Under the pieces are notes generated by a model. That model worked only from the letters and a program-made list of their open reading frames with translations, searched no databases and was not told the origin of the DNA. From assembly GCF_003570905.1 (NCBI RefSeq), contig NZ_QXJM01000039.1:496001-560000 (forward strand): a DNA stretch of 64,000 nucleotides, read 5' to 3'. The DNA comes from Cohnella faecalis. Its GTDB lineage: Bacteria > Bacillota > Bacilli > Paenibacillales > Paenibacillaceae. Both the position numbers and the translations under genes were made by a program. Shown here one piece after another: positions 1 to 64,000 of the stretch (position 1 is the stretch's first letter; the number at the start of each line of letters is the position of its first letter).

Positions 1-162
1 CTTTCCAAACCGCTGAGTTCCATACTGTTGTCCGTGTTCGAGGGAGTCGGCTTGCAGAAGCTCGCGGACCCAAGCTTCGACATGGACGGAGCTTACGCCA
101 TGCTTGGCGACATGCTGGCCGTCTATTTCGAGTCGCTGCAATCCAAAAGCGGCGGATCGTAA
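1..162 (+). CDS. TetR-family regulator, C-terminal fragment
   Basis: The frame is open from base 1 and ends at TAA 160-162, giving 53 residues. The helical tail (SVFEGVGLQKLADPSF, then a run ending YFESLQSK) resembles the ligand-binding C-terminus of TetR regulators; the DNA-binding domain lies outside the window. Assignment as TetR is supported by context: 100-200 bp downstream are two copies of a TetR-like palindrome in front of an MMPL exporter gene, the usual repressor/exporter arrangement. The family call is an inference from a short fragment. Confidence 0.6.
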   Translation, partial: LSKPLSSILLSVFEGVGLQKLADPSFDMDGAYAMLGDMLAVYFESLQSKSGGS

Positions 163-260
163 GACCCGCCGTTGGATCTCCTTATACTCATCTGATGACG
201 ATGCATAGCTTCTTCGACGTCCGGAGGACTCCGAAGGCGCTTTTTGCTTGACGATATGAA

Positions 261-280
261 TTGTTTGAATGTACAACCAA
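261..280. promoter_or_regulatory. Putative TetR operator, copy 1
   Basis: TTGTTTG-N6-CAACCAA, an imperfect palindrome of form TTGNTTG-N6-CAANCAA. It repeats at 341-360 and sits between the TetR fragment and the MMPL gene. Confidence 0.55.
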
Positions 281-340
281 TACTAGCGCGCATCGAGAGT
301 GCTCGTTGGCTGCAATGCGGCGCTAAATTTTAAATATTTA

Positions 341-360
341 TTGTTTGAACGAGCAATCAA
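341..360. promoter_or_regulatory. Putative TetR operator, copy 2
   Basis: TTGTTTG-N6-CAATCAA, the same half-sites as 261-280, exactly 80 bp further on and 28 bp before the MMPL start codon. It lies just after an AT-rich stretch that could hold the -10 region. Confidence 0.55.
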
Positions 361-387
361 AAACATAGATAAGGATAGGTGGAGAAA

Positions 388-2802
388 ATGAAACTGCACG
401 ACATGCTTGGGAAATGGGGGCGTTTCGTCTACCGAGCCCGAATAGTTATCGTAGCTCTGTGGATCATACTGTTCGTGCTGGGTGCTTCCGTGTTTGGCAA
501 ATTGCCCGCGATTCTTAGCGGCGGCGGATGGGAAATTACCGGCGCCACCTCGACCATTGCCAACGAAAAGCTTGCTTCCGGCTTCGAAGGTCGGTCCGCA
601 AGCTCGCTCACGCTCGTTCTGCGCGACGCTCAGCATAAAGCGGGAACGGCTGCTTACAACGACAAGCTGCGCCAAGTCGTCGAGCGTTTGAAGACGGAGG
701 AAGGCGTGACGGACGTATTCAGCATTCTGGACGCATCCGATTCCGTTCGGGGAGGTCTGATCGGCGACGATCCGTACGTTAGTACGGCCATCGTCGACAT
801 GAATATTGAATTCGACTACTTGATCAATCAAATCAATGAGTATCAGGATAGAGTGGCCGAGCAGGCCAAATCGCTCGGAGTGGAGGCGTATCTCGTCGGG
901 ACGGCGGCCTTCCAGGGAGAGAACAGCGCCCAAAGCCAGGAAGGGCTCGCCAAAGCCGAAATGATCGTATTTCCTCTAATCATCGTAATTTTGCTGCTCG
1001 TCTTCCGGTCCTTTGTAGCGATGCTTACGCCTTTGCTTGTGACGATAGCGTCGGTCATTGTCGCGATGGGAGTCATTTATGCGGCCGCCACTCAGACGGA
1101 GCTGTCCGTATTCGTTACGAACGCGGCCATGATGCTGGGGCTGGGCGTCGGGATCGACTATTCCTTGTTCATCGTCAGCCGCTTCAAGCAGGAGCTGGAA
1201 CGGGATAACACAGCGGGAGCGCTGGCCAAGACATTGGCGACGGCAGGGCATACCGTATTATTTTCGGCCATTACCGTAATTGCGGCGTTGTCGGCTTTGT
1301 TCGTCGTGCCGATGCCGGTTATTCGCGCGATCGCGTTCGGCGGAATCGCCGTCGTCTTCATCGCGGGATTGGCCAGCCTAAGTCTTCTTCCCGCTGTATT
1401 GGGCATGCTCGGAGCGCGTATCAACAAGGGGAGAATACCGTTCTTGAACCGCCCTCGGCAAGCGGGCACTGTCAGCGGCTGGAGACGTTGGACGAATGCG
1501 ATCATGCGCCGTCCGGCGCTCTTCCTGATCGTAACGCTCGGTGCGCTTTTCGTAGCGGCGATTCCCGCAGTCGGCATGAAGCTGTACTCTCCGGATATCA
1601 GGATGCTGCCGGCTGAGACGGGCGTTCGCCAAGGCTTCACCGTGCTGGAAAAATCATTCGGAGTTGGCTCGACGAGCCCGCTAACGATCGTGCTTGATCA
1701 GGCAGAAGGGTCCTGGGCCGCGCCGGAGGCGTTGAAGCGGCTTGCAGCGCTTCAGGCGGAGCTGGAGAAGCACGATCACGTCTTGAAGGTGACTTCGTTC
1801 GCTTCCATGTTCCAAGGCATGACGCCGGAAGCCGCATCGCAACTGCTCCAAGCCAATGACGGAGCCGCTCTTCCCGGAGACGTCAAATGGATGATTTCCC
1901 GCTATTTGAGCGGGGACGGACATAAAGCGATCGTCGAAGTCGAGATGGATCAGTACGGCTCGAGCGATGCGGCGCGCGAGGTCGCCAAGCAGTTCCACGA
2001 TAAGCTGCTTCCTTCGTTCGATTTGCCTGCGGGAACCACTTATTCGATCGGCGGGGAAACGATGTCGGGCATGGATACGTCGAACGCAATCAAAGACAGC
2101 TTGCTGCCGGCGCTTGGCGTGATGCTCATCCTTATTTTCGTAATTCTCGTCCTGACGTTCCGAAGTATTCTGCTTCCGCTGAAAGCCATCGTCATGAACC
2201 TGTTCTCCGTCGCGGCCACATTCGGCATCCTTGTGTTCGTATTCGCGAACGGGCACGGCTCCGAGCTGTTCGGAGTAGAGTCGAACGGCTACATCATTCA
2301 TTTTGTTCCGGTGCTTCTCCTCGCGCTGTTGTTCGGCTTAAGCACGGACTACGAAGTTTTTCTGGTTAGCCGCATCAAAGAGGAGTACGATCGTACCGGC
2401 AAAAACGAAGAGAGCATCGCGGAAGGCATGGAGAAGACGGGACCGCTTATTACGGGTGCGGGAGTGCTCATGTTCGCCGTCTTTGCCGGGTTCGCGTTTT
2501 CCGGCGTGCTGCCGATCCAGATGCTTGGCTTCGGCATGGCAATTGCGATTGCAATCGACGCTACCGTCATCCGTCTGCTGCTCGTACCCGTCGCGATGAA
2601 GCTGCTCGGCCGGTCAAATTGGTGGTTCCCCGGACGGAAGACGGCGGCTTATGCGGGTAACGGATACGACGCAGTCGCCCCGGTTATACGTGTCTCGGCG
2701 GCACAATCGGCCGACGGTGTCGGCACCGATGGTCCCGGGTCCGGAGCACGCTCCTTGGTGGTTAATCCCGTTAAATCTTCGACCGACGTACCGCCACGGT
2801 AG
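388..2802 (+). CDS. MMPL/RND-family membrane exporter
   Basis: An 804-residue protein with two homologous halves, each with one TM helix, a large extracytoplasmic domain and a bundle of five TM helices, as in YdfJ/MmpL transporters that export lipids or hydrophobic drugs using the proton gradient. The diagnostic motifs are GLGVGIDYSLFIVSRFK (about residue 250) and GLSTDYEVFLVSRIKE (about 650), which carry the conserved Asp-Tyr pairs of TM4 and TM10. ATG 388 follows AGGTGG with 5-nt spacing; an in-frame GTG at 379 has no good ribosome site. The two upstream operators and the TetR remnant suggest drug-inducible control. The substrate is unknown. Confidence 0.9.
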   Translation: MKLHDMLGKWGRFVYRARIVIVALWIILFVLGASVFGKLPAILSGGGWEITGATSTIANEKLASGFEGRSASSLTLVLRDAQHKAGTAAYNDKLRQVVERLKTEEGVTDVFSILDASDSVRGGLIGDDPYVSTAIVDMNIEFDYLINQINEYQDRVAEQAKSLGVEAYLVGTAAFQGENSAQSQEGLAKAEMIVFPLIIVILLLVFRSFVAMLTPLLVTIASVIVAMGVIYAAATQTELSVFVTNAAMMLGLGVGIDYSLFIVSRFKQELERDNTAGALAKTLATAGHTVLFSAITVIAALSALFVVPMPVIRAIAFGGIAVVFIAGLASLSLLPAVLGMLGARINKGRIPFLNRPRQAGTVSGWRRWTNAIMRRPALFLIVTLGALFVAAIPAVGMKLYSPDIRMLPAETGVRQGFTVLEKSFGVGSTSPLTIVLDQAEGSWAAPEALKRLAALQAELEKHDHVLKVTSFASMFQGMTPEAASQLLQANDGAALPGDVKWMISRYLSGDGHKAIVEVEMDQYGSSDAAREVAKQFHDKLLPSFDLPAGTTYSIGGETMSGMDTSNAIKDSLLPALGVMLILIFVILVLTFRSILLPLKAIVMNLFSVAATFGILVFVFANGHGSELFGVESNGYIIHFVPVLLLALLFGLSTDYEVFLVSRIKEEYDRTGKNEESIAEGMEKTGPLITGAGVLMFAVFAGFAFSGVLPIQMLGFGMAIAIAIDATVIRLLLVPVAMKLLGRSNWWFPGRKTAAYAGNGYDAVAPVIRVSAAQSADGVGTDGPGSGARSLVVNPVKSSTDVPPR

Positions 2803-2943
2803 AATAAAATCGGCTTGATTTGCATCTGCTCCGCGATTGAACTGGTAGGTTAAGATTACGCGGGGATGGCAAGGAATTTTCAAATAAGGATGCCGCTGGA
2901 AGTTTGCTTATCTACGTCGTATAATAACGCTCAAGAGACGAAG

Positions 2944-2986
2944 AACGTCCCGATCATCCCTTTAAGGGGTGGCCGGGGCGTTTTTT
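2944..2986 (+). terminator. Rho-independent terminator
   Basis: Stem AACGTCCCG...CGGGGCGTT with an inner CCC/GGGG pairing and a TTTA loop, followed by six T. It ends transcription of the MMPL gene 140 bp after its stop. The rest of 2803-3017 shows nothing else I can support. Confidence 0.75.
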
Positions 2987-3017
2987 CGTTTTCTAGCGGA
3001 TAAAGGGAGGGAAGCGC

Positions 3018-3701
3018 GTGACATTCGAGGAAGCTCATAAGGAGTTCATAGGCCGTCATCTTAATCTGCGCAAGGGAGAACGCAGGGGCAGGCTTGAGAG
3101 GGGACATAGGCACGGGGAAAGACTATTTTGTGAAAAAATCTGGTGGGAGCTTAAGGGCGGTTTCGATGACTTGCATCCGGAGTACGAGGTAACGGACTGG
3201 TGCGGAAAGTCATATTTTGCGGATTTCGCATACAAGGTGCCGGGGTGGAAAGTGACGCTGCTGTGGGAAATCAAAGGCTTCAACAGCCACGTGAAAGAGA
3301 TGGATCGCAACAGGTTTTGCGGGGAATGCAGGCGGGAGCTGTATTTGGAAGCGCTTGGTTTTCACGTAATTTCTATCGCCTATGACGATGTCGAGAGTAA
3401 TCCGGAGCTTATAATCGCCTTCATGCGAATGCTGTTGAGCCGGTACGAAACGAGGAAGGAGCCGGTTTTGCGGTCTTTTTTTGAGGAGAATGAGGTCATT
3501 AGGCTGGCTGCCGGTTTGGCGCGCCCGATAAGGCCCAAAGACGTGGAAGAGCATTTCGGGATTAATCATAGGACGGCTGTTCGGTTGTTGAAATCCCTTT
3601 GTACAAAAGGATGGCTGGTGCCGCTCATGCGCGGGACGGGGAATCGGAAGGTTCGGTACGAGCTGACTCGGGCCGGGATGGAGTCTATGTGGAGAAAGTA
3701 G
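3018..3701 (+). CDS. PD-(D/E)XK nuclease-like protein with C-terminal winged helix
   Basis: 227 residues. A GTG start is preceded by AAAGGGAGG. Residues 30-125 have the layout of a PD-(D/E)XK endonuclease-like fold: a helix with Glu (GERLFCEKIWWEL), then Asp69 in SYFADFAY, a beta hairpin and Glu84-x-Lys86 in LLWEIKGF, followed by a helix and a strand. The last 75 residues resemble a winged helix-turn-helix (HFGINHRTAVRLLKSL). Such a fusion could cut or bind DNA, but no target can be deduced. I do not recognise a named family. It stands alone, with its 3' end facing array A. Two nearby Cys (CGECRREL) are unusual but unexplained. Confidence 0.65.
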   Translation: MTFEEAHKEFIGRHLNLRKGERRGRLERGHRHGERLFCEKIWWELKGGFDDLHPEYEVTDWCGKSYFADFAYKVPGWKVTLLWEIKGFNSHVKEMDRNRFCGECRRELYLEALGFHVISIAYDDVESNPELIIAFMRMLLSRYETRKEPVLRSFFEENEVIRLAAGLARPIRPKDVEEHFGINHRTAVRLLKSLCTKGWLVPLMRGTGNRKVRYELTRAGMESMWRK

Positions 3702-3790
3702 CTGGCTAATGGATTGGGGGGGCGGCGGAAAAGTAGCGGGGAGCGGGGGAAGTTGAGAAAGTAGCTGAATGGTTTGTTCGGTCCAGCTAG

Positions 3791-4456
3791 TGTGGCTGCT
3801 CGGAGCTTGTGCGGAAAAAGCAGCTGTAGAAGGTACAATGCGGCTTGTTTGGCGCTTGTGAAGGAAAGCAACTGTAGAAGGGTACAGTGTGGCTTGTTCG
3901 GCGCTTGTGCGGAAAAAGCAGCTGTAAAGGTGCAGTGTGGCTTGTTCGGCGCTTGTGCGAGAAAAGCAGCTGTAAAGGTGCAGTGTGGCTTGTTCGGCAC
4001 TTGTGCGGAAAAAGTAGCTGTAAAAGGTGCATTTAGTTTGTTTGGAGGGGCTAGTCGTGAGCAAATACAAGCGTTTCGTACAGCTAATAGGATGGATTTC
4101 CTCGTATGGGGCAATAAGCAGCCCAACTAAATGTACCTATTGCAGGTAAATATGCTTGCACGACGGTTCGTGGCTGAAATAACGGTATGTTCTACAGTTC
4201 GCGCTTCTCCGATGCTTCGTAAATTGGCGGAGGCGTGCATACTGGCTCCGAGATTAGCGATAGACTGGCAGGTGGATTGGAGAAAGCAGCTATGGTTAGT
4301 TCGGTCTAGTGTGGCTTGTTTGGCGCTTGTGAAGGAAAGCAGCTGTAGAAGGGTACAGTGTGGCTTGTTCGGAGCTTATGCGAGAAAAGCAGCTGTAGAA
4401 GGTACAATGTGGCTTGTTCGGAGCTTATGCGGGAAAAGCAGCTGTAAAAGGTGCAT
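3791..4456. repeat. Array A: 48-49-bp tandem repeats in two blocks
   Basis: The unit starts TGTGGCTTGTTCGGCGC and contains AAAAAGCAGCTGTA with the palindrome CAGCTG. Units begin at 3791, 3839, 3888, 3936 and 3984 (steps 48, 49, 48, 48), and again at 4310, 4359 and 4408 (49, 49). Each block ends in a diverged half-unit (4032, 4456) that leads into a 204-bp duplicated segment. The short frames crossing the array lack ribosome sites and I do not call them genes. It lies between the 3' ends of the nuclease-like gene and the VanW gene. Confidence 0.9.
4027..4230. repeat. 204-bp direct duplication, copy 1
   Basis: Nearly identical to 4451-4654 (offset 424). Its first about 110 bp are bounded by an inverted pair: GGTGCATTTAGTTTG at 4026-4040 and CCAACTAAATGTACC near 4122-4136. 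Confidence 0.85.
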
Positions 4457-4654
4457 TTAGTTTGTTTGGAGGGGCTAGTCGGGAGCAAATACATGCGTTT
4501 CGTACAGCTAATAGGATGGATTTCCTCGTATGGGGCAATAAGCAGTCCAACTAAATGTACCTATTGCAGGTAAATATGCTTGCACGGCGGTTCGTGGCTG
4601 AAATAACGGTATGTTCTACAGTTTGTGCTTCTCCGTTGTTTCAGAAATTGGCGG
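4451..4654. repeat. 204-bp direct duplication, copy 2
   Basis: Second copy of 4027-4230 with a few substitutions. It follows the second block of array A, so block plus segment was duplicated as one unit of about 424 bp. Confidence 0.85.
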
Positions 4655-4662
4655 TAAGAAGT

Positions 4663-4695
4663 CCCGTCCCGGATTCTAGTGGAATCCGGGACGGG
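4663..4695. terminator. Strong hairpin between convergent genes
   Basis: Perfect 14-bp stem CCCGTCCCGGATTC / GAATCCGGGACGGG with loop TAGTG. There is no clear T-run on either side. It probably stops transcription from the VanW gene on the minus strand or from the array side. Confidence 0.55.
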
Positions 4696-4800
4696 CTGTG
4701 ACGGTGGATCGCTATGTTCTCGGTCCTAGCCAACCTCCGCCTCCGGCTGCTGCCGCTTGCTGCCCAAGCCGGGCCTCCCGGCCTAGCACACACCCAAACG

Positions 4801-4887
4801 CACCTTCACACCGGCTCTACCGCACCTTCACCGGCTCTGCAGCGCCTTCACACCGGGCTCTACCGCACCTTCACACCGGCTCTACCG
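4801..4887. repeat. Degenerate 22-bp tandem repeat at the VanW gene 3' end
   Basis: About four copies of CACCTTCACACCGGCTCTAC with small length changes at 4801, 4823, 4843 and 4866. The last copy overlaps the stop codon of the VanW gene, so the repeat shaped the end of the reading frame. Confidence 0.7.
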
Positions 4888-6317
4888 GGCCTTCATCCGC
4901 CGGAGCCGGTGCAGGCGAGGGAGCCGCGCCCCTTCCGGATGAAGCAGCGGGTCAGCGGGGTTCACCGCGACCAACTCCGCCTGCGCTTTGTAGGTGGAAC
5001 GGTTCAGCTTCTTGCGCTCGACAAGCTTGCCGTCCACGTATTTGAGCCGATACGTGTCCACGACGTAGCCGGGCTCGCCTTTCTGAAGCGTGTCGCTGCT
5101 GCCCAGCGCCAGCTTCGAGTTGGCAACGTAAGTCACCTTGGGCGCCACTACCTTGATCTGCTCCGTTTCCGTCCGGTATACCACGTTGTCCGGCATCGTT
5201 CCGAACAGCTTGACCGTTAACCGTTTATCCTCGACGACGGTTCGAATCAGCAGTTGCTTTCCCGTCGAATTTCGGAATCTGAAATTAACGTACCCGTCGG
5301 CGAACGTCGCGTCCAGCCCCGGAGGCAAGTAATGGACGACGAGAGAATGATTGCGCCGTTCGACGACATCGAGCCCCGCTTCGAGAATGGCATTGTACAG
5401 CGTGCTCGACACTTGGCATATACCGCCGCCAATGCCAGGCGTCAGCTTGCCTTTGACGATAACGGGAGCTTCCTTCCAGCCATACTCCTTCTCGGCTTTG
5501 CTCACGATGTCGCCGTACTGGAACACATCCCCGGCATAAGCAGCGTGTCGTTCAACGCTTTGGCCGCCGCCGTCACGTTGTAAGACCTTCCCGCCGCGCT
5601 TGAAGTGAACGAAGTGGTGAATTCGGCGATTTTTCGCTCGATTCCCTCCTCCTTCAGCTTGGCGAGCGTAACGTTCGGCACGGTTTCGACGATCGGAAGC
5701 GGCAACGAGCGGGACAATAGTTTACTGCCGCCGACTGCGCCCTCCGATAGCGAGGTCGGCTGGAGCGCCTTAACGCTCTTCTTAAGCGCGGCCAGATCGA
5801 GCGCCGTCCCCGGCCTTTCCTCCGTATAGACGACTTCGTCCCGTTCGTTGATTGTCCTCGTCGCCTCAATCGGCTTTTCTCCGGAGAAGCCTCCCCAATA
5901 GCTCTCGATTTTTTTCTCAAGAACCTTGTCGTCCCATTGGACTTGGAAGCCATGATCCGCGGCCAACTCGTTATCCATACGAAGACGAGCCCGTTCCCAC
6001 CACGAGGCGTCCCGGTACTTTTCAAGCTTGCCTATGAAATCCTCCGTCTCGATCTTCATTCCAAGCTCCTTCAACGAGCGGGCGTCCTTCATTCGTTCGC
6101 TTGAAGCGATCGTCACCTTGGTCCCCTCCAACTCTGCGATGCGAGCCTTCAATTGTCCGATCGCGTCCTCTGGCGATTGCTTGCCGACGGATAATCCGCC
6201 GACCGTGACGCCATCCGGCAGAGTATCGTCCGAGCCATAATAATAGACCGTTCCGATTCCGACTCCGGCGGCAAGAACGACTGTCGCGACCCCCGTCCAC
6301 ATCCAGCCTTTTTTCAT
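4882..6317 (-). CDS. VanW-family protein (one apparent frameshift)
   Basis: A membrane-anchored, cell-surface protein: the N-terminus MKKGWMWTGVATVVLAAGVG is a TM anchor, followed by a peptidoglycan-binding-like region (residues about 35-250) and a VanW domain (about 270-420) with KLTPGIGGGICQVSSTLYNA. VanW occurs in some vancomycin-resistance clusters and in many Firmicute surface proteins; its reaction is not known. The frame breaks at 5529-5533, where a GGGG run on the coding strand needs one more G to join DTLLMPG to DVFQYGDIV. With it the protein is 478 residues, normal for the family. ATG 6317 follows GGAGAGAG. It is divergent from ftsE and stands alone. Confidence 0.85.
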
Positions 6318-6574
6318 TGGGAATCTCTCTCCGATCCAAATAAAATTCATTTCCATATTCTTCAAACGGTTAGACAGGGAAAGTCGCACAAATGTTTTGT
6401 ACCCAAATTAAAAAATTCTTAAAATTTTCCTGCAAGTCTTGTCCCGCAACGGGTTTGGGATTCGACAAAGCCAGCGAAACCTTAGAAAACAGAGCGCATA
6501 ACATCGACAAAGAGAGGATTTTATTGCATGATGTCGAAGTATCTAAAGTCCGAATTCTAACAGGAAGTGATACC

Positions 6575-7261
6575 GTGATAGAAATGCACGACATTTGGAA
6601 GACGTATCCCGACGGCACGGTTGCCCTTCAGGATATCAACGTCGTCATCGACCGCAACGAGTTCGTCTATGTGGTCGGACCGTCCGGAGCGGGTAAATCG
6701 ACCTTCATGAAGCTCATTTACAGAGAAGAAGTTCCGACGAAAGGTCAGTTGTCCGTTAATGGATTTAATATAGGAAAGCTGAAGCATCGCAAGATTCCTT
6801 ATGTAAGACGGAATATCGGGGTTATATTCCAGGATTATCGGCTGCTTCCTAAGCTTTCGATCTACGAAAATGTGGCTTTTGCGATGGAAGTCATCGAAGC
6901 GCCGCGCCGCTCGATTAAGCGGCGTACGATGGAGGTGCTCGATCTGGTCGGCTTGAAGCATAAAGCTCAGAGCTTGCCGGCGCAGCTATCGGGCGGCGAG
7001 CAGCAACGCGTAGCCATCGCTCGCGCCATCGTCAACAATCCCGCGGTCATCGTAGCGGACGAGCCTACCGGCAATCTCGATCCCGAGACGTCATGGGGCA
7101 TCATGAAGCTCCTTGAGGAGATTAACTTCCGCGGAACGACAATCGTTATGGCTACCCATAACAGAGAAATCGTCAACTCGCTGCGCAAGAGGGTCATTGC
7201 AATCGAGAGAGGCACCATTGTTCGCGACCAGCAGAGAGGGGATTACGGCTATGATATTTAA
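6575..7261 (+). CDS. ftsE: Cell-division ATP-binding protein FtsE
   Basis: 228 residues, the standard FtsE length. Walker A GPSGAGKST (about residue 36), ABC signature LSGGEQQR (about 134), Walker B VIVADEPTGNLD (about 157) and the H-loop in MATHNRE. FtsE pairs with FtsX on the inner membrane face and uses ATP to switch on cell-wall hydrolases. The start is GTG 6575, seven nt after AGGAAG; the frame runs further upstream but without a ribosome site or family similarity. It overlaps ftsX by 11 nt, so the two are translationally coupled. Confidence 0.95.
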   Translation: MIEMHDIWKTYPDGTVALQDINVVIDRNEFVYVVGPSGAGKSTFMKLIYREEVPTKGQLSVNGFNIGKLKHRKIPYVRRNIGVIFQDYRLLPKLSIYENVAFAMEVIEAPRRSIKRRTMEVLDLVGLKHKAQSLPAQLSGGEQQRVAIARAIVNNPAVIVADEPTGNLDPETSWGIMKLLEEINFRGTTIVMATHNREIVNSLRKRVIAIERGTIVRDQQRGDYGYDI

Positions 7262-8165
7262 CTCCGTCGTCCGCCATTTGCGGGAAGGCGGCAAGAACGT
7301 AGCCCGTAACGGATGGATGTCGTTCGCCTCGATGAGCTCGATCGGCGTGTCCCTTTTTATTCTAGGCGTGTTCTTGTTGCTTGCTATTAACGTCAACAAG
7401 CTCGCCGATCAGATCGAGCAGCAGGTGCAGATTCGCGTTTACTTGAAGCTGGATACCGAGCAAGCAAAGATCGACGAGATCGAACGGCAAATCAAGAGAA
7501 TCCCCGAGGTTAAAAGCGTGACTTTCGTGTCCAAGGAAGAAGGCCTGGAGCGACTGCGCAAAAACCTGGGGGACAACGGCAGCGCCCTCCAAGGGTACGA
7601 GGACGACAAGAACCCGCTTCCGGACGGCTTCGACGTCGAGGTGTTCAGTCCTCAGAAGATCGATTTCGCGGCTAAGCAGATCACGGCTCTTAACGGCAAG
7701 GATCCCGAGCAGTCGATATGGGACGTGAAGTACGGCGAAGAAACGGTCAAGAAGCTATTTAAAATTACGAACGCTGTGAGAAACATCGGCCTGGTTATCG
7801 TGCTTGGCTTGGCGGTCATGGCGATGTTCCTGATCTCGACGACGATCAAAATGACGATACTGGCCCGCCGCCGCGAAATTTCGATCATGAAAATGGTCGG
7901 AGCGACGAATAGCTTCATTCGCTGGCCTTTCTTTATCGAAGGCGTGTTGATCGGCATCATCGGTTCCGTTATTACGGTAGCGCTTTTACTTTATGGTTAT
8001 GCTCGCATCGTTAGTACATCCAAGGTCGATATGGGGCTCATGATGATCGAGCTCTCGTCCGTCAATGAAGTGGCCTGGACGGTAGGAGGCACGATCGTCG
8101 GGATCGGCATCCTGCTCGGTGTATGGGGCAGCGTAATTTCTGTCCGCAAATATCTGAAGGTATAA
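7251..8165 (+). CDS. ftsX: Cell-division ABC transporter permease FtsX
   Basis: 304 residues with the FtsX topology: one TM helix near residues 25-45, a large extracytoplasmic domain (about 50-170, QIEQQVQIRVYLKLD onward) and three C-terminal TM helices. ATG 7251 lies inside the end of ftsE. FtsX transmits the ATP-driven signal of FtsE to an extracellular amidase or endopeptidase. The next gene encodes an EnvC/CwlO-like coiled-coil M23 protein, the likely partner here (inference from order and domain type). Confidence 0.95.
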   Translation: MIFNSVVRHLREGGKNVARNGWMSFASMSSIGVSLFILGVFLLLAINVNKLADQIEQQVQIRVYLKLDTEQAKIDEIERQIKRIPEVKSVTFVSKEEGLERLRKNLGDNGSALQGYEDDKNPLPDGFDVEVFSPQKIDFAAKQITALNGKDPEQSIWDVKYGEETVKKLFKITNAVRNIGLVIVLGLAVMAMFLISTTIKMTILARRREISIMKMVGATNSFIRWPFFIEGVLIGIIGSVITVALLLYGYARIVSTSKVDMGLMMIELSSVNEVAWTVGGTIVGIGILLGVWGSVISVRKYLKV

Positions 8166-8188
8166 TTCCTTGGAGCAGGAGGACTGGC

Positions 8189-9448
8189 GTGAAAAAGAAG
8201 CTCATGTGGACGCTCGCCATGCTTATCGCCGTTACCGTGTTGGCGAGACCTTATGACGGGTATGCGAAGACGGAGTCGCAAAAGCTGGAAGACGAGATTA
8301 AGCAGCTGGAAAAGCAAATGAACGCGTTGGAAAGCTCCAAGAGGAAAGCGGAGAGGGACAAGAAAAAGGCTCAGAGCAGCAAGCAGAACGCTCAGAAGGA
8401 ATCCGAAGCCGTCAGCTCCAAAAAGGAATTGACGCTGGCCGATATCGATCAGTTGAACGCCCAGATCGAGACGGCTACCGCGGAATTAATGGAGACGCAA
8501 GGAAATGTCGCGAACGCGGAGGAAGAGCTGCATAATATCGGCGTAGAGCTGGAAGAGACGACGAAGAAAAAGCTCGACCAGGACGAGCTGTTCCAGGACC
8601 GGATCAGGCTCTTGTACAAGGAAGGGGCAGTTTCTTACCTGGATGTGCTGCTCAGCTCGGTAAGCTTCAGCGATTTTCTTGAGCGGTACGACGCCGTTCA
8701 ATCGATTATGCTGTACGACAAAGACATGCTTACGAAAATTCAGTCTTATGAAAAGCAGGTCGAGGAGCAGCAGGCGAAAAAGGACGAAGAGCTGGAGAAC
8801 CTCAAGGACTTATATGCGCAGCGGGCGGATCAGGTTGCTTCTCTGGAGGACAAGGAGCAAGAGAAGGAAGTCATGATTGCGGCTTATAACAAGCAGCTTC
8901 AGGATAAAGCCCAGGTCATAGCCAAGTCGAACGAAATCATCGAGGAATCGGAAGAAATCAGCGAAGAGGCGGAGAGGAAGCTTACCGCATTCGCCAAGAA
9001 GATGTCCGCCCTCGAAGCGAAGAAAAATTCGATCAAGAACTACTACAAGGGCGGCAAGCTGGGAATGCCGTTACAGGCCAATTACAAGCTGTCCTCTCCG
9101 TTCGGATATCGGATTCACCCGATTACAGGCAAGAAGAAGCTGCACGCAGGCATGGATATGGCGGTTGCGCAAGGAACGCCTATTTACGCGGCGGAATCCG
9201 GAGTCGTCATCGTGGCGCAAGCGTGGAGCGGCTACGGAAACTGCGTCATCATCGACCACGGCGGCGGGCTTTGGACGCTGTACGGTCATATTAAAGCGAA
9301 CGGAATTCTGGTCGAAAAAGGCCAAACCGTCAAACGCGGACAAAAAATCGCATTGGTCGGCTCGACCGGTCAATCGACGGGGCCGCATTTGCACTTCGAG
9401 GTTCGGAAAAACTCGGAACCGGTCAATCCTGCGCCTTATTTGAAATAA
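8189..9448 (+). CDS. Coiled-coil M23 (LytM) peptidoglycan hydrolase or activator
   Basis: 419 residues: signal peptide (KKKLMWTLAMLIAVTVLA), a long charged coiled coil (about 32-290) and a C-terminal M23 domain (about 300-415). The metal ligands of active LytM enzymes are present: His and Asp in LHAGMD and the HLHFE motif, so it may be an active endopeptidase and not merely an EnvC-type activator. GTG 8189 follows AGGAGG by 6 nt. The gene starts 23 bp after ftsX and ends at a terminator, so ftsE-ftsX-M23 form one operon. This matches FtsEX control of EnvC, PcsB or CwlO in other bacteria. Confidence 0.9.
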   Translation: MKKKLMWTLAMLIAVTVLARPYDGYAKTESQKLEDEIKQLEKQMNALESSKRKAERDKKKAQSSKQNAQKESEAVSSKKELTLADIDQLNAQIETATAELMETQGNVANAEEELHNIGVELEETTKKKLDQDELFQDRIRLLYKEGAVSYLDVLLSSVSFSDFLERYDAVQSIMLYDKDMLTKIQSYEKQVEEQQAKKDEELENLKDLYAQRADQVASLEDKEQEKEVMIAAYNKQLQDKAQVIAKSNEIIEESEEISEEAERKLTAFAKKMSALEAKKNSIKNYYKGGKLGMPLQANYKLSSPFGYRIHPITGKKKLHAGMDMAVAQGTPIYAAESGVVIVAQAWSGYGNCVIIDHGGGLWTLYGHIKANGILVEKGQTVKRGQKIALVGSTGQSTGPHLHFEVRKNSEPVNPAPYLK

Positions 9449-9459
9449 GCGCGCTCTTG

Positions 9460-9500
9460 AACAGCCGCCCTTCGTGCATTTGCGCAAGGTCGGCTGTTTT
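9460..9500 (+). terminator. Terminator of the ftsEX-M23 operon
   Basis: Stem AACAGCCG...CGGCTGTT with an inner CCTT/AAGG pairing, followed by TTTT. Confidence 0.75.
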
Positions 9501-9591
9501 CTCGCGATGGACCTCATGCGGTACGGAAAAAGGGAATAAGGATAAGTTCGGACGGCTTGTCATAATATAGAGGCGATGCCGGTTTGGGGGA

Positions 9592-11072
9592 GTGGGGAAC
9601 GTGTGGATTAGGGGACGCACCGTTTTGGCGCTAATGGTACTCATGGCTGTATCGGCCAGTGCAATAACGGTTGTCTCGCTGCGAGGACCCGGTTGGGACG
9701 AGGATTCGGACGTCGCGGGAGCGGCTGCGACGACCTCGGGAGAAGGGTGGAAGCCGCAAGAGCTGAACAAAATGAATAAAGTTCTTGATTTGATCGAGCA
9801 GCGATATTTGCTTCCGATTTCGCGAGGGACGCTGCTCGATGGCGCTCTTCAAGGAATGATGGAGGCGCTCGGGACCCGTATTCGACTTATATGACGGAAG
9901 AAGAAGCGTCCAAATTTACGGATACGGTGCAAGGAGCGTTCACCGGGATCGGCGCGGATTTGAAGATCGATAACGGCTCAGTCGTCGTCGTTTCCCCGAT
10001 CAAGGGATCGCCGGCGGATCGGGCGGGGCTTCAACCGCGGGACGTTCTTCTTACGGTGAACGGCGACAGTCTCCAAGGAATGACGCTTGGCGAAGCCGTC
10101 GCGAAAATCCGCGGACCCAAAGGAACGAAGGCAAAGCTCAAGGTGCTCCGTCCCGGCGTTAATGCTCCGATCGAGCTGGAGCTTGTCAGGGACCGGATCG
10201 ATCTGGAGACGGTGCATGGCCAAATAGACAAGGACGGAATCGGGCGGCTTTCGATCAACCAATTCACGTTCGATACCCCGAAGCAATTCGAGACCGAGCT
10301 TAAGGCGCTGGAGGAGCAAGGCTTGAAATCGCTCGTCATCGATGTTCGCAATAATCCCGGCGGCGTACTCCAAGCGGCGTTGCTCGTAGCGCAGACATTC
10401 GTTCCCGAAGGGAAGCCTCTCATGTACTACGAATATAGGGATGGGCAAAAGAAGCCGGAGCTGTCCGGCGGCAATGAGGACGGGAGCAAAGCTTATCCGA
10501 TCTTCGTCCTTGTGAACAAAGGAAGCGCGAGCGCGGCGGAAGTGCTGGCGGGAGCGCTAAAGCAATCGGCCGGCGCCGTCCTCGTCGGAGAAACGACGTA
10601 CGGCAAGGGTGTCGTCCAGTCAAGCTATGACGAAGAGCTGGGGGACGGAAGTCTCGTGAAGCTGACCATATCGAAGTGGCTCCTTCCGGACGGAACCTGG
10701 ATCGGGAAGAAGGGCATCGAGCCCGATGTCCCGGTAACGCAGCCCGCTTATTTTCTGGCAACGAAGCTGCCGAGGGATCATGAGCTAAAGCTCGATTCGA
10801 CGGGCGGCGAAATCGAAAATTTACAACAAATATTGAAAGGCGTCGGATTTCCCGCCGATCGGGAGGACGGCTACTTCAGCAAAGATACGGAAACGGCGGT
10901 GAAGTCGTTCCAACGGCAACACGAGCTCGGCATAACCGGAATTGTGGACGAGAAGACGGCCGAGAAGCTGGAAGCGACTTTGTATGAACAGACACTGCAA
11001 AATCCGGATGCGGATACCCAGTGGCAGGCCGCCCTTCGAAAGGCGCGGGAGAAGCTCGGAATCGCTTCGTAG
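9592..11072 (+). CDS. ctpB: S41 carboxyl-terminal processing protease CtpB (one apparent frameshift)
   Basis: A secreted or membrane-tethered serine protease. Layout: N-terminal TM helix, PDZ domain (about residues 110-190, with VSPIKGSPADRAGLQPRD), S41 catalytic domain with Ser in NKGSASAAEVLAGA and Lys in TYGKGVVQSSY, and a C-terminal peptidoglycan-binding domain (GYFSKDTETAVKSFQRQHE). In Bacillus, CtpB cleaves SpoIVFA to trigger SigK during sporulation. The frame breaks at 9871-9873: GGG needs a fourth G to give LGDPYSTYMTEEEA. The repaired length is 493 residues, as expected. The start is GTG 9592 or GTG 9601. Confidence 0.9.
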
Positions 11073-11107
11073 CGGGGCAGGATTTTAAGCGGTTTCGTCG
11101 AATACTT

Positions 11108-11141
11108 AGGAGGTTGACGACTTAGTCAGCTTCCTTTTTTT
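11108..11141 (+). terminator. Terminator of ctpB
   Basis: 11-bp stem AGGAGGTTGAC / GTCAGCTTCCT (two G-T pairs), loop GACTTA, then a run of T. Confidence 0.8.
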
Positions 11142-11180
11142 ATTTGGACATCACGCATTCGCGGAGGGAGGAACGTTTGT

Positions 11181-12602
11181 TTGGATCCTCTATTGGACGT
11201 ACTGAAGGAAGCGGGAGAAGCCGTCATTAGGCTGTTTGCGCTTCCGTATATATATATCGCAATAGCGATGGTATGGTGGCATGCAAGGCAAGGGGTCATT
11301 CTTCAACGCCGGCTGTTCCACGTCAGACTATACGGTTCCTTGTCGTTGACATTGTCCAGACTGGGCGCAGGGGTGGCGGTCGGCCTGGTTTTGTCGGCGG
11401 CAAGCTTCGGCGTAGGAGCGAAGCTGAACTCGGACACCATTTTGTGCATTTGGCTCGCGATGTTCGTTCTGGCCGTGTTCCGGCTCCGTTACATTTGTTT
11501 GGCTTATGCGGCCGGAGCGATCGGGGTCGCTCAAGCGATAGCGCGGAAAACGCTGCCCGACGGCTATGACGGCTTGTTTGCCCGTTCCTTCGAGGCTTTA
11601 GGCGGAGTCGATATAGCGAGCTTGCTGTTTCTTGCGGGTCTCCTTCATATTGCCGAAGGTCTGCTCGTCCGCTTTCAAAGCTCGAAAATGGCTATACCGC
11701 TGTTCATGGAAGGCAAACGCGGAAAGCCTGTCGGGGCTTATGCGTTGTCCGGAGTGTGGCCGATACCGCTCCTATGGCTAATTCCGTCGGCTTCTTCGGC
11801 CGAGGGGTTTACGTTGCCATGGGCGCCGCTATTGGGAGATGGCGCGGCCAGTTGGGCGCTGCTTGCCTTTCCCGTGCTGATCGGCTTCAGCGACCGGACG
11901 GAGACGTTCTGGCCGGAACAGAAAGCCCGCGCTTCCGGAAATGCGCTTATTCTATACGGAGCGCTGGTCGCAGCGCTTGCGGCCGGCGCTCAATGGTGGA
12001 CTCCGCTCGGAGTTATTGCGGCGGTCGCCGCTTTCTTGCTTCACGAAGGGCTCGTATTATGGAGCAGGTGGAGGGAGAAGGGCCGCAACCCGATTTTCGC
12101 GCAAGACGGATCGGGGGTTAAGGTGTTAGCCGTGCTGCCGGGTACGCCCGCAGCCGAAATGGGTCTTGTCGCCGGCGAGACAATCAAGAAGCTGAACGGC
12201 TCTATCGTGCGGACGAAGGAGCAGCTGCATGCGGCATTGCAGCTTCAGTCGGCTTTTTGCAAAATGGAAGTGGTAAATCGCGACGGCCACGTGAAGTTCG
12301 TCCAGCGGGCGCGATACGCGGGAGAGCATTACCAATTGGGGCTCGTTCTGGCTCCGGATGAGGACGTCGATTTCGTAGCGGCGCCGCGATCGGCATCGAT
12401 TTGGCAAGGGCTGAGGAACGCCGGAGCGCGTCCAAGGAACGGGGCGTCCTGGCAAGCGGCGCAAGCGGAGCTTGCGGCGGCTCGGGAGCTGGACGCTGCG
12501 AAGGAAGCGGAGAGAGAAGCGGCCGAAGCCGCTGCCGCGGCGCTGGCCGAGCCTGAGGTCGATCCCGGATTGCCGCCGCGCAAGGAAAGAAAAAACAGTT
12601 GA
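11181..12602 (+). CDS. minJ: MinJ-like polytopic PDZ membrane protein
   Basis: 473 residues: about eight TM helices in the first 300 residues, then a PDZ domain (about 310-385, with AVLPGTPAAEMGLVAGETIKKLNG) and an Ala/Glu-rich tail ending in KERKNS. MinJ links DivIVA to MinD and places the division site in Bacillus. The call rests on architecture and on gene order (ftsEX, ctpB, minJ, as in B. subtilis). The Ala/Glu tail makes it longer than the B. subtilis protein. TTG 11181 follows GGAGGGAGGAA by 7 nt. A short hairpin (12602-12623) directly follows the stop. Confidence 0.75.
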   Translation: MDPLLDVLKEAGEAVIRLFALPYIYIAIAMVWWHARQGVILQRRLFHVRLYGSLSLTLSRLGAGVAVGLVLSAASFGVGAKLNSDTILCIWLAMFVLAVFRLRYICLAYAAGAIGVAQAIARKTLPDGYDGLFARSFEALGGVDIASLLFLAGLLHIAEGLLVRFQSSKMAIPLFMEGKRGKPVGAYALSGVWPIPLLWLIPSASSAEGFTLPWAPLLGDGAASWALLAFPVLIGFSDRTETFWPEQKARASGNALILYGALVAALAAGAQWWTPLGVIAAVAAFLLHEGLVLWSRWREKGRNPIFAQDGSGVKVLAVLPGTPAAEMGLVAGETIKKLNGSIVRTKEQLHAALQLQSAFCKMEVVNRDGHVKFVQRARYAGEHYQLGLVLAPDEDVDFVAAPRSASIWQGLRNAGARPRNGASWQAAQAELAAARELDAAKEAEREAAEAAAAALAEPEVDPGLPPRKERKNS

Positions 12603-12639
12603 CTTCACATCCGATGTGAAGTATTCTTGGTTGACGATC

Positions 12640-12837
12640 AACGACAGTTGAAGGTTTCCTAGGGTTCCACGGCGCAGCATGGCTGCTCCGGCTCGGTCCG
12701 AGAGGGAACGCGCCCGCCGCGACGGCGAGGCGAACACGGAGGGATAAAAGCCCGGGAGTATCGTTAATTCCTGCGACTGGAGCGGCGGATGCCGCCGACC
12801 GGACGCGGGCATCGACGAGATGCTCCCGGGCTTTTTT
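12640..12837 (+). promoter_or_regulatory. Guanidine-I (ykkC) riboswitch with terminator
   Basis: The segment has the conserved landmarks of the ykkC RNA: CTAGGGTTCC (12659 onward), GGTCCGAGAG (12695-12704) and ACACGGAGGGATAAAAGCC (from 12734). AAGCCCGGGAG (12748-12758), part of the aptamer, also pairs with CTCCCGGGCTT (12823-12832), which is followed by TTTT. Ligand binding would therefore block this terminator and turn on the downstream SMR genes, the known mode of this class. Family recognition is by consensus memory; no covariance search was run. Confidence 0.9.
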
Positions 12838-12899
12838 GCGTCGAACGGAGCGGCTGCGTTTTTCCGGGAATAGTAAATCGAGCGGAGGTGCGGGTACGA

Positions 12900-13241
12900 A
12901 TGAATCGTTATTGGCTATGGCTGGTCGTAGCGGGGCTTAGCGAAATCGGCTGGGTGTCGGGACTGAAGCACGCTTCGAACGTTTGGGAGTGGGCGTTGAC
13001 GCTAATCGCTATCGCGTTCAGCTTTTGGACGCTTCTGGCGGTATCCAAAATATTGCCGGTCGGAACGGTGTATGCCGTGTTTACGGGGATTGGAGCTGCG
13101 GGAACGGTGCTGTCGGAAGCTCTGCTGTTTCATTCTACTTTGGAGCCGGCGAAGCTGACGCTCGTCATTCTTCTTATTATCGGGATCGGCGGCTTGAAGA
13201 TGACGACAAGCAAGACCGCCTCGGATGAGGAGGTATCGTAA
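12900..13241 (+). CDS. SMR-family guanidinium exporter subunit
   Basis: 113 residues, four TM helices, with the family Glu near residue 14 (AGLSEIGWVSGLKHA) that exchanges protons for the cation. It is the first of two SMR genes behind a guanidine-I riboswitch, equivalent in position to YkkC/GdnC in Bacillus, where the paired subunits export guanidinium. ATG 12900 follows GGAGGTG. It overlaps the next gene by one base (TAATG), so the two are coupled. The C-terminal tail (TSKTASDEEVS) is polar. Confidence 0.9.
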   Translation: MNRYWLWLVVAGLSEIGWVSGLKHASNVWEWALTLIAIAFSFWTLLAVSKILPVGTVYAVFTGIGAAGTVLSEALLFHSTLEPAKLTLVILLIIGIGGLKMTTSKTASDEEVS

Positions 13242-13555
13242 TGGCTTGGGTTGCGCTCGTATTTGCGGGGTTGTTTGAAGTGGTGGGCGTTCTCGGTATT
13301 AATCGTTGGAAGGAGCGTCGCGACGCTATCGGAATTACGCTTCTCGTAGGAGGCTTCGCGCTTAGCTTCGTTCTCCTTACGATAGCAATGAATTCTTTGT
13401 CGATGGGGACCGCTTATGCAATCTGGACAGGCATTGGAACAATTGGAGGCACGGCTGTCGGAATGGCGTTTTTCGGAGAGTCCCGCAAGCCCGTCCGCCT
13501 CTTTTTTCTCGGGCTTGTCGTCGTCTCCGCCATCGGCTTGAAGCTAATCGAGTAG
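13241..13555 (+). CDS. SMR-family guanidinium exporter, second subunit
   Basis: 104 residues with four TM helices and the conserved Glu (FAGLFEVVGVLGINR). It starts within the stop codon of the first SMR gene (TAATG at 13239-13243). Paired SMR genes usually form heterodimers; together with the riboswitch this points to a YkkD/GdnD-like partner. The substrate is inferred from the riboswitch, not from the protein. Confidence 0.9.
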   Translation: MAWVALVFAGLFEVVGVLGINRWKERRDAIGITLLVGGFALSFVLLTIAMNSLSMGTAYAIWTGIGTIGGTAVGMAFFGESRKPVRLFFLGLVVVSAIGLKLIE

Positions 13556-13566
13556 CACAAACGGCG

Positions 13567-13606
13567 ACAGCCCGTGTCTCTCCCGGAAAGGAGCGGCACG
13601 GGCTGT
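13567..13606. terminator. Terminator between convergent genes
   Basis: 10-bp stem ACAGCCCGTG / CACGGGCTGT, then TTCTC. It serves the SMR pair on the plus strand and may also serve the minus-strand gene. Confidence 0.65.
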
Positions 13607-13617
13607 TCTCGTGACGG

Positions 13618-14739
13618 TCAAGGTGTCTGGCTGTTTCCGTATATCCAGAGAGCGCCTATAGCCGCCGCCAGACAAGCGAGCACGAAGAATGTGATTTTCC
13701 ACGGGCTGCGAGGAACGCGGCCGGATACGGTTCCGGTCTGGCCGTTCACCATGTAACGATAAGATTTCGACCGGTAGGAATAGGTCGCGTTCCATACGGG
13801 CAGCAAAAGGTGCTTGTACGTGATGTCGCCATAGTTGGTGCGAATGTTCAGGTTGCGGATTTCGTCGCCGCCGATTTGACGGCGAACGTCGTCGCGGATT
13901 TGATCGTCGGCTTCGGCTTGCGCATACGTCCAGCCTTGGCTCTTGGATACCGAATACCTCTCCGCGATGAAGCCGCTTAAATATTCGGGCTTGTAGCCGG
14001 TTAATCGGCCGAGATCGAAATCGCCGAGCTTCCGCAGAAGGTCCTTATCGTAATAGCCGGACGCCGGGATGAGGATGTCGTCGAACGCTCGGTCGTAATC
14101 GCCTTTCGTCCAATGCCATACCGTATAGCGAACCTGCTCGGTGTACGTCTCTGACTTGCCGTTCACGACGCGTGTCCGGGTTTCCGTCCTGTAATGATAA
14201 ATGCCGACTTCGGCTGAATAGACCGAATATGTGCTCGTATCGTATGTCCAGTAAGGAATATAAATGCCATTAAGCTTCGAGCTGATGTTCTGTTTCTTGA
14301 ACGCGTTCGGCACGAACCAACGCTTGCCCTTCCATTTGCGAAACAGTTCGGCCGCTCCATCAAGCGAGACGTGGAACGGAATGACCGATTCCGGACGAAT
14401 GCCGCTGCGTGCTTCGCCTTGCGGAAGCACTTTCGGGGAGCCGCAGAAGGCGCATTGGGTCGCCGTCTGCCGGAGGGGGATGAGGCTTTCTCCACCGCAG
14501 CTTTCGCAGCGGACGCTTTGCTGCTCCGTTCCCCAATCGAGAAGCTCCGCGCTATCCTCTTCTTCCGCGAACGGATGCTCTCGCGGCTCCTCCATCAAAT
14601 GTTCAATTGTTCGCTCCCCGCCGCAATATTGGCATTTCAATGCTTGACTCTCGGTATCGAACTGCATGGAACCGCCGCACCCCGGGCAAGGGAAGCTGGC
14701 GACGGCGGTAGGCGGGGGCGTATGGGCATCCATCGTCAT
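13618..14739 (-). CDS. Zinc-ribbon membrane protein (YdjG-like)
   Basis: 373 residues. Two CxxC zinc ribbons at the N-terminus (CPGCGG...CQYCGG at about 18-40, and CESCGG...CAFCGS at about 78-98), a long soluble region, and one TM helix near the C-terminus (ITFFVLACLAAAIGALWIYG). In B. subtilis YdjG/YdjH/YdjI recruit a PspA-type protein to the membrane in envelope stress; the neighbouring SPFH gene supports that comparison. The start overlaps the SPFH stop codon (ATGA), so both come from one mRNA. No PspA gene is visible nearby. Confidence 0.7.
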   Translation of the reverse strand: MTMDAHTPPPTAVASFPCPGCGGSMQFDTESQALKCQYCGGERTIEHLMEEPREHPFAEEEDSAELLDWGTEQQSVRCESCGGESLIPLRQTATQCAFCGSPKVLPQGEARSGIRPESVIPFHVSLDGAAELFRKWKGKRWFVPNAFKKQNISSKLNGIYIPYWTYDTSTYSVYSAEVGIYHYRTETRTRVVNGKSETYTEQVRYTVWHWTKGDYDRAFDDILIPASGYYDKDLLRKLGDFDLGRLTGYKPEYLSGFIAERYSVSKSQGWTYAQAEADDQIRDDVRRQIGGDEIRNLNIRTNYGDITYKHLLLPVWNATYSYRSKSYRYMVNGQTGTVSGRVPRSPWKITFFVLACLAAAIGALWIYGNSQTP

Positions 14740-15881
14740 CCGCCGTTAACCTTCGATCCGCAGCCGGAGCAGAACTTGGCCGCAGCGGAAGCTTCTTGCC
14801 CGCATTCGGAGCAGAATCGCTTCTCCGGACGGGGAGTTCCGCATTCCGGGCAGAACTTCTGAGCGGGAAGCAGAGCATGGCTGCATTGGGCGCAAGGAAC
14901 GGTGGCCGCCGAGGAAGCCGGGTCCGTTGGAGATGACGGCGCGGAAGCGGCGGCCGATGCTGACGAAGCCGTTGTCGAGCGGTCGGGCGAAGCCGGGGCC
15001 TGCGGAGGGCTCGCGGGTTCGGACGGCTTGTTCATCATCTGTCCGAACATTTGGCCAAGCGCCATGCCCGCGCCGAGCCCTGCGCCCGTTCCGGCCGCGC
15101 CGCCCTCGGGGTTGTTCGCGGCCTCGCGGATCGCTTCGGCCGCTTGGTATTTCATATAGTTGTCGAGATTGCCGGCGATGTTCATGGACGATTTGCGGTC
15201 GATCATCTGCTCGACCTCCGGCGGGAGAGACAGGTTCTCGATCGTAATGCCGGTAAGCGCCAGCCCGAATGCCTCGAATCGGCTTTGCAGCCGATCGATC
15301 GCTTGCTGGCCGAGCTCATCGTAAGAGCTTGCCAGATCCGCAACCGGAATTTTCGTCTCTCCGAGCAGATCGCTTAGTCCGGACACGATAACGCTTTTGA
15401 AAAATCCGGCGATGCTGTCGGTCGTGAAATCTTGCTTCGTTCCGAATAGCTCCTTGAGGAAAGCCGCAGGATCTTTCACTTTGAGGGAGTAAACGCCGAA
15501 GCCTCGGAGACGGATCATGCCGAATTCCGGATCGCGCATAATGACCGGGTTCGTCGTACCCCATTTGAGATCGGTGAAATTAGTTGTGTTAACGAAATAG
15601 ACATCCGCCTTGAACGGCGAGTTGAACGCGTATTTCCAGGAACGGAGCGCCGTCAGAACAGGCATGTTCTGCGTGCTTAGAGTATAGGTGCCGGGGCCGA
15701 ACACGTCGGCGATCTGGCCTTCGTTGACGAAGATAGCGGCTTGCGATTCCCGCACGATCAGCTTCGCGCCCATCTTGATAGCATTGTCGTAGGCCGGAAA
15801 GCGGTACACGAGGACGCCGCGATCGTCGAGCCATTCGATAACTTCGATAAACTGGCCTTTAATGAATGAGAACAATCCCAT
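14736..15881 (-). CDS. ydjI: SPFH-domain protein with C-terminal zinc ribbons (YdjI-like)
   Basis: 381 residues from ATG 15881, which follows GGAGGGTGA. Residues about 1-250 match the virion-core/SPFH family represented by YdjI (KMGAKLIVRESQAAIFVNEG; FNSPFKADVYFVNTTNFTD; IENLSLPPEVEQMIDRK). A Ser/Ala/Pro linker then leads to two or three CxxC ribbons (CAQCSHALL, CPECGTPRP, CSECGQE, CSGCGSK). The likely role is a membrane scaffold in the envelope-stress response (from the family). The tail is longer than in B. subtilis. It is coupled to the downstream zinc-ribbon gene. Confidence 0.85.
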   Translation of the reverse strand: MGLFSFIKGQFIEVIEWLDDRGVLVYRFPAYDNAIKMGAKLIVRESQAAIFVNEGQIADVFGPGTYTLSTQNMPVLTALRSWKYAFNSPFKADVYFVNTTNFTDLKWGTTNPVIMRDPEFGMIRLRGFGVYSLKVKDPAAFLKELFGTKQDFTTDSIAGFFKSVIVSGLSDLLGETKIPVADLASSYDELGQQAIDRLQSRFEAFGLALTGITIENLSLPPEVEQMIDRKSSMNIAGNLDNYMKYQAAEAIREAANNPEGGAAGTGAGLGAGMALGQMFGQMMNKPSEPASPPQAPASPDRSTTASSASAAASAPSSPTDPASSAATVPCAQCSHALLPAQKFCPECGTPRPEKRFCSECGQEASAAAKFCSGCGSKVNGG

Positions 15882-16004
15882 GCGATTGGTCACCCTCCGT
15901 AAAATGCGACTTCATTGCAATCATACGACATTTTGAGTCAAAAATGCAGGGGGAACACATTTGCAGGAGCAATTGCCTGTTCCGGCCCCTTGTAGACATG
16001 ACCA

Positions 16005-16191
16005 ATAAAACGAATTTTTCGTCCTATTTGTTCCAAGTGACAGTTGGAGGGCGTTATAAGACGATTTTTTATCGCTATTCCTCGTGCGGCAGTCGAATTG
16101 AAAGGGCGAGCAATGCCATAAGACGAATTTTTCGTCCTATACCTTCATTTTTAAGTCGGGAAAACGAAATAGAGTGGATTTATCGTCTTAT
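16005..16191. repeat. Array F: degenerate 51-bp repeat with hairpin units
   Basis: Four copies of a palindrome like ATAAGACGAATTTTTCGTCC (continuing TAT) at 16005, 16056, 16118 and 16169. Steps are 51, 62 and 51, so two of three intervals equal the period of arrays B-E although the sequence has decayed. It sits between the start of the SPFH gene and the end of motB. The rest of 15882-16360 holds no gene. Confidence 0.7.
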
Positions 16192-16290
16192 GATCGTCGT
16201 ATGAATGAACGTATGTTTTTATCCACTGGACAAAGATCGCAACGAGGCAGGAAGCGGTCGTCCGTTACGGAACATGCCGGGTCCGGTTTG

Positions 16291-16340
16291 AAAAGGGATC
16301 GTTCCCGGGACGGTTTTCCGCCTCCAGGAACAATCCCTTT
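16291..16340 (-). terminator. Terminator of motAB
   Basis: Stem AAAGGGATCGTTCC / GGAACAATCCCTTT (one mismatch); read on the minus strand it ends in CCCTTTTC, just after the motB stop. Confidence 0.65.
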
Positions 16341-16360
16341 CTGGTATTGCTGCTGGTAAC

Positions 16361-17143
16361 CTAGCCTTCGTTCGACGTCGCTTGGCGCAGAACGAGAATT
16401 TCGACTCGCCTATTTTTTTGCCTGTTTGCTTCGCTGTCGTTCTTCGCGATCGGCCTAGTGTCGGCATACCCGGCGACCTCGAATTTGTCCTCGACCACCT
16501 TGCGCGTATCGACGAAATAGCGCAGCACCGAGAGCGCTCGGCCGGCGGATAGCCCCCAGTTGTCCTGGAAGGAGCCTCCGGCCTGAATCGGCAAATTGTC
16601 GGTATGCCCTTGTATCGAAATCGTCGTGTCCAGCTTGTCGAACAGACTGGACAGCCGATCCAGAATCGGCAGCGCCGGCTTCTTCAAATCCGCTTTGCCG
16701 AGATCGAACAGGAAGACGTCCGACAGCCGGATCGCGATCCCCTTGGGCGTATCCTCGACGAATACTTGCTGTTCCAGATGGTTGGTCTTTACGTATTGCT
16801 GAATGATCTTGAGCAAGTCCTGAAGCTCCTGCTCCTTGATCCGGTCCTCGTCGCGCTGCGGATCGTCAGATGGCGTCGCCGACGGAGGCGGAGTTTCATA
16901 TTTCGATCGATCGACCGCGCCCGTAATGCCGGTTCCGAGCTCGACGACGCTGTCCGCTTTGCGGAATTGGTGAGTCAGCGACTCGGCGAGCGTGTCGTAC
17001 TTTTTGACGTCGATTTGACTCATCGCATACAGCACAACGAAAAAAATGAGGAGCAGCGTGATCAAGTCGGCGTACGTGATCAGCCACCGCTCGTGATTCT
17101 CGTGAGAGGCGCCATTGCGTCTGCGTTTACCGCGTCTGGGCAT
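16361..17143 (-). CDS. motB: Flagellar motor stator protein MotB
   Basis: 260 residues. The single TM helix ITYADLITLLLIFFVVLYAM carries the proton-binding Asp. The C-terminal OmpA-like peptidoglycan-binding domain (about 130-250) has SIQGHTDNLPI and NRRVEILV. With MotA it forms the stator that turns ion flow into flagellar torque; the Asp and TM sequence fit a proton-driven MotB, but MotS cannot be excluded. Its start lies 17 nt inside the end of motA. The window holds no other flagellar genes. Confidence 0.93.
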   Translation of the reverse strand: MPRRGKRRRNGASHENHERWLITYADLITLLLIFFVVLYAMSQIDVKKYDTLAESLTHQFRKADSVVELGTGITGAVDRSKYETPPPSATPSDDPQRDEDRIKEQELQDLLKIIQQYVKTNHLEQQVFVEDTPKGIAIRLSDVFLFDLGKADLKKPALPILDRLSSLFDKLDTTISIQGHTDNLPIQAGGSFQDNWGLSAGRALSVLRYFVDTRKVVEDKFEVAGYADTRPIAKNDSEANRQKNRRVEILVLRQATSNEG

Positions 17144-17972
17144 CTAGAGTCACCTTCTTGTCCGCCGCGTTCTCTTTCGCCGATTCCTCCGTTTTGACGG
17201 GTACGGGCGCGTCGGCTTCGTCCATCAGCATGAAGGCAACCAGTTTTTTGCGAATCAGATTAGGGTTTTCTCCCGCCTGAATGCCGAGAATTCCCTCCAG
17301 CATAAGCTCCATGACGTGCACTTGCTCGGCAATCCGCGATCTGATCTTCGCCGCGAGAGGGAGATACAAAATATTCGCCGAGGCGACACCGTACAAGGTG
17401 GCGGTGAACGCAACCGCTATTGCAGGGCCTAGAGTCGAAGGATCCGCCAAGCCGCCCAGCACGTGGATGAGTCCCATAACCGTTCCGATAATCCCCATCG
17501 TTGGAGCATATCCGCCGGCCGATTCGAAAATTTTCGCCTGCTGCTCCAGCTTTTGCTCCATCGCGTCGATTTCGACCTCAAGTATTTGCCGGTTCAAATC
17601 CGGGTCCGTACCGTCGACGACCATCTGAAGCCCGTCCCGCAAAAAACGGTTCGGGTGATCGGCCGCGCGAGTCTCCAACGCCAGCACTCCTTCGCGCCGG
17701 GCGATCGTGGCGTATTCCACCATATCTTCGATAAGCTGGGCCGGATTTTCCACCTGCGGACGGAACGCCAGACGCAGCGCATCGGGTATTTTACGCAAGC
17801 GGGACCAAGGGAAGCTGATCGCGACGGCCGCGAAAGTTCCTCCGAAGACGATCAGCACCGCCGTGATTTCGAATAATCCTCCAATATGGCCGCCTTCCCA
17901 TAGGAACCCTCCTATGATGGCCGCCAGCCCTGCCAAGATTCCGAGTGACGATGTTTTGTCGAGACGATTCAT
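17127..17972 (-). CDS. motA: Flagellar motor stator protein MotA
   Basis: 281 residues with four TM helices (LGILAGLAAIIGGFLWEGG; FEITAVLIVFGGTFAAVA; YAPTMGIIGTVMGLIHVLGG; IAVAFTATLYGVASANILYLP) and the MotA/ExbB domain, including the conserved PTMGIIGTVMGLIHVL stretch. ATG 17972 follows AAAGGAG; an in-frame GTG at 17999 has no ribosome site. It forms an operon with motB, divergent from uvrB. A C-terminal Lys/Glu tail (about 255-281) is extra. Confidence 0.93.
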   Translation of the reverse strand: MNRLDKTSSLGILAGLAAIIGGFLWEGGHIGGLFEITAVLIVFGGTFAAVAISFPWSRLRKIPDALRLAFRPQVENPAQLIEDMVEYATIARREGVLALETRAADHPNRFLRDGLQMVVDGTDPDLNRQILEVEIDAMEQKLEQQAKIFESAGGYAPTMGIIGTVMGLIHVLGGLADPSTLGPAIAVAFTATLYGVASANILYLPLAAKIRSRIAEQVHVMELMLEGILGIQAGENPNLIRKKLVAFMLMDEADAPVPVKTEESAKENAADKKVTLDAQTR

Positions 17973-17989
17973 TCCGTAATTCGCTCCTT

Positions 17990-18036
17990 TTGACGACACT
18001 TCCCCAAATCGATATAATACATGGGAACAAACATTC
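17990..18036 (+). promoter_or_regulatory. SigA-type promoter with SOS (LexA) box for uvrB
   Basis: TTGACG (17990-17995), 17 bp, TATAAT (18013-18018), then GAACAAACATTC (18025-18036), one base off the Firmicute LexA core GAAC-N4-GTTC, placed over the expected +1. The 5' leader also holds a perfect 9-bp hairpin GGGATTTTC/GAAAATCCC (18066-18087). Confidence 0.8.
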
Positions 18037-18129
18037 TATTTGGCAAATGCTTTGTACTTTATATCGGGATTTTCCATTGAAAATCCCATAGGCCGAAAGT
18101 CTTGAGACTATTGGAGGTGGAAGCGGGAT

Positions 18130-20130
18130 ATGGCAGCAGATAACGAACGGCAGGGTACTTTTCACCTCGTGTCGGAGTATTCGCCGCAAGGAGACCAGCC
18201 GGAAGCGATCAGGCAGCTCGCGGAAGGTATTGTAAAAGGGAAGAAGCACCAGACTCTGCTCGGGGCGACTGGCACGGGGAAGACGTTCACGATCGCGCAA
18301 ACGATCGCGAAGGTCGGCAAGCCGACGCTCATAATCGCACACAACAAGACGCTCGCGGCTCAGCTGTGCAGCGAGTTCAAGGAATTTTTTCCGGACAACG
18401 CGGTGGAGTATTTCGTCAGCTACTACGACTATTACCAGCCCGAGGCGTATATCCCTTCCACGGACACTTATATTGAAAAAGATTCGAGCATCAACGACGA
18501 GATCGACAAGCTGCGCCACTCCGCGACGTCTTCCTTGTTCGAGAGACGCGACGTTATCGTCGTAGCCAGCGTATCGTGCATCTACGGTCTCGGTTCTCCG
18601 GAGGAGTATCGCGATTTGCGGCTCAGTCTCAGAACGGGCATGGAACGGTCGCGCAACGCGATTCTTCATAAGCTGGTCGACATTCAATATCAGCGCAACG
18701 ATTTGAACTTTATTCGCGGAACGTTCCGGGTTCGGGGCGACGTGGTGGAAATATTTCCGGTTTCGCGCGGCGACAGAGCGATCCGGGTTGAGCTGTTCGG
18801 CGACGAGATTGAGCGGATTTCGGAGATCGACGTGCTTACGGGCGAAGTGCTGGGCGAGCGCGAGCATGTCACCATATTCCCGGCGTCTCACTTTGTGACC
18901 GCGGAAGAGAAGATGAAGCTGGCCATGGTGGACATCGAGAAGGAGCTGGAGGAGCGGCTCGCCGAGCTTCGCGAAGGAGGCAAGCTGCTGGAGGCGCAGA
19001 GGCTCGAGCAGCGGACGAGATACGATCTCGAGATGATGGCCGAGATGGGCTTTTGCTCCGGCATCGAGAACTACTCGGGCCCTTTGACGTTCCGCGAGAG
19101 GGGAGCTACTCCTTATACGCTGATGGACTTTTTTCCGGACGACTACTTGATCGTTATCGACGAGTCCCATGTGACGCTTCCGCAAGTGCGGGCCATGTAC
19201 AACGGCGACCAAGCGCGCAAGAGCGTGCTCGTCGACCACGGGTTCCGTCTGCCTTCGGCGAAGGACAACCGCCCGCTTAAATTCGAGGAATTCGAGAAGA
19301 AGGCAAAGCAGCTCGTCTACGTGTCCGCGACTCCGGGGCCTTACGAGCTGGAGCTTTGCCCGGAAATGGTCCAGCAGATCATACGGCCGACCGGACTCGT
19401 CGATCCCGTCATCGAGGTGCGCTCGACGAAGGGGCAAATCGACGATTTGCTTGGGGAAATCCGCACCCGAGTCGCCAAGGACGAGCGCGTGCTCGTGACC
19501 ACTCTGACGAAAAAAATGTCCGAGGACTTGACCGACTACCTGAAGGAGGTCGGCATCAAGGTCCGGTATTTGCATTCCGATATTAAGACGCTGGAGCGGA
19601 TGGCGATTTTGCGCGATTTGCGCCTCGGCACGTTCGATGTGCTCGTCGGCATCAATCTGCTGCGGGAAGGACTCGATCTTCCCGAGGTTACGCTAGTTGC
19701 GATTCTCGACGCGGACAAGGAAGGCTTTCTGCGGGCGGAGCGCTCGCTCATCCAGACGATTGGCCGGGCCGCGCGCAACTCCGAAGGCCGGGTTATCATG
19801 TACGGAGACAAGATCACCGATTCGATGGAGAAAGCGATCGGGGAGACGGAGCGCCGCCGCGCCATTCAAACCGCCTATAACGAGAAGCACGGCATAACGC
19901 CGCAGACGATTCGAAAAAAAGTGCGCGACGTTATCGAGGCGACCAAGGTGGCGGAGGCGAAGGCGAGCTATTTGACCGGCGCGGACAACATCGGGAAGCT
20001 GTCGAAAAAGGATCGTATCGGTGTGATCGAGCGTCTGGAGGCGGAAATGAAGGAAGCTGCGAAAAGCTTGCAGTTCGAGCGGGCGGCCGAGCTTCGCGAC
20101 GCCTTGCTTGAGCTTAAAGCAGGGCTATAG
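18130..20130 (+). CDS. uvrB: Excinuclease ABC subunit B
   Basis: 666 residues, standard length. Walker [10 protein letters not shown] (about residue 39), damage-probing beta hairpin [17 protein letters not shown] (about 93), helicase motifs ([35 protein letters not shown]) and a C-terminal UVR motif that docks UvrC (about 625-660). It acts in nucleotide-excision repair with UvrA and UvrC. The start ATG follows GGAGGTGG. An SOS box upstream predicts LexA control, shared with uvrA 2.5 kb downstream. Confidence 0.97.
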
Positions 20131-20208
20131 CTCTCGCCGATTGTCGAAACATTGGCAGTGACTGCTGTCTTGCAGGCAGGTTACAATAGGTAAGAGGAGT
20201 GTGCCGGG

Positions 20209-20532
20209 ATGAGCGAAAAACTGCTGAATGAAGTGCTGGGAGAATTGCGGGCCTTCAAGTCCGAGTTTCGGGAATTCAAGTCCGAGATGCTGGACTTCAA
20301 GACTGAGATGCTGGACTTCAAGTTTGAGATGCAGGACTTCAAGCTGGATACGGAAATCAGATTGGAGCGCACCGAGTCGAAAATCGACCGGCTGGAGCGC
20401 AAGCTGGACGCCACCTTCGAGCAAGTCGTTCGCAACACCGAGCACGATTCCAAATGGAACGAAATTGCGGTTTCCGTAGAGGAGCAGCAAACAGACATCA
20501 AAATTCTTAAAAAGCTTGCGGCGGGCGGATGA
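20209..20532 (+). CDS. Small coiled-coil protein between uvrB and uvrA
   Basis: 107 residues, almost wholly helical, starting at ATG 20209 after GAGGAGTG. Residues about 13-45 are internal repeats of 7-residue type (FKSEFRE, FKSEMLD, FKTEMLD, FKFEMQD, FKLDTEI), then a coiled coil with Leu/Ile spacing (ESKIDRLERKLDATFEQV) and a short basic tail. There is no TM helix and no known domain. It could be an oligomerising or scaffold protein. It may be co-transcribed with uvrB, since no terminator separates them, but any repair role is unproven. Confidence 0.6.
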   Translation: MSEKLLNEVLGELRAFKSEFREFKSEMLDFKTEMLDFKFEMQDFKLDTEIRLERTESKIDRLERKLDATFEQVVRNTEHDSKWNEIAVSVEEQQTDIKILKKLAAGG

Positions 20533-20559
20533 AACCGTACGTAAGAATTAATTCCATAT

Positions 20560-20606
20560 TTGCAACAAATGCCGCACTTCGCTATAATGAATGGGAACAC
20601 ACATTC
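20560..20606 (+). promoter_or_regulatory. SigA-type promoter with SOS (LexA) box for uvrA
   Basis: TTGCAA (20560-20565), 17 bp, TATAAT (20583-20588), then GAACACACATTC (20595-20606). The spacing between -10 and box, and the flank ATGGGAACA, are the same as at uvrB. Confidence 0.8.
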
Positions 20607-20676
20607 TTATCGGTGGACGACTGCGGCCGGCATGCTCCTACGCCACGCCGCGCTGTCGCGAAAGGGGCTTTTTTGC

Positions 20677-23533
20677 TTGGCCAACGAGAATATCGTCATT
20701 AAGGGCGCTCGCGCCCACAATTTGAAGAATATCGACGTCACCATCCCCCGCGACAAGTTCGTGGTGCTCACGGGGCTGTCCGGCTCCGGCAAGTCGTCCC
20801 TTGCATTTGATACGATTTACGCGGAGGGACAGCGTCGCTACGTTGAATCGCTGTCCGCGTACGCGCGCCAATTTTTGGGCCAGATGGACAAGCCGGACGT
20901 CGATTCGATAGACGGCTTGTCGCCGGCTATTTCCATCGACCAGAAGACGACGAGCCGCAACCCTCGCTCCACCGTCGGAACGGTAACGGAGATTTACGAT
21001 TATTTGCGGCTGCTCTTCGCTCGGATCGGCAGGCCGCATTGTCCCGACCACGGTGTGGAGATCAGCGCTCAGACCGTCGAGCAGATGGTCGACCGTATCA
21101 TGGAATATCCGGAACGGACCAAGCTGCAGATTTTGGCTCCGATCGTTTCGGGCCGCAAGGGCGAGCATAGCAAGCTTCTGGCCGACGTGCAGAAGCAAGG
21201 CTTCGTTCGGGTGCGCGTGAACGGCGAAATCCGCGACCTGTCCGAGAAGATTGAGCTTGAGAAGAACAAGAAGCATTCCATCGAGGTCGTCGTCGACCGG
21301 ATCGTCGTGAAGAGCGACGTCGCGGCTCGTCTGGCCGACTCGTTGGAGACGGCGTTGAAGCTGTCGGAAGGCAAAGTGCTCGTCGACGTGATCGACAAGG
21401 AAGAGCTGATGTTCAACTCCAATCTCGCTTGCCCGGTATGCGGCTTCTCCATCGACGAGCTCGCCCCCGCATGTTCTCGTTCAACTCGCCGTTCGGCGCG
21501 TGTCCGGAGTGCGACGGGCTCGGCGTGAAGATGGTCATCGATTCCGACCTGCTCATTCCCGACCGAACGAAAAGCATCGATGACGGCGCATTCGAAGCAT
21601 GGGCGGGCAGCACGTCGAACTACTATCCTCAATTTTTGGCCGCCGTTTGCGGTCATTACGGCATATCGACCGACAAGCCTGTCGACGAATTGGATGACAA
21701 GCAGCTCAAAATTATTTTGAACGGAACCGGCGGGGAGAAGATTCGTTTCCGCTACGAGAATGAGTTCGGCCATACCCGCGACGCGCAGGTTCCGTTCGAA
21801 GGAATCGTTCACAATTTGGAGCGGCGCTACCGGGAGACGGCGTCGGAAGGCATTCGCGAATTCATCCAAGAGTACATGAGCGCGAAGCCGTGCGCCAAGT
21901 GCCATGGCCACCGACTCAAGAAGGAATCGCTGGCAGTTACGATTGGGAAGCAGAATATGGCTTACGTTACGTCGTTGTCTATCGGAGACGCGCAACGCTT
22001 TTTCGACGGGTTGGAGCTGAGCGACAAAGAATTGGCGATTGGGAATCTGGTTCTTAAGGAGATTAACAATCGTCTCGGTTTTCTCGTGAACGTCGGACTT
22101 AACTATTTGACGCTGTCCGCGCGGCGGGAACGTTGTCGGGAGGCGAAGCTCAGCGCATCAGGCTAGCTACCCAGATCGGCTCCAGCCTGATGGGTGTCCT
22201 CTACATTCTCGACGAACCGAGCATTGGGCTCCATCAACGGGACAACGATCGACTCATTCAGACGCTTGCGCACATGCGGGATCTCGGCAATACGCTTATC
22301 GTCGTCGAGCACGACGAGGATACGATGATGGCGGCGGATTACATCATCGACATCGGTCCCGGAGCCGGCAAGCATGGCGGTCAGGTGATTGCGAAGGGAA
22401 CGCCGAAGGAAGTGATGGCCGACGAGAATTCGTTGACCGGAGCTTACTTGAGCGGGCGCAAATTTATTCCGGTGCCGCTTGCCCGGCGCAAGCCCGGCGA
22501 CAACTGGCTGGAAGTGAAGGGCGCGAAGGAGAACAATCTGAAGAACTTGAACGTCAAGTTTCCGCTTGGAGTGTTCACCGCAGTGACGGGTGTGTCCGGC
22601 TCCGGCAAATCGACGCTCGTCAACGAAATTTTGTATAAGACGCTGGCCCGCGATTTGAACAAGGCGAAGACTCGTCCGGGCGAATACAAGGAATTTCTCG
22701 GACTGGAGCACTTGGAGAAAGTTATCGATATCGACCAGTCTCCGATCGGGCGGACGCCAAGATCCAATCCGGCTACCTACACCGGAGTGTTCGACGACAT
22801 CCGCGGCGTGTACGAGATGACGAACGAAGCGAAGGTGCGCGGTTACAAGAAAGGCCGCTTCAGCTTTAACGTAAAGGGCGGCCGTTGCGAAGCCTGCAAA
22901 GGCGACGGAATTATCAAGATCGAGATGCACTTCCTCCCGGACGTATACGTGCCGTGCGAGGTATGCAAAGGCAAGCGGTACAATCGCGAGACGCTGGAAG
23001 TGAAATACAAAGGCAAAAGCATCGCGGAAGTGCTCGAAATGACAATCGAGGACGCAACCGAATTTTTTCAGAACATTCCTCGCATTCACCGGAAGTTCCA
23101 GACGCTCATGGACGTCGGACTCGGTTACATGGACGTCGGTCAGCCGGCGACGACGCTTTCGGGCGGCGAAGCGCAGAGGGTGAAGCTTGCGGCCGAGCTT
23201 TACCGCCGCAGCACGGGCAAGACGCTGTACATTCTCGATGAGCCGACGACCGGATTGCATGTCGACGACATCGACCGTCTGCTGCATGTGCTCCACCGGC
23301 TGGTCGACTCCGGCGAGAGTGTGCTCGTTATCGAGCATAATCTGGACGTTATCAAGACGGCCGATTACTTGGTCGACCTCGGACCGGAGGGCGGCAGCGG
23401 CGGCGGAACGATCGTCGCTACCGGAACGCCGGAGCAGGTGGCGAAGAACGGCAAGTCGTACACCGGCCATTATCTCGGTCCGATTCTCGAACGGGACCGG
23501 GCGCGTACGGAAGCGTCGTTGGCCAACGTATAG
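20677..23533 (+). CDS. uvrA: Excinuclease ABC subunit A (two apparent frameshifts)
   Basis: A dimeric damage-sensing ABC ATPase that loads UvrB. Two ATPase modules with Walker [15 protein letters not shown] and [12 protein letters not shown], signature LSGGEAQR twice, and zinc modules ([17 protein letters not shown]...CEVCKG). The frame breaks at 21464-21468 (CCCCC needs one C to give [19 protein letters not shown]) and at 22117-22118 (CC needs one C to give [17 protein letters not shown]). Repaired length is 952 residues, typical for UvrA. TTG 20677 follows AAAGGGG by 9 nt. Confidence 0.95.
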
Positions 23534-23552
23534 CAATAGCGAGCATAGAAGA

Positions 23553-23651
23553 GAGACCGAGGGCGCTGTGGCGCTGCGACCGCGAGAGGGAAGCTTGAGA
23601 AAGCGCCCTCTCTTGGATCGCAGTTTATCGCAGCTCTGCGGTCTCTTTTTT
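23553..23651 (+). terminator. Branched terminator structure after uvrA
   Basis: Outer stem GAGACCG (23553-23559) / CGGTCTC (23639-23645), followed by a T-run, encloses an inner stem GAGGGCGC (23559-23566) / GCGCCCTC (23603-23610). Confidence 0.6.
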
Positions 23652-23740
23652 GCGAGCGAGGTACTAATACTCCTTGCAGCGGAATGAAGTATTTCGCAGA
23701 TCTATCGCATCGAGATAGCTTGGGGAAGGTAGCAAACCAT

Positions 23741-25137
23741 AACCAAACGTAGTTGGGCTACTCGGCGAAAAGACGTATGAGCGCGAGCCGCAACCCAACG
23801 TGGTTGGGCTATCCGGCGAAAAGGCGTATGAGCGAGAGCTGTAACCAAACGTGATTGGGCTATTCGGCGGAATAGCGTACGAGTGCGAGCCGCAACCCAA
23901 CGTGGTTGGGCTATCCAGCGGAATAGCGTACGAGCGCGAGCCGCAACCCAACGTGGTAGGGCTATTCGGCGAAAAGGCGTACGAGCGCGAGCTGTAACCA
24001 AACGTAGTTGGGCTACTCGGCGAAAAGGTGTATAAGCGCAAGCTGTAACCAAACGTGGTTGGGCTATCCGGCGAATAGCGTACGAGTGCGAGCCGCAACC
24101 CAACGTGGTTGGGCTATCCAGCGGAATAGCGTACGAGCGCGAGCCGCAACCAAACGTGGTTGGGCTATCCGGCGGAATAGTGTACGAGTGCGAGCCGCAA
24201 CCCAACGTGGTTGGGCTATCCAGCGGAATAGCGTACGAGCGCGAGCCGCAACCAAACGTGGTTGGGCTATCCAGCAGAATAGCGTACGAGCGCGAGCCGC
24301 AACCCAACGTGGTGGGGCTATTCGGCGAAAAGGCGTATGAGCAGCTGTAACCAAACGTGGTTGGGCTATCCGGCGAAATAGCGTACGAGCGCGAGCTGTA
24401 ACCCAACGTGGTTGGGCTATTCGGCGAAAAGGCGTATGAGCGCGAGCTGTAACCCAACGTGGTTGGGCTATCCGGCGAAATAGCGTACGAGCGCGAGCCG
24501 TAACCAAACGTGGTTGGGCTATCCGGCGAAAGAGCGTACGAGCGCGAGCCGCAACCCAACGTGGTGGGGCTATTCGGCGAAAAGGCGTATGAGCGCGAGC
24601 TGTAACCAAACGTGGTTGGGCTACTCGGCGAAATAGCGTACGAGTGCGAGCCGCAACCCAACGTGGTTGGGCTATCCGGCGGAATAGCGTACGAGTGCGA
24701 GCCGCAACCCAACGTGGTTGGGCTATCCAGTGGAATAGCGTACGAGCGCGAGCCGCAACCCAACGTGGTTGGGCTATTCGGCGAAAAGGCGTATGAGCGC
24801 AAGCTGTAACCAAACGTAGTTGGGCTACTCGGCGAAATAGCGTACGAGCGCGAGCCGCAACCCAACGTGGTAGGGCTATTCGGCGAAAAGGCGTACGAGT
24901 GCGAGCCGCAACCCAACGTGGTTGGGCTATCCGGCGGAATAGCGTACGAGTGCGAGCCGCAACCCAACGTGGTTGGGCTATCCAACGGAATAGCGTACGA
25001 GCGCGAGCCGCAACCCAACGTGGTGGGGCTATTCGGCGAAAAGGCGTATGAGCGCAAGCTGTAACCAAACGTAGTTGGGCTATTTGGCGGAATAGCGTAC
25101 GAGCGCGAGCCGCAACCCAACAAAGTTGGGCTATCGC
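23741..25137. repeat. Array B: about 28 tandem 51-bp repeats
   Basis: GTTGGGCTA recurs from 23752 to 25125, 28 copies in all; every interval is 51 bp except two, which are 3 and 1 nt short. Two unit types alternate irregularly: one with CCGGCGGAATAGCGTACGAG and one with TTCGGCGAAAAGGCGTATG. CCCAAC-GTG-GTTGGG forms a hairpin at each junction, and GCTAT/ATAGC pairs inside the first type. The array fills the gap between uvrA and ilvN and ends 4-8 bp before the ilvN stop codon. Reading frames crossing it are by-products of a period divisible by three. Confidence 0.95.
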
Positions 25138-25140
25138 TCT

Positions 25141-25683
25141 TCAAAATCGGACTATAGAGCTCCCAAGCGGCTGACCTGCGATTGCAACGGGGCAAATTTC
25201 ATCCCGGCTCATGGCGGTCTCCCCCGTTCTCGTCATTTGTACGATGCCATAGCGGGCGACGAGCTGAACGAACGCGTCGTTCTTGTCCGTAGAGCCAATG
25301 ACTTGGACAATCATCGATTCCGGCGCAATATCGATGATGGAGCAGCGGAACGTCTGGATCAAATTTTGAATTTCCGCCCGGAGCGCCGGATCGGTTTTGA
25401 GCTTAATGAGCATCAGTTCCCTGGAAACGAAGGGAGCCGAATTCAAATGATTTACTTCGATAACGTCGATGAGCTTGCGCAATTGATGGCCGATTTGTTC
25501 AATCGTCCGTTCGTCACCGTCGGCAACGGCAATGATTCGGGATAAGCCTTGCTGCTCGGATTCGCCGACAGTGATGCTTTCAATGTTGTAGCTCCGCCTG
25601 GAGAAGAGTCCCGATACCCGTTGCAAGACGCCGGGCGCGTTACGGACAAGAATGGACAACGTTTGCTTACGGTTAGCCCTCAT
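25141..25683 (-). CDS. ilvN: Acetolactate synthase small (regulatory) subunit
   Basis: 180 residues. The N-terminal ACT domain (residues 5-80, ILVRNAPGVLQRVSGLFSRR) binds branched-chain amino acids for feedback inhibition; the C-terminal half (KTDPALRAEIQNLIQTF... TGETAMSRDE) belongs to the family. ATG 25683 overlaps the ilvB stop (TAATG). The last about 18 residues (ICPVAIAGQPLGSSIVRF) run toward array B, whose final unit ends just outside the stop, so the C-terminal tail may have been altered by the repeat. It acts in valine, leucine and isoleucine synthesis. Confidence 0.95.
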   Translation of the reverse strand: MRANRKQTLSILVRNAPGVLQRVSGLFSRRSYNIESITVGESEQQGLSRIIAVADGDERTIEQIGHQLRKLIDVIEVNHLNSAPFVSRELMLIKLKTDPALRAEIQNLIQTFRCSIIDIAPESMIVQVIGSTDKNDAFVQLVARYGIVQMTRTGETAMSRDEICPVAIAGQPLGSSIVRF

Positions 25684-27420
25684 TAGTCGAAATCCCCCAC
25701 GATCATATCCTCCAATGCTTTTCCTTGCGGAATCATCGGATACACAAGCTCGCCCTTGGAGACGACAAAATCGATCAGGACAGGCCCATCCGTCGCCAGC
25801 GCTTCCCTCCAAGCCGCCTCGGCTTCCTTGGGCGTAGTTGCGCGAAGTCCCTTTACACCGTATGCTTCGGCCAGCTTGACGAAGTCGGGACTTCCCGACA
25901 AGTCGATCTGGCTGTAACGACCGTCGTACACGAGCTCCTGCCATTGCTTGATCATACCGAGCGTACCGTTGTTGATAACGGCGATTTTGACGGGGATCCG
26001 GTGAATGGCGCAAATGGCGAGCTCTTGAGAACACATCTGCATTCCCCGTCTCCATTGATGGAAATGACCGTCTTGTCCGGGTTGCCGACTTGGGCGCCGA
26101 TCGCAGACGGAAAACCGAAGCCCATCGTACCGAGTCCGCCCGAAGTAAGCAGCGACCGCGGATGCTTGAATCGGTAAAATTGCGCCGTCCACATCTGATG
26201 CTGGCCGACATCGGTCGTTACGATGGCGTCACCGTCGGTCATACGGGAGATAAGCTCAATGACTAGCTGCGGCTTCAATATATTTTCAGATGCCCGATAT
26301 TGCAGGGGGTGGCTCATTTTCATACTCTTCAATCGTTTGACCCAATCCGATTTGCTCGGAATTTGTCGGCCTTCCATTGATCTATTTAACTTGCTCAGCA
26401 CGTTCGAAGCATCCCCGGTTATCGAAATCGATGCGGGCACAAGCTTGCCGATTTCCGCCGGATCCAGGTCGATGTGGGCGACACGGGCGTTCGGAGCGAA
26501 GCCGTCCAGCCTCATCGTCACTCTGTCGTCGAAGCGGGCGCCTACGGCGACAAGCAGATCGCATCCCAACAAAGCTTTGTTGGCTGTGTACGATCCGTGC
26601 ATTCCCGGCATGCCCAGCCAAAGCTCGTGATCTCCGGGAAAGCCCCCCAAGCCGAGCAAAGTCGTTGTTACCGGAACGCCGAGCTTCTCTGCCAATTCGA
26701 TCAGCTCGGCGGAAGCGCCCGACTGGATGATCCCGCCTCCGGCCAGCAAGAGCGGCTGTTTCGCTTCGGCAAGCGCGACAGACAATTGTTCGATCTGTGC
26801 GGAGTCGGGTTCGACATCAGGCGTATAGCCGGGAATGTCGATCCGATCCGGATAATGGAACGCCGCCATTGCCGCGGATACGTCTTTCGGAATGTCGACG
26901 AGAACGGGGCCTTTGCGCCCAGTCCCGGCTATGTGAAACGCCTCCCGGATAATGCGGGGCAAGTCGGTCGCCCGGTTTACAAAATAGCTGTGCTTCGTAA
27001 TCGGCTGCGTCATCCCGACGATATCGGCCTCCTGGAAGGAATCGGTGCCGATTAACGAGGTCGCGACATTGCCGGTAATGACGACAAGCGGAACCGAATC
27101 CATATGGGCGGTCGCGATTCCGGTAACGAGGTTCGTAGCCCCCGGCCCGAGGTCGCTAAACATACTCCGACCTTGCCCGTCGATCGGGCGTAACCGTCGG
27201 CGGCATGGATAGCTCCCTGTTCATGCCTCGTGAGCAAATGCCGAAAATCGGGATTTCCGTGCATGGCATCGTAAATATAGAGAACGGCTCCGCCCGGATA
27301 GCCGAACACGCAGTCGACGCCTTCAAGCAGCAGCGACCGCAGCAGCATTTCCGAGCCCGATACGATATCCGGCCTAAGCAATCGTTCTCGTTTTTGCGGA
27401 TCAAGCGACAGCAATGACAT
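25683..27420 (-). CDS. ilvB: Acetolactate synthase large (catalytic) subunit (two apparent frameshifts)
   Basis: A thiamine-diphosphate enzyme joining two pyruvates, or pyruvate and 2-oxobutyrate. N-terminal [18 protein letters not shown] with [15 protein letters not shown] (catalytic Glu), central FAD-binding-type domain, and the C-terminal ThDP motif starting GDG and ending NNGTLGM. Breaks at 27144-27145 (one G lost on the plus strand; repaired [13 protein letters not shown]) and 26044-26047 (repaired [14 protein letters not shown]). Repaired length is 579 residues. ATG 27420 follows AGGAGGGG. It forms an operon with ilvN. No T-box was seen in the 124-bp upstream gap. Confidence 0.95.
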
Positions 27421-27544
27421 TCGAATCCCCTCCTGCGATTGGGTACATTCAGACTGTACCATCGCCACGGGGAAGCTGAGGCTATCCTTTCGGTTACTTT
27501 GGTAGTATACTTTTCGATAAAAATGGCAGGAAAGGGGCGGCAAC

Positions 27545-29584
27545 ATGGGGCAGACGATCGGAGAACGGATGAACGAATGGATGGAGCGACGGTTTGTCGG
27601 CCGCCGCTTCGAATGCGACGTATTCGGTCAATTGCTTTCCGCCATCCATTCGAGAACCGAAAGAATCATTAACATAAGCGGTACGGCAGGAATGGGCAAA
27701 ACGACGCTGCTCGATCGCTACGAATCGCTTGCCCTCGCCCAAGGGGCTCATTCTTTGCGCATAGACATCGCGGAGACGGGGAGCGGCAGCGATCGGATAT
27801 GGCGAGCGGTCTTCGAAGGACTGGGGAGGAGCGCGGAGCAGGAAGCTCCGGCCAGCCTCGAAGCTTGCATAAGCGCGATTCATCGAAAATCCGAGAACGG
27901 AATGCTCGTACTATTCGTGGACAGCTATGAAAAAATCGGCAGCTCGGATCATTGGTTCCGCACCGCATTTTTACCGCGACTGCCTATGAATATGTTGATC
28001 GTCGTAGCCGGACGCTATTCGCTCGAAGGACCGTGGAGACATTCCCCCGCATGGAAACCGCTCATTATCCGGCTTCCGCTGACCGAATTGTCATACGAGG
28101 ATATTCACGGCTACTTGCAAGAGTCGGGAGAGACGGACGATGAAGCTATCGACGCCGTATGGTTTCGGACGCTCGGGCATCCGCTGTCGCTTTCGTTGCT
28201 GAACTCTTCTGACGGAGGCGATAAAGCGATGCAGCCGTTATTTTCGTTCGAGGATCGGCTGGAGGTGTGGCTGCGGGAAGCTCCGGAAGAAGAGCTTCGG
28301 CAGCTGCTGTTCGCCGCGTCGATAACCCGGTCTTTTCATCAGGAATGGCTCTCGGCACTGCTGGAAAAAGAAGTAGCTTCAACATGGTTCGAGAAGCTGT
28401 CGAAGCTGTCGTTCGTCTCGCGGGCAAGCGAGGGGTGGCAGCTGCACGAGAGGGTATGGGAAGCGATGCGCCGGACGTTCCGGGAACGCATGCCCGATAC
28501 GTTCGAGCGATATTGCGGCAAAGCCGTCGGCCGTTGTCTCGCAAAGATCGAAGAGGGGATAAGGCAAGGCAGGGATATCTCGCGGGAGTTCGCAGAAGCG
28601 CTTCGCTTCGCGGGAAATCCGATTATGCGGGCTCACTATCGGCATGCCAGAGAATCCCGGCATTACATGGAGCCTGTCGATGCCGGCAATCGGGAGGAAG
28701 CGGCGGCGTATGCCGCTCGAAGAAGAGATGAGGCTCGGCCATGGACAGTTCGGTGCGCGGATTTGGAGAGCGGGGCTTTGTTTCGATATGACCTTACCGC
28801 AGAGGAAAGCCTTCTCCGGCTTAATGCCCTTCCGATTGACGAGCTGCTTGAAGAAAGCCCGGGAGCGCTGAAGCTTATTCGGAACGCTGCCGGTATCGTC
28901 GTCGGTTTGACGGCGCTTATTCCAATTCACGAGGGAACGATTGATTATTTGATGCGCGCACCGCTATCGCGAGCTTATTTCCAGTCGTTGTCGCCCGTAC
29001 GGCGACAAGAGCTGCGGGTCGCGCCGGAGCAATCCTCCGGGGTATTCGTCTATTCGATCGACGTGGACAATCTCGAAGACGAGGAGCTTCGCGGCGATAT
29101 TATTCCGATTTTGTTCGAGCCTTTGCTGGCGGGAAGCTTGCTCGTCCAGTCTCCGCCTCCGCTGCCGTATTTCGCGCAAGCCTGCGAAAGCCTCGGATTC
29201 GAGGAAACGCCGGGTGCGCGGCATACGGGGTACGGGGATGAAAAAGTCGCTTTGACTTATGCTCTGGATACGAGAAAGAGCAGGTTGCCGTCGTACTTGC
29301 GGCGGATGATCTCCGATTCCGGAAGCCTCGCGACGGCAGAAACGATGTCCGATCAATCGACTATCTCGCAGTTGCCCGAACGACTTACAGCGCGCGAACA
29401 AGAAGTGGCCGCGCTGCTTACGCAAGGATTTACAAACCCGGAAATCGCCGCTCGCCTCTATGTCAGCGAAGCCGCGGTCAAAAAACACGTCAACGCCATG
29501 CTGTCCAAGTTCAATTTGAAAAATCGCACTCAGCTTGCCAAGCTAATTCTGGACGGAGGCTCACCCGACCCATTCCCGTCTTAA
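27545..29584 (+). CDS. LuxR-family regulator with N-terminal STAND-type ATPase
   Basis: 679 residues: N-terminal NTPase (Walker [15 protein letters not shown] at about residue 40; Walker [13 protein letters not shown] at about 120), a long helical middle with no clear repeats, and a C-terminal LuxR/GerE helix-turn-helix ([20 protein letters not shown]...[17 protein letters not shown], about 615-670). This is the MalT/LAL plan, in which ligand and ATP drive oligomerisation and activation of target promoters. Target and ligand are unknown. Its end overlaps the convergent SNF2 gene by 24 bp. It is divergent from ilvB. Confidence 0.85.
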
Positions 29585-32536
29585 GGTGAACAAATCTTTC
29601 AAGGCTTCCGTGGACAGCTCGGTAATCCAGCCTTCGGAGCTGGAGATGACATTGTCGCTAAGCTGCTGCTTGCTTTCCAGCATTTCGTCGATGCGCTCTT
29701 CAAGCGTGCCGAGGGAGATGAATTTGTGCACTTGCACGTCGCGCGTCTGCCCCATTCGGTAAGCGCGGTCCGTCGCCTGGTTCTCAACGGCCGGATTCCA
29801 CCAACGATCAAAGTGGAACACATGATTGGCTGCCGTCAGGTTGAGGCCGACTCCGCCTGCCTTGAGCGACAGAATAAAGACGGAAGGCTGCTCGTCGTCC
29901 GGAAGGTCTCGGGCCTGGAACTGCTCGATCATCCGATCCCGGGCGGATTTGGACGTGCTTCCGTTCAGATAGAGGACGCGCTCTCCGAGCTCTTGCTGGA
30001 GTACCCGTTGCAGCATTTCCCCCATGCCGACATACTGCGTGAAAATAAGGCAGCGGTCGCCTTCCTCGCGAAGCTCCCTCACCATGGCGAGAAGCCGCTC
30101 CAGCTTGGAGGAACGCCCGACGAGAGGCTCGGCATCGATCCAGCCGTCTGCATTCGCCGAAAGAGGCTCTTTCGTCAAAAGGATCGGGTGGTCGCATAGC
30201 TGCTTTAGCTGGGTGAGCGCCGCAAGGATGGCTCCCTTGCGCTCAATGCCTTCGAGCTTCTGCATTTTCTCCATTAGCTGATTGACGGTTTGGTCATACA
30301 GCGCGCCTTGCTCGGCGGTGAGATGAACGTAGGTTTTCATCTCGTTCTTATCCGGCAGATCGAGCTGTATGGAAGGGTCCTTCTTCTTGCGTCGAAGCAT
30401 AAATGGCTTGACGAGCTTCTGCAAATCGGCTGTCGCCCGTTCGTCCCGTTCCTTCTCGATAGCATTGCCGAACCGTTCTTGGAAAGACCGCGAGCTGCCC
30501 AAATAACCGGGCGTTATAAAGTCGTAGATGGACCATAGCTCCGACAAACGATTCTCGATCGGGGTGCCGGTAAGCGCGACGCGGTGCCGGGCCGGAAAGC
30601 TGCGAACGGCGGCCGATTGCTTCGTTTGGGCGTTTTTGATATTTTGCGCTTCATCCAAACAGATCGCAGCCCATGTGAATTCCTTGAGCGTGTCTTGATC
30701 CAGGGCGGCGGTCGCGTAGGAAGTAAGAACGACGTCTGCATTTCGCACTTCCGCATAGAAGTCGTCGCCTGCAAGTCTGCGGCTTCCGTAATGAAGCAGG
30801 ACGTCCAGCGACGGAGCGAATCGGCTCAGCTCCTTCTGCCAATTGCCCAGAACGGAAGTCGGGCAAACGATAAGAGAAGGGCTACGAACATTTTTGCTCG
30901 TCCCAGTGTGCTTGTCCGCGTCTTCCTTCAGATGCAGGAGATAGGCGATTAATTGCACCGTTTTGCCGAGTCCCATGTCGTCGGCCAGACAAGCGCCGAG
31001 TCCGAATCGCCGCAGGAAGGCGAGCCATGCGAAGCCGTCGCGCTGATAGGCGCGAAGCTCGGCCCGCAGACCGGAGGGCGCCTCCAGCTTCGGCCAGTCC
31101 GATTGTTGGCCGAGCTGCCCGATTAGCTTGACCAGATGCTCGTTGAGCTCGATCTCCAGCCGGATGCGCTCCGAATCCTCCTCCTCGGAAAGCTGATTCG
31201 ATTGTCCGCCTTCATCGCCGTCCTCGCCTCCAAGCAGGTGCAGCTGAAGAACATCTTGGAAGGATAGACCTTGCGATTTATCCATCCGGCCCATCGCTTT
31301 CCGGATTTGTGCGAGCAAAGCGGGATCGAGAGAAATCCATTGCCCGCGAAAGCGAACTAGCCGCTCGTTGCGGGCAACGAGCGCTGCGAACTCGGCCTCG
31401 GATAGATCGGCATCGCCGATGGCGATTCGCCAATCGAAATCGACGATCGAATCGAGACCGAACAGCGAGCCGCCCGCTTTGCCGCCCGCACCGGAGTTGA
31501 TCTTGGCGCGCAGCCGGGGCTTTTTCCGGCGGGCGGCTTCCCACCAAGCGGGGAGAAGCACTTGCCAGCCCGCTTCGAGCAGGCGATTGCTGTCCGAAGT
31601 TAGGAACTTCCAGGCGGCTTCATCCTCCAGCGGACCGTTCAGTACGTCTTCGCGTCCGCCGGCGAACCGTTCGGCGGGCAGACAAGCATGCAAGCGTTCC
31701 AGCCAACTCGCGGAACGCTCGCGCACAAGCGCGGTCCAAGAGCTGGGCCACGAGCCGAACGCCTCGCCATTCTCGGACAGCCGCACGGCGGCGATCGCCG
31801 CTTCGTCCAGCTTGTCCTGAAGAATGAGCCGAAGCCCCCATGCAGGCTCGTCCTCGCCGAACTCATCCGGCTCCAGCAATTGCAGAACCGGCCGGAACGG
31901 CGCAATGTCGGCCTTCCAGCCGACCGCCACCAGCCAAGCCTCGGAATCCAATCCGGCCGAGTCTCCCTTTGTAAAGAGCAGGGGATATTCTCTGCGCAAA
32001 TCCGCCGACGTCGCTTCCGTTCCGTAATGGCGGGCGAAGACGGCTGCGGAAAACGCCGCGCGCATACCGTCTTCCAGCGCCAAGCTTTCCGCCGAGCCCT
32101 CGCTCGGCGCGTCCAATGCCGCCTTCTCCAGCGGCTCCAACGCCTCGACATCCCAAGTCCATTGAAGCTTGCCGATCCTGTACGCGTCGAAGCTCGGCAA
32201 AAACCGCTTCTCCTCGATGCACCGGGCAAGCGCGGGGGCCGCCTTCACCAATCGTTCGGCAAAGCCGCTCCACTTCCATTCGACATGCCGCAGCAGCTTG
32301 CGGTCCGCGAAAAAAGAGATGACTTGCTCGGAGGGAAGCGAGACGAGCTCAAAATCTTGAACGCTCTGTATCGCAAGCTCAGTGCCGTAGAAGGAAGGCT
32401 CGTGCCAAGCAAAAAGACGCTGCTTCAAATAGAGGCCCGTCAAGTAGTGATGCTCGCTAAGAGAGCCGAAAATAAGCGCATCCCCGTGCTCGGTCAAGCT
32501 GATCTGAATCGTAATCGTATCTGTAATGCCGTTCAT
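29561..32536 (-). CDS. SNF2/Rad54-family DNA translocase-helicase
   Basis: 991 residues. Residues about 1-480 form the bacterial SNF2-associated region. The SNF2 ATPase follows: motif I DDMGLGKTVQLIAYL, II CLDEAQNIKN, III ALTGTPIENRLSELW, then the C-terminal RecA lobe with LIFTQYVGMGEML, LSLKAGGVGLNLTAANHV and ATDRAYRMGQ. It would translocate on duplex DNA; its cellular role in Firmicutes is unclear. ATG 32536 overlaps the stop of the SWIM gene (ATGA), a common bacterial pairing. Confidence 0.92.
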   Translation of the reverse strand: MNGITDTITIQISLTEHGDALIFGSLSEHHYLTGLYLKQRLFAWHEPSFYGTELAIQSVQDFELVSLPSEQVISFFADRKLLRHVEWKWSGFAERLVKAAPALARCIEEKRFLPSFDAYRIGKLQWTWDVEALEPLEKAALDAPSEGSAESLALEDGMRAAFSAAVFARHYGTEATSADLRREYPLLFTKGDSAGLDSEAWLVAVGWKADIAPFRPVLQLLEPDEFGEDEPAWGLRLILQDKLDEAAIAAVRLSENGEAFGSWPSSWTALVRERSASWLERLHACLPAERFAGGREDVLNGPLEDEAAWKFLTSDSNRLLEAGWQVLLPAWWEAARRKKPRLRAKINSGAGGKAGGSLFGLDSIVDFDWRIAIGDADLSEAEFAALVARNERLVRFRGQWISLDPALLAQIRKAMGRMDKSQGLSFQDVLQLHLLGGEDGDEGGQSNQLSEEEDSERIRLEIELNEHLVKLIGQLGQQSDWPKLEAPSGLRAELRAYQRDGFAWLAFLRRFGLGACLADDMGLGKTVQLIAYLLHLKEDADKHTGTSKNVRSPSLIVCPTSVLGNWQKELSRFAPSLDVLLHYGSRRLAGDDFYAEVRNADVVLTSYATAALDQDTLKEFTWAAICLDEAQNIKNAQTKQSAAVRSFPARHRVALTGTPIENRLSELWSIYDFITPGYLGSSRSFQERFGNAIEKERDERATADLQKLVKPFMLRRKKKDPSIQLDLPDKNEMKTYVHLTAEQGALYDQTVNQLMEKMQKLEGIERKGAILAALTQLKQLCDHPILLTKEPLSANADGWIDAEPLVGRSSKLERLLAMVRELREEGDRCLIFTQYVGMGEMLQRVLQQELGERVLYLNGSTSKSARDRMIEQFQARDLPDDEQPSVFILSLKAGGVGLNLTAANHVFHFDRWWNPAVENQATDRAYRMGQTRDVQVHKFISLGTLEERIDEMLESKQQLSDNVISSSEGWITELSTEALKDLFTLRREWVG

Positions 32537-34163
32537 GGCAGTAGCTTTCCTTTCCGCAGTTCCTCTTGAAGCGCGCGCAGCCGGCTATGGCGTTCCACGA
32601 ACATTTCGAAAAATTCGACCCAGCGCGCCTCCTGCTTCATTTTTTTATACAATTTGGCCAACCGCTTAAGCAGCTTTACGGCTGCTTTGTAGCTGTCTCT
32701 GTTTTTGAGAAGCACATATCTTTCGACCGCTTGGTGATAGAACGGAAGAAGCAGCTCCGGCGCGTTCTTCTCAAGCGGCTGCAGCTCGGTAGCGCGATGG
32801 TCCAACGGCTCGCTGCCCGTGCTTAGCTGATAGTCCATCCATTGATCCCATTTTCCGTATGCGAGCAGTTGCTCTTCATAAATATAGGCGGAATAAGGAA
32901 GCATGTTGCCTAGAGAGTCCCACATTTTCGGCTCCGCATCGGGCTTGTGCCGGAGAACGGTCTCCCAGAAGGAGTAATAACGCTCCAGTCCTCCGCGCCG
33001 GCGCGGAGTTAGCAAGGGGCCGGTTTCGGTCAGCCAATCGGCCAAGCGAGACCATTGCTCCATTTTCGTCAATTCGGTATAGAACGCCATCAAGTCGTCG
33101 GGGTGGATATCGTTGTTTTTCGGAGTGCTTTTCATTAGCGTCCAAGCCTCTTGATCGTCGCCGAGGAAGAAGCGCATCCAGATCTGGGCCAATGTGAAAG
33201 AGTGTCTGGAAAGCGCGGAATCAAGCCCGGCTTCGGCAGCTTTCAAGTGCTGCAGTTCGTCTTCAAATCGCTTAGGGTTTTCGACGTTCGGATAGATCCA
33301 ATGCATCCATAATCCCGTATAGGCTGCCGGAAAATAGCTGTAAGCGTTTGGTGCCAGCATTCCCGCCCGGAGATACGCAGCCGTCTCGTCTACGAGGGCC
33401 AAAGCTCAGGCTCGTCGGTTATCGGCAGCTTTTTCGCGAACAAGCCGGCGGCAGCGTCCTGCAAATCGGTGGCGGCCAGTTGCGTGTAATAGCCCATATA
33501 CGAACTGAAAGAAGAAGGTTGAACTAGCGCAGGCTGCATCAGCTTCGCGAGTACGAAGAGGTGCGCATGCAAGGCGAAAAGCAGATCTTTGACGGGGGAA
33601 AGCGACGGCTCTATTCGGATGATAGCGGCCAAGGCGTTCTTGACATATTGATCGTTGCGGGTACTTGCGGCCATTGGAGCCACGCATAGCTCGAACAGGT
33701 CGTGCCACTCGGAAATTCGCATTTGAGGAATGCGAAGGGCGAGCTCGGCTATTTTGGCTTGCTCTTCCCGTTTTTTTGCGGCTAATTGAGTCGACTTGCT
33801 AATGGAAGGAGGAGCCTTTTTGGGCATGGCTTCCGTCTTGGCGTTGGCCAGCGCATGGACTGACCGGCCCTGGATGTCGACGTAGTCGAGAAGGACGGCC
33901 ACCATATGCTTGCAAGGTTTTCCGACCGGACAATTGCAGCGGCTCATCGTGAAAAGATCCAGATTCATCTCGACGCGGTAACGTTCCGTGCCCTCGACGA
34001 CCGCTCGGATCGTGCGGGAATCGGGCATTTCGAGATGACCTACTCGTCCTTGCTTATAATATTGAAACCCTCGCTTAAGGGTAACATCGTCGAATTGACC
34101 CGCCACATCCTGAAGCAGCAAGCTCCATTCGGAGTCATCCATGGCGTGCAGAGGTTTAATCAT
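32533..34163 (-). CDS. SWIM zinc-finger protein (one apparent frameshift)
   Basis: An N-terminal SWIM zinc finger (MSRCNCPVGKPCKHMVAVLL, about residues 73-92; CxCx(n)CxH) followed by a long helical region. The frame breaks at 33399-33400 (one C lost on the plus strand), joining DEPELW to ALVDETAAYLRAG; repaired length is 543 residues. SWIM domains bind DNA or proteins, and genes of this type sit next to SNF2 helicases in many bacteria, so the two probably work together. Array C lies upstream of its start, so its promoter is within or beside the first repeats. Confidence 0.85.
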
Positions 34164-34301
34164 CGTTTCGTCTCCCAGGAGATTTTCGTTATTCTATTAT
34201 TATATCACAGCGTTATTCGTATCAATCCGACCGGGGCCGAGCTGTCGAGCGGCTAACGAATTCATATTGCATGGCAAAAGGAGACTTGCACCCTTACGTG
34301 T

Positions 34302-35645
34302 AAAGGCTTATTGGTCTGGGCACGTGCGCATGGTGGATATAACCGTCTGTAGTTGGGCTAATTGGTCTGGGAACGTGCGCTTGTTGAGTATAACCGTCTG
34401 TAGTTGGGCTAATTGGTCTGGGAACGTGCGCTTGGTGGATATAACCGTCTGTAGTTGGGCTAATTGGTCTGGGAACGTGCGCTTGTTGAGTATAACCGTC
34501 TGTAGTTGGGCTAATTGGTCTGGGAACGTGCGCTTGTTGAGTATAACCGTCTGTAGTTGGGCTAATTGGTCTGGGAACGTGCGCTTGGTGGATATAACCG
34601 TCTGTAGTTGGGCTAATTGGTCTGGGAACGTGCGCTTGTTGAGTATAACCGTCTGTAGTTGGGCTAATTGGTCTGGGCACGTGCGCATGGTGAATATAAC
34701 CGGCTGCAGTTGGGCTAATTGGTCTGGGCACGTGCGCTTGGTGAAAATAACCGTCTGCAGTTGGGCTAATTGGTCTGGGAACGTGCGCTTGTTGAGTATA
34801 ACCGTCCGTAGTTGGGCTAATTGGTCTGGGCACGTGCGCATGGTGGATATAACCGTCTGTAGTTGGGCTGATTGGTCTGGGAACGTGCGCTTGGTGGGTA
34901 TAACCGGCTGTAGTTGGGCTAATTGGTCTGGGCACATGCGCTTGGTGGGTATAACCGGCTGTAGTTGGGCTAATTGGTCTGGGCACATGCGCTTGTTGGG
35001 TATAACCGTCTGCAGTTGGGCTAATTGGTCTGGGCACATGCGCTTGTTGGGTATAACCGTCTGCAGTTGGGCTAATTGGTCTGGGCACGTGCGCATGGCG
35101 GATATAACCGTCTGTAGTTGGGCTAATTGGTCTGGGAACGTGCGCTTGGTGGGTATAACCGGCTGTAGTTGGGCTAATTGGTCTGGGCACATGCGTTTGT
35201 TGGGTATAACCGTCTGCAGTTGGGCTAATTGGTCTGGGCACGTGCGCATGGCGGAAATAACCGTCTGTAGTTGGGCTAATTGGTCTGGGCACATGCGCTT
35301 GTTGGGTATAACCAGCTGCAGTTGGGCTAATTGGTCTGGGCACGTGCGCATGGCGGGTATAACCAGCTGCAGTTGGGCTAATTGGTCTGGGCACGTGCGC
35401 ATGGTGAAAATAACCGTCTGCAGTTGGGCTAATTGGTCTGGGCACATGGGCTTGTTGAGTATAACCGTCTGCAGTTGGGCTAATTGGTCTGGGAACGTGC
35501 GCATGGCGGATATAACCGTCTGCAGTTGGGCTAATTGGTCTGGGCACGTGCGCATGGCGGGTATAACCAGCTGCAGTTGGGCTAATTGGTCTGGGCACAT
35601 GCGCTTGGTGGGTATAACCGTCTGCAGTTGGGCTAGCTAGATCTG
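34302..35645. repeat. Array C: 26 tandem 51-bp repeats with perfect spacing
   Basis: TTGGTCTGGG starts at 34311 and recurs 26 times up to 35586: 25 intervals totalling 1275 bp, exactly 51 each. The constant part is TTGGGCTAATTGGTCTGGG and ATAACC; the variable part alternates between CATGGTGGAT-like and CTTGTTGAGT-like blocks. Many units contain the palindrome GCACGTGC. Frames across it are open on both strands, but the changes fall mostly at first and second codon positions, which argues against coding. It lies between the hflX terminator and the SWIM gene start. Confidence 0.95.
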
Positions 35646-35653
35646 ACTCATGT

Positions 35654-35687
35654 AAAAAGCCGCGACTCAAGTGCAAAGAGTCGCGGC
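35654..35687 (-). terminator. Terminator of hflX
   Basis: Perfect 10-bp stem GCCGCGACTC / GAGTCGCGGC with a 9-nt loop; on the minus strand it is followed by five T. Confidence 0.85.
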
Positions 35688-35702
35688 TTATTCATGTTCA
35701 AA

Positions 35703-36977
35703 TCAGCTTTCAATCAAAACGAAGGAGTCTCGGTATTTTTCGAAATCCGCCGCCTTGCATTCCAGCTTGAGCCTCGTGCCCTCAGGCTCGTAGGTTGTAG
35801 ACTGAACGTGGGCGTGCTCATTGAAGTAGGCAACCAGTCTCCCCTGATCGAAGGGGATAATGACTTCGCACTGGACGTAGTCGTTAAAGATGCGAGACCG
35901 GATCAGCTGCAGAAGCTCCGCGATCCCGGTTTGCTTCTTGGCGGACAGGTAGACGCCATCCTCCTGAATCTGCGGATAGTCACGATCCGTCAAGTCCAGC
36001 TTGTTGTAGGCGTAGATGGTCGGAATATGTTCGGCGCCGAGCTCCTTCAGCGTCGCTTCGGTGACGGCAGCGTGCTGCTTATGCTCCGGATTGGAATAGT
36101 CGATGACGTGAACGAGCAGATCGGCTTCGGCCACCTCCTCCAGCGTCGAACGGAAAGCCTTAACCAGATGATGGGGCAGCTGGCTGACGAATCCGACCGT
36201 ATCGGTGAGCAGGAACGATTTGCGATCGGGAAGCTCAATGCTTCGAACCGACGTTTCCAGCGTAGCGAACAGCATATCTTTGACCAGCACATGCTTGTTC
36301 GAGCCGGGATTGTACGTATCGACCATCACGTTCATCAAGCTCGATTTGCCCGCATTCGTATACCCGACGAGACAGACGACGGGAATGGCGTTCTTTCGCC
36401 GCTGCTTCCGCTGAATTTGCCGCGTGGCGACCAGCTTCTCCAGCTCGGACTGCAGCGCCGTTATTCGTTCTTCGATCCGCCGCCGGTCGAGCTCCAGCTT
36501 GGTTTCCCCGGCCCCTCTGTTCTTCAAGCCGGCCCCGCCGCCTTGGCGGCCAAGCGATTCGCGAAGACCGACCAGTCGAGGAAGCATATATTGGAGCTGG
36601 GCGACCTCCACTTGAAGCTGCGCTTCCCTCGTCTGCGCACGCTCGGCAAAAATATCAAGGATCAAGATCGTCCGGTCGATTACCTTCCTCTGCAGCTTCG
36701 CCTCCAGATTGCGAATTTGCGAAGGCGAGAGCTCGTCGTTGAAAATAACGAAGACAGAAGCCTCGTGAGCTTCGAGCAGCGTCGACAATTCCTCAAGCTT
36801 GCCCGTTCCGATGTAGTGAGAAGGGTTCACGCGATTCGCTTTCTGGCTGAGCGAGTCCACGATCTCCACGTCGCACGCGGCTGCAAGGTTGCGGAGCTCC
36901 TCCATCGAGTAGTCGAAGTCGGGCTTGCTGTGCAGCTCGACTCCGACGATTATCGCTTTTTGTTGCGTTTGTTCCAT
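35703..36977 (-). CDS. hflX: Ribosome-associated GTPase HflX
   Basis: 424 residues. N-terminal HflX domain (IVDSLSQKANRVNPSHYIGTGKLEEL), the glycine-rich linker GRQGGGAGLKNRGAGETKLE, then the GTPase domain: G1 GYTNAGKSS, G3 DTVGF, G4 NKLD. HflX splits stalled or heat-damaged ribosomes. ATG 36977 follows GGGAGGT. It is monocistronic, ending in a strong terminator next to array C. Confidence 0.96.
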   Translation of the reverse strand: MEQTQQKAIIVGVELHSKPDFDYSMEELRNLAAACDVEIVDSLSQKANRVNPSHYIGTGKLEELSTLLEAHEASVFVIFNDELSPSQIRNLEAKLQRKVIDRTILILDIFAERAQTREAQLQVEVAQLQYMLPRLVGLRESLGRQGGGAGLKNRGAGETKLELDRRRIEERITALQSELEKLVATRQIQRKQRRKNAIPVVCLVGYTNAGKSSLMNVMVDTYNPGSNKHVLVKDMLFATLETSVRSIELPDRKSFLLTDTVGFVSQLPHHLVKAFRSTLEEVAEADLLVHVIDYSNPEHKQHAAVTEATLKELGAEHIPTIYAYNKLDLTDRDYPQIQEDGVYLSAKKQTGIAELLQLIRSRIFNDYVQCEVIIPFDQGRLVAYFNEHAHVQSTTYEPEGTRLKLECKAADFEKYRDSFVLIES

Positions 36978-37239
36978 TTTTCATCGACCTCCCGGGGTAA
37001 AAAACAAAATAAAAAACACAGGCTGCTCTGCCTGTGCCTACGGTATCGTTAGAGGATGACGGAAAAATCCGCAAGGAAACGCGCAATTTCTAAAGGAAAC
37101 GCGAAAAAGGACATCGAGTAGAAATCCGCGCCGACCGTGAAGACAGCCGACTGTTCGCGTAAATGAATATAGGGTCACCTTTAAAAATAGACAGACCATT
37201 CCTGAGTCCCCTGCATGCAGGCAGAGCTTTTGGCGCTAT

Positions 37240-37422
37240 TTAGTTAGCGGGCGCAAAAGAGCGAACTCGGATATAGTCTATGATACGTAACCCTCCGTTC
37301 CTTGTAAGTAAGCTGAGTGTACCACGGGAGTCGATCTTGATGCAAATGATGGTTTTTGCACCCGCGGCTTCCAATTCGTCTTCCCGAATAGCGGGATGTC
37401 CATGTGCTACAATAGGGTACAA
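37240..37422 (-). CDS. Possible small protein (weak)
   Basis: A 60-residue frame with a plausible composition (KTIICIKIDSRGTLSLLTR) but only a TTG start with no ribosome site, and its 5' end covers the putative IclR operator at 37382. I see no family. The gap 36978-37450 otherwise holds a direct repeat AAGGAAACGCG (near 37074 and 37100) and the palindrome CCTGCATGCAGG near 37210, with no clear gene. Confidence 0.2.
   Translation of the reverse strand: MYPIVAHGHPAIREDELEAAGAKTIICIKIDSRGTLSLLTRNGGLRIIDYIRVRSFAPAN
37382..37396. promoter_or_regulatory. Putative IclR operator upstream of its gene
   Basis: Inverted repeat TCCCG-AATAG-CGGGA, 55 bp before the iclR-type start codon. The identical 15-mer recurs at 38234-38248. 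Confidence 0.55.
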
Positions 37423-37450
37423 AAAGAGTTAATCGGCGGGGAGGGAAGGT

Positions 37451-38230
37451 ATGTCCGGCGTTATTTCGAAGGCGATTCAGATGCTCGATCTCCTTGTTCC
37501 GCAAGGCATCGAAAAAGAGATGAGCATGACGGAGATGAGCCGGGAGCTGGGATGGCCGGTTCAGAGCGTTCACCGAATACTGAAGTCGCTTGCCGAGCAC
37601 GGCTTCGTCACCCAGAACGCCAAGACGAAGAAGTACAAGCTGGGGCTTTCTCTTATGAAATACGGCTTTTTGATGCACGACAGCTTGATGCTAAGGTCGG
37701 TCGCCAGACCTTTCATGGAGCAACTGGTCGAAAAGACGGGTGAAACGGTCTACCTCGCGACGAGAGAAAATGCGGAAGGCGTCTATATCGACAGCATAGA
37801 CTCGCCGCAAATTTTGAAAATATCGGAGCCGATCGGACTGCGTTTGCCTCTGTTCATTGGTGCCTCAAACCGGGTTATTCTGGCTTATTTGCCGAAGAAA
37901 ACGAGGGAAGCTCTTCTCTCAGCGGCCGACTGGACATCCGTTCCTTCGCTTAAGTCTCTGACGCGCGAATATATCGAGTCGGAGATGGAGCTTATCCAAG
38001 CTCAAGGCTATGCTATAACGACAGGGGAAGCGACAAGCGAGACGACGGGGATCGGAGCGCCTATATTTTCGTACGAGAATACCGTAATCGGATCGCTCAA
38101 TTGCGCCGGTCCGTCAAGCCGGTTTACCCCTGAGAACATTGAAAAATACAGCTGCTACACGAAAAAGTATGCGGATTTGATCTCGGCCGAGCTAGGTTTC
38201 CGGAATCGCGCGAGGTTGAATTTTTATTGA
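37451..38230 (+). CDS. IclR-family transcriptional regulator
   Basis: 259 residues. N-terminal winged helix (AIQMLDLLV... PVQSVHRILKSLAEHGFV, about 8-60) and C-terminal IclR effector domain (RPFMEQLVEKTGETVYLATR; LRLPLFIGASNRVILAYLP; GEATSETTGIGAPIFSYE). Such regulators respond to small carboxylates or aromatics. ATG 37451 follows GGGGAGGGAAGG. The flanking 15-bp palindromes suggest autoregulation and control of the next gene (inference). Confidence 0.92.
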   Translation: MSGVISKAIQMLDLLVPQGIEKEMSMTEMSRELGWPVQSVHRILKSLAEHGFVTQNAKTKKYKLGLSLMKYGFLMHDSLMLRSVARPFMEQLVEKTGETVYLATRENAEGVYIDSIDSPQILKISEPIGLRLPLFIGASNRVILAYLPKKTREALLSAADWTSVPSLKSLTREYIESEMELIQAQGYAITTGEATSETTGIGAPIFSYENTVIGSLNCAGPSSRFTPENIEKYSCYTKKYADLISAELGFRNRARLNFY

Positions 38231-38233
38231 TTA

Positions 38234-38248
38234 TCCCGAATAGCGGGA
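38234..38248. promoter_or_regulatory. Second copy of the putative IclR operator
   Basis: Identical TCCCG-AATAG-CGGGA, 3 bp after the iclR stop and about 95 bp before the amidotransferase start, ahead of a possible -10 (CATATAAT, about 38277). Confidence 0.5.
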
Positions 38249-38340
38249 AAACAGGATTCAGTCTTCTTTAATTACGGCATATAATCGGGGCATGAAGCAT
38301 GTTCCATGAGAATGATGCCGCAAAGCGAGGAGGAAGCGCG

Positions 38341-39045
38341 TTGAATATTAAGGTCTTTAAACATTTCTCTTTTGACGACACGGGCGCTTTTGAGCGGTGG
38401 GCTTCTCATAACGGGCATACGCTCGACATTCTCGATCCAGCCGAGGGCGTACGGGCGGAATGGTTGGACGGGCTGGACTTACTTATCATTTTAGGAGGTC
38501 CGATGAGCGTATACGAGGAGGAGCTCTATCCTTGGTTGATCGAGGAGAAGCGGTTCGTCGGGCAGGCTATCGAATTGGAAAAGAAGATTCTCGGCATTTG
38601 TCTGGGCGCTCAAATGTTGGCCGACGTACTGGGGAGCAAGGTGTATCGCCATCCTTGCAAGGAAATCGGCTGGCATCCTATTAACCGTTCGGAAGATCGC
38701 CATCCTTGGCTTGCAGGATTGCCTGAACGATTTCATTCTTTTCAATGGCATGGGGATACGTTCGAATTGCCGACGGGAGCGACGAGGCTGGCCGGGTCCG
38801 ACGCTTGCTCGCAGCAGGCATTTGCTTATGGCGATCGGGTGCTTGGTTTGCAATTTCATTTGGAAACGTCGCCGGCTTGCATGGAAGTTATGCTGGACCG
38901 ATGGGCGGATCAATTGACGGACGAGCCCTGTATCCAATCCGCGGAACGAATCCGGGCGGAAACCGCTCGCAGCGACGCATCGCTTCGAATGCTGCATGGC
39001 ATTCTCGATCGAATAGCTTTACAATCAGAGTCTCCCATACAATGA
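38341..39045 (+). CDS. Class I glutamine amidotransferase-like protein
   Basis: 234 residues from TTG 38341, which follows GAGGAGGAA; an in-frame ATG at 38299 lacks a ribosome site. Triad: Cys in ILGICLGAQML, His in GLQFHLETSP and the nearby Glu. The oxyanion segment is ILGGPMSVYEE. It resembles stand-alone GMP-synthase-like amidotransferases that release ammonia from glutamine or act on gamma-glutamyl compounds; the true substrate is unknown. It ends at a strong terminator and may be under the IclR regulator upstream. Confidence 0.85.
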   Translation: MNIKVFKHFSFDDTGAFERWASHNGHTLDILDPAEGVRAEWLDGLDLLIILGGPMSVYEEELYPWLIEEKRFVGQAIELEKKILGICLGAQMLADVLGSKVYRHPCKEIGWHPINRSEDRHPWLAGLPERFHSFQWHGDTFELPTGATRLAGSDACSQQAFAYGDRVLGLQFHLETSPACMEVMLDRWADQLTDEPCIQSAERIRAETARSDASLRMLHGILDRIALQSESPIQ

Positions 39046-39054
39046 TATCAATAC

Positions 39055-39092
39055 GCCGTTCAAGGTTCAAAAAAACCTTGGACGGCTTTCTT
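39055..39092 (+). terminator. Terminator of the amidotransferase gene
   Basis: 12-bp stem GCCGTTCAAGGT / ACCTTGGACGGC (one G-T), then TTTCTT. Confidence 0.8.
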
Positions 39093-39115
39093 AATGTTTT
39101 TACATAACCGCCTAT

Positions 39116-39162
39116 CCCCTCTAATTCAGCGACAACAGTAAAGCTTTACATTACAAGAGGGG
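39116..39162 (+). promoter_or_regulatory. Nested inverted repeats upstream of the DeoR gene
   Basis: Outer CCCCTCT (39116-39122) / AGAGGGG (39156-39162) enclosing the perfect palindrome GTAAAGCTTTAC (39138-39149). Candidate operator or leader structure about 140 bp before the DeoR start. Confidence 0.4.
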
Positions 39163-39297
39163 CAAAGCAACAAGAATAGAGAACAACCCCACAATAAACC
39201 ACATGGGAGGAAAAATCGGATTTATGAACGGAGTCCGATTCGACTTACGCTGTATGCATCCGAGCTATTGCAATTAGAGAAGGAAGGAGCATAAACG

Positions 39298-40083
39298 ATG
39301 TCGATCTCGTCAGAGGAGCGCAAAAGAGTTATTTTGGAGCATCTGAGACTCGAAGGGCGAGTGAAGGTGCCGGACTTGTCGCGCAGATGCGGGGTTTCGG
39401 AGGAAACAGTGCGGCGCGATCTCTTCGTTCTGGAGCGGGAAGGGCGGGTGAAGCGCGTATATGGCGGAGCCGTGCTCTCCGATCCGGCCAATTACGAGCC
39501 TCCGTACTTGCAGCGCCAGAAGGCAAGGGCGGAGGAAAAAGTCCGGATCGGCCGAGCGGCTGCCGAGCTGATTGTGTCCGGAGATACGATCGTTATCGAC
39601 GCAGGCACGACGACGCTTGAGCTGGCCAAGGCGATTGCGGGCCGCGAGAGACTGACCGTGCTGACGAACTCCATCGCGGTCGCTTATTACTTGATGGAGT
39701 CGCTGAACGCAGGCCGATTTTCCGGCAAAATCATTGTCATCGGCGGAGAGCTGAACCCGGAGCAGCAATCATTGTCCGGCGCGACGGGAGAGCAGGTCAT
39801 GTCGCAATTTCGGGTCGACAAGGCGTTCATATCCGTCGGAGGCATCTCCATGAAGCGGGGCGTCAGCGATTATGATTTGAACGAGACGATCATGTCGCGG
39901 CGCATGGTGGAGTCGGCCGACCAGACGATTGCGCTGGCGGACGATTCGAAGCTCGATAAGGAAGCGTTCGTCGAAATTGTGCCGATTCGCGGAGTTCATA
40001 CAATCGTCAGCAACGTTCCTCCGCCGAAGGGCTGGATACCGTCGCTCAAGTCCAACCAGGTTCAATGGATACAAGCCGAATGA
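39298..40083 (+). CDS. DeoR/GlpR-family transcriptional repressor
   Basis: 261 residues. N-terminal DeoR helix-turn-helix (ERKRVILEHLRLEGRVKVPDLSRRC... SEETVRRDLFVLEREG) and C-terminal DeoR sugar-phosphate-sensing domain (TIVIDAGTTTLELAKAI; KAFISVGGISMKRGVSDYDLNE). These repress sugar or polyol genes and release DNA on binding a phosphorylated sugar. No sugar genes follow; the downstream gene is convergent. The target may therefore lie elsewhere, or the gene controls itself through the nested palindromes upstream. Confidence 0.92.
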   Translation: MSISSEERKRVILEHLRLEGRVKVPDLSRRCGVSEETVRRDLFVLEREGRVKRVYGGAVLSDPANYEPPYLQRQKARAEEKVRIGRAAAELIVSGDTIVIDAGTTTLELAKAIAGRERLTVLTNSIAVAYYLMESLNAGRFSGKIIVIGGELNPEQQSLSGATGEQVMSQFRVDKAFISVGGISMKRGVSDYDLNETIMSRRMVESADQTIALADDSKLDKEAFVEIVPIRGVHTIVSNVPPPKGWIPSLKSNQVQWIQAE

Positions 40084-40149
40084 AAGAGAAAAAGAAGCGC
40101 CCCGAATCGTGTTCTTCGGGAGAAAACCAAGCCGAATCCCGCTGGCAGC

Positions 40150-40710
40150 CTAGGCCATAAAATCCGGCTCAAGCTCCGATTCCGACTCCGTATAGACGGC
40201 GATGAGCACGACGCTAACTCCATCGCTCAAGTTTTTCACCGAGTGAGGGATGCAAGCGTCCCAACTGAAGGAGTCGCCTTCCTCCAGCACGGCCGAGTCT
40301 TCTCCCTGCTCCGCGACGATTTCCCCTCGGATTACCATATGGGATTCTTGGCCCTTATGGGCGTGCGGGGCATCGCCGGTCGAGGCGCCCGGAGGAAGCT
40401 CGACGAGCATAAGCCTCATGTTTTTTGTGCCGCTTAAGTGCTCGACCTTTAATTTTTCGCTGCCGCTTGTCGTCGCTTTCCGCTCTTCTTTGCGGACGAC
40501 GCTCATGCGGTTTTCTTTTTTCATGAGCAAATAAGTTAAAGGGACGTTCAGCGCGGCAGCGATATTGTCCAACGTAGCGATGGAAGGGGACGTTTTATTC
40601 GTCTCAACCTGGCTCATGAAGCCCTGCGATAAGCCCGTCGCTTCGCATATTTGGGCGATTGTAATGTTTTTGCGTTTGCGAATCGCCCTTATCGCAGATC
40701 CTATATCCAT
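40150..40710 (-). CDS. XRE-family regulator with C-terminal cupin
   Basis: 186 residues from ATG 40710 (an alternative ATG at 40719 is too close to AAGG). N-terminal helix-turn-helix (IRAIRKRKNITIAQICEATG... TSPSIATLDNIAAAL) and a C-terminal cupin (HAHKGQESHMVIRGEIVAEQ; GDSFSWDACIPHSVKN). Such proteins often sense small metabolites. It is divergent from an esterase/dioxygenase/SDR cluster, with matching TTTGTAATAC elements in the shared promoter region, so it probably controls that cluster and itself. Confidence 0.9.
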   Translation of the reverse strand: MDIGSAIRAIRKRKNITIAQICEATGLSQGFMSQVETNKTSPSIATLDNIAAALNVPLTYLLMKKENRMSVVRKEERKATTSGSEKLKVEHLSGTKNMRLMLVELPPGASTGDAPHAHKGQESHMVIRGEIVAEQGEDSAVLEEGDSFSWDACIPHSVKNLSDGVSVVLIAVYTESESELEPDFMA

Positions 40711-40731
40711 CCGAACCATCCTTCGAAAATA

Positions 40732-40829
40732 TTTGTAATACAAAATATAATTTGATATTAACAATTTTCCGATTGACTTGCTAGTAGGTCGGAGTTAAAT
40801 TAGTCATATAGAAAATAAATTTGTATTAC
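40732..40829. promoter_or_regulatory. Divergent promoter region with paired putative XRE operators
   Basis: TTTGTAATACAAA (40732-40744) is a perfect palindrome; TTTGTATTAC (40820-40829) is the inverse of its core GTAATACAAA. Between them lies TTGACT (40773-40778), 17 bp, TAAATT (40796-40801), a likely promoter for the esterase gene. Confidence 0.5.
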
Positions 40830-40867
40830 TAATATATCTGATTAAATGAAACAGGAGGAGAGCATTC

Positions 40868-41527
40868 ATGACAGCATCGTACGAATATGACGTTCACTTG
40901 CCGCCCAATGCGGAGCCAGGCAAGAAATACCCGGCAATCTTCACCCTTCATGGCAAAGGGTCCAACGAGAAAAACATGCATGGTCTAGTCGAACCGCTAT
41001 CCGACAAATTCATCATCGTTCATATTCGCGGCGATCTTCCTCTGGGAGCGGGGTATCAGTATTATGAGCTGAGAGGGCTGGGCAATCCGGTTCGGGAAAG
41101 CTTCGACCGTTCCGTCCGGAAATTGGAAGATTTTCTGGAAGAAGCGACCGTCAAATATCCGATAGACGCAACGAATAGATATTTGCTCGGCTTTAGCCAA
41201 GGGGCGATTTTGTCCATGACGTTGGCGTTGACGCTTGGCGATCGGCTGAAAGGGATCGTGGCATTGAATGGCTACATTCCGGAGTTCGTGAAGACGGAAT
41301 ATCCGCTGCGCTCCGTAGAGAACGTATCGGTTTTCATTTCTCACGGGCAGTACGACTCGGTGTTTCCGCTGGAGATCGGACGAGCCAATGCGGCGTATTT
41401 CGGCGGGCGGACGTCCCGCTGCGTTTTCCGGTCTTATCCGGCGGACCACGGCGTTTCCGAAGAGAACCAGAAGGACTTCGTCGAATGGCTGCTTCAAAAT
41501 ATTAATACGACTACGGACAAGGAGTGA
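40868..41527 (+). CDS. Alpha/beta hydrolase (phospholipase/carboxylesterase type)
   Basis: 219 residues. Nucleophile Ser in LLGFSQGAILSM, Asp in HGQYDSVFPLE and His in YPADHGVSEE; oxyanion region TLHGKGSNEKN. No signal peptide, so cytoplasmic. Resembles the YtpA/YodD-type carboxylesterases often found beside ring-cleaving dioxygenases. ATG 40868 follows GGAGGAG. Its stop is 7 nt from the next start, so they share an operon. Confidence 0.88.
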   Translation: MTASYEYDVHLPPNAEPGKKYPAIFTLHGKGSNEKNMHGLVEPLSDKFIIVHIRGDLPLGAGYQYYELRGLGNPVRESFDRSVRKLEDFLEEATVKYPIDATNRYLLGFSQGAILSMTLALTLGDRLKGIVALNGYIPEFVKTEYPLRSVENVSVFISHGQYDSVFPLEIGRANAAYFGGRTSRCVFRSYPADHGVSEENQKDFVEWLLQNINTTTDKE

Positions 41528-41534
41528 CGCCGAT

Positions 41535-42308
41535 ATGATGCCATCTTACTTTTTTGCTCACGGAGCCCCTTCGCTGGTGCTTGACGTTCACGAGTACACC
41601 TCTTTTTTGAAAAGCTTTGCCGCTTCCATGCCGACGAAGCCGAAGGCGATCGTGCTCTTCTCCGCGCATTGGGAGCATCCGACGCAGCAGGTCAGCGCCG
41701 TTCCTTCCTATTCGACGATTTATGATTTTTCCGGATTTCAGGACGAGCTGTATCGAATGACTTATCCGGCTCAAGGCAATCTCGCGCTTAGCGATGAAAT
41801 TCGAACGTTGTTCGAGCAGCACGGAATTCCGAGTGCGAGCGACGGGCAGAGAGGTCTTGATCATGGGGCTTGGGCTGTGTTGAAGCTGGTATTTCCAGAG
41901 GCCGATATTCCGGTCGTCGCCTTGTCCGTTAACCGGCATTTGACGAACGAGCAGCAGTACAAGATCGGACAGGCGCTTGGTGCGTTACGGGAAAAAGACG
42001 TCCTAATCATCGGCAGCGGGGGCACCGTTCACAATTTGCGGAGAGTCAATTGGCGGGCGGAATCGGCGGAAGCTTGGGCGGTCGCGTTCGACCATTGGCT
42101 TCGGGAGAAGCTGGAGGCGTGGGACACTGAGTCTTTGTTTCGGTATCGGGAGCTTGCGCCTTATGCGCAGGAGGCAGTACCTACGACGGAGCATTTCATT
42201 CCTCTTCTTCTTGCGATGGGGTCCGGCGACGAAAACAAGCGAGCGAAGCCGTTGCACCGGAGCTATCAATACGGTACGTTAAGCTTAAGCAGCTGGCAGT
42301 TTGACTAA
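41535..42308 (+). CDS. LigB/DODA-type extradiol ring-cleavage dioxygenase
   Basis: 257 residues. Family marks: N-terminal FFAHGAPSLVLD with metal-ligand His, FSAHWEHPTQQVSAV, RGLDHGAWAVLKLVFPEADIPV and VLIIGSGGTVHNLRRV. The family includes plant and bacterial 4,5-DOPA dioxygenase; most bacterial members have no proven substrate. ATG 41535 lies 10 nt after AAGGAG, which overlaps the end of the esterase gene. Third member of the XRE-cupin locus. Confidence 0.9.
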   Translation: MMPSYFFAHGAPSLVLDVHEYTSFLKSFAASMPTKPKAIVLFSAHWEHPTQQVSAVPSYSTIYDFSGFQDELYRMTYPAQGNLALSDEIRTLFEQHGIPSASDGQRGLDHGAWAVLKLVFPEADIPVVALSVNRHLTNEQQYKIGQALGALREKDVLIIGSGGTVHNLRRVNWRAESAEAWAVAFDHWLREKLEAWDTESLFRYRELAPYAQEAVPTTEHFIPLLLAMGSGDENKRAKPLHRSYQYGTLSLSSWQFD

Positions 42309-42387
42309 TCGGATATGTTGAGCATAATCATCGGGCCATCCGATTTGTTCGGCTCGTTAAGATCAACTGGTTAAGAGGGTGCAGTCG

Positions 42388-43175
42388 ATGAATTTGGGGC
42401 TATCGGGCAAGTCTGTTTTCATAGCCGCTTCAAGCAAAGGATTGGGAAGAGCCGCCGCGCTCGAATTTGCGAAAGAAGGGGCTCTGGTGACGATTGCCAG
42501 CCGCAGTCTGGGGCAGCTCGAAGAAGCCCGCGACGAGATCAGAGCGGCGACGGGGCAAGAAGCGACGATGGTACGCATGGATGTCTTGAGTCCGGACGAT
42601 ATCAAGAACGCTATTCGCCACGCCGTCGATTCCGCCGGAGGCTTGGATATTCTGGTGACGAACGCGGGAGGTCCTCCAAGCGGTTTTTTTTCCGATATGG
42701 GAGACGAGGATTGGACGGGCGGCTTCGAGCTCAACCTTCTAAGCGCCATTCGGATGATTCGCGAGGCATTGCCGCATTTGAAGTCTGCGGGCGGAGGGCG
42801 GATCGTGAATCTGGCTTCCACTTCCGTGAAGCAGCCTATCGACGGGCTCATTCTATCGAACGTGTTCCGGGCGGGCGTGCAAGCTTTGACGAAAAGCTTG
42901 TCATCGGAGCTTGCGAACGACGGCATTCTTATTAATACGATTGCGCCGGGGCGAATCGCGACGGATCGGATTACGGAGCTGGACAGCAAGAGAGCGGAGG
43001 ACCAAGGCAGCTCACTGGAGCAATTCCAGACCGCAGCGGTCAAGGCGATTCCGCTCGGGCGAATGGGTACGCCGAGGAATTCGCGCGTTTTGTCGTCTTT
43101 TACGGTTCGTTCGCCAACACGTACGTGACTGGTCAAACGCTGCTCGTTGACGGCGGCATGGTCAGGGCGATCTAG
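42388..43175 (+). CDS. Short-chain dehydrogenase/reductase (one apparent frameshift)
   Basis: A Rossmann-fold NAD(P) oxidoreductase: cofactor motif FIAASSKGLGRAAALEFAKEG and NAGG at the end of beta-4. In place of the usual catalytic YxxxK I see STSVKQPIDGLILSNVFRAG, so the Tyr and Lys are missing or moved, as in some atypical SDRs. The frame breaks at 43074 (CCGAGG needs another G), restoring TPEEFARFVVF and the C-terminal TGQTLLVDGGMVRAI. Repaired length is 262 residues. ATG 42388 follows AGAGGGTG. No promoter is evident in the 79 bp after the dioxygenase. Confidence 0.85.
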
Positions 43176-43393
43176 TCAGGCGCGATAAGATATTTTCGCA
43201 GGAGAGATACGTTTCGTGAGAAGCAGCAGTCGCTTCGGGTGAGATGAAGCGGGTTGAATAGTCGAGTACCCTCGGTAGCGCGCGAATCGCGTTCGGCCGG
43301 GGGTATTGTGTGTTCATCCTCTGACGGGAGGACGAGTCGGGGAGGCAAGTGTGGTATAATGCGGCTATGAATCGAGAGACGTGGAGGTAAGTT

Positions 43394-43864
43394 ATGTTAA
43401 GTTTTGAAGAGAAGCTTGCGATTGCAGGCTCGTTTCCTGAATTGCAGCGCAAAGACGTGTCTTTGGGACGCGTGAACTATCATTATGAAGACAGCGCTTA
43501 TGAGAAGAAGACTGTTGTGTACCACTTGCATCCGAATGGCAACGGCTTCGTTTATGCCGGTCATTTGGACGATTGTCCCTTCGATATCGACGACAAAGGG
43601 TTCGTTAACATTCGTGAATTTGCCGCCGATGATTTTCGTGCGTTGATTGCGGAATCGATCCGCTCGTTGACCGACGAGTTTGCCGCTAACGAGCCGTCGC
43701 GGGAAGAGCGCTGGACCAATGAGAAGAAGCAGACGCTGGAGTTGAAGTTCGAGGAAGAAGATGAGATGTGGTACATCTATTCGGGCTTGAATCTGGACGC
43801 CGTATTCGATACATATGAGGAAGCGAAGGAATACCTTGTGGACGAGGGCTTCTCGCGTACCTGA
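43394..43864 (+). CDS. Conserved-looking small acidic protein, unknown
   Basis: 156 residues, no signal or TM helix, strongly acidic (DDCPFDIDDKGF; ELKFEEEDEMWYIYSG; DTYEEAKEYLVDEGF). ATG 43394 follows GGAGGTAAG. The sequence looks like a compact alpha/beta domain but I do not recognise the family. It is followed 26 bp later by another small unknown gene, probably in one mRNA. A weak hairpin (about 43263-43305) lies between it and the SDR gene. Confidence 0.7.
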   Translation: MLSFEEKLAIAGSFPELQRKDVSLGRVNYHYEDSAYEKKTVVYHLHPNGNGFVYAGHLDDCPFDIDDKGFVNIREFAADDFRALIAESIRSLTDEFAANEPSREERWTNEKKQTLELKFEEEDEMWYIYSGLNLDAVFDTYEEAKEYLVDEGFSRT

Positions 43865-43890
43865 CAATCTGCGCAAGGAGCGTGAGCATC

Positions 43891-44127
43891 ATGGAAACAA
43901 CAGCGCAGCAGGTTGCCGAATGGATGGTCGAAGAAATCCGGTTTCGAGGAATTCTTCATCAGGCCGACGCTATCGCGCATGTCAGAACGAATTTCGGAGA
44001 GCAATTCGTATTCGTGAACGAAAGCGGCAATGCCTCGCTCGACAAGGAAGTGAAAAAAGCGTTCCGGAAGCTCCACGGAGGCAAGGTCGCCTGGGACAGG
44101 GACGGCTTCTTCTGGGGCTGGACCTGA
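43891..44127 (+). CDS. Small protein, unknown function (possibly DUF6953-like)
   Basis: 78 residues from ATG 43891, 10 nt after AAGGAG; an in-frame GTG at 43882 is too close to that site. The pattern VAEWMVEEIRFRGILHQADAI...FVNESGNASLDKEVKKAFRKL...VAWDRDGFFW looks like a small DNA- or protein-binding helical domain found in Bacillales. The family name is from memory and uncertain. Array D begins 29 bp after its stop. Confidence 0.65.
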   Translation: METTAQQVAEWMVEEIRFRGILHQADAIAHVRTNFGEQFVFVNESGNASLDKEVKKAFRKLHGGKVAWDRDGFFWGWT

Positions 44128-44156
44128 ACTTGGCTCCGCAGGAGCGACGTCAAAAG

Positions 44157-44919
44157 CGCCACAATTCCACCGGAACGCCAGCAAATCCGGTGGAGTTGTG
44201 ACTCAAAACGCCACAATTCCACCGGAACGCCAACCTACCGCCCGAGATGTGACTCAAAGCGCCACAATTCCGCCGGAACGCCAGCCTACCGCCCGAGATG
44301 TGACTCAAAGCGCCACAATTCCACCGGAACGCCAACCTACCGCCCGAGATGTGACTCAAAGCGCCACAATTCCGCCGAAACGCCAGCCAACCGCCCGAGA
44401 TGTGACTCAAAGCGCCACAATTCCGCCGGAACGCCAACCTACCGCCCGAGATGTGACTCAAAGCGCCACAATTCCGCCGAAACACCAGCCAACCGCCCGA
44501 GATGTGACTCAAAGCGCCACAATTCCGCCGGAACGCCAACCTACCGCCCGAGATGTGACTCAAAACGCCACAATTCTGCGGGTTTGCCAGCCAACCGCCC
44601 GAGATGTGACTCAAAGCGCCACAATTCCGCCGAAACGCCAGCCTACCGCCCGAGATGTGACTCAAAGCGCCACAATTCCGCCGGAACGCCAACCAACCGC
44701 CCGAGATGTGACTCAAAGCGCCACAATTCCGCCGGAACGCCAACCTACCGTCCGAGATGTGACTCAAAGCGCCACAATTCCACCGAAACGCCAGCCTACC
44801 GCCAGAGTTGTGACTCAAAGCGCCACAATTCCGCCGGAACGCCAGCCTACCGCCCGAGATGTGACTCAAAGCGCCACAATTCCGCCGGCACGTCTGCCAA
44901 TCCGCCCTGCGAGCAGGAG
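44157..44919. repeat. Array D: 15 tandem 51-bp repeats
   Basis: CGCCACAATT at 44157, 44209 and then every 51 bp to 44872; only the first interval is 52. Unit: CGCCACAATTCCGCCGGAAC plus GCCAGCCTACCGCCCGAGAT plus GTGACTCAAAG. TTCCG-C-CGGAA is a tight palindrome in each unit. The frames on both strands are open because 51 is divisible by three. It sits between the 3' ends of a small gene and the NlpC/P60 gene. Confidence 0.95.
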
Positions 44920-45450
44920 CTACAATACTCTTCTAGCCGTAATATAACGCTTCGGATAGTTGCCGGAGTTCAAGTCGCTAATAATGACGCCGTTAACCGA
45001 TCCGCCGATTGTATTGTGGATGAATTTGCCGCTGCCGATATAGATGCCGACATGATTGATTTTGCCCGGCGTGCCTACGCTGAAGAAGACGAGATCGCCT
45101 TTCCTCAAGTTGTTCTTGCTGACGTAAGTCCCCTGTTTGCTCTGAGCGGAAGATCCCCACTTCAGCGTGACGCCCTGGGAAGCGAAAATATATTTGGTAA
45201 AGGCGGAGCAATCGAACGTATAGGTCGAGGGGCTGTTCACTCCGTATTTGTAACGTACTTTGCCTTGAAGCGATTTCGCCTTGGCGATAAGCTTGTCCGC
45301 TTTTTGAGCGGCGGTCGAGCTGGCGGAAGCCGTCGCACTCGTCGTTGCGGCGAATGTGCTGGGGCTTGCGGCGGCCGTGCTTCCTGCGGCGATAACGGCG
45401 AAACAAGCGGTTCCGATCAGCAGCTTTTTCCATGCTTGTAAGTGATTCAT
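44920..45450 (-). CDS. Secreted NlpC/P60 cell-wall peptidase
   Basis: 176 residues from ATG 45450 after AGGAGGT. Signal peptide (WKKLLIGTACFAVIAAGSTAAA), an Ala/Thr/Ser linker, then an NlpC/P60 domain (about 65-176) with catalytic Cys in YTFDCSAFTKYIF, His in INHVGIYIGSGKF and a third polar residue in FIHN. It should cut the stem peptide of peptidoglycan (gamma-D-Glu bond). It lacks extra wall-binding domains. Monocistronic and divergent from the response regulator. Confidence 0.92.
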   Translation of the reverse strand: MNHLQAWKKLLIGTACFAVIAAGSTAAASPSTFAATTSATASASSTAAQKADKLIAKAKSLQGKVRYKYGVNSPSTYTFDCSAFTKYIFASQGVTLKWGSSAQSKQGTYVSKNNLRKGDLVFFSVGTPGKINHVGIYIGSGKFIHNTIGGSVNGVIISDLNSGNYPKRYITARRVL

Positions 45451-45661
45451 ATAGACCTCCTGCTTGATAAGATTGGGTATTCGGGATATAGGAGGCAGTA
45501 TACTATGCAAAGTTAAGCTCATTTAGAAAATTGAGGGCTTCTTAATGATTCCAAAAAGCACCACCCGAGGCGCGGTATAGGTATTTTCGTTGAAATCATC
45601 CCTTTTTTCGGGCATGATGAGGGCATCATAAACGTCGAAGCCAATCGGGAGAATGATAAAA

Positions 45662-46342
45662 ATGAGAATACATATTATCGCGGTAGACGACGATCCCCAT
45701 ATCCGGGAACTGCTTCGGTTCGTGTTGAGCAAAGAAGGCTACAGGGTGTTCGAGGCCGACAACGGCGAAGCCGCTTCGGTAGTCATGGAGAACGAGCAGA
45801 TTCACCTGGCTATCGTCGATGTGATGATGCCCGGCAAGGACGGATTGGAGCTGTGCAGGGAGATCAGAACCGACTACGATATTCCCGTCATCATGCTGAC
45901 CGCAAAGGGAGCGATCGAGGATAAGGAAAAAGGGTTCATTTCCGGAACGGACGATTATTTGGTGAAGCCGTTCGATCCGAAGGAGCTGCTGTTCCGAATC
46001 AAAGCGCTTCTGCGCCGTTATCGGCACGTCTCTTCGGAGGCGATCAAGCTGGGCAACGTGACGATAGATCGAAAAAGCTATGAGGTTACGATAAACGGCG
46101 AGCCCTTGATATTGCCTTTGAGAGAGTTCGAGCTGCTGTCTCAATTGGCAGCGAATCCGGGACGGATTTATACCCGCGAGCAGCTTATTCAGCTGATTTG
46201 GGGAGCGGATTTTGCAGGCGACAGCCGTACTGTCGACGTTCACGTCAAACGGCTGAGGGATCGATTCGCCGACAGGCAGGAAGGCTTCGCCATCACGACG
46301 ATTCGCGGATTAGGATACAAGCTGGAGGTGAAGGAAGGGTGA
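45662..46342 (+). CDS. OmpR-family response regulator, HssR-like
   Basis: 226 residues from ATG 45662 (GGGAG, spacing 10; an ATG at 45653 is too close). Receiver domain with AVDDDPHIRELL, phospho-acceptor Asp in LAIVDVMMPGKDG and Lys in DYLVKPFDPKEL; a C-terminal winged helix (LPLREFELLSQLAANPGRIYT...RTVDVHVKRLRDRF). The stretch DYDIPVIMLTAKGAIEDKEK with ISGTDDYLVKPF closely resembles staphylococcal HssR, the heme-sensing regulator. A plausible promoter TTGAAA-N17-CATGAT lies at 45590-45618. Confidence 0.9.
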   Translation: MRIHIIAVDDDPHIRELLRFVLSKEGYRVFEADNGEAASVVMENEQIHLAIVDVMMPGKDGLELCREIRTDYDIPVIMLTAKGAIEDKEKGFISGTDDYLVKPFDPKELLFRIKALLRRYRHVSSEAIKLGNVTIDRKSYEVTINGEPLILPLREFELLSQLAANPGRIYTREQLIQLIWGADFAGDSRTVDVHVKRLRDRFADRQEGFAITTIRGLGYKLEVKEG

Positions 46343-47723
46343 GGACGTTATACACCCGAATCGTTCTCACCTTCGTGCTGATCGCCTTGGTTAGCGGAAT
46401 CGTCGGTGTGCTGTTGACCAGCCTGTACTATCAAACTACGCTTACGTCGGATAACGAGCGCAAGAGCATGGAAATCGCAGACGGCATCCGTTCCCTGTAC
46501 GAGGACAATCCGGAGCTCGATTTGGACGCGTACCTTAGACGCGTCGCCATGCTCGGGTTTCAAATCTATGAGATTCGCGAAAAGACGCCGACAGCGGCAG
46601 TCGCCTACGGAGCGCCGTTCAAGCACGGCTCCTTGTCTTCCGAACAGATCGAATCCGTCCTGCATGGGACGGTATACCATGGAATGTCGCAAGAGAATCG
46701 CAGGCTAAAGCTGTTCGCGTTTTTCGAAAACAGCGTTCAAAACACGGTAGGGGTGTCCGTTCGGACGAAGGAAGGTGCGGCGGCGCTCTTTATCCGACCG
46801 AATCTGGAGCAGCAAATCGGGGAAATCCGCATCATCGTCGCCGTCCTGATAGGCTGCACGTTCGTCGTCAGTCTGGTGCTGATCGTCGTGTTTACCCGGT
46901 ATATAGTTAAGCCCATTAAAAAATTAACCGGGCGACGCAGCAAATCGTGAAAGGGAATTTCGACGTGGATCTGGACAGCGGACGAAAGGACGAGCTCGGC
47001 GGACTTGCGCTTCATTTTTCGCAAATGGCGGGTTCGATTAGGCAAGTGGACCGGATGAGGCAGGAGTTCGTCGCGAACGTCTCGCACGAATTTCAGACTC
47101 CGCTAACGTCCATCCAAGGCTTCGCTCGCGCGATGCGGAACAAGGAGACGACGCCCGAGGAAACGGAAGAATACTTGTCCATTATCGATCAAGAAAGCGG
47201 TCGACTGTCTTCGCTAAGCAAGCAGCTTCTTACGCTCGCCGCGTTGGATAAAGAAGACAAGCCGCTGCAGCTTGCCGAGTTCCGATTGGACGAGCAAATC
47301 CGGCAAATCTTGATCATGCTGGAATGGCAGTGGACGGAAAAGCGATTGAATCTCGATGTCGACCTCCCGGAGTTGACGTTTGCCGCCGACGCGCACTTAT
47401 TGTACGAAGTGTGGCTCAATCTCATTGCTAACGGCATTAAATTTTCCGAAACGGGTGATACGCTCAGGATCCGCGCAACGGTGAGCAAGGATCGGATCGA
47501 AGTGGAAATCCGCGATACGGGAATAGGCATTCCGGAAGCGGAGCTGCCCCGCATTTTCGAACGGTTTCACAAAGCCGACAAATCGCGGGATCGCTCGTCC
47601 CAAGGAAGCGGCCTGGGTCTCGCTATCGTTGACAAAATCGTCTCCCTTCATCGCGGAACGATTCGTGTCGAAAGCGTGCTTGGCGAAGGCACGAAGGTAA
47701 TCGTCACTCTTCCGCGTTTGTAA
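46339..47723 (+). CDS. Sensor histidine kinase, HssS-like (one apparent frameshift)
   Basis: Two TM helices (about 7-28 and about 165-190) flank an extracellular sensor with YHGMSQENRR, FFENSVQNTVGVSVRTK and FIRPNLEQQ, like the heme sensor HssS. Then HAMP, a dimerisation helix with His in FVANVSHEFQTPLTS, and an HATPase domain (RDTGIGIPEAELPRIF; GSGLGLAIVDKIV). The frame breaks at 46928-46929 (CC needs a third C), restoring LTRATQQIVKGNFD. Repaired length is 461 residues. GTG 46339 overlaps the regulator stop (GTGA). Confidence 0.9.
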
Positions 47724-47794
47724 TCCTCCGTTCATCGTTCGTTCATTTTCCTGCTCGATAATGCGGGAGAACGAACGGATGGGAGGACTCGAGC

Positions 47795-50028
47795 ATGACT
47801 ATTCACTCTTTGCGCAAGATGGTTCAATTCGCGAGCAGCCGCAGAGGCTCCAAGATCATCGTGCTGGGTTGGCTGCTGCTTATAGTCGTTATTAGCTTGA
47901 CGGCGCCAGGCGCCAAGGAATTCGCCGTTAACGCGGGAGAAGACAGCGTCAACGGCGATAACCCGGCCGCCGTCGCCCAGCGGCTGCTGGACGAACGGTT
48001 TCCCGTCACGGAAGGAATGCCGCTTCTGCTCGTCTTCCATGACGAGCAAGGAATTTCTTCCGAAGCGGACAGAGCCCGGATTTCGGCATTCAGCGAGTGG
48101 CTGGACACCGGAAGCGGCAAGCCCGAGCAAGTGCTGAGCGCCGTCCCGTTTCATCGGATGACCGCTTCGGAACAGGACCGTTTGCTCTCCGAGGACCGAA
48201 CGACGTTCATGCTTAACGTTGCCCTGCGGAAGGGGCTTGAATCGGATCAGACGCTCGATGCGCTCGATCGTATCAAGTCCTATTGGCAGAAGGACGGCGC
48301 AGGCACTATCCAGCTCGAGCTGACGGGGCCGGCGGCGATGTCGGCGGATACGCTGACGTTGTTTCGGAACGCCGACGTCGTCCTTATGCTGTCTACGGTC
48401 GTTCTCATCCTTCTGCTGCTTATCGCAATCTATCGTTCGCCGCTCCTTGCCTTCATTCCGTTAGCGATTGCGGGCGCCGTCTACTCCGTCGTCGATCGGG
48501 CGTTGGGGCTGGCGGGCAAGAGCGGGATGGTCGCCGTCGACAAACAATCGCTTTCGATCATGATGATTTTGCTCTTCGCCGTGCTGACCGACTATTGCTT
48601 GTTCGTCTTTTCCCGTTATCGCGAGGAACTGGTCCGAACGGACTCGAAGTATGACGCCATGGGCAAGGCTATAACGTCCCTTGCGGAGCCGATTCTATTC
48701 AGCGGGGGAACGGTGCTGCTGGCGATGCTCGCCTTGTTCGCCGCCGTGTTCAAGCCGTATCAAGGCTTCGCGCCTGTCTTCGCCATCGCGATAGCCGTTA
48801 TTTTGCTTGCGGGCTTGACGCTCATACCGGCGGTCTTCGCGCTCTTGGGGCGCCGGGCTTTCTGGCCGTTCGTACCGAAGCCGGGTTTGCAGACGAAGCG
48901 CTCCAAAGCTTCATCCCCTGCGAGGGACTCGTTCTGGACAAAGACAGGCGCTTTCGTCACGCGCAGACCGAAGGCTGTTATAGCTGTCATCGCTGCCGTG
49001 CTGCTGCTGATGTCGCTGAATATCGGATCGATCCGCTATTCCTTCAATTTGATGAACTCATTTCCGGAGGATATGGGCTCGCGCCAAGGCTTCGAGACGT
49101 TGGAGAAGCACTATCCTCCCGGTCTTCTGGCTCCCGTGACAGTCATCGTCCGGCAGGAACGGCCTATTGCGGCAGACGCCGGCTTTATGGGGAAAATCCG
49201 AACATTAGCGGATGCACTGAAGCGAGACGGGGCGATTTCCACGGTCGCGCCCGATTTCTCCAACACAGCCGAATTACCCGAAAGCCTCTTGTCCGACGAC
49301 CGCCGTTCCGTTAAATTTCAGGTTATTCTAAAGACGAATCCTTATGATCAGGAGGCGCTTAACGCCGTAAAGAAGTGGCGGCACGAGAGCGCCGCTCTGC
49401 TGGAACGGAGCGGCTTTGACGTTTCGGAAGCTTCGCTTCATTTTGCGGGCAAAACCTCGGAGCAGCTGGACGTGCGGGCGATGAACGGAAGGGATACCGT
49501 CGCGGTGTTCACCCTCGTCACTATGTTGATTGCGTTGATGCTCGCATGGCAGACTCGTTCAATCGTTCTCGCGTTCTGCATGATTGCGACTATCCTGCTG
49601 TCTTATGCGGCGACGATCGGATTTAGTTGGTTGGTGTTTCACGGTCTGCTCGGGTACGGGACGATCAGCTACCGGCTGCCGATGTATACGTTTGTCTTCA
49701 TGGTCGCGCTCGGGGTCGATTATAACATCATGCTCGTCTCCCGCGTCCGGGAGGAAGCCGCCCGTCTCGACTGGAGAGAGGCCGTTCGCATCGGCGTTGC
49801 CCGAACGGGCGGAGTCATCTCGTCGGCGGGCCTCATTCTCGCGGCGACGTTCGGCGTCCTCATGACTCAGCCGCTGCAGGAATTGTACTTGTTCGGCTTT
49901 GCGATGACGGCGGGCATACTCGTCGATACGTTCCTTGTGAGGGAATGCTGCTTCCGGCCATTTTGACGATAGTCGGGAGCGGAGGAAGGAAGCGCGCGAA
50001 GCTCTCGCGGGAGCTGACAGCGGATTAA
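47795..50028 (+). CDS. MMPL/RND-family exporter, second copy (one apparent frameshift)
   Basis: 744 residues after repair. TM1 near IIVLGWLLLIVVISLTAPG, an extracytoplasmic domain, TM bundle with MMILLFAVLTDYCLFVFSRYR, a second half with FVFMVALGVDYNIMLVSRVREE. The frame breaks at 49941-49943 (GGG needs another G), restoring FLVRGMLLPAILTIVGSGGRK. It lies 71 bp behind the HssRS-like pair, with an inverted repeat (CGTTCGTTC...GAACGAACGG) in the gap that could be an operator. In staphylococci HssRS controls the HrtAB heme exporter; here an MMPL pump occupies that place. Confidence 0.88.
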
Positions 50029-50043
50029 TTGGGTCATCCATGC

Positions 50044-50085
50044 AAAAAGGAAGGCAAGGGACAATCCCCTCCGCCTTCCCTTTTC
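50044..50085. terminator. Terminator after the MMPL gene
   Basis: Stem AAAAAGGAAGGC / GCCTTCCCTTTT with a 17-nt loop. Confidence 0.75.
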
Positions 50086-50258
50086 TCGGATGGCTTCGTA
50101 TCTCCGGCGGAAGAGGTGCGAATCCGACAAAAATTTGTATGGAATGCGTGATTAAAAGCCGCCCTTTTCGGACAATAATAAGAATGCGGCTGTCTGCGGA
50201 TGATCGCAACATACAATGTGATATTGACATAGGCTTCGATCGATTTGCAAGTCACCGA

Positions 50259-50287
50259 TTGCTTTTCTTCAAGAATCGTGGTACAGT
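50259..50287 (+). promoter_or_regulatory. Promoter and structured leader of the cold-shock gene
   Basis: TTGCTT (50259-50264), 17 bp, TACAGT (50282-50287). The resulting leader is about 135 nt, AT-rich, with the hairpin AATTTGC-GTA-GCAAATT near 50373-50390, typical of long csp leaders. Confidence 0.5.
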
Positions 50288-50432
50288 GATTGTAATCGTA
50301 TAACTGATAGCCTATTCACATATTGTAAAAGGTGATCAATTGTAAGATGGTACCTTTTCCAATGTGTGAATTTTTAATTTGCGTAGCAAATTTAAAAGAA
50401 CATGTTAATTTAATTTTTGGAGGAATTCCACC

Positions 50433-50633
50433 ATGCAAAACGGAACAGTTAAATGGTTCAACGCTGACAAAGGTTTCGGCTTCATCGAAGTTGAAGGCGG
50501 CGCAGACGTATTCGTACACTTCAGCGCTATCACTGGCGAAGGCTTCAAAACGCTTGACGAAGGTCAACGCGTACAATTCAACATCGTTCAAGGCAACCGT
50601 GGCCCACAAGCTGAGAACGTTGTAAAACTGTAA
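50433..50633 (+). CDS. Cold-shock protein (CspA/CspB family)
   Basis: 66 residues, a complete cold-shock domain: [20 protein letters not shown] (RNP1), then [18 protein letters not shown] (RNP2). Binds single-stranded RNA/DNA and melts RNA structure in the cold. ATG 50433 follows TTTGGAGGAATT. It ends at its own terminator and is followed by ydjO, another cold-induced gene. Confidence 0.97.
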
Positions 50634-50645
50634 TACCAACCACGC

Positions 50646-50685
50646 GAAGAGACTGTCCTTACTATGCGTAAGGGCAGTTTCTTTT
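50646..50685 (+). terminator. Terminator of the csp gene
   Basis: Stem GAGACTGTCCTTAC / GTAAGGGCAGTTTC followed by TTTT. Confidence 0.8.
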
Positions 50686-50700
50686 ATAAGGAGCGAAGTC

Positions 50701-50928
50701 ATGTACAATCGCAAAAAGATTTCGGAGGAGCTTCCGCAGGAAGAAACCCTCATCTGGTCTTGCGTCAGCGAATCGTGCAAGGGTTGGATCCGGGATAACT
50801 TTGCATTCGATACGGTTCCGACTTGTCCGCTCTGCAAGTCTGCCATGGAGAAGACAACGAGAATGCTTCCGCAGCTTGAGAATCATGGACATAATCAAAA
50901 GTCTCCCACGAACGGCGTGAAGATTTAA
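50701..50928 (+). CDS. ydjO: Cold-inducible zinc-binding protein YdjO
   Basis: 75 residues. Two metal-binding Cys pairs (WSCVSESCKGWIRDNF and PTCPLCKSAM) and the phrase GWIRDNFAFDTVPTCPLC are typical of the YdjO family. Its biochemical role is unknown. ATG 50701 follows AAGGAGCG. Its place right after a csp gene agrees with cold induction. It ends at a strong terminator. Confidence 0.9.
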   Translation: MYNRKKISEELPQEETLIWSCVSESCKGWIRDNFAFDTVPTCPLCKSAMEKTTRMLPQLENHGHNQKSPTNGVKI

Positions 50929-50971
50929 GCTTTTCGCCCAGTGAATCTATAGCGAGCGCGTTTCCACCATC

Positions 50972-51000
50972 AAAAAGCCAGCCGCGTAGGCTGGCTTTTT
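50972..51000 (+). terminator. Terminator of ydjO
   Basis: Perfect stem AAAAAGCCAGCC / GGCTGGCTTTTT with loop GCGTA. Confidence 0.9.
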
Positions 51001-51020
51001 GGCGTCTTTGGACAGACGCG

Positions 51021-51080
51021 AAAAAAACGAAAGGGCAATTCCGATGCGCATCGTCTAAATGCGCTCGGATTGCCCTTTCG
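51021..51080 (-). terminator. Terminator of the YhcN-like lipoprotein gene
   Basis: Long stem CGAAAGGGCAATTCCGA / TCGGATTGCCCTTTCG (one bulge), followed on the minus strand by seven T. It abuts the stop codon. Confidence 0.85.
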
Positions 51081-51740
51081 TTATTTATTCGGAGCCTTCG
51101 CCAGCTGCAGAAGCCGTTGAATATCGTCTGCTTGCTGCGCGGGAGCGGCGTCCGCATGAGACCGGATTCGCTCGATGGCCGCCACCGCTTCGGGATCGAC
51201 GAGGCTGTACACCTTCACGCCGCTTCCCAAGTTTTCGTGAATCCACTTTTCGGCGGAAGCGATGTTGTCGGCGCCGGCGCCATCGGCGTTGAGCTTGCCG
51301 ATCCGGCCGGGAGAGCCGCCAAGGCTTCTTCCCGACAGAGAGCCGCTGGGGCTAAGCAGCTTTTGCTGAAGCTCGTCGGATTGGGCGGACGCTTCTTGCT
51401 TCCGCTTCGCAGTCGCCAGAATGACCATATCGTCCAGCGTGAACGCTTTGACGCCGGTAATGCCCGCACTGCCAAGGCGCGACTCCAGATGCGAGGACAA
51501 GCCGTGACTGTGCAGGCCGGAGCTTCCGATAATGCTGTACACGGACGTTCCCATTCCGTGAGAGGTAGGACCGCGCTCGTCCGTCTTGCGCTCCATCTGA
51601 TGAATAGCGCGGGCATTTTGCTTATTCTCGACAGCGTGCTCTTGCGCGACGGATTTTTGGCGCATCGAAGTTGCTTGGCAGGCTGACAACAACAGCAAAG
51701 TGCCGACGCCGAGTGCGGCTAATGTGGTCGTTTTTTTCAT
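51081..51740 (-). CDS. YhcN/YlaJ-type sporulation lipoprotein
   Basis: 219 residues. The lipoprotein signal ends at LLLLSACQAT (lipobox LSAC). The middle (SHLESRLGSAGITGVKAFTLDDMVILATAKRK) looks like the BON-like repeat of YhcN/YlaJ proteins of the spore inner membrane; a second repeat follows (AEKWIHENLGSGVKVYSLVDPEAVAAIERI). A Gly/Ser-rich linker lies between. It would be anchored on the outer face of the membrane, probably in the forespore. The family call is by pattern. Confidence 0.65.
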   Translation of the reverse strand: MKKTTTLAALGVGTLLLLSACQATSMRQKSVAQEHAVENKQNARAIHQMERKTDERGPTSHGMGTSVYSIIGSSGLHSHGLSSHLESRLGSAGITGVKAFTLDDMVILATAKRKQEASAQSDELQQKLLSPSGSLSGRSLGGSPGRIGKLNADGAGADNIASAEKWIHENLGSGVKVYSLVDPEAVAAIERIRSHADAAPAQQADDIQRLLQLAKAPNK

Positions 51741-51869
51741 GGGCTTCCTCCAGTATTGCCGGGATTGAACATTTTTTAGCATGACCAATACCCGATCGTG
51801 CATATTCACGTTTTTTTGGAAAAATAATAACCAGGAAAAGTAAGTGATTCCGAAAACGAGGTGATGAGC

Positions 51870-52651
51870 GTGGCAGATCCTACTAAGCTCGATGGCAAGG
51901 GGAAGCAAGACGTCCAGCAGCCATCCAGACGAAAATTTCTCATTAACGCGGGTATGCGATCGGCGGTCTCGCGGTAGGCGGCGCTATCGGAAGTCTGGTC
52001 AAGAAGTCTTCGAAGACGGCGGAGCCGGCTCCAAGTCCGACGAATTCGGCGGGAGGAGCCGAACCGAAAAACTACAATCGCGCCCTCATGTTCTTCTCCC
52101 AGGAGCAATTTGCGGTTGCGAACGCGGCGGCGGAGCGCATCTACCCGCAAGACGACAATGGGCCTGGAGCGAAAGCTCTCGGAGTCGCCTTCTTCATCGA
52201 TCACCAGCTCGCGGGGGAGTGGGGCTTCAACGGCAGGGAATACATGTCGCCGCCTTTCTATGTGGGCGAGAAGACCCAAGGCTATCAAGGCAGGCTGCGC
52301 AGAAGGGAATTGTTCGAAATCGGCTTGAAGGAAATCGACAATTACAGCCAGACGAAGTTTTCCAAAGGGTTCGCGGAGCTGGCGGCCGAGCAGCAGGACG
52401 AGGTGCTCAAAGCGTTCGAATCCGACGAGGTGAAGCTGACGACGATTTCGGCGAGCGGTTTTTTTCGGACGCTCCGCAGCGCCACCCTCGAAGGAGCGTA
52501 CAGCGACCCGTTGTACGGCGGTAATATCGACATGAACGGCTGGAAAATGCGCAACTATCCGGGCAACCAAATGAGCTACGTATCCGTCATCGACAAGGAA
52601 TTTACGAAAATCGCGCCGAGCAGCTTGCAAGAGCACATGGCGACTCATTAA
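51870..52651 (+). CDS. Gluconate 2-dehydrogenase subunit 3-like Tat protein (one apparent frameshift)
   Basis: The N-terminus has a twin-arginine signal (SRRKFLINAG followed by a small hydrophobic stretch AIGGLAVGGAIGSLV). The frame breaks at 51950-51952 (GGG needs a fourth G), restoring NAGYAIGGLAV. The rest (FFSQEQFAVANAAAERIYP; GAKALGVAFFIDHQLAG) is the subunit-3 domain of membrane gluconate and related dehydrogenases. Repaired length is 260 residues. GTG 51870 follows GAGGTG by 6 nt. It starts the cluster with the GMC flavoprotein 18 bp downstream, and probably carries it through the Tat pore. Confidence 0.88.
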
Positions 52652-52669
52652 CGAAGCGAGGATTTCGAT

Positions 52670-54386
52670 ATGGCGAAGACTTTACCGAAAACGGACGTCG
52701 TAGTCGTCGGCGTCGGGTGGACCGGCGGAATAATCGCGGCGGAGCTTACGAAAAGCGGACTTTCCGTCGTTGGGCTGGAGCGTGGCCGCGAGCGGAAGAC
52801 GGAAGACTACTTCATGGTCCATGATGAGCTTCGGTATTCGGCGCGATACGGTCTCATGCAGGACTTGTCCAAGGAGACGGTGACTTTCCGCAGCGATGAG
52901 AAAATAAGGGCGCTGCCGATGAGATCCTACGGCTCTTTCCTGCTTGGGGACGGACTAGGGGGAGCGGGGGTGCATTGGAACGGGCAGACGTACCGGTTCC
53001 TCCCGTACGATTTTGAAATACGCAGCAAGACGATCGAAAGGTACGGCAAGGACAAAATTCCGGCAGAGATGACGATACAGGACTGGGGCATCACCTACGA
53101 TCAGCTTGAGCCGTATTACGACAAGTTCGAGAAGATGGCCGGAATAGCCGGAGAACCGAATCCTCTCGGAGGCAAACGTTCCAGCCCGTACCCCGTTCCT
53201 CCGATGAAGACATCGCCATCAATGAAGATGTTTACGGATGCGGCCAAAAAAATGAACCTGCATCCCTACATCATGCCTTCGGCCAACCTGTCCGAAAACT
53301 ACACGAATCCGGACGGCATCGCCCGGGCGGCGTGCCAATATTGCGGCTTCTGCGAACGGTTCGGCTGCGAATACGGCGCGAAAGCCGACCCTGTCGTCAC
53401 GGTCATTCCGGTCGCAAAAAAAACGGGGAAATTCGAAATCCGAACCCACTCGAACGTCCGGCGTATTCTCAAAACCGGCGACAAAGTAACCGGGGTTATG
53501 TACACGGATGTGACGACGGGGGAAGAAATCGTACAGCCGGCGGACATCGTCGTCTTGACCAGCTACGTATTCAGCAATGTGCGGCTATTGCTTATGTCCG
53601 GCGTAGGCAAGCCTTACGACTCCGCCTCGGGCAAAGGAGTAATCGGCCGCAACTACGCCTATCAGGTCATCAAGGGAGCCGCTTCCGGATTTTTCGAAAA
53701 GAAGGAATTCAACAATTTCGCCGGCGCCGGGGCGCTGGGGTCAGTATCGACGATTACAACGGAGACAACTTCGATCACACCAACCTGAAGTTTCTGCATG
53801 GAGCTTCGATTACCGTGTCGCAAACCGGGCAGAGGCCGATATCCAACAACCCGATACCGGGCGGAACGCCTACCTGGGGCAAGGAATTCAAGGCCAACTC
53901 GCTTAAATACGCGAATCGGGTCATATCGGTCGGGGGACAAGGCTCCTCGATGTCTTACAAGCACCACTACCTGGACCTCGATCCCGAATACAAGGACGCG
54001 TTCGGAGATCCGCTCATGCGGTTGACCTTCGATTTCGAAGAACAAGACGAGCAGCTTGCCGTGTTCATATCGGGCAAATGCGCGGAAATACTGAAGGAAA
54101 TGGGAGCCGACAACGTCAATCAGCTCAAGGAGCTTGGGCCCTACGAAATTACGACTTACCAGTCGACCCACAATACGGGCGGCGCCATTATGGGAGCATC
54201 CCCGACACCTCGGCGGTCAATACATACTCGCAGATGTGGGATCACGATAATTTGTTCGTTGTCGGAGCGAGCTGCTTCCCGCAAAACTCCGGCTATAATC
54301 CGACAGACACGGTCGGAGCTCTTGCCTATCGAGCGGCGGAGGGCATATTGAAATACCGGGAAAAGGGCGGCGGATTGCTGGTTTAG
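52670..54386 (+). CDS. GMC-family flavoprotein dehydrogenase (two apparent frameshifts)
   Basis: The FAD-binding N-terminus VVVVGVGWTGGIIAAELTKSG, the GMC signature SFLLGDGLGGAGVHWNGQTY, and the C-terminal substrate region with THNTGGAIMG and the FAD-closing NSGYNPTDTVGALAYR. A Cys cluster CQYCGFCERFGC may bind an iron-sulfur centre, as reported for some gluconate-type dehydrogenases. Breaks at 53737-53740 (GGGG, one G) and 54200-54203 (CCCC, one C). Repaired length is 572 residues. It has no signal of its own, so it is likely co-exported with the upstream Tat subunit. Exact sugar or alcohol substrate unknown. Confidence 0.9.
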
Positions 54387-54413
54387 CTTAGCGTTTCCGC
54401 GAAATGAAGGACG

Positions 54414-54465
54414 AGGGAGGCTGCCTCGCAAGTCTGCTGCGACTTGCCGGGCACGCCTCTTTTTG
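54414..54465 (+). terminator. Terminator of the dehydrogenase operon
   Basis: Outer GAGGC/GCCTC (54417-54421, 54455-54459), inner GCAAGTC/GACTTGC, then TTTTT. Confidence 0.7.
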
Positions 54466-54502
54466 CTGGAGCATGTTTGGAGGAACTTCTAGGAATACGA
54501 CG

Positions 54503-54551
54503 AAAAAAGACCCGTGGAATTGGCACTTGTAAAAGTGCCTTTCCACGGGTC
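54503..54551 (-). terminator. Terminator of the tatC-tatA operon
   Basis: Long stem GACCCGTGGAA-GGCACTT / AAGTGCC-TTCCACGGGTC; the minus-strand end has six T. Confidence 0.85.
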
Positions 54552-54615
54552 GCAGTTCAAGAGGGGTTACATATTTTTTTCATTTTCAAGCGCGCTGAAG
54601 TTGTGCGGGCTCGTC

Positions 54616-54819
54616 TTACATTAGCTTCCCGGTCTCTTCCTTCGACAGCTCGATCGGGTCGAGCTTTTCATCGTCGGCTATGCCTCGGGTGGAATTGCGG
54701 AACTCCCGCAACGTTTCCCCGAACGCCTTGCCGAGCTGCGGCAGCTTGGCCGGTCCGAAGACGATAAGCGCGATAATGAGAATAATCAGTAACCCCGATA
54801 CTCCGATATTGTGAAACAT
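54616..54819 (-). CDS. tatA: Twin-arginine translocase subunit TatA
   Basis: 67 residues: one TM helix ([18 protein letters not shown]), the [20 protein letters not shown] amphipathic helix, then an acidic tail. TatA oligomerises to open the Tat pore for folded proteins. ATG 54819 follows GGGAGG by 7 nt; an upstream in-frame ATG is too close to that site. It lies downstream of tatC, in one operon. Confidence 0.96.
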
Positions 54820-54847
54820 GGTCATTCCTCCCAAATTGTTAGTGAAG

Positions 54848-55582
54848 CTATCCGGCAGTCGGGACGGCGGCCGCCCACTTGCGGGAGAACCGCGCGGAGA
54901 TAAGCGCGCTAAGCTCGAAGAGAAGCAGCAACGGCACGGTAACGGACAAATGGGAGACAAGGTCGGGCGGCGAGATGCAGGAGCCGACGATGGCAAGCCC
55001 TACATAAGCGTACTTTCTTACGCTCCGGATGCGCGCCGGATTCAACAGTCCGAGACGGGTCAGGAACAGAATAACGATGGGCATCTCAAACGTAACTCCG
55101 AGCGGAAATACAACGTTGAACAGAAAAGAGAAGTAGCGGTCCATTCCATACGTCTCTACAGCTCCGACGCTCTCGTTCATCGCCTTCATGAAATGAAGCA
55201 TCATCGGGAAGACGAGAAAATACCCGAACGATACGCCGGACACGAACAACAGGAAAGAGACGGGTACATAGGCGAATGTTCCTTTTGCTTCGCGTTCCGT
55301 CAGTCCGGGACGGACGAACGCCCACACCTGGTAAAGCACGAGAGGAAGCGTGAACAAAGCCGCAACCAGAAAAGCGCATCTTAAATAGATAAACAGCCCA
55401 TCCGTGAACGAGAAGACGTTCCATTCGATAGACGCTGCGGCGGAGTGTCGCTTCAGAAGCAGCAATAGTCGGGGTGAAACATAGAGCCCCGCGCATAACG
55501 TCGCGAAAAACCAGAGGCTTATCAGAATGAGCCGCTTACGCAACTCGGCCAGATGGCCGACCAGCTCCTCCTGCTGGGTCAT
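54848..55582 (-). CDS. tatC: Twin-arginine translocase subunit TatC
   Basis: 244 residues with six TM helices; N-terminal [15 protein letters not shown] is the cytosolic signal-binding site of TatC, and [12 protein letters not shown] and [13 protein letters not shown] are family marks. ATG 55582 after GGCAGGTGAT. Transcribed away from the cytochrome c gene; the Tat substrate operon faces it from the other side. This suggests a dedicated TatAC pair for the dehydrogenase. Confidence 0.96.
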
Positions 55583-55690
55583 CCAATCACCTGCCGTTCC
55601 AATAATTGTCACATGCTCGTCCCTTAGAATGCCCCAAGCCCGAATGGTTATACTAACCGCGAATTGAAATCGATCCTTGGATCGGGAGGA

Positions 55691-56070
55691 ATGAAGATGA
55701 CCAGATTCAAAGTTCTTGCGACGGGACTAAGCTTGGCGATAGCGCTCTCGTTGACAGCTTGCGGCAAAAGCAACAACAACACGACGCCGTCGCCATCGGC
55801 CCCGGCTCTCCCGCAGGCTCGCCTTCGGGGACGACATCGGCAGCAGCCGGGGAAGCGGAGGCGATTTACAAGTCCAATTGCATGGGCTGCCACGGCGTCG
55901 ATCTAAGCGGCGGAGTAGGACCTAACCTGCAGAAGGTCGGCGGCAAGCTTTCGACGGCTGATGTTTCCGCGCGAATCAGCGCCGGGGGCAACGGAATGCC
56001 GGCATTCAAAGGCACATTGACGGATGATCAGATCAATGCGTTGGCTTCGTGGCTAAGCGGCATGAAGTGA
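55691..56070 (+). CDS. Lipoprotein cytochrome c (one apparent frameshift)
   Basis: Lipobox LSLTACGKS, a Ser/Pro/Thr linker, then a small class I cytochrome c: heme motif CMGCH and axial Met in NGMPAFKG. The frame breaks at 55800-55803 (CCCC needs a fifth C), restoring SAPGSPAGSPSGTTSAAAGE. Repaired length is 126 residues. ATG 55691 follows GGGAGGA. It is likely tethered to the outer membrane face and takes electrons from the nearby dehydrogenase (inference from distance); it resembles CccB/cytochrome c-551 types of Bacillus. Confidence 0.9.
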
Positions 56071-56084
56071 ACGACGCGCAGGGC

Positions 56085-56106
56085 GGCCGAGAGGCCGTCT
56101 TTTTTA
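56085..56106 (+). terminator. Terminator of the cytochrome c gene
   Basis: GGGCGGCC-GAGA-GGCCGTC then six T. Confidence 0.75.
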
Positions 56107-56203
56107 CATCACAGATATGTGTGTCGGAAAGCGGATACTGTCGGATGGGCAGTCTAATTTGCGGCGGCACCGAATCGGAAGGTTCAGAAAGGCGGCAAAC
56201 GAC

Positions 56204-57644
56204 ATGAACGAGGCAAGCTTGTCCCTTCATACGGATAAATACCAGATCAACATGATGTACGCCCATTGGGTGCAAGGAACCCATCGGCAATGGGCCGTGT
56301 TCGATCTTTATTTTCGCAGCCTGCCGTTCGGGAACGGATATGCGGTATTCGCCGGTCTGGAGCGGGTCGTTCGCTATTTGAGCAACCTGCGGTTCGAAGA
56401 GGACGATATCGCCTATTTGCGAACGCAGGAGGAAAATTACCCGGAAGCTTTCCTGGAGGAGCTGCGGCGTTTTCGGTTCAGCGGACACCTTTATTCCGTG
56501 CCGGAAGGAACGCTGGTGTTCCCCAACGAGCCGATCGTGCGAGTGGAGGGGCCGATCATGGAGTCGCAGCTCATCGAGACGGCGCTCCTTAACTTTGTTA
56601 ATTACCAGACGCTGATCGCTACGAAAGCTTCGAGAGTGAAGCAGGCCGCTCCTCACGATATATTACTCGAATTCGGCTCTCGCAGGCACAGGAAGCGGAT
56701 GCGGCCATTTGGGGGACGAGAGCGGCTTACATCGGCGGCTTTCACGCAACTTCGAATCTGCTCGCGGGCAAGCTGTTCGGCATTCCGGCCAAAGGAACTC
56801 ACGCGCATTCGTGGGTACAGAGCCATGACGGAGAAGAGGAGGCGTTCCGCAAATACGCGGAGGCGCTGCCCGATCAAGTGACGTTGCTCGTCGATACGTA
56901 CGACACGTTGCGCAGCGGGGTTCCGAACGCCATTCGAATCGCTCGGGAGCTGGAAAGCCGCGGCAAAAAGATGGATGCGATTCGGCTGGACAGCGGCGAC
57001 CTCGCTTATTTATCGAAGCAGGCGCGTCGCATGCTCGACGAGGCGGGGCTGTCCGATGTAAAAATCGTCGCGTCGAACGATCTGGACGAGAATTTGATCT
57101 TCAATCTGAAGGCGCAGGGGGCGCGAATCGATATTTGGGGAGTCGGAACGAAGCTGATTACGGCAGCCGATCAGCCCGCGCTCGGCGGGGTGTACAAGCT
57201 GGCGGCCCGCGAGAAAGACGGAGAATATGTGCCGGTCATCAAAATTTCGGGCAATCCGGAGAAGGTGACCAATCCGGGGTCAAGGAAGCGTACCGGCTCG
57301 TCAGCCGGACCACGGGCAAGGCGAAGGCCGATTACTTGGCTCTCCCGCATGAATCGGATGTGCGGGAAGGAGTTCCCCTCCGGCTGATCGATCCGGTTCA
57401 TACCTACATAGAGGAGCCGTTCGACGATTACGAGGCAGTGCCGTTGCTTCGCCCCGTATTCCGGGACGGGGAGTTGATCATCGAGCTGCCGAAGCTGGAC
57501 GAAATTCGCGAGTATCGCGAGCGTCAGCTCGAGCTGCTATGGCCCGAATATTTGCGGAAGCTCAATCCGGAGCAATATCGCGTCCATCTCAGTCCCGAGC
57601 TATTGAGGCTGAAGCTGGAGCTGATACGCCGTTACCAGGCCTAG
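56204..57644 (+). CDS. pncB: Nicotinate phosphoribosyltransferase (two apparent frameshifts)
   Basis: Salvages nicotinate to NaMN with PRPP and ATP. N-terminal LSLHTDKYQINMMYAHW, central AAYIGGFHATSNLLAGKLFG with GTHAHSWVQ (the active-site His), IRLDSGDLAYLSKQARRMLD and WGVGTKLITAADQPALGGVY. Breaks at 56685-56686 (GG needs a third G, restoring SRRAQEADAAIWGTRAA) and 57276-57279 (GGGG needs a fifth G, restoring NPGVKEAYRLV). Repaired length is 480 residues. ATG 56204 follows AAAGGCGG. Confidence 0.95.
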
Positions 57645-57678
57645 CGAGTTCCTGTAAACTCGACCGGCGACGGTGAAT

Positions 57679-57710
57679 AAGGGCTGTCCCTCTCTTGGAG
57701 GGACGCCCTT
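57679..57710. terminator. Hairpin before array E
   Basis: AAGGGC-T-GTCCCTC, loop, GAGGGAC-GCCCTT; no T-run. It probably serves pncB. Confidence 0.5.
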
Positions 57711-57717
57711 GCAAGTT

Positions 57718-58234
57718 CGATCACACTTCTCGCCGAATGTATGGTACCTCGTCCCACTGTTGCGCTCTCGACCACACTTCTCGCCGAATGTATGGTACCT
57801 CGTCCCACTGTTGCGCTCTCGACCACAAATCTCGCCGATTGTATGGTACCTCGTCCCACTGTTGCGCTCTCGACCACACTTCTCGCCGAATGTATGGTAC
57901 CTCGTCCCACTGTTGCGCTCTCGTTCACACTTCTCGTCGAATGTATGGTACCTCGTCCCACTGTTGCGCTCTCGACCACACTTCTCGCCGAATGTATGGT
58001 ACCTCGTCCCACTGTTGCGCTCTCGACCACACTTCTCGCCGATTGTATGGTACCTCGTCCCACTGTTGCGCTCTCGACCACACTTCTCGCCGAATGTATG
58101 GTACCTCGTCCCACTGTTGCGCTCTCGACCACACTTCTCGCCGATTGTATGGTACCTCGTCCCACTGTTGCGCTCTCGACCACACTTCTCGCCGAATGTA
58201 TGGTACCTCGTCCCACTGTTGCGCTCTGAACCTC
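57718..58234. repeat. Array E, left part: 10 tandem 51-bp repeats
   Basis: CGACCACACTTCTCGCCGAA recurs at 57718 and every 51 bp to 58177 (nine perfect intervals). Each unit holds ATGGTACCTCGTCCCACTGT with the palindrome GGTACC. All three plus frames are open across it, an effect of the period. The end (GAACCTC, 58228-58234) is diverged and touches the IS end. Confidence 0.95.
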
Positions 58235-58267
58235 TGTCAAGAAAATAGACACTTAGAATCGAGAAAA

Positions 58268-59089
58268 TTAGGCCGGATTTGAAAACGCCCGTTCGTAACT
58301 GTTCGGCGATAAATAGCCAATGGTTGAATGAATTCGTTCACCATTATAGAAACATGTAATGTACTCAAAAATCTGTTTCTTCGCGTCCTCACGCGTCCTG
58401 AATTTTGTAAGATAAATGAGTTCTTTCTTGAGGACGCTATGGAACGATTCAATGCAGGCATTGTCGTAGCAGTTGCCTTTTCGGCTCATGCTTCCTTCCA
58501 TCTTGTACTGCTTCATTTTCTTCTGGTATTCGTGTGAGGCGTATTGGCTTCCCCGATCGGAGTGATGGAGTAATCCGGCTCCTGGCCGACGCTGGGCGTA
58601 GGCACGATCTAGCGCCTTAATGACGAGATCTTTGGTCATTCGATCCGACATGTGAAATCCAACAATTTTACGGCTGTACAGGTCCATGACGCTCGCTAAA
58701 TACAACCAGCCTTCATTGGTCGGGCAGTAAGTAATATCAGTAACCCACGCCTGATTGGGAGCCTCAGGTATGAACTTCCTGTTCAGCGTATTATCATGTA
58801 CGGGCAGGTTGTGTTTGGAATTCGTGGTAGCTTTATATTTCTTGACGGTACGGGATTTTAACCCCATTACCTGCATCAAGCGAGCAACGCGTTTCTCGGA
58901 TACAACGACTCCCCGAGTACGAAGGGCAGCTGTTACTTTCGGGCTGCCATACAGGCGTCTGGAGCCAAGAAATATACGCCTAATCTTCTGCTCCAAATCT
59001 TCTCTGCGTTTGCGGCGCTCAAGCCGCTTGTCGTAGCTTTTTTGCCATGCGTAGTAACCGCTTCGGGAAACCTTAAATACAGAGCACAT
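58268..59089 (-). CDS. IS3-family transposase OrfB (DDE integrase domain)
   Basis: 273 residues from its first internal Met; in life probably made as an OrfAB fusion. DDE residues: Asp in WVTDITYCP, Asp in LLHHSDRGSQYAS and Glu in NACIESFHSVLKKE. The upstream part of its frame (IFPFIYKYRFKLRVAKMCS) is the usual link to OrfA. The shift site is A6G (TTAAAAAAGGC on the minus strand, about 59170-59178), where a -1 slip joins the frames. Confidence 0.95.
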   Translation of the reverse strand: MCSVFKVSRSGYYAWQKSYDKRLERRKRREDLEQKIRRIFLGSRRLYGSPKVTAALRTRGVVVSEKRVARLMQVMGLKSRTVKKYKATTNSKHNLPVHDNTLNRKFIPEAPNQAWVTDITYCPTNEGWLYLASVMDLYSRKIVGFHMSDRMTKDLVIKALDRAYAQRRPGAGLLHHSDRGSQYASHEYQKKMKQYKMEGSMSRKGNCYDNACIESFHSVLKKELIYLTKFRTREDAKKQIFEYITCFYNGERIHSTIGYLSPNSYERAFSNPA

Positions 59090-59136
59090 CTTTGCGACAC
59101 GGAGCTTAAAGCGGTATTTGTAGATAAACGGAAAAA

Positions 59137-59421
59137 TCAGCGCCGGTCTTTTGCAAAGTAGTGCATTGCCTTTTTTAAGATTTCATTTTCCTCCTGCAAG
59201 TCACGAAGTTGTTTCTGCAAATCGCGTAGCGCCTTATCCTCAGGCTTTAGATTACCGCTTCCTGGGAAAGCCTGCATACCATCCTGTTTGAGCTCGGCAA
59301 TCCAACGATATAGTGAGTTTTCATGGACGCCTACCTCACGTGCTACCTGCGCAATCGGCTTGCCTTCTTGAATCATCTGAACCGTCTGCATCTTAAACTC
59401 TCTGTCGTATTTCTTCGTCAT
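59137..59421 (-). CDS. IS3-family transposase OrfA
   Basis: 94 residues: helix-turn-helix (EFKMQTVQMIQEGKPIAQVA... HENSLYRWIAEL) and a C-terminal leucine zipper (LQKQLRDLQEENEILKKAM). Binds the IS ends. ATG 59421 lies 6 nt after GAGGTG; an in-frame GTG at 59430 lacks spacing. Confidence 0.93.
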   Translation of the reverse strand: MTKKYDREFKMQTVQMIQEGKPIAQVAREVGVHENSLYRWIAELKQDGMQAFPGSGNLKPEDKALRDLQKQLRDLQEENEILKKAMHYFAKDRR

Positions 59422-59493
59422 GTCGGACACCTCGAATGAAAGTAATTATATTCTCCCATTCTCGATTCTTCGTGTCCACTTTCTAGTCTAACA

Positions 59494-59600
59494 GCACTCT
59501 CGATCACGCATCCCGCCGAATGTATGGTACCTCGTCCCACTGTTGCGCTCTCGTTCACACTTCTCGCCGAATGTATGGTACCTCGTCCCACTGTTGCGCC
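59494..59600. repeat. Array E, right part: about 2 repeats
   Basis: Two units after the IS; the first is diverged (GATCACGCATCCCGCCGAAT), the second matches the array consensus. They share the period and orientation of 57718-58234. Confidence 0.9.
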
Positions 59601-59607
59601 CTCACAC

Positions 59608-59655
59608 TAAAAAGGGGGCTATCCCTCTGGTCCTTGCAGACCTTTCGGGACACCC
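59608..59655 (-). terminator. Terminator of the YwnB-like gene
   Basis: Stem AGGGGGTGTCCC / GGGATAGCCCCCT on the minus strand, then TTTTT. Confidence 0.8.
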
Positions 59656-59665
59656 CCTGCTTGCT

Positions 59666-60307
59666 TTATTCCGCTTCGCCGACGACGGTAAAGCGTTCGC
59701 CGATATGAGCCGGATTTTCGATCTCGTCCAAGAGGGCGATCGCGTAGTCCGCATAGCTGATATAGCTGTTTCCTTGCGAGTTGAGGATCAGATTGTCTTT
59801 GCCTTTGCGGTAAGCGCCGGTCCGCTTGCCTTCCGGGTTGAAGAAGCCGGCCGGACTGACGAAGGTCCATTTCAGCCCGCTCGATGCCTGAAGGTCTTCG
59901 AGGTTTTTGCCTTGGTTCGAAGCGGTAGCGAAATATTCTTGAGGGAATTCCGGCGTGTCCAAAACCCGGATCGTCTTCGCTTCGTCAACGAACAGGCTTC
60001 CGGCGCCGCCGACGACAATCAGGCGGGTGTCGGGAGTTCCTTTTACGGCTTCGATAAGCACTCTGCCTGCCTCGACGTGAAGATGCTCTTGGCCGTGAGG
60101 AGCTCCGTAGGCGTTAACGATGACGTCGAACGGCTTCAAGTCCTCGGCGGTCAGTTGGAATACTTCCTTCGCCAGAACGCTGACGCCGGAATCCGTCACC
60201 TTGGCCGGGTTCCGTACGATGGCCGTTACCTCGTGGCCTCTGCTCAAAGCTTCTTTTGCGATCAGGCTTCCCGCTTTTCCCGTTGCTCCGATAATTCCGA
60301 TTTTCAT
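59666..60307 (-). CDS. NAD(P)H-binding oxidoreductase (YwnB-like)
   Basis: 213 residues, atypical SDR/NmrA-like fold: GIIGATGKAGSLIAKEALSRGH (GxxGxxG), VIVNAYGAPHG and YISYADYAIALLDEIE. No catalytic YxxxK is obvious, so it may act as a redox sensor or on small quinones. It lies 126 bp downstream of an Rrf2 regulator gene in the same direction, the order of ywnA-ywnB in B. subtilis, with its own operator-like palindrome (60392-60418). Confidence 0.85.
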   Translation of the reverse strand: MKIGIIGATGKAGSLIAKEALSRGHEVTAIVRNPAKVTDSGVSVLAKEVFQLTAEDLKPFDVIVNAYGAPHGQEHLHVEAGRVLIEAVKGTPDTRLIVVGGAGSLFVDEAKTIRVLDTPEFPQEYFATASNQGKNLEDLQASSGLKWTFVSPAGFFNPEGKRTGAYRKGKDNLILNSQGNSYISYADYAIALLDEIENPAHIGERFTVVGEAE

Positions 60308-60391
60308 GGGTTACACTCTCCGTTTTCTTTTTTTTGATTGGTATAGCTGTTTCCATTCGTGCCATAAGCCATTCCGGAATCGATAGCCGCC

Positions 60392-60418
60392 CACATGTAA
60401 CTGTTATTGTTACATGTG
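60392..60418. promoter_or_regulatory. Putative Rrf2 operator before the YwnB-like gene
   Basis: CACATGTAAC-N7-GTTACATGTG, a perfect 10-bp inverted repeat. The shorter form TGTAAC-N7-GTTACA recurs at 60880-60898. Confidence 0.65.
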
Positions 60419-60433
60419 AGGCAAAAAACAACC

Positions 60434-60862
60434 TCAACCCGATTTCAAGTTGAGAGCGTTGACGACTTCCTCCATCGTGATGTCGGACAGAACCGATTCC
60501 ATGGCTTCCTGCGCTCTGGACAGCACAAGCTCCAGGACGCCTTGAATCCTCGATCCGACAGGACAGTTCGGGTTCGGCTTATCATGGATATGGAACAGCT
60601 CGCCCTCCCCGACGGAATTGACCGCCCGGTAGACATCAAGCAAGGAGATCTCGTCCAATCCTTTGAGCAGGGAGGCGCCTCCCACTCCGTGACGGACATG
60701 GATCAATCCGGCTTTGCGAAGCATACCCATGATCCGGCGAATGACGACGGGGTTCGTATTGACGCTGCCGGCCATAAATTCCGACGTGCAATCTTCCGGA
60801 CGGCTGGTGGCTAGGAGGGACAGGATATGAGCGGCTACCGAAAATCGACTGCTTATTTTCAT
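60434..60862 (-). CDS. Rrf2-family regulator (YwnA-like)
   Basis: 142 residues. Rrf2 winged helix (SRFSVAAHILSLLA; FMAGSVNTNPVVIRRIMGMLRKAGLI; VRHGVGGASLLKGLDEISLLDVYRAV). It has only two Cys (EDCTSE, NPNCPVG), not the three-Cys cluster of IscR, so an Fe-S centre is unlikely; the NPNCPVGSRI segment is the YwnA/CymR-like Cys. ATG 60862 has GAGGAGG-type spacing upstream. The palindrome TGTAAC-N7-GTTACA lies 18 bp before the start, which suggests autorepression. Confidence 0.9.
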   Translation of the reverse strand: MKISSRFSVAAHILSLLATSRPEDCTSEFMAGSVNTNPVVIRRIMGMLRKAGLIHVRHGVGGASLLKGLDEISLLDVYRAVNSVGEGELFHIHDKPNPNCPVGSRIQGVLELVLSRAQEAMESVLSDITMEEVVNALNLKSG

Positions 60863-60879
60863 CGTCTCCGCCCTCCTCT

Positions 60880-60898
60880 TGTAACAATTATAGTTACA
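60880..60898. promoter_or_regulatory. Putative Rrf2 operator before its own gene
   Basis: TGTAAC-N7-GTTACA, matching the core of 60392-60418 with the same N7 spacer. Confidence 0.6.
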
Positions 60899-60938
60899 TC
60901 ATAATCGGTTTGTCAACTTGTTTTAAGCAAAGATGAGA

Positions 60939-60986
60939 AAGGCCTGAAGGCAGCCGATCATTCTCGGTGTTGCCGTCAGGCCGTTT
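60939..60986 (-). terminator. Terminator downstream of the 61008 gene
   Basis: Stem GGCCTGAAGGCA / TTGCCGTCAGGCC with inner CCGA/TCGG; short T-runs both ways, so perhaps bidirectional. Confidence 0.65.
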
Positions 60987-61007
60987 TGTACGCATCGGAG
61001 AGGTCGC

Positions 61008-61421
61008 TTATCCTTGCGATCCGCCATATACGCTGTTCGTAATGATTTCCGTCAGCTCCGATTTTTGGGCTTCGTAAGCGGCAGGGGACAAGCTGCCGCT
61101 CGACAGGCGAGCTTCCAGCTGCTCCGTCATTTCGGCGACTTGAAGCTCGATGATTTGGCTAACTTCGACTTGCTTGCTGGCGGCCAGTTCGGCAAGAGAT
61201 TTCTCGTTATATAAGGCATCGTACAGCTCGTCCTCTGTCGCGCCCAATAGATGAAGCAAATGATCCTGCGTCGGTGCGGCTATGTTCGAGATGGTAGTCG
61301 GGAGTTTGGCTTCTTTGGACGTTAGGGGACTTGCCTTGGCATCGTCGCTCCAAGTCGTGCTGCTGCCGATGGCGATGGCGACTGCCATCGTGCTGCTGAG
61401 CAGCCATTGTTTCGGGTTCAT
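61008..61421 (-). CDS. Secreted helical protein, unknown
   Basis: 137 residues from ATG 61421 after GAGGTG. Signal peptide (LLSSTMAVAIAIGSSTTWS), then a helical domain with LLGATEDELYDALYNEKSLAELAASKQVEV and a second helix pair (LEARLSSGSLSPAAYEAQKSELTEII). The phrase DALYNxKSLAELAA is common to secreted Bacillales proteins of no known function. No Cys after the signal, so it should be soluble or wall-associated. Confidence 0.7.
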   Translation of the reverse strand: MNPKQWLLSSTMAVAIAIGSSTTWSDDAKASPLTSKEAKLPTTISNIAAPTQDHLLHLLGATEDELYDALYNEKSLAELAASKQVEVSQIIELQVAEMTEQLEARLSSGSLSPAAYEAQKSELTEIITNSVYGGSQG

Positions 61422-61582
61422 TGCACACCTCGTTTCCTCATTCAAGCACGCTTGTCTCCAATACTACGTATGACAAAGGTTTAAGGTTACAAGCAATATC
61501 TTACTGGAAGAACCTTATGGGCGTATGAACGTCATATTAAAGTTTGATTAAGAATCGTTCTTGCCGCCTTGCCCATTCGACA

Positions 61583-62383
61583 CTAGGCCGGGATCAGAGA
61601 ATTCGCCTTGGCAATAATACCGCCGATTTGGACTTCGAGCGCTTGGATCGCTTGTTTACGGGCAATGGTCTGTTTGAACAAGGAGTTGAGATCGGATAAC
61701 GCTTCCGTCACGCCTTTGGAGTCCGCTTTTTTGAGCGACTTGCCTGCGGCGCTCCAGGCCGAGGACAGATGCTTCGCGGGGATAGCCGCCGCGGCTTTCT
61801 CGGCTTGAATCTTCGCCTTCGACGAGCTTATTCCTCCGAGGACGTCTTTAATCTTTTTGACGGTTTTGGCGGTTGCCTCTTTGGCTTCCTTGAGCGCGGC
61901 TTCCTTCGCTCGAATGTCTTGCCGCGCGAGCTGGACCGCCGGCTTCATGAGATCCGCCTTCAAACGGAGCACCGCTTTGATCTCTTTGCCAGGAATATAT
62001 TTGGCCGCCGTAAGCTGCTGGTTCGCTGCCCGATAGTCGTCGAACAAAGGCTGGTAACGCTGTTTAGCTTGTTTAGCTTGAGCGTCCAGTCTGCTTAGCT
62101 TGCCGGCGTCGATCAGCTTGATTCGTTGGCGTACGCCGAGCAGAGCCTGCTCGTTCTCGGCATGAAGCTTGGCAATCCGTCCGTCGATGCCGTCCAACTG
62201 CTGCTGCAAGCCGATCGCATCGGTATAGAGCGCGATTGGCTTCGAAGGCTGCGGGAGCTTGTTCAAAGAAGCTCGGACCGACGAGTCGTACCGGATGGAA
62301 AAGGCGGAAGCGATAGGGTTGGCCGCGAGAGCGGACAGAATTAACGACACGATCAGCGCGGACGTCCATTTTGCCGTGTTCAT
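61583..62383 (-). CDS. Secreted coiled-coil protein, unknown
   Basis: 266 residues. Signal peptide (WTSALIVSLILSALAANPIASA), then nearly all-helical, Lys/Ala-rich coiled coil (about 50-260: LQQQLDGIDGRIAKLHAENEQ; RLDAQAKQAKQRYQPLFDDY). No enzyme motif. ATG 62383 follows AAAGGAG at a long spacing (about 12). Its leader contains a possible attenuator (62464-62580). Confidence 0.75.
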   Translation of the reverse strand: MNTAKWTSALIVSLILSALAANPIASAFSIRYDSSVRASLNKLPQPSKPIALYTDAIGLQQQLDGIDGRIAKLHAENEQALLGVRQRIKLIDAGKLSRLDAQAKQAKQRYQPLFDDYRAANQQLTAAKYIPGKEIKAVLRLKADLMKPAVQLARQDIRAKEAALKEAKEATAKTVKKIKDVLGGISSSKAKIQAEKAAAAIPAKHLSSAWSAAGKSLKKADSKGVTEALSDLNSLFKQTIARKQAIQALEVQIGGIIAKANSLIPA

Positions 62384-62463
62384 TGAAAAAAACGACTCCT
62401 TTCGAATTCGCTTACGATGATTCGGATACCGAACGAACGCGGGCAGCATCCGACGGATACGAC

Positions 62464-62580
62464 AAAAAAGCACCGCGCAAGAAGGGCGATCGCTCGCCTT
62501 TTCTTACGGGTGCTTCCTTCGTAAGCGTTTCGGTTTTGTGGTTTGCGTAGACTATACCGCACCTTGCCGGATGCCGTCAA
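62464..62580 (-). promoter_or_regulatory. Promoter followed by a possible attenuator
   Basis: On the minus strand: TTGACG (62580-62575), 18 bp, TATAGT (62556-62551); then CTTACG (62525-62520) that can pair with CGTAAG (62508-62503), the same bases that build the following terminator stem GCACC...GGTGC (62513-62470) with six T. It could alternatively be just the terminator of the upstream gene. Confidence 0.4.
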
Positions 62581-62589
62581 GCCTCGCGT

Positions 62590-62991
62590 TTACATGGCTC
62601 CGATGATGAGACCGGACAAGAGAAAGGAGACGACGTGATAGCCGCTCGTAATGATAAAAAGGCCGCCGCTGCGTCCCTCGAACAAATAGTTCATGCCGAT
62701 TTTGGCCGATACGACGATACCAATGAGCAGCCCGGCGATGACTCCCGCGCCGACGGTTCCGTCCGTCAAAGTGACGATGGCCGCGAGAATCCACGATCCG
62801 ATAAGAGCCGTTGCCGCGGTTAGAACGTAAGTCAGCGGGCCTCCGCCCGACATGTCCTCCGCTTTTTTGCCGATTTGCTTCATCCAGGCGCCGCCGAACA
62901 GGATCGGCGAGTACCAAAGAAAGCCGAGAATCATCGTCGCCACGGTCGCGGCCAGCACCGCCACATAGTTGATGTCCTCCAAATGGAACAT
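62590..62991 (-). CDS. DUF1761 membrane protein
   Basis: 133 residues with four TM helices (VAVLAATVATMILGFLWYSP; LTYVLTAATALIGSWILAAI; AGVIAGLLIGIVVSAKIG; and a C-terminal SFLLSGLIIGA). The opening FLWYSPILFGGAWMKQIGK is characteristic of DUF1761. Function unknown. ATG 62991 follows AAAGGGGTG by 8 nt. Confidence 0.85.
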   Translation of the reverse strand: MFHLEDINYVAVLAATVATMILGFLWYSPILFGGAWMKQIGKKAEDMSGGGPLTYVLTAATALIGSWILAAIVTLTDGTVGAGVIAGLLIGIVVSAKIGMNYLFEGRSGGLFIITSGYHVVSFLLSGLIIGAM

Positions 62992-63098
62992 TTTGGCGCA
63001 CCCCTTTGTCAGTTGTCCGTTGTCGTTTTGCACCTAAAATATAGCACAAAGATCGGCTTCATGGTATGATTCGAGGAAAGAGAATCTGTGGTGAAGCC

Positions 63099-63133
63099 CA
63101 CCCCGGTCGACGGCCTTCTGTCTGCCGGGGGTG
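63099..63133 (+). promoter_or_regulatory. Inverted repeat just before topB
   Basis: CACCCCGG / CCGGGGGTG with a TTATTT tail, 28 bp before the topB start; it may be a terminator of an upstream transcript or a leader structure. Confidence 0.4.
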
Positions 63134-63160
63134 TTATTTGAGCGGAGAGGAACGAGCCTG

Positions 63161-64000
63161 TTGAAGACGTTGATCATCGCGGAAAAGCCGGATATGGGAC
63201 GCAATATCGCGGCCGTTATCGAGCCGAAGGCGCAAAATAGACGAACGTACCTGGAAGGCGACACCTACATTATTTCGTGGGCGATCGGCCATCTGATCGG
63301 GCTTGCGGAGCCGGACCTCTACGACGAAAAGTATAAAAAATGGAGATTCGGAGATTTGCCCATCATTCCGGACGAGTTCAAGCTGCTGCCGAATCCGAGG
63401 ACGAAGGACCAGCTTCACGTTATCAAGGAGCTGGCCGAACGGTGCGATACTCTCGTGAACGCGTGCGATGCCGGGCGGGAGGGGCAGCATATTTTTTCGC
63501 TTATTCGCCGGCATCTGGAGTTGAATCAACCGGTGAAACGGCTGTGGATTTCCGATTTGACGGCGGAGACGATTCGCAAAGGGTTCGATCAGCTCAAGGA
63601 CGACGCCGAATACGACAACTTGACGAGAGCGGCGAGAGCGAGAAGCGAGGCGGACTGGCTTATTGGCATGAACGGCTCGCGCGCGTTTACGACGAAGCAT
63701 AACGAGCTGCTGTCGGTAGGGCGTGTTCAGACGCCCGTATTGGCGCTTATTTACGATCGACATAAGCAGATCGAGGCGTTCGACAGCTTGAAGTTCTACG
63801 ACGTGACGGCCAAGTTCGAGCAGGAGTCTACCGGGTATCGCGGCTTGTGGCAAGGCGAAAGGATGACCGACCGGAAAAAGGCCGAAGCGATCGAGGCGAA
63901 AGTAAAGGGCAAGCCCGGTACGATCGCCAGCTACGAGATCAAGGACACGAAGGAGTATCCTTGGAAGCTGTACGATCTGACGCTGCTGCAGCGGGATGCT
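63161..64000 (+). CDS. topB: DNA topoisomerase III (5' part, runs off the window)
   Basis: 280 codons are visible with no stop. N-terminal TOPRIM (LIIAEKPDMGRNIAAVIEP with catalytic Glu; CDTLVNACDAGREGQHIFS with the DxD-type Asp) and the start of the type IA core (RARSEADWLIGMNGSRAFT; VGRVQTPVLALIYDRH). The catalytic Tyr lies further on, beyond the end of the window. TTG 63161 follows GGAGAGG. It relaxes and decatenates DNA as a monomer. Confidence 0.95.
   Translation, partial: MKTLIIAEKPDMGRNIAAVIEPKAQNRRTYLEGDTYIISWAIGHLIGLAEPDLYDEKYKKWRFGDLPIIPDEFKLLPNPRTKDQLHVIKELAERCDTLVNACDAGREGQHIFSLIRRHLELNQPVKRLWISDLTAETIRKGFDQLKDDAEYDNLTRAARARSEADWLIGMNGSRAFTTKHNELLSVGRVQTPVLALIYDRHKQIEAFDSLKFYDVTAKFEQESTGYRGLWQGERMTDRKKAEAIEAKVKGKPGTIASYEIKDTKEYPWKLYDLTLLQRDA

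Follow-up and report, generated by a model that had tools for sequence, protein, structure and literature searches.

Why should tandem repeats in the gaps between bacterial genes hold to one unit length while their sequence changes? Bacterial tandem repeats of fixed length and free sequence have been called enigmatic since 2020. The window analysed here, a 64,000-nucleotide stretch of the Cohnella faecalis genome, raises the question because a sequence-only reading described six intergenic arrays in it, A to F, as having one architecture but not one sequence.

Arrays of the window and constancy of their unit length

TRF recovers all of the arrays A to F (Table 1), although they do not form one set of six. 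Array A had been counted with the others, but with its period of 48-49 bp it is outside the 51-bp class; it has a second copy in a lag-424 duplication. F, previously taken for a separate decayed array, has the unit of E, and an IS3-family element is inserted between them; E and F are therefore one array. The first unit of array D contains an inverted repeat that, by eye, is lost in later units. The HflX-like protein encoded next to array C has its best matches in Paenibacillus (73-74%). Rfam gives a single match in the window, a Guanidine-I riboswitch that is not in any of the arrays, and on this we reject a known RNA family as their identity.

Table 1. Features of the window (positions in the 64,000-nucleotide stretch)
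Feature	Position	Strand	Description
Array A	3789..4031	+	period 48 (48-49 bp), 5.0 copies (TRF); outside the 51-bp class
Array A, second copy	4308..4451	+	49 bp, 2.9 copies; within lag-424 duplication
Array B	23741..25135	-	51-bp unit, 27.4 copies (TRF); strand is that of the CGCC(G)-first reading
Array B dyad		+	TAACC/CAACC...GGCTA
Array C	34305..35635	-	51-bp unit, 26.1 copies (TRF); behind the HflX-like gene
Array C, first 21-bp TA-ended dyad	34340..34360	+	TAACC-N11-GGCTA, every 51 bp; coordinate counted from the sequence listing
HflX-like gene	35703-36977	-	array C behind it, terminator-like hairpin in between
Array D	44153..44907	+	51-bp unit, 14.8 copies (TRF); convergent gap between DUF6953 gene and NlpC/P60 gene
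Array D, first-unit inverted repeat	44160..44200	.	14-bp arms, one mismatch, 13-base loop; by eye
Array E	57717..58227	+	left portion of the array split by the IS3-family element; type-1 unit of 51 bp, 10.0 copies (TRF)
IS3-family element	58227..59496	-	inside the E/F array
rve/HTH_21 ORF of the element	58268-59089		
HTH_Tnp_1 ORF of the element	59137-59430		
F	59497..59603	+	right portion of E's array, 51 bp, 2.1 copies (TRF)

Is the length of 51 bp a property of the whole genome? Our sample of 864 kb consisted of the window and 40 stretches of 20 kb. Half of these stretches are contiguous (C33:1-400,000; 19 arrays), and among the remaining 20 several were picked for weak matches found there in an earlier search. 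Counting the start positions with a self-match of at least 75% at each lag, we found 19,987 at lag 51 and 1,818 at lag 52; the next-highest lag below 100, lag 90, had 857. We found 41 repeat regions and kept 40 as arrays, leaving out one 63-bp coding-type repeat (L031:829) and counting the two halves of E/F, and of another IS-split pair (L027), as separate arrays. The unit is 51 bp long in 35 of the 40 arrays, 52 bp in four and 50 bp in one. The proposed genome-wide excess of 51 bp is thus borne out, with lag 51 dominating the sample and 39 of 40 arrays at 51 or 52 bp. The sequence-only reading named an even spread of periods from 10 to 100 bp as the outcome that would count against it, and the 864 kb show no such spread.

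Neutral drift may not readily account for this constancy. Distinct changes inside the arrays comprise 40 indels versus 786 substitutions, a supply of indels that would let unit lengths spread after sequence turnover. As the arrays are related, this is an informal weighing against neutral length drift.

Sequence families, growth and placement of the arrays

The claim that the arrays do not share one sequence holds insofar as there are several unrelated families, but it was too strong. Unit similarity exceeded the 99.5th percentile of shuffles in 181 of 780 array pairs, and single linkage at that threshold gave groups of 21, 6, 9, 2, 1 and 1 arrays. The word CGCCGAA is common to many units: it is complete (7/7) in 15 of 40 (0.9% of shuffles), while 30 of 40 units hold at least 6/7 of it (18% of shuffles). 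Members of one family are scattered over many loci in this genome. A dimer of the E unit matched none of 39 other genomes, 24 of which belong to the genus.

Self-match at lag 51 is 82-94% for most arrays, so that whole units repeat; CRISPR is ruled out by this and by the lack of unique spacers. Adjacent units are on average closer in sequence than units far apart, and super-periods of two to four units exist, so that both growth and homogenisation of the arrays proceed by duplication of nearby units or by unequal exchange. Simple unequal-crossover models have the edges of an array decay, and edge units here were no more diverged than inner units (19/35; p 0.70). Dispersal as single units is rejected, since a search outside the arrays gave nine matches at E<=0.5 and only one below 1e-3.

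Arrays occupy 9 of 64 convergent, 20 of 203 co-directional and 2 of 83 divergent gaps. They often lie directly behind terminator-like hairpins, at 14 of 35 facing gene ends versus 38 of 272 control ends that were not matched to them. By a home-made gene predictor the arrays sit between genes, with one predicted gene (L038) overlapping an array, and the codon scores of array ORFs are low by the same predictor (best 20.2, mostly below 10), which rules out coding repeats. The C-rich strand shows no bias relative to flanking genes, being - in 11 and + in 8 of 19 '++' gaps. Among the flanks of hflX examined in relatives, a 51-bp array lies nearby at only 2 of 24 loci; one is 18 bp behind the gene, and the sequences are unrelated by eye. 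Array abundance is patchy. The IS3-family element has six full copies in this genome, and all six lie within arrays of the 51-bp class.

A 21-bp dyad in the genus

Does each unit contain a palindrome, as had been claimed? In this genome a generic palindrome reaches p<=0.05 in 1 of 40 units, and the mean RNA-fold z scores on the two strands are 0.33 and -0.26. Both are at chance level, and for this genome we reject a generic palindrome in each unit and likewise an RNA fold. The claim fares better elsewhere: inverted repeats are significant in 8 of the 21 arrays from relatives and in 17 of the 27 Bacillus 52-nt consensus units that have been published, and above all the genus has a dyad of fixed span.

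Among 304 combinations of span and end, the strongest was a TA-ended dyad spanning 21 bp, present in 12 of 35 dereplicated units versus 0.71 expected (0/200 shuffles). TA...TA occurs at span 21 in 17 of the 35 units and at the circular complement, 34, in 16, with other spans at 9 or fewer. The genus-wide search covered paired dyads of the TAACG and TAAGC types, separated by any 15-45 bp, in 37 genomes of the genus. TAACG-type pairs occur at 362 places in 22 of the 37 genomes and TAAGC-type pairs at 377 places in 15, which together make 739 places in 28 genomes; the reversed control gave none in any genome. Paired dyads were found in 24 of the 31 genomes that had given no dyad to the discovery set. 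Among the 150 paired-dyad matches listed, the period is 51-52 in 142, 50 in four and 61-62 in four.

The inner arms covary. In 45 sequences, which are related to one another and come from two half-site groups, the four pairs left free by the pattern are paired in 82.2% of cases versus 51.5% after shuffling. Double-changed cells number 66 versus 23.6 shuffled, and the covariation score is 0.833, where shuffling gives 0.263 and sliding no more than 0.240. Two other measures, the pairs showing a double change (472/500) and the further pair types (128/500), fell within the shuffles.

C. faecalis itself has kept part of this dyad. Neither paired-dyad pattern matches its genome, where the half-sites differ. 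The TA-ended 21-bp dyad is present in 11 of its 40 units, array C included, and 29 are without it. Its inner arms pair at chance (18/55; 996 of 2,000 re-pairings reach this), and the TA-ended half-sites are retained despite the lost inner pairing. Half-sites also vary between its arrays, and type-1 units carry another dyad. Phasing of array ends to the dyad, which a nick-and-fill ruler might predict, was not significant (p ~0.056).

A period of 51-52 bp and a 21-bp dyad are kept across changing sequence, so that length and dyad symmetry outlast the sequence itself. The earlier suggestion that length is selected or dictated by copying fits these results, in which length varies far less than sequence, both genome-wide and genus-wide. 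The genus-wide TA-ended dyad, the covariation of its inner arms and the location of all six full IS copies inside arrays are apparently new; we found no description of the dyad in the literature, and part may already be in 10.1128/JB.00229-20.

What may keep length and symmetry, and comparison with known systems

Our preferred explanation is that otherwise selfish satellites are acted on by a factor that recognises the dyad or are copied through hairpins. In the genus the unit rests on the 21-bp dyad, its TAA...TTA-like ends about two helical turns apart; the arms vary while staying complementary, and 51-52 bp, or about five turns, separate successive dyads. The putative factor would act on dyad or hairpin symmetry rather than on a fixed sequence, and would either need or make the five-turn spacing. 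It might copy units, by a template switching that hairpins provoke and that has its own ruler, or it might bind to adjacent units along the same helical face. Tolerance at gene 3' ends would then be the chief reason for the spread of the satellites. This analysis identified no candidate protein for the dyad factor. We hold the whole explanation, satellites with a symmetry factor tied to five-turn spacing, tentatively, as one that could well be right while falling short of probable. A bolder form is more doubtful: that in the genus, and perhaps in the whole Firmicutes class, what is inherited is the 21-bp dyad with a five-turn ruler, that a dedicated non-RAYT dyad or hairpin protein copies or holds the arrays, and that the IS3-family transposase evolved to land there.

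Perfect palindromes can arise by mutation alone, through template-switch correction. Hairpin template switching might both perfect the palindromes and make the tandem copies, with the replication machinery setting the 51-52-bp step and no selection involved. The strong inverted repeats of relatives and Bacillus, the pattern of local duplication and the terminator-like hairpins that arrays often follow all agree with such an origin. However, template switching gives no reason to expect TA ends conserved at a span of exactly 21 bp, a strong palindrome is missing from most arrays in this genome, and many Bacillus species are without the published class (PMC8161180); we regard a purely mutational origin as somewhat unlikely. 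Selection for chromosome structure, as Subirana and Messeguer proposed, would have a dimeric nucleoid protein sit on each dyad and polymerise at five-turn spacing. It would account for spans near two and five helical turns and for TA-ended half-sites that outlast inner pairing. It sits poorly with half-sites that differ among arrays of one genome, with orthologous gaps as unconserved as those at hflX and with patchy abundance, and we judge it unlikely.

The two remaining alternatives are weaker still. Small RNAs rich in hairpins could be transcribed from the arrays, or the arrays could act within 3' untranslated regions: they come after gene 3' ends, inner arms covary in relatives, and the accessible text of PMC8625621 gives RNA-seq hits on B. 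coagulans 52-nt arrays. Such a role is improbable, however, given unit fold energies at chance in this genome, the lack of strand bias against flanking genes and the terminator-like hairpins that often come before the arrays. A REP/BIME system mobilised by a RAYT, as the sequence-only reading had entertained, is very improbable. REPs are extragenic palindromes targeted by an IS3-family element (PMC1525189, accessible text), and the arrays here likewise harbour such an element, but the Y1 transposase family (PF01797) has no match in this genome (assembly 92% complete), and on that absence we reject the system. Moreover, PF01797 occurs in 12 of 37 genus genomes with no association with abundance (5/17 genomes with at least five paired dyads, 7/20 with fewer).

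Why does this matter? A fixed-span dyad with covarying arms, repeated at 51-52-bp steps in the majority of genus genomes, gives the constant length a concrete object, which can be used as protein bait, scrambled in constructs and searched for in other groups. An IS whose full copies are located solely in arrays offers a second candidate array-recognising protein. If length and symmetry are inherited rather than sequence, searches by sequence similarity will have missed this form of repeat.

Borg tandem repeats are likewise pervasive and fast-evolving (PMC9879509, accessible text). Unlike the arrays here, they are on extrachromosomal elements of archaea. To our knowledge, they have no fixed unit length. 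Leptospira satellites are closer, being dispersed, non-coding and long-unit, and in L. interrogans several families have a length in common, with 46-nt units in three; they differ in that length and in their few arrays (42 in chromosome I), a third of which lie within genes (PMC6749651, accessible text). REP/BIME/REPIN sequences with their REP-targeting IS are short extragenic palindromes that host an IS3-family element (PMC1525189, PMC3733652, accessible text). Our arrays also host one, and some units in relatives are palindromic, but they are tandem at a fixed 51-52 bp in a genome with no Y1 transposase.

The suggestion that the family may be undescribed is not supported. The arrays are non-coding satellites of the constant-length, variable-sequence class of 51-53-nt repeats that Subirana and Messeguer described in Bacillus, Paenibacillus and other Firmicutes, where arrays usually have 4-10 repeats and a single repeat often holds short sequences plus their reverse (PMC8161180). 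The dyad with TA ends, its covariation, IS targeting and placement at 3' ends are absent from the text of that paper, and the unit here is mostly 51 rather than 52 bp, with 40 arrays in 864 kb and many above 4-10 repeats. Shared by both are a constant length of 51-53, species-specific variable sequence with several families per genome, short words common within a species, non-coding status and a host of Bacillus/Paenibacillus type.

A fixed unit length across several sequence families

The sequence-only reading described six intergenic arrays (A to F) in the window as sharing a 51-bp period, and we found that this period dominates the sampled genome. The assembly comprises 6.43 Mb in 65 contigs (92.2% complete, 6.9% contaminated), with the window at C33:496001-560000, and our sample of 864 kb consisted of the window and 40 stretches of 20 kb. 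It gave a single giant lag peak at 51 (19,987), with 1,818 at lag 52 and 857 at lag 90. TRF found 75 repeats, with period 51 in 28, 52 in two, and several multiples. An independent scan returned 41 regions, or 40 arrays once one 63-bp repeat was dropped (IS-split arrays, E/F and a second pair in stretch L027, each counting as two), with unit lengths of 51 bp in 35, 52 in four and 50 in one. These arrays total 28.6 kb, 3.3% of the sample; because several of the second twenty stretches were picked where array B had weak matches, density is best taken from the contiguous C33:1-400,000, on the window's contig, which holds 19 arrays in 400 kb.

The arrays are one system comprising several sequence families. 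We compared unit consensuses in every rotation and on either strand; 181 of 780 pairs exceeded the 99.5th percentile of shuffles, with groups of 21, 6, 9, 2, 1 and 1, and CGCCGAA matched 7/7 in 15 of the 40 units (0.9% of shuffles). The type-1 unit, that of array E, occurs at many loci of this genome and matched none of 39 others, 24 of them from the genus. Units are almost absent outside arrays in this genome (nine matches at E<=0.5, of which a single one falls below 1e-3). Of 510 full units within arrays, 473 keep the unit length exactly, and distinct changes comprise 40 indels versus 786 substitutions. Duplication is local: adjacent units are on average more similar than distant ones, and some arrays (in stretches L041 and L060) carry super-periods of two or four units. 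Similarity is flat with unit distance in arrays C, D and L044:717, and edge units are no more diverged than inner units (19/35, p 0.70).

TRF on the window recovered the arrays already named, with two revisions. Arrays E and F are not separate, since their units are identical and an IS3-family-like element lies between them, and array A, with units of 48-49 bp, does not belong to the 51-bp class. In the acetolactate synthase region, small-subunit ACT domains lie in an overlapping ORF in a different frame; the region probably contains a frameshift or an error of assembly.

Features of the window, with full IS copies elsewhere in the genome (window positions unless a contig is named)
Feature	Location	Remarks	Basis
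Tandem duplication, lag 424	3789-4640	holds array A twice; behind gene with weak AbiEi-like match	
Array A, second copy	4308-4451	inside the duplication	
22-bp units, 4.5 copies	4799-4895	close to 20-21-nt second class of published repeats	
Guanidine-I riboswitch	12648-12760	precedes the two genes of the next row	
Small multidrug resistance family genes	12789-13241 and 13241-13555	behind the riboswitch	
21-bp tandem repeat, 4.7 copies	20246-20343	within predicted gene 20209-20532 (no Pfam match)	
Acetolactate synthase region	25141-27163 (-)	adjoins array B	
Acetolactate synthase large-subunit ORF	25952-27163	403 aa vs mostly about 580-620 in relatives' open frames	
Array D, first unit	44153-44203	near-perfect inverted repeat, 14-bp arms; absent from later units, as if edge retained older form	by eye
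Array E	57717-58227	same unit as F	unit reading
IS3-family-like element	58227-59496	between E and F	rve/HTH_21 ORF and HTH_Tnp_1 ORF
Array F	59497-59603	same unit as E	unit reading
Full IS copies	window; L027 (C33:123k); C22:152.8k; C34:133.6k; C33:1714.8k; C33:744k		

A 21-bp dyad with covarying arms

A palindrome in every unit, as first proposed, has partial support in relatives, where 8 of 21 arrays passed a generic test at p<=0.05, but not in the own genome, where 1 of 40 did, as by chance. Published Bacillus consensus units passed an inverted-repeat test in 17 of 27 cases (simple shuffles). We then scored 304 span-and-end combinations on 40 own and 32 relatives' units, dereplicated to 35. 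The strongest was a dyad with TA ends and a span of exactly 21 bp, present in 12 of 35 units (0.71 expected; 0/200 shuffles), six of them from the own genome, with common ancestry possible; none of the 35 had such a dyad of span 20 or 22. With no pairing condition, TA...TA pairs occurred at span 21 in 17 of 35 units and at its circular complement, 34, in 16, all other spans giving at most nine. At inner pairs outside the selection, 31 of 50 cells were paired in relatives (16.9 expected; 0/2000 re-pairings) and 18 of 55 in the own genome (17.5 expected). The outer half-sites TA(G/A)CC...GG(T/C)TA are retained in 11 of 40 own-genome units, where inner pairing is lost or was never present.

The dyad is found across the genus. 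We searched 37 genomes for two paired-dyad patterns, TAACG-N11-CGTTA and TAAGC-N11-GCTTA, with half-sites derived from arrays of genomes G016, G019 and G022 and a free gap of 15-45 bp, which admits all periods from 36 to 66. The TAACG pattern occurred at 362 places in 22 genomes, the TAAGC pattern at 377 places in 15, and either in 28; 24 of the 31 genomes that gave the discovery set no dyad still matched. A reversed-pattern control gave zero matches in all 37, and the own genome matched neither pattern. Among the 75 matches listed for each, periods were 50 (4), 51 (55), 52 (12), 61 (1) and 62 (3) for TAACG and 51 (23) and 52 (52) for TAAGC, or 51-52 in 142 of the 150 listed. In genomes G006 and G001, steps of 51 and 61-62 bp alternate in some paired dyads, 62 being about one helical turn above 51.

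The arms covary. In 45 aligned dyads from the matches listed (one per array, with some omissions), the four inner pairs unconstrained by the patterns had 82.2% of cells paired versus 51.5% shuffled (0/500), 66 double changes versus 23.6 and a covariation score of 0.833 versus 0.263, an effect inflated to an uncertain degree because the sequences are related and two half-site groups are mixed. Two further measures fell within shuffles (472/500 and 128/500). Sliding by 1-3 columns lowered the score to 0.091-0.240, which argues that covariation does not come from relatedness alone.

Class arrays appeared in the stretches taken from 8 of 27 relatives (G010 and G013 doubtful) and not in the 4-60 kb sampled from each of the other 19; such small samples miss arrays, since the genus-wide searches find them. 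Two of 24 hflX orthologues have a 51-bp array in their flanks: that of G017 lies 18 bp behind hflX, as in the own genome, and that of G003 on the other side, both unlike array C in sequence by eye.

Gene ends and IS insertion

Arrays lie at gene 3' ends, occupying 9 of 64 convergent, 20 of 203 co-directional and 2 of 83 divergent gaps (convergent versus divergent, p 0.010; genes predicted by a home-made codon score). A terminator-like hairpin precedes the array at 14 of 35 gene 3' ends facing one within 160 bp, including the IS's own transposase gene among the 35, versus 38 of 272 control ends unmatched for operon position.

The IS selects arrays. In the own genome its left end has six matches and its right end six full matches plus one of 28 bases at C8:87967, and all six full copies are flanked on both sides by 51-bp units. 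About 3.3% of the sampled DNA is array sequence. Three copies (window, C22 and C34) share roughly one position in the unit, and by eye so does the 744k copy.

Length control and known repeat systems

What keeps the step constant? We propose a factor that would read symmetry together with five-turn spacing. Either selection acting through a bound protein or a hairpin-based mutational ruler may be at work: conserved TA ends favor recognition and perfect arms favor hairpins. The own genome, with dyad ends retained and paired arms absent, leans toward recognition.

The arrays, for which an undescribed REP/BIME-like system was first suggested as a possibility, are members of a known, unexplained class. 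Subirana and Messeguer (PMC8161180) reported 52-nt repeats (51-53: 1,886 cases) whose length is constant while their sequence varies, in a set of 176 Bacillus genomes. They state that Paenibacillus is especially rich in such repeats, and they proposed a nucleoid protein or small RNAs. B. coagulans repeats are reported to give RNA-seq hits (PMC8625621), and PMC6749651 reports dispersed non-coding long-unit satellites in only two of its reference species. We found no description of the dyad, its covariation or IS targeting in PMC8161180 or the literature searched, a scope that excludes a 2020 J Bacteriol paper. Finally, two other IS3-family elements, IS1397 and ISKpn1, are reported to insert into REP palindromes (PMC1525189); the likeness is that of an IS3-family element sitting in repeats, here the 51-bp arrays.
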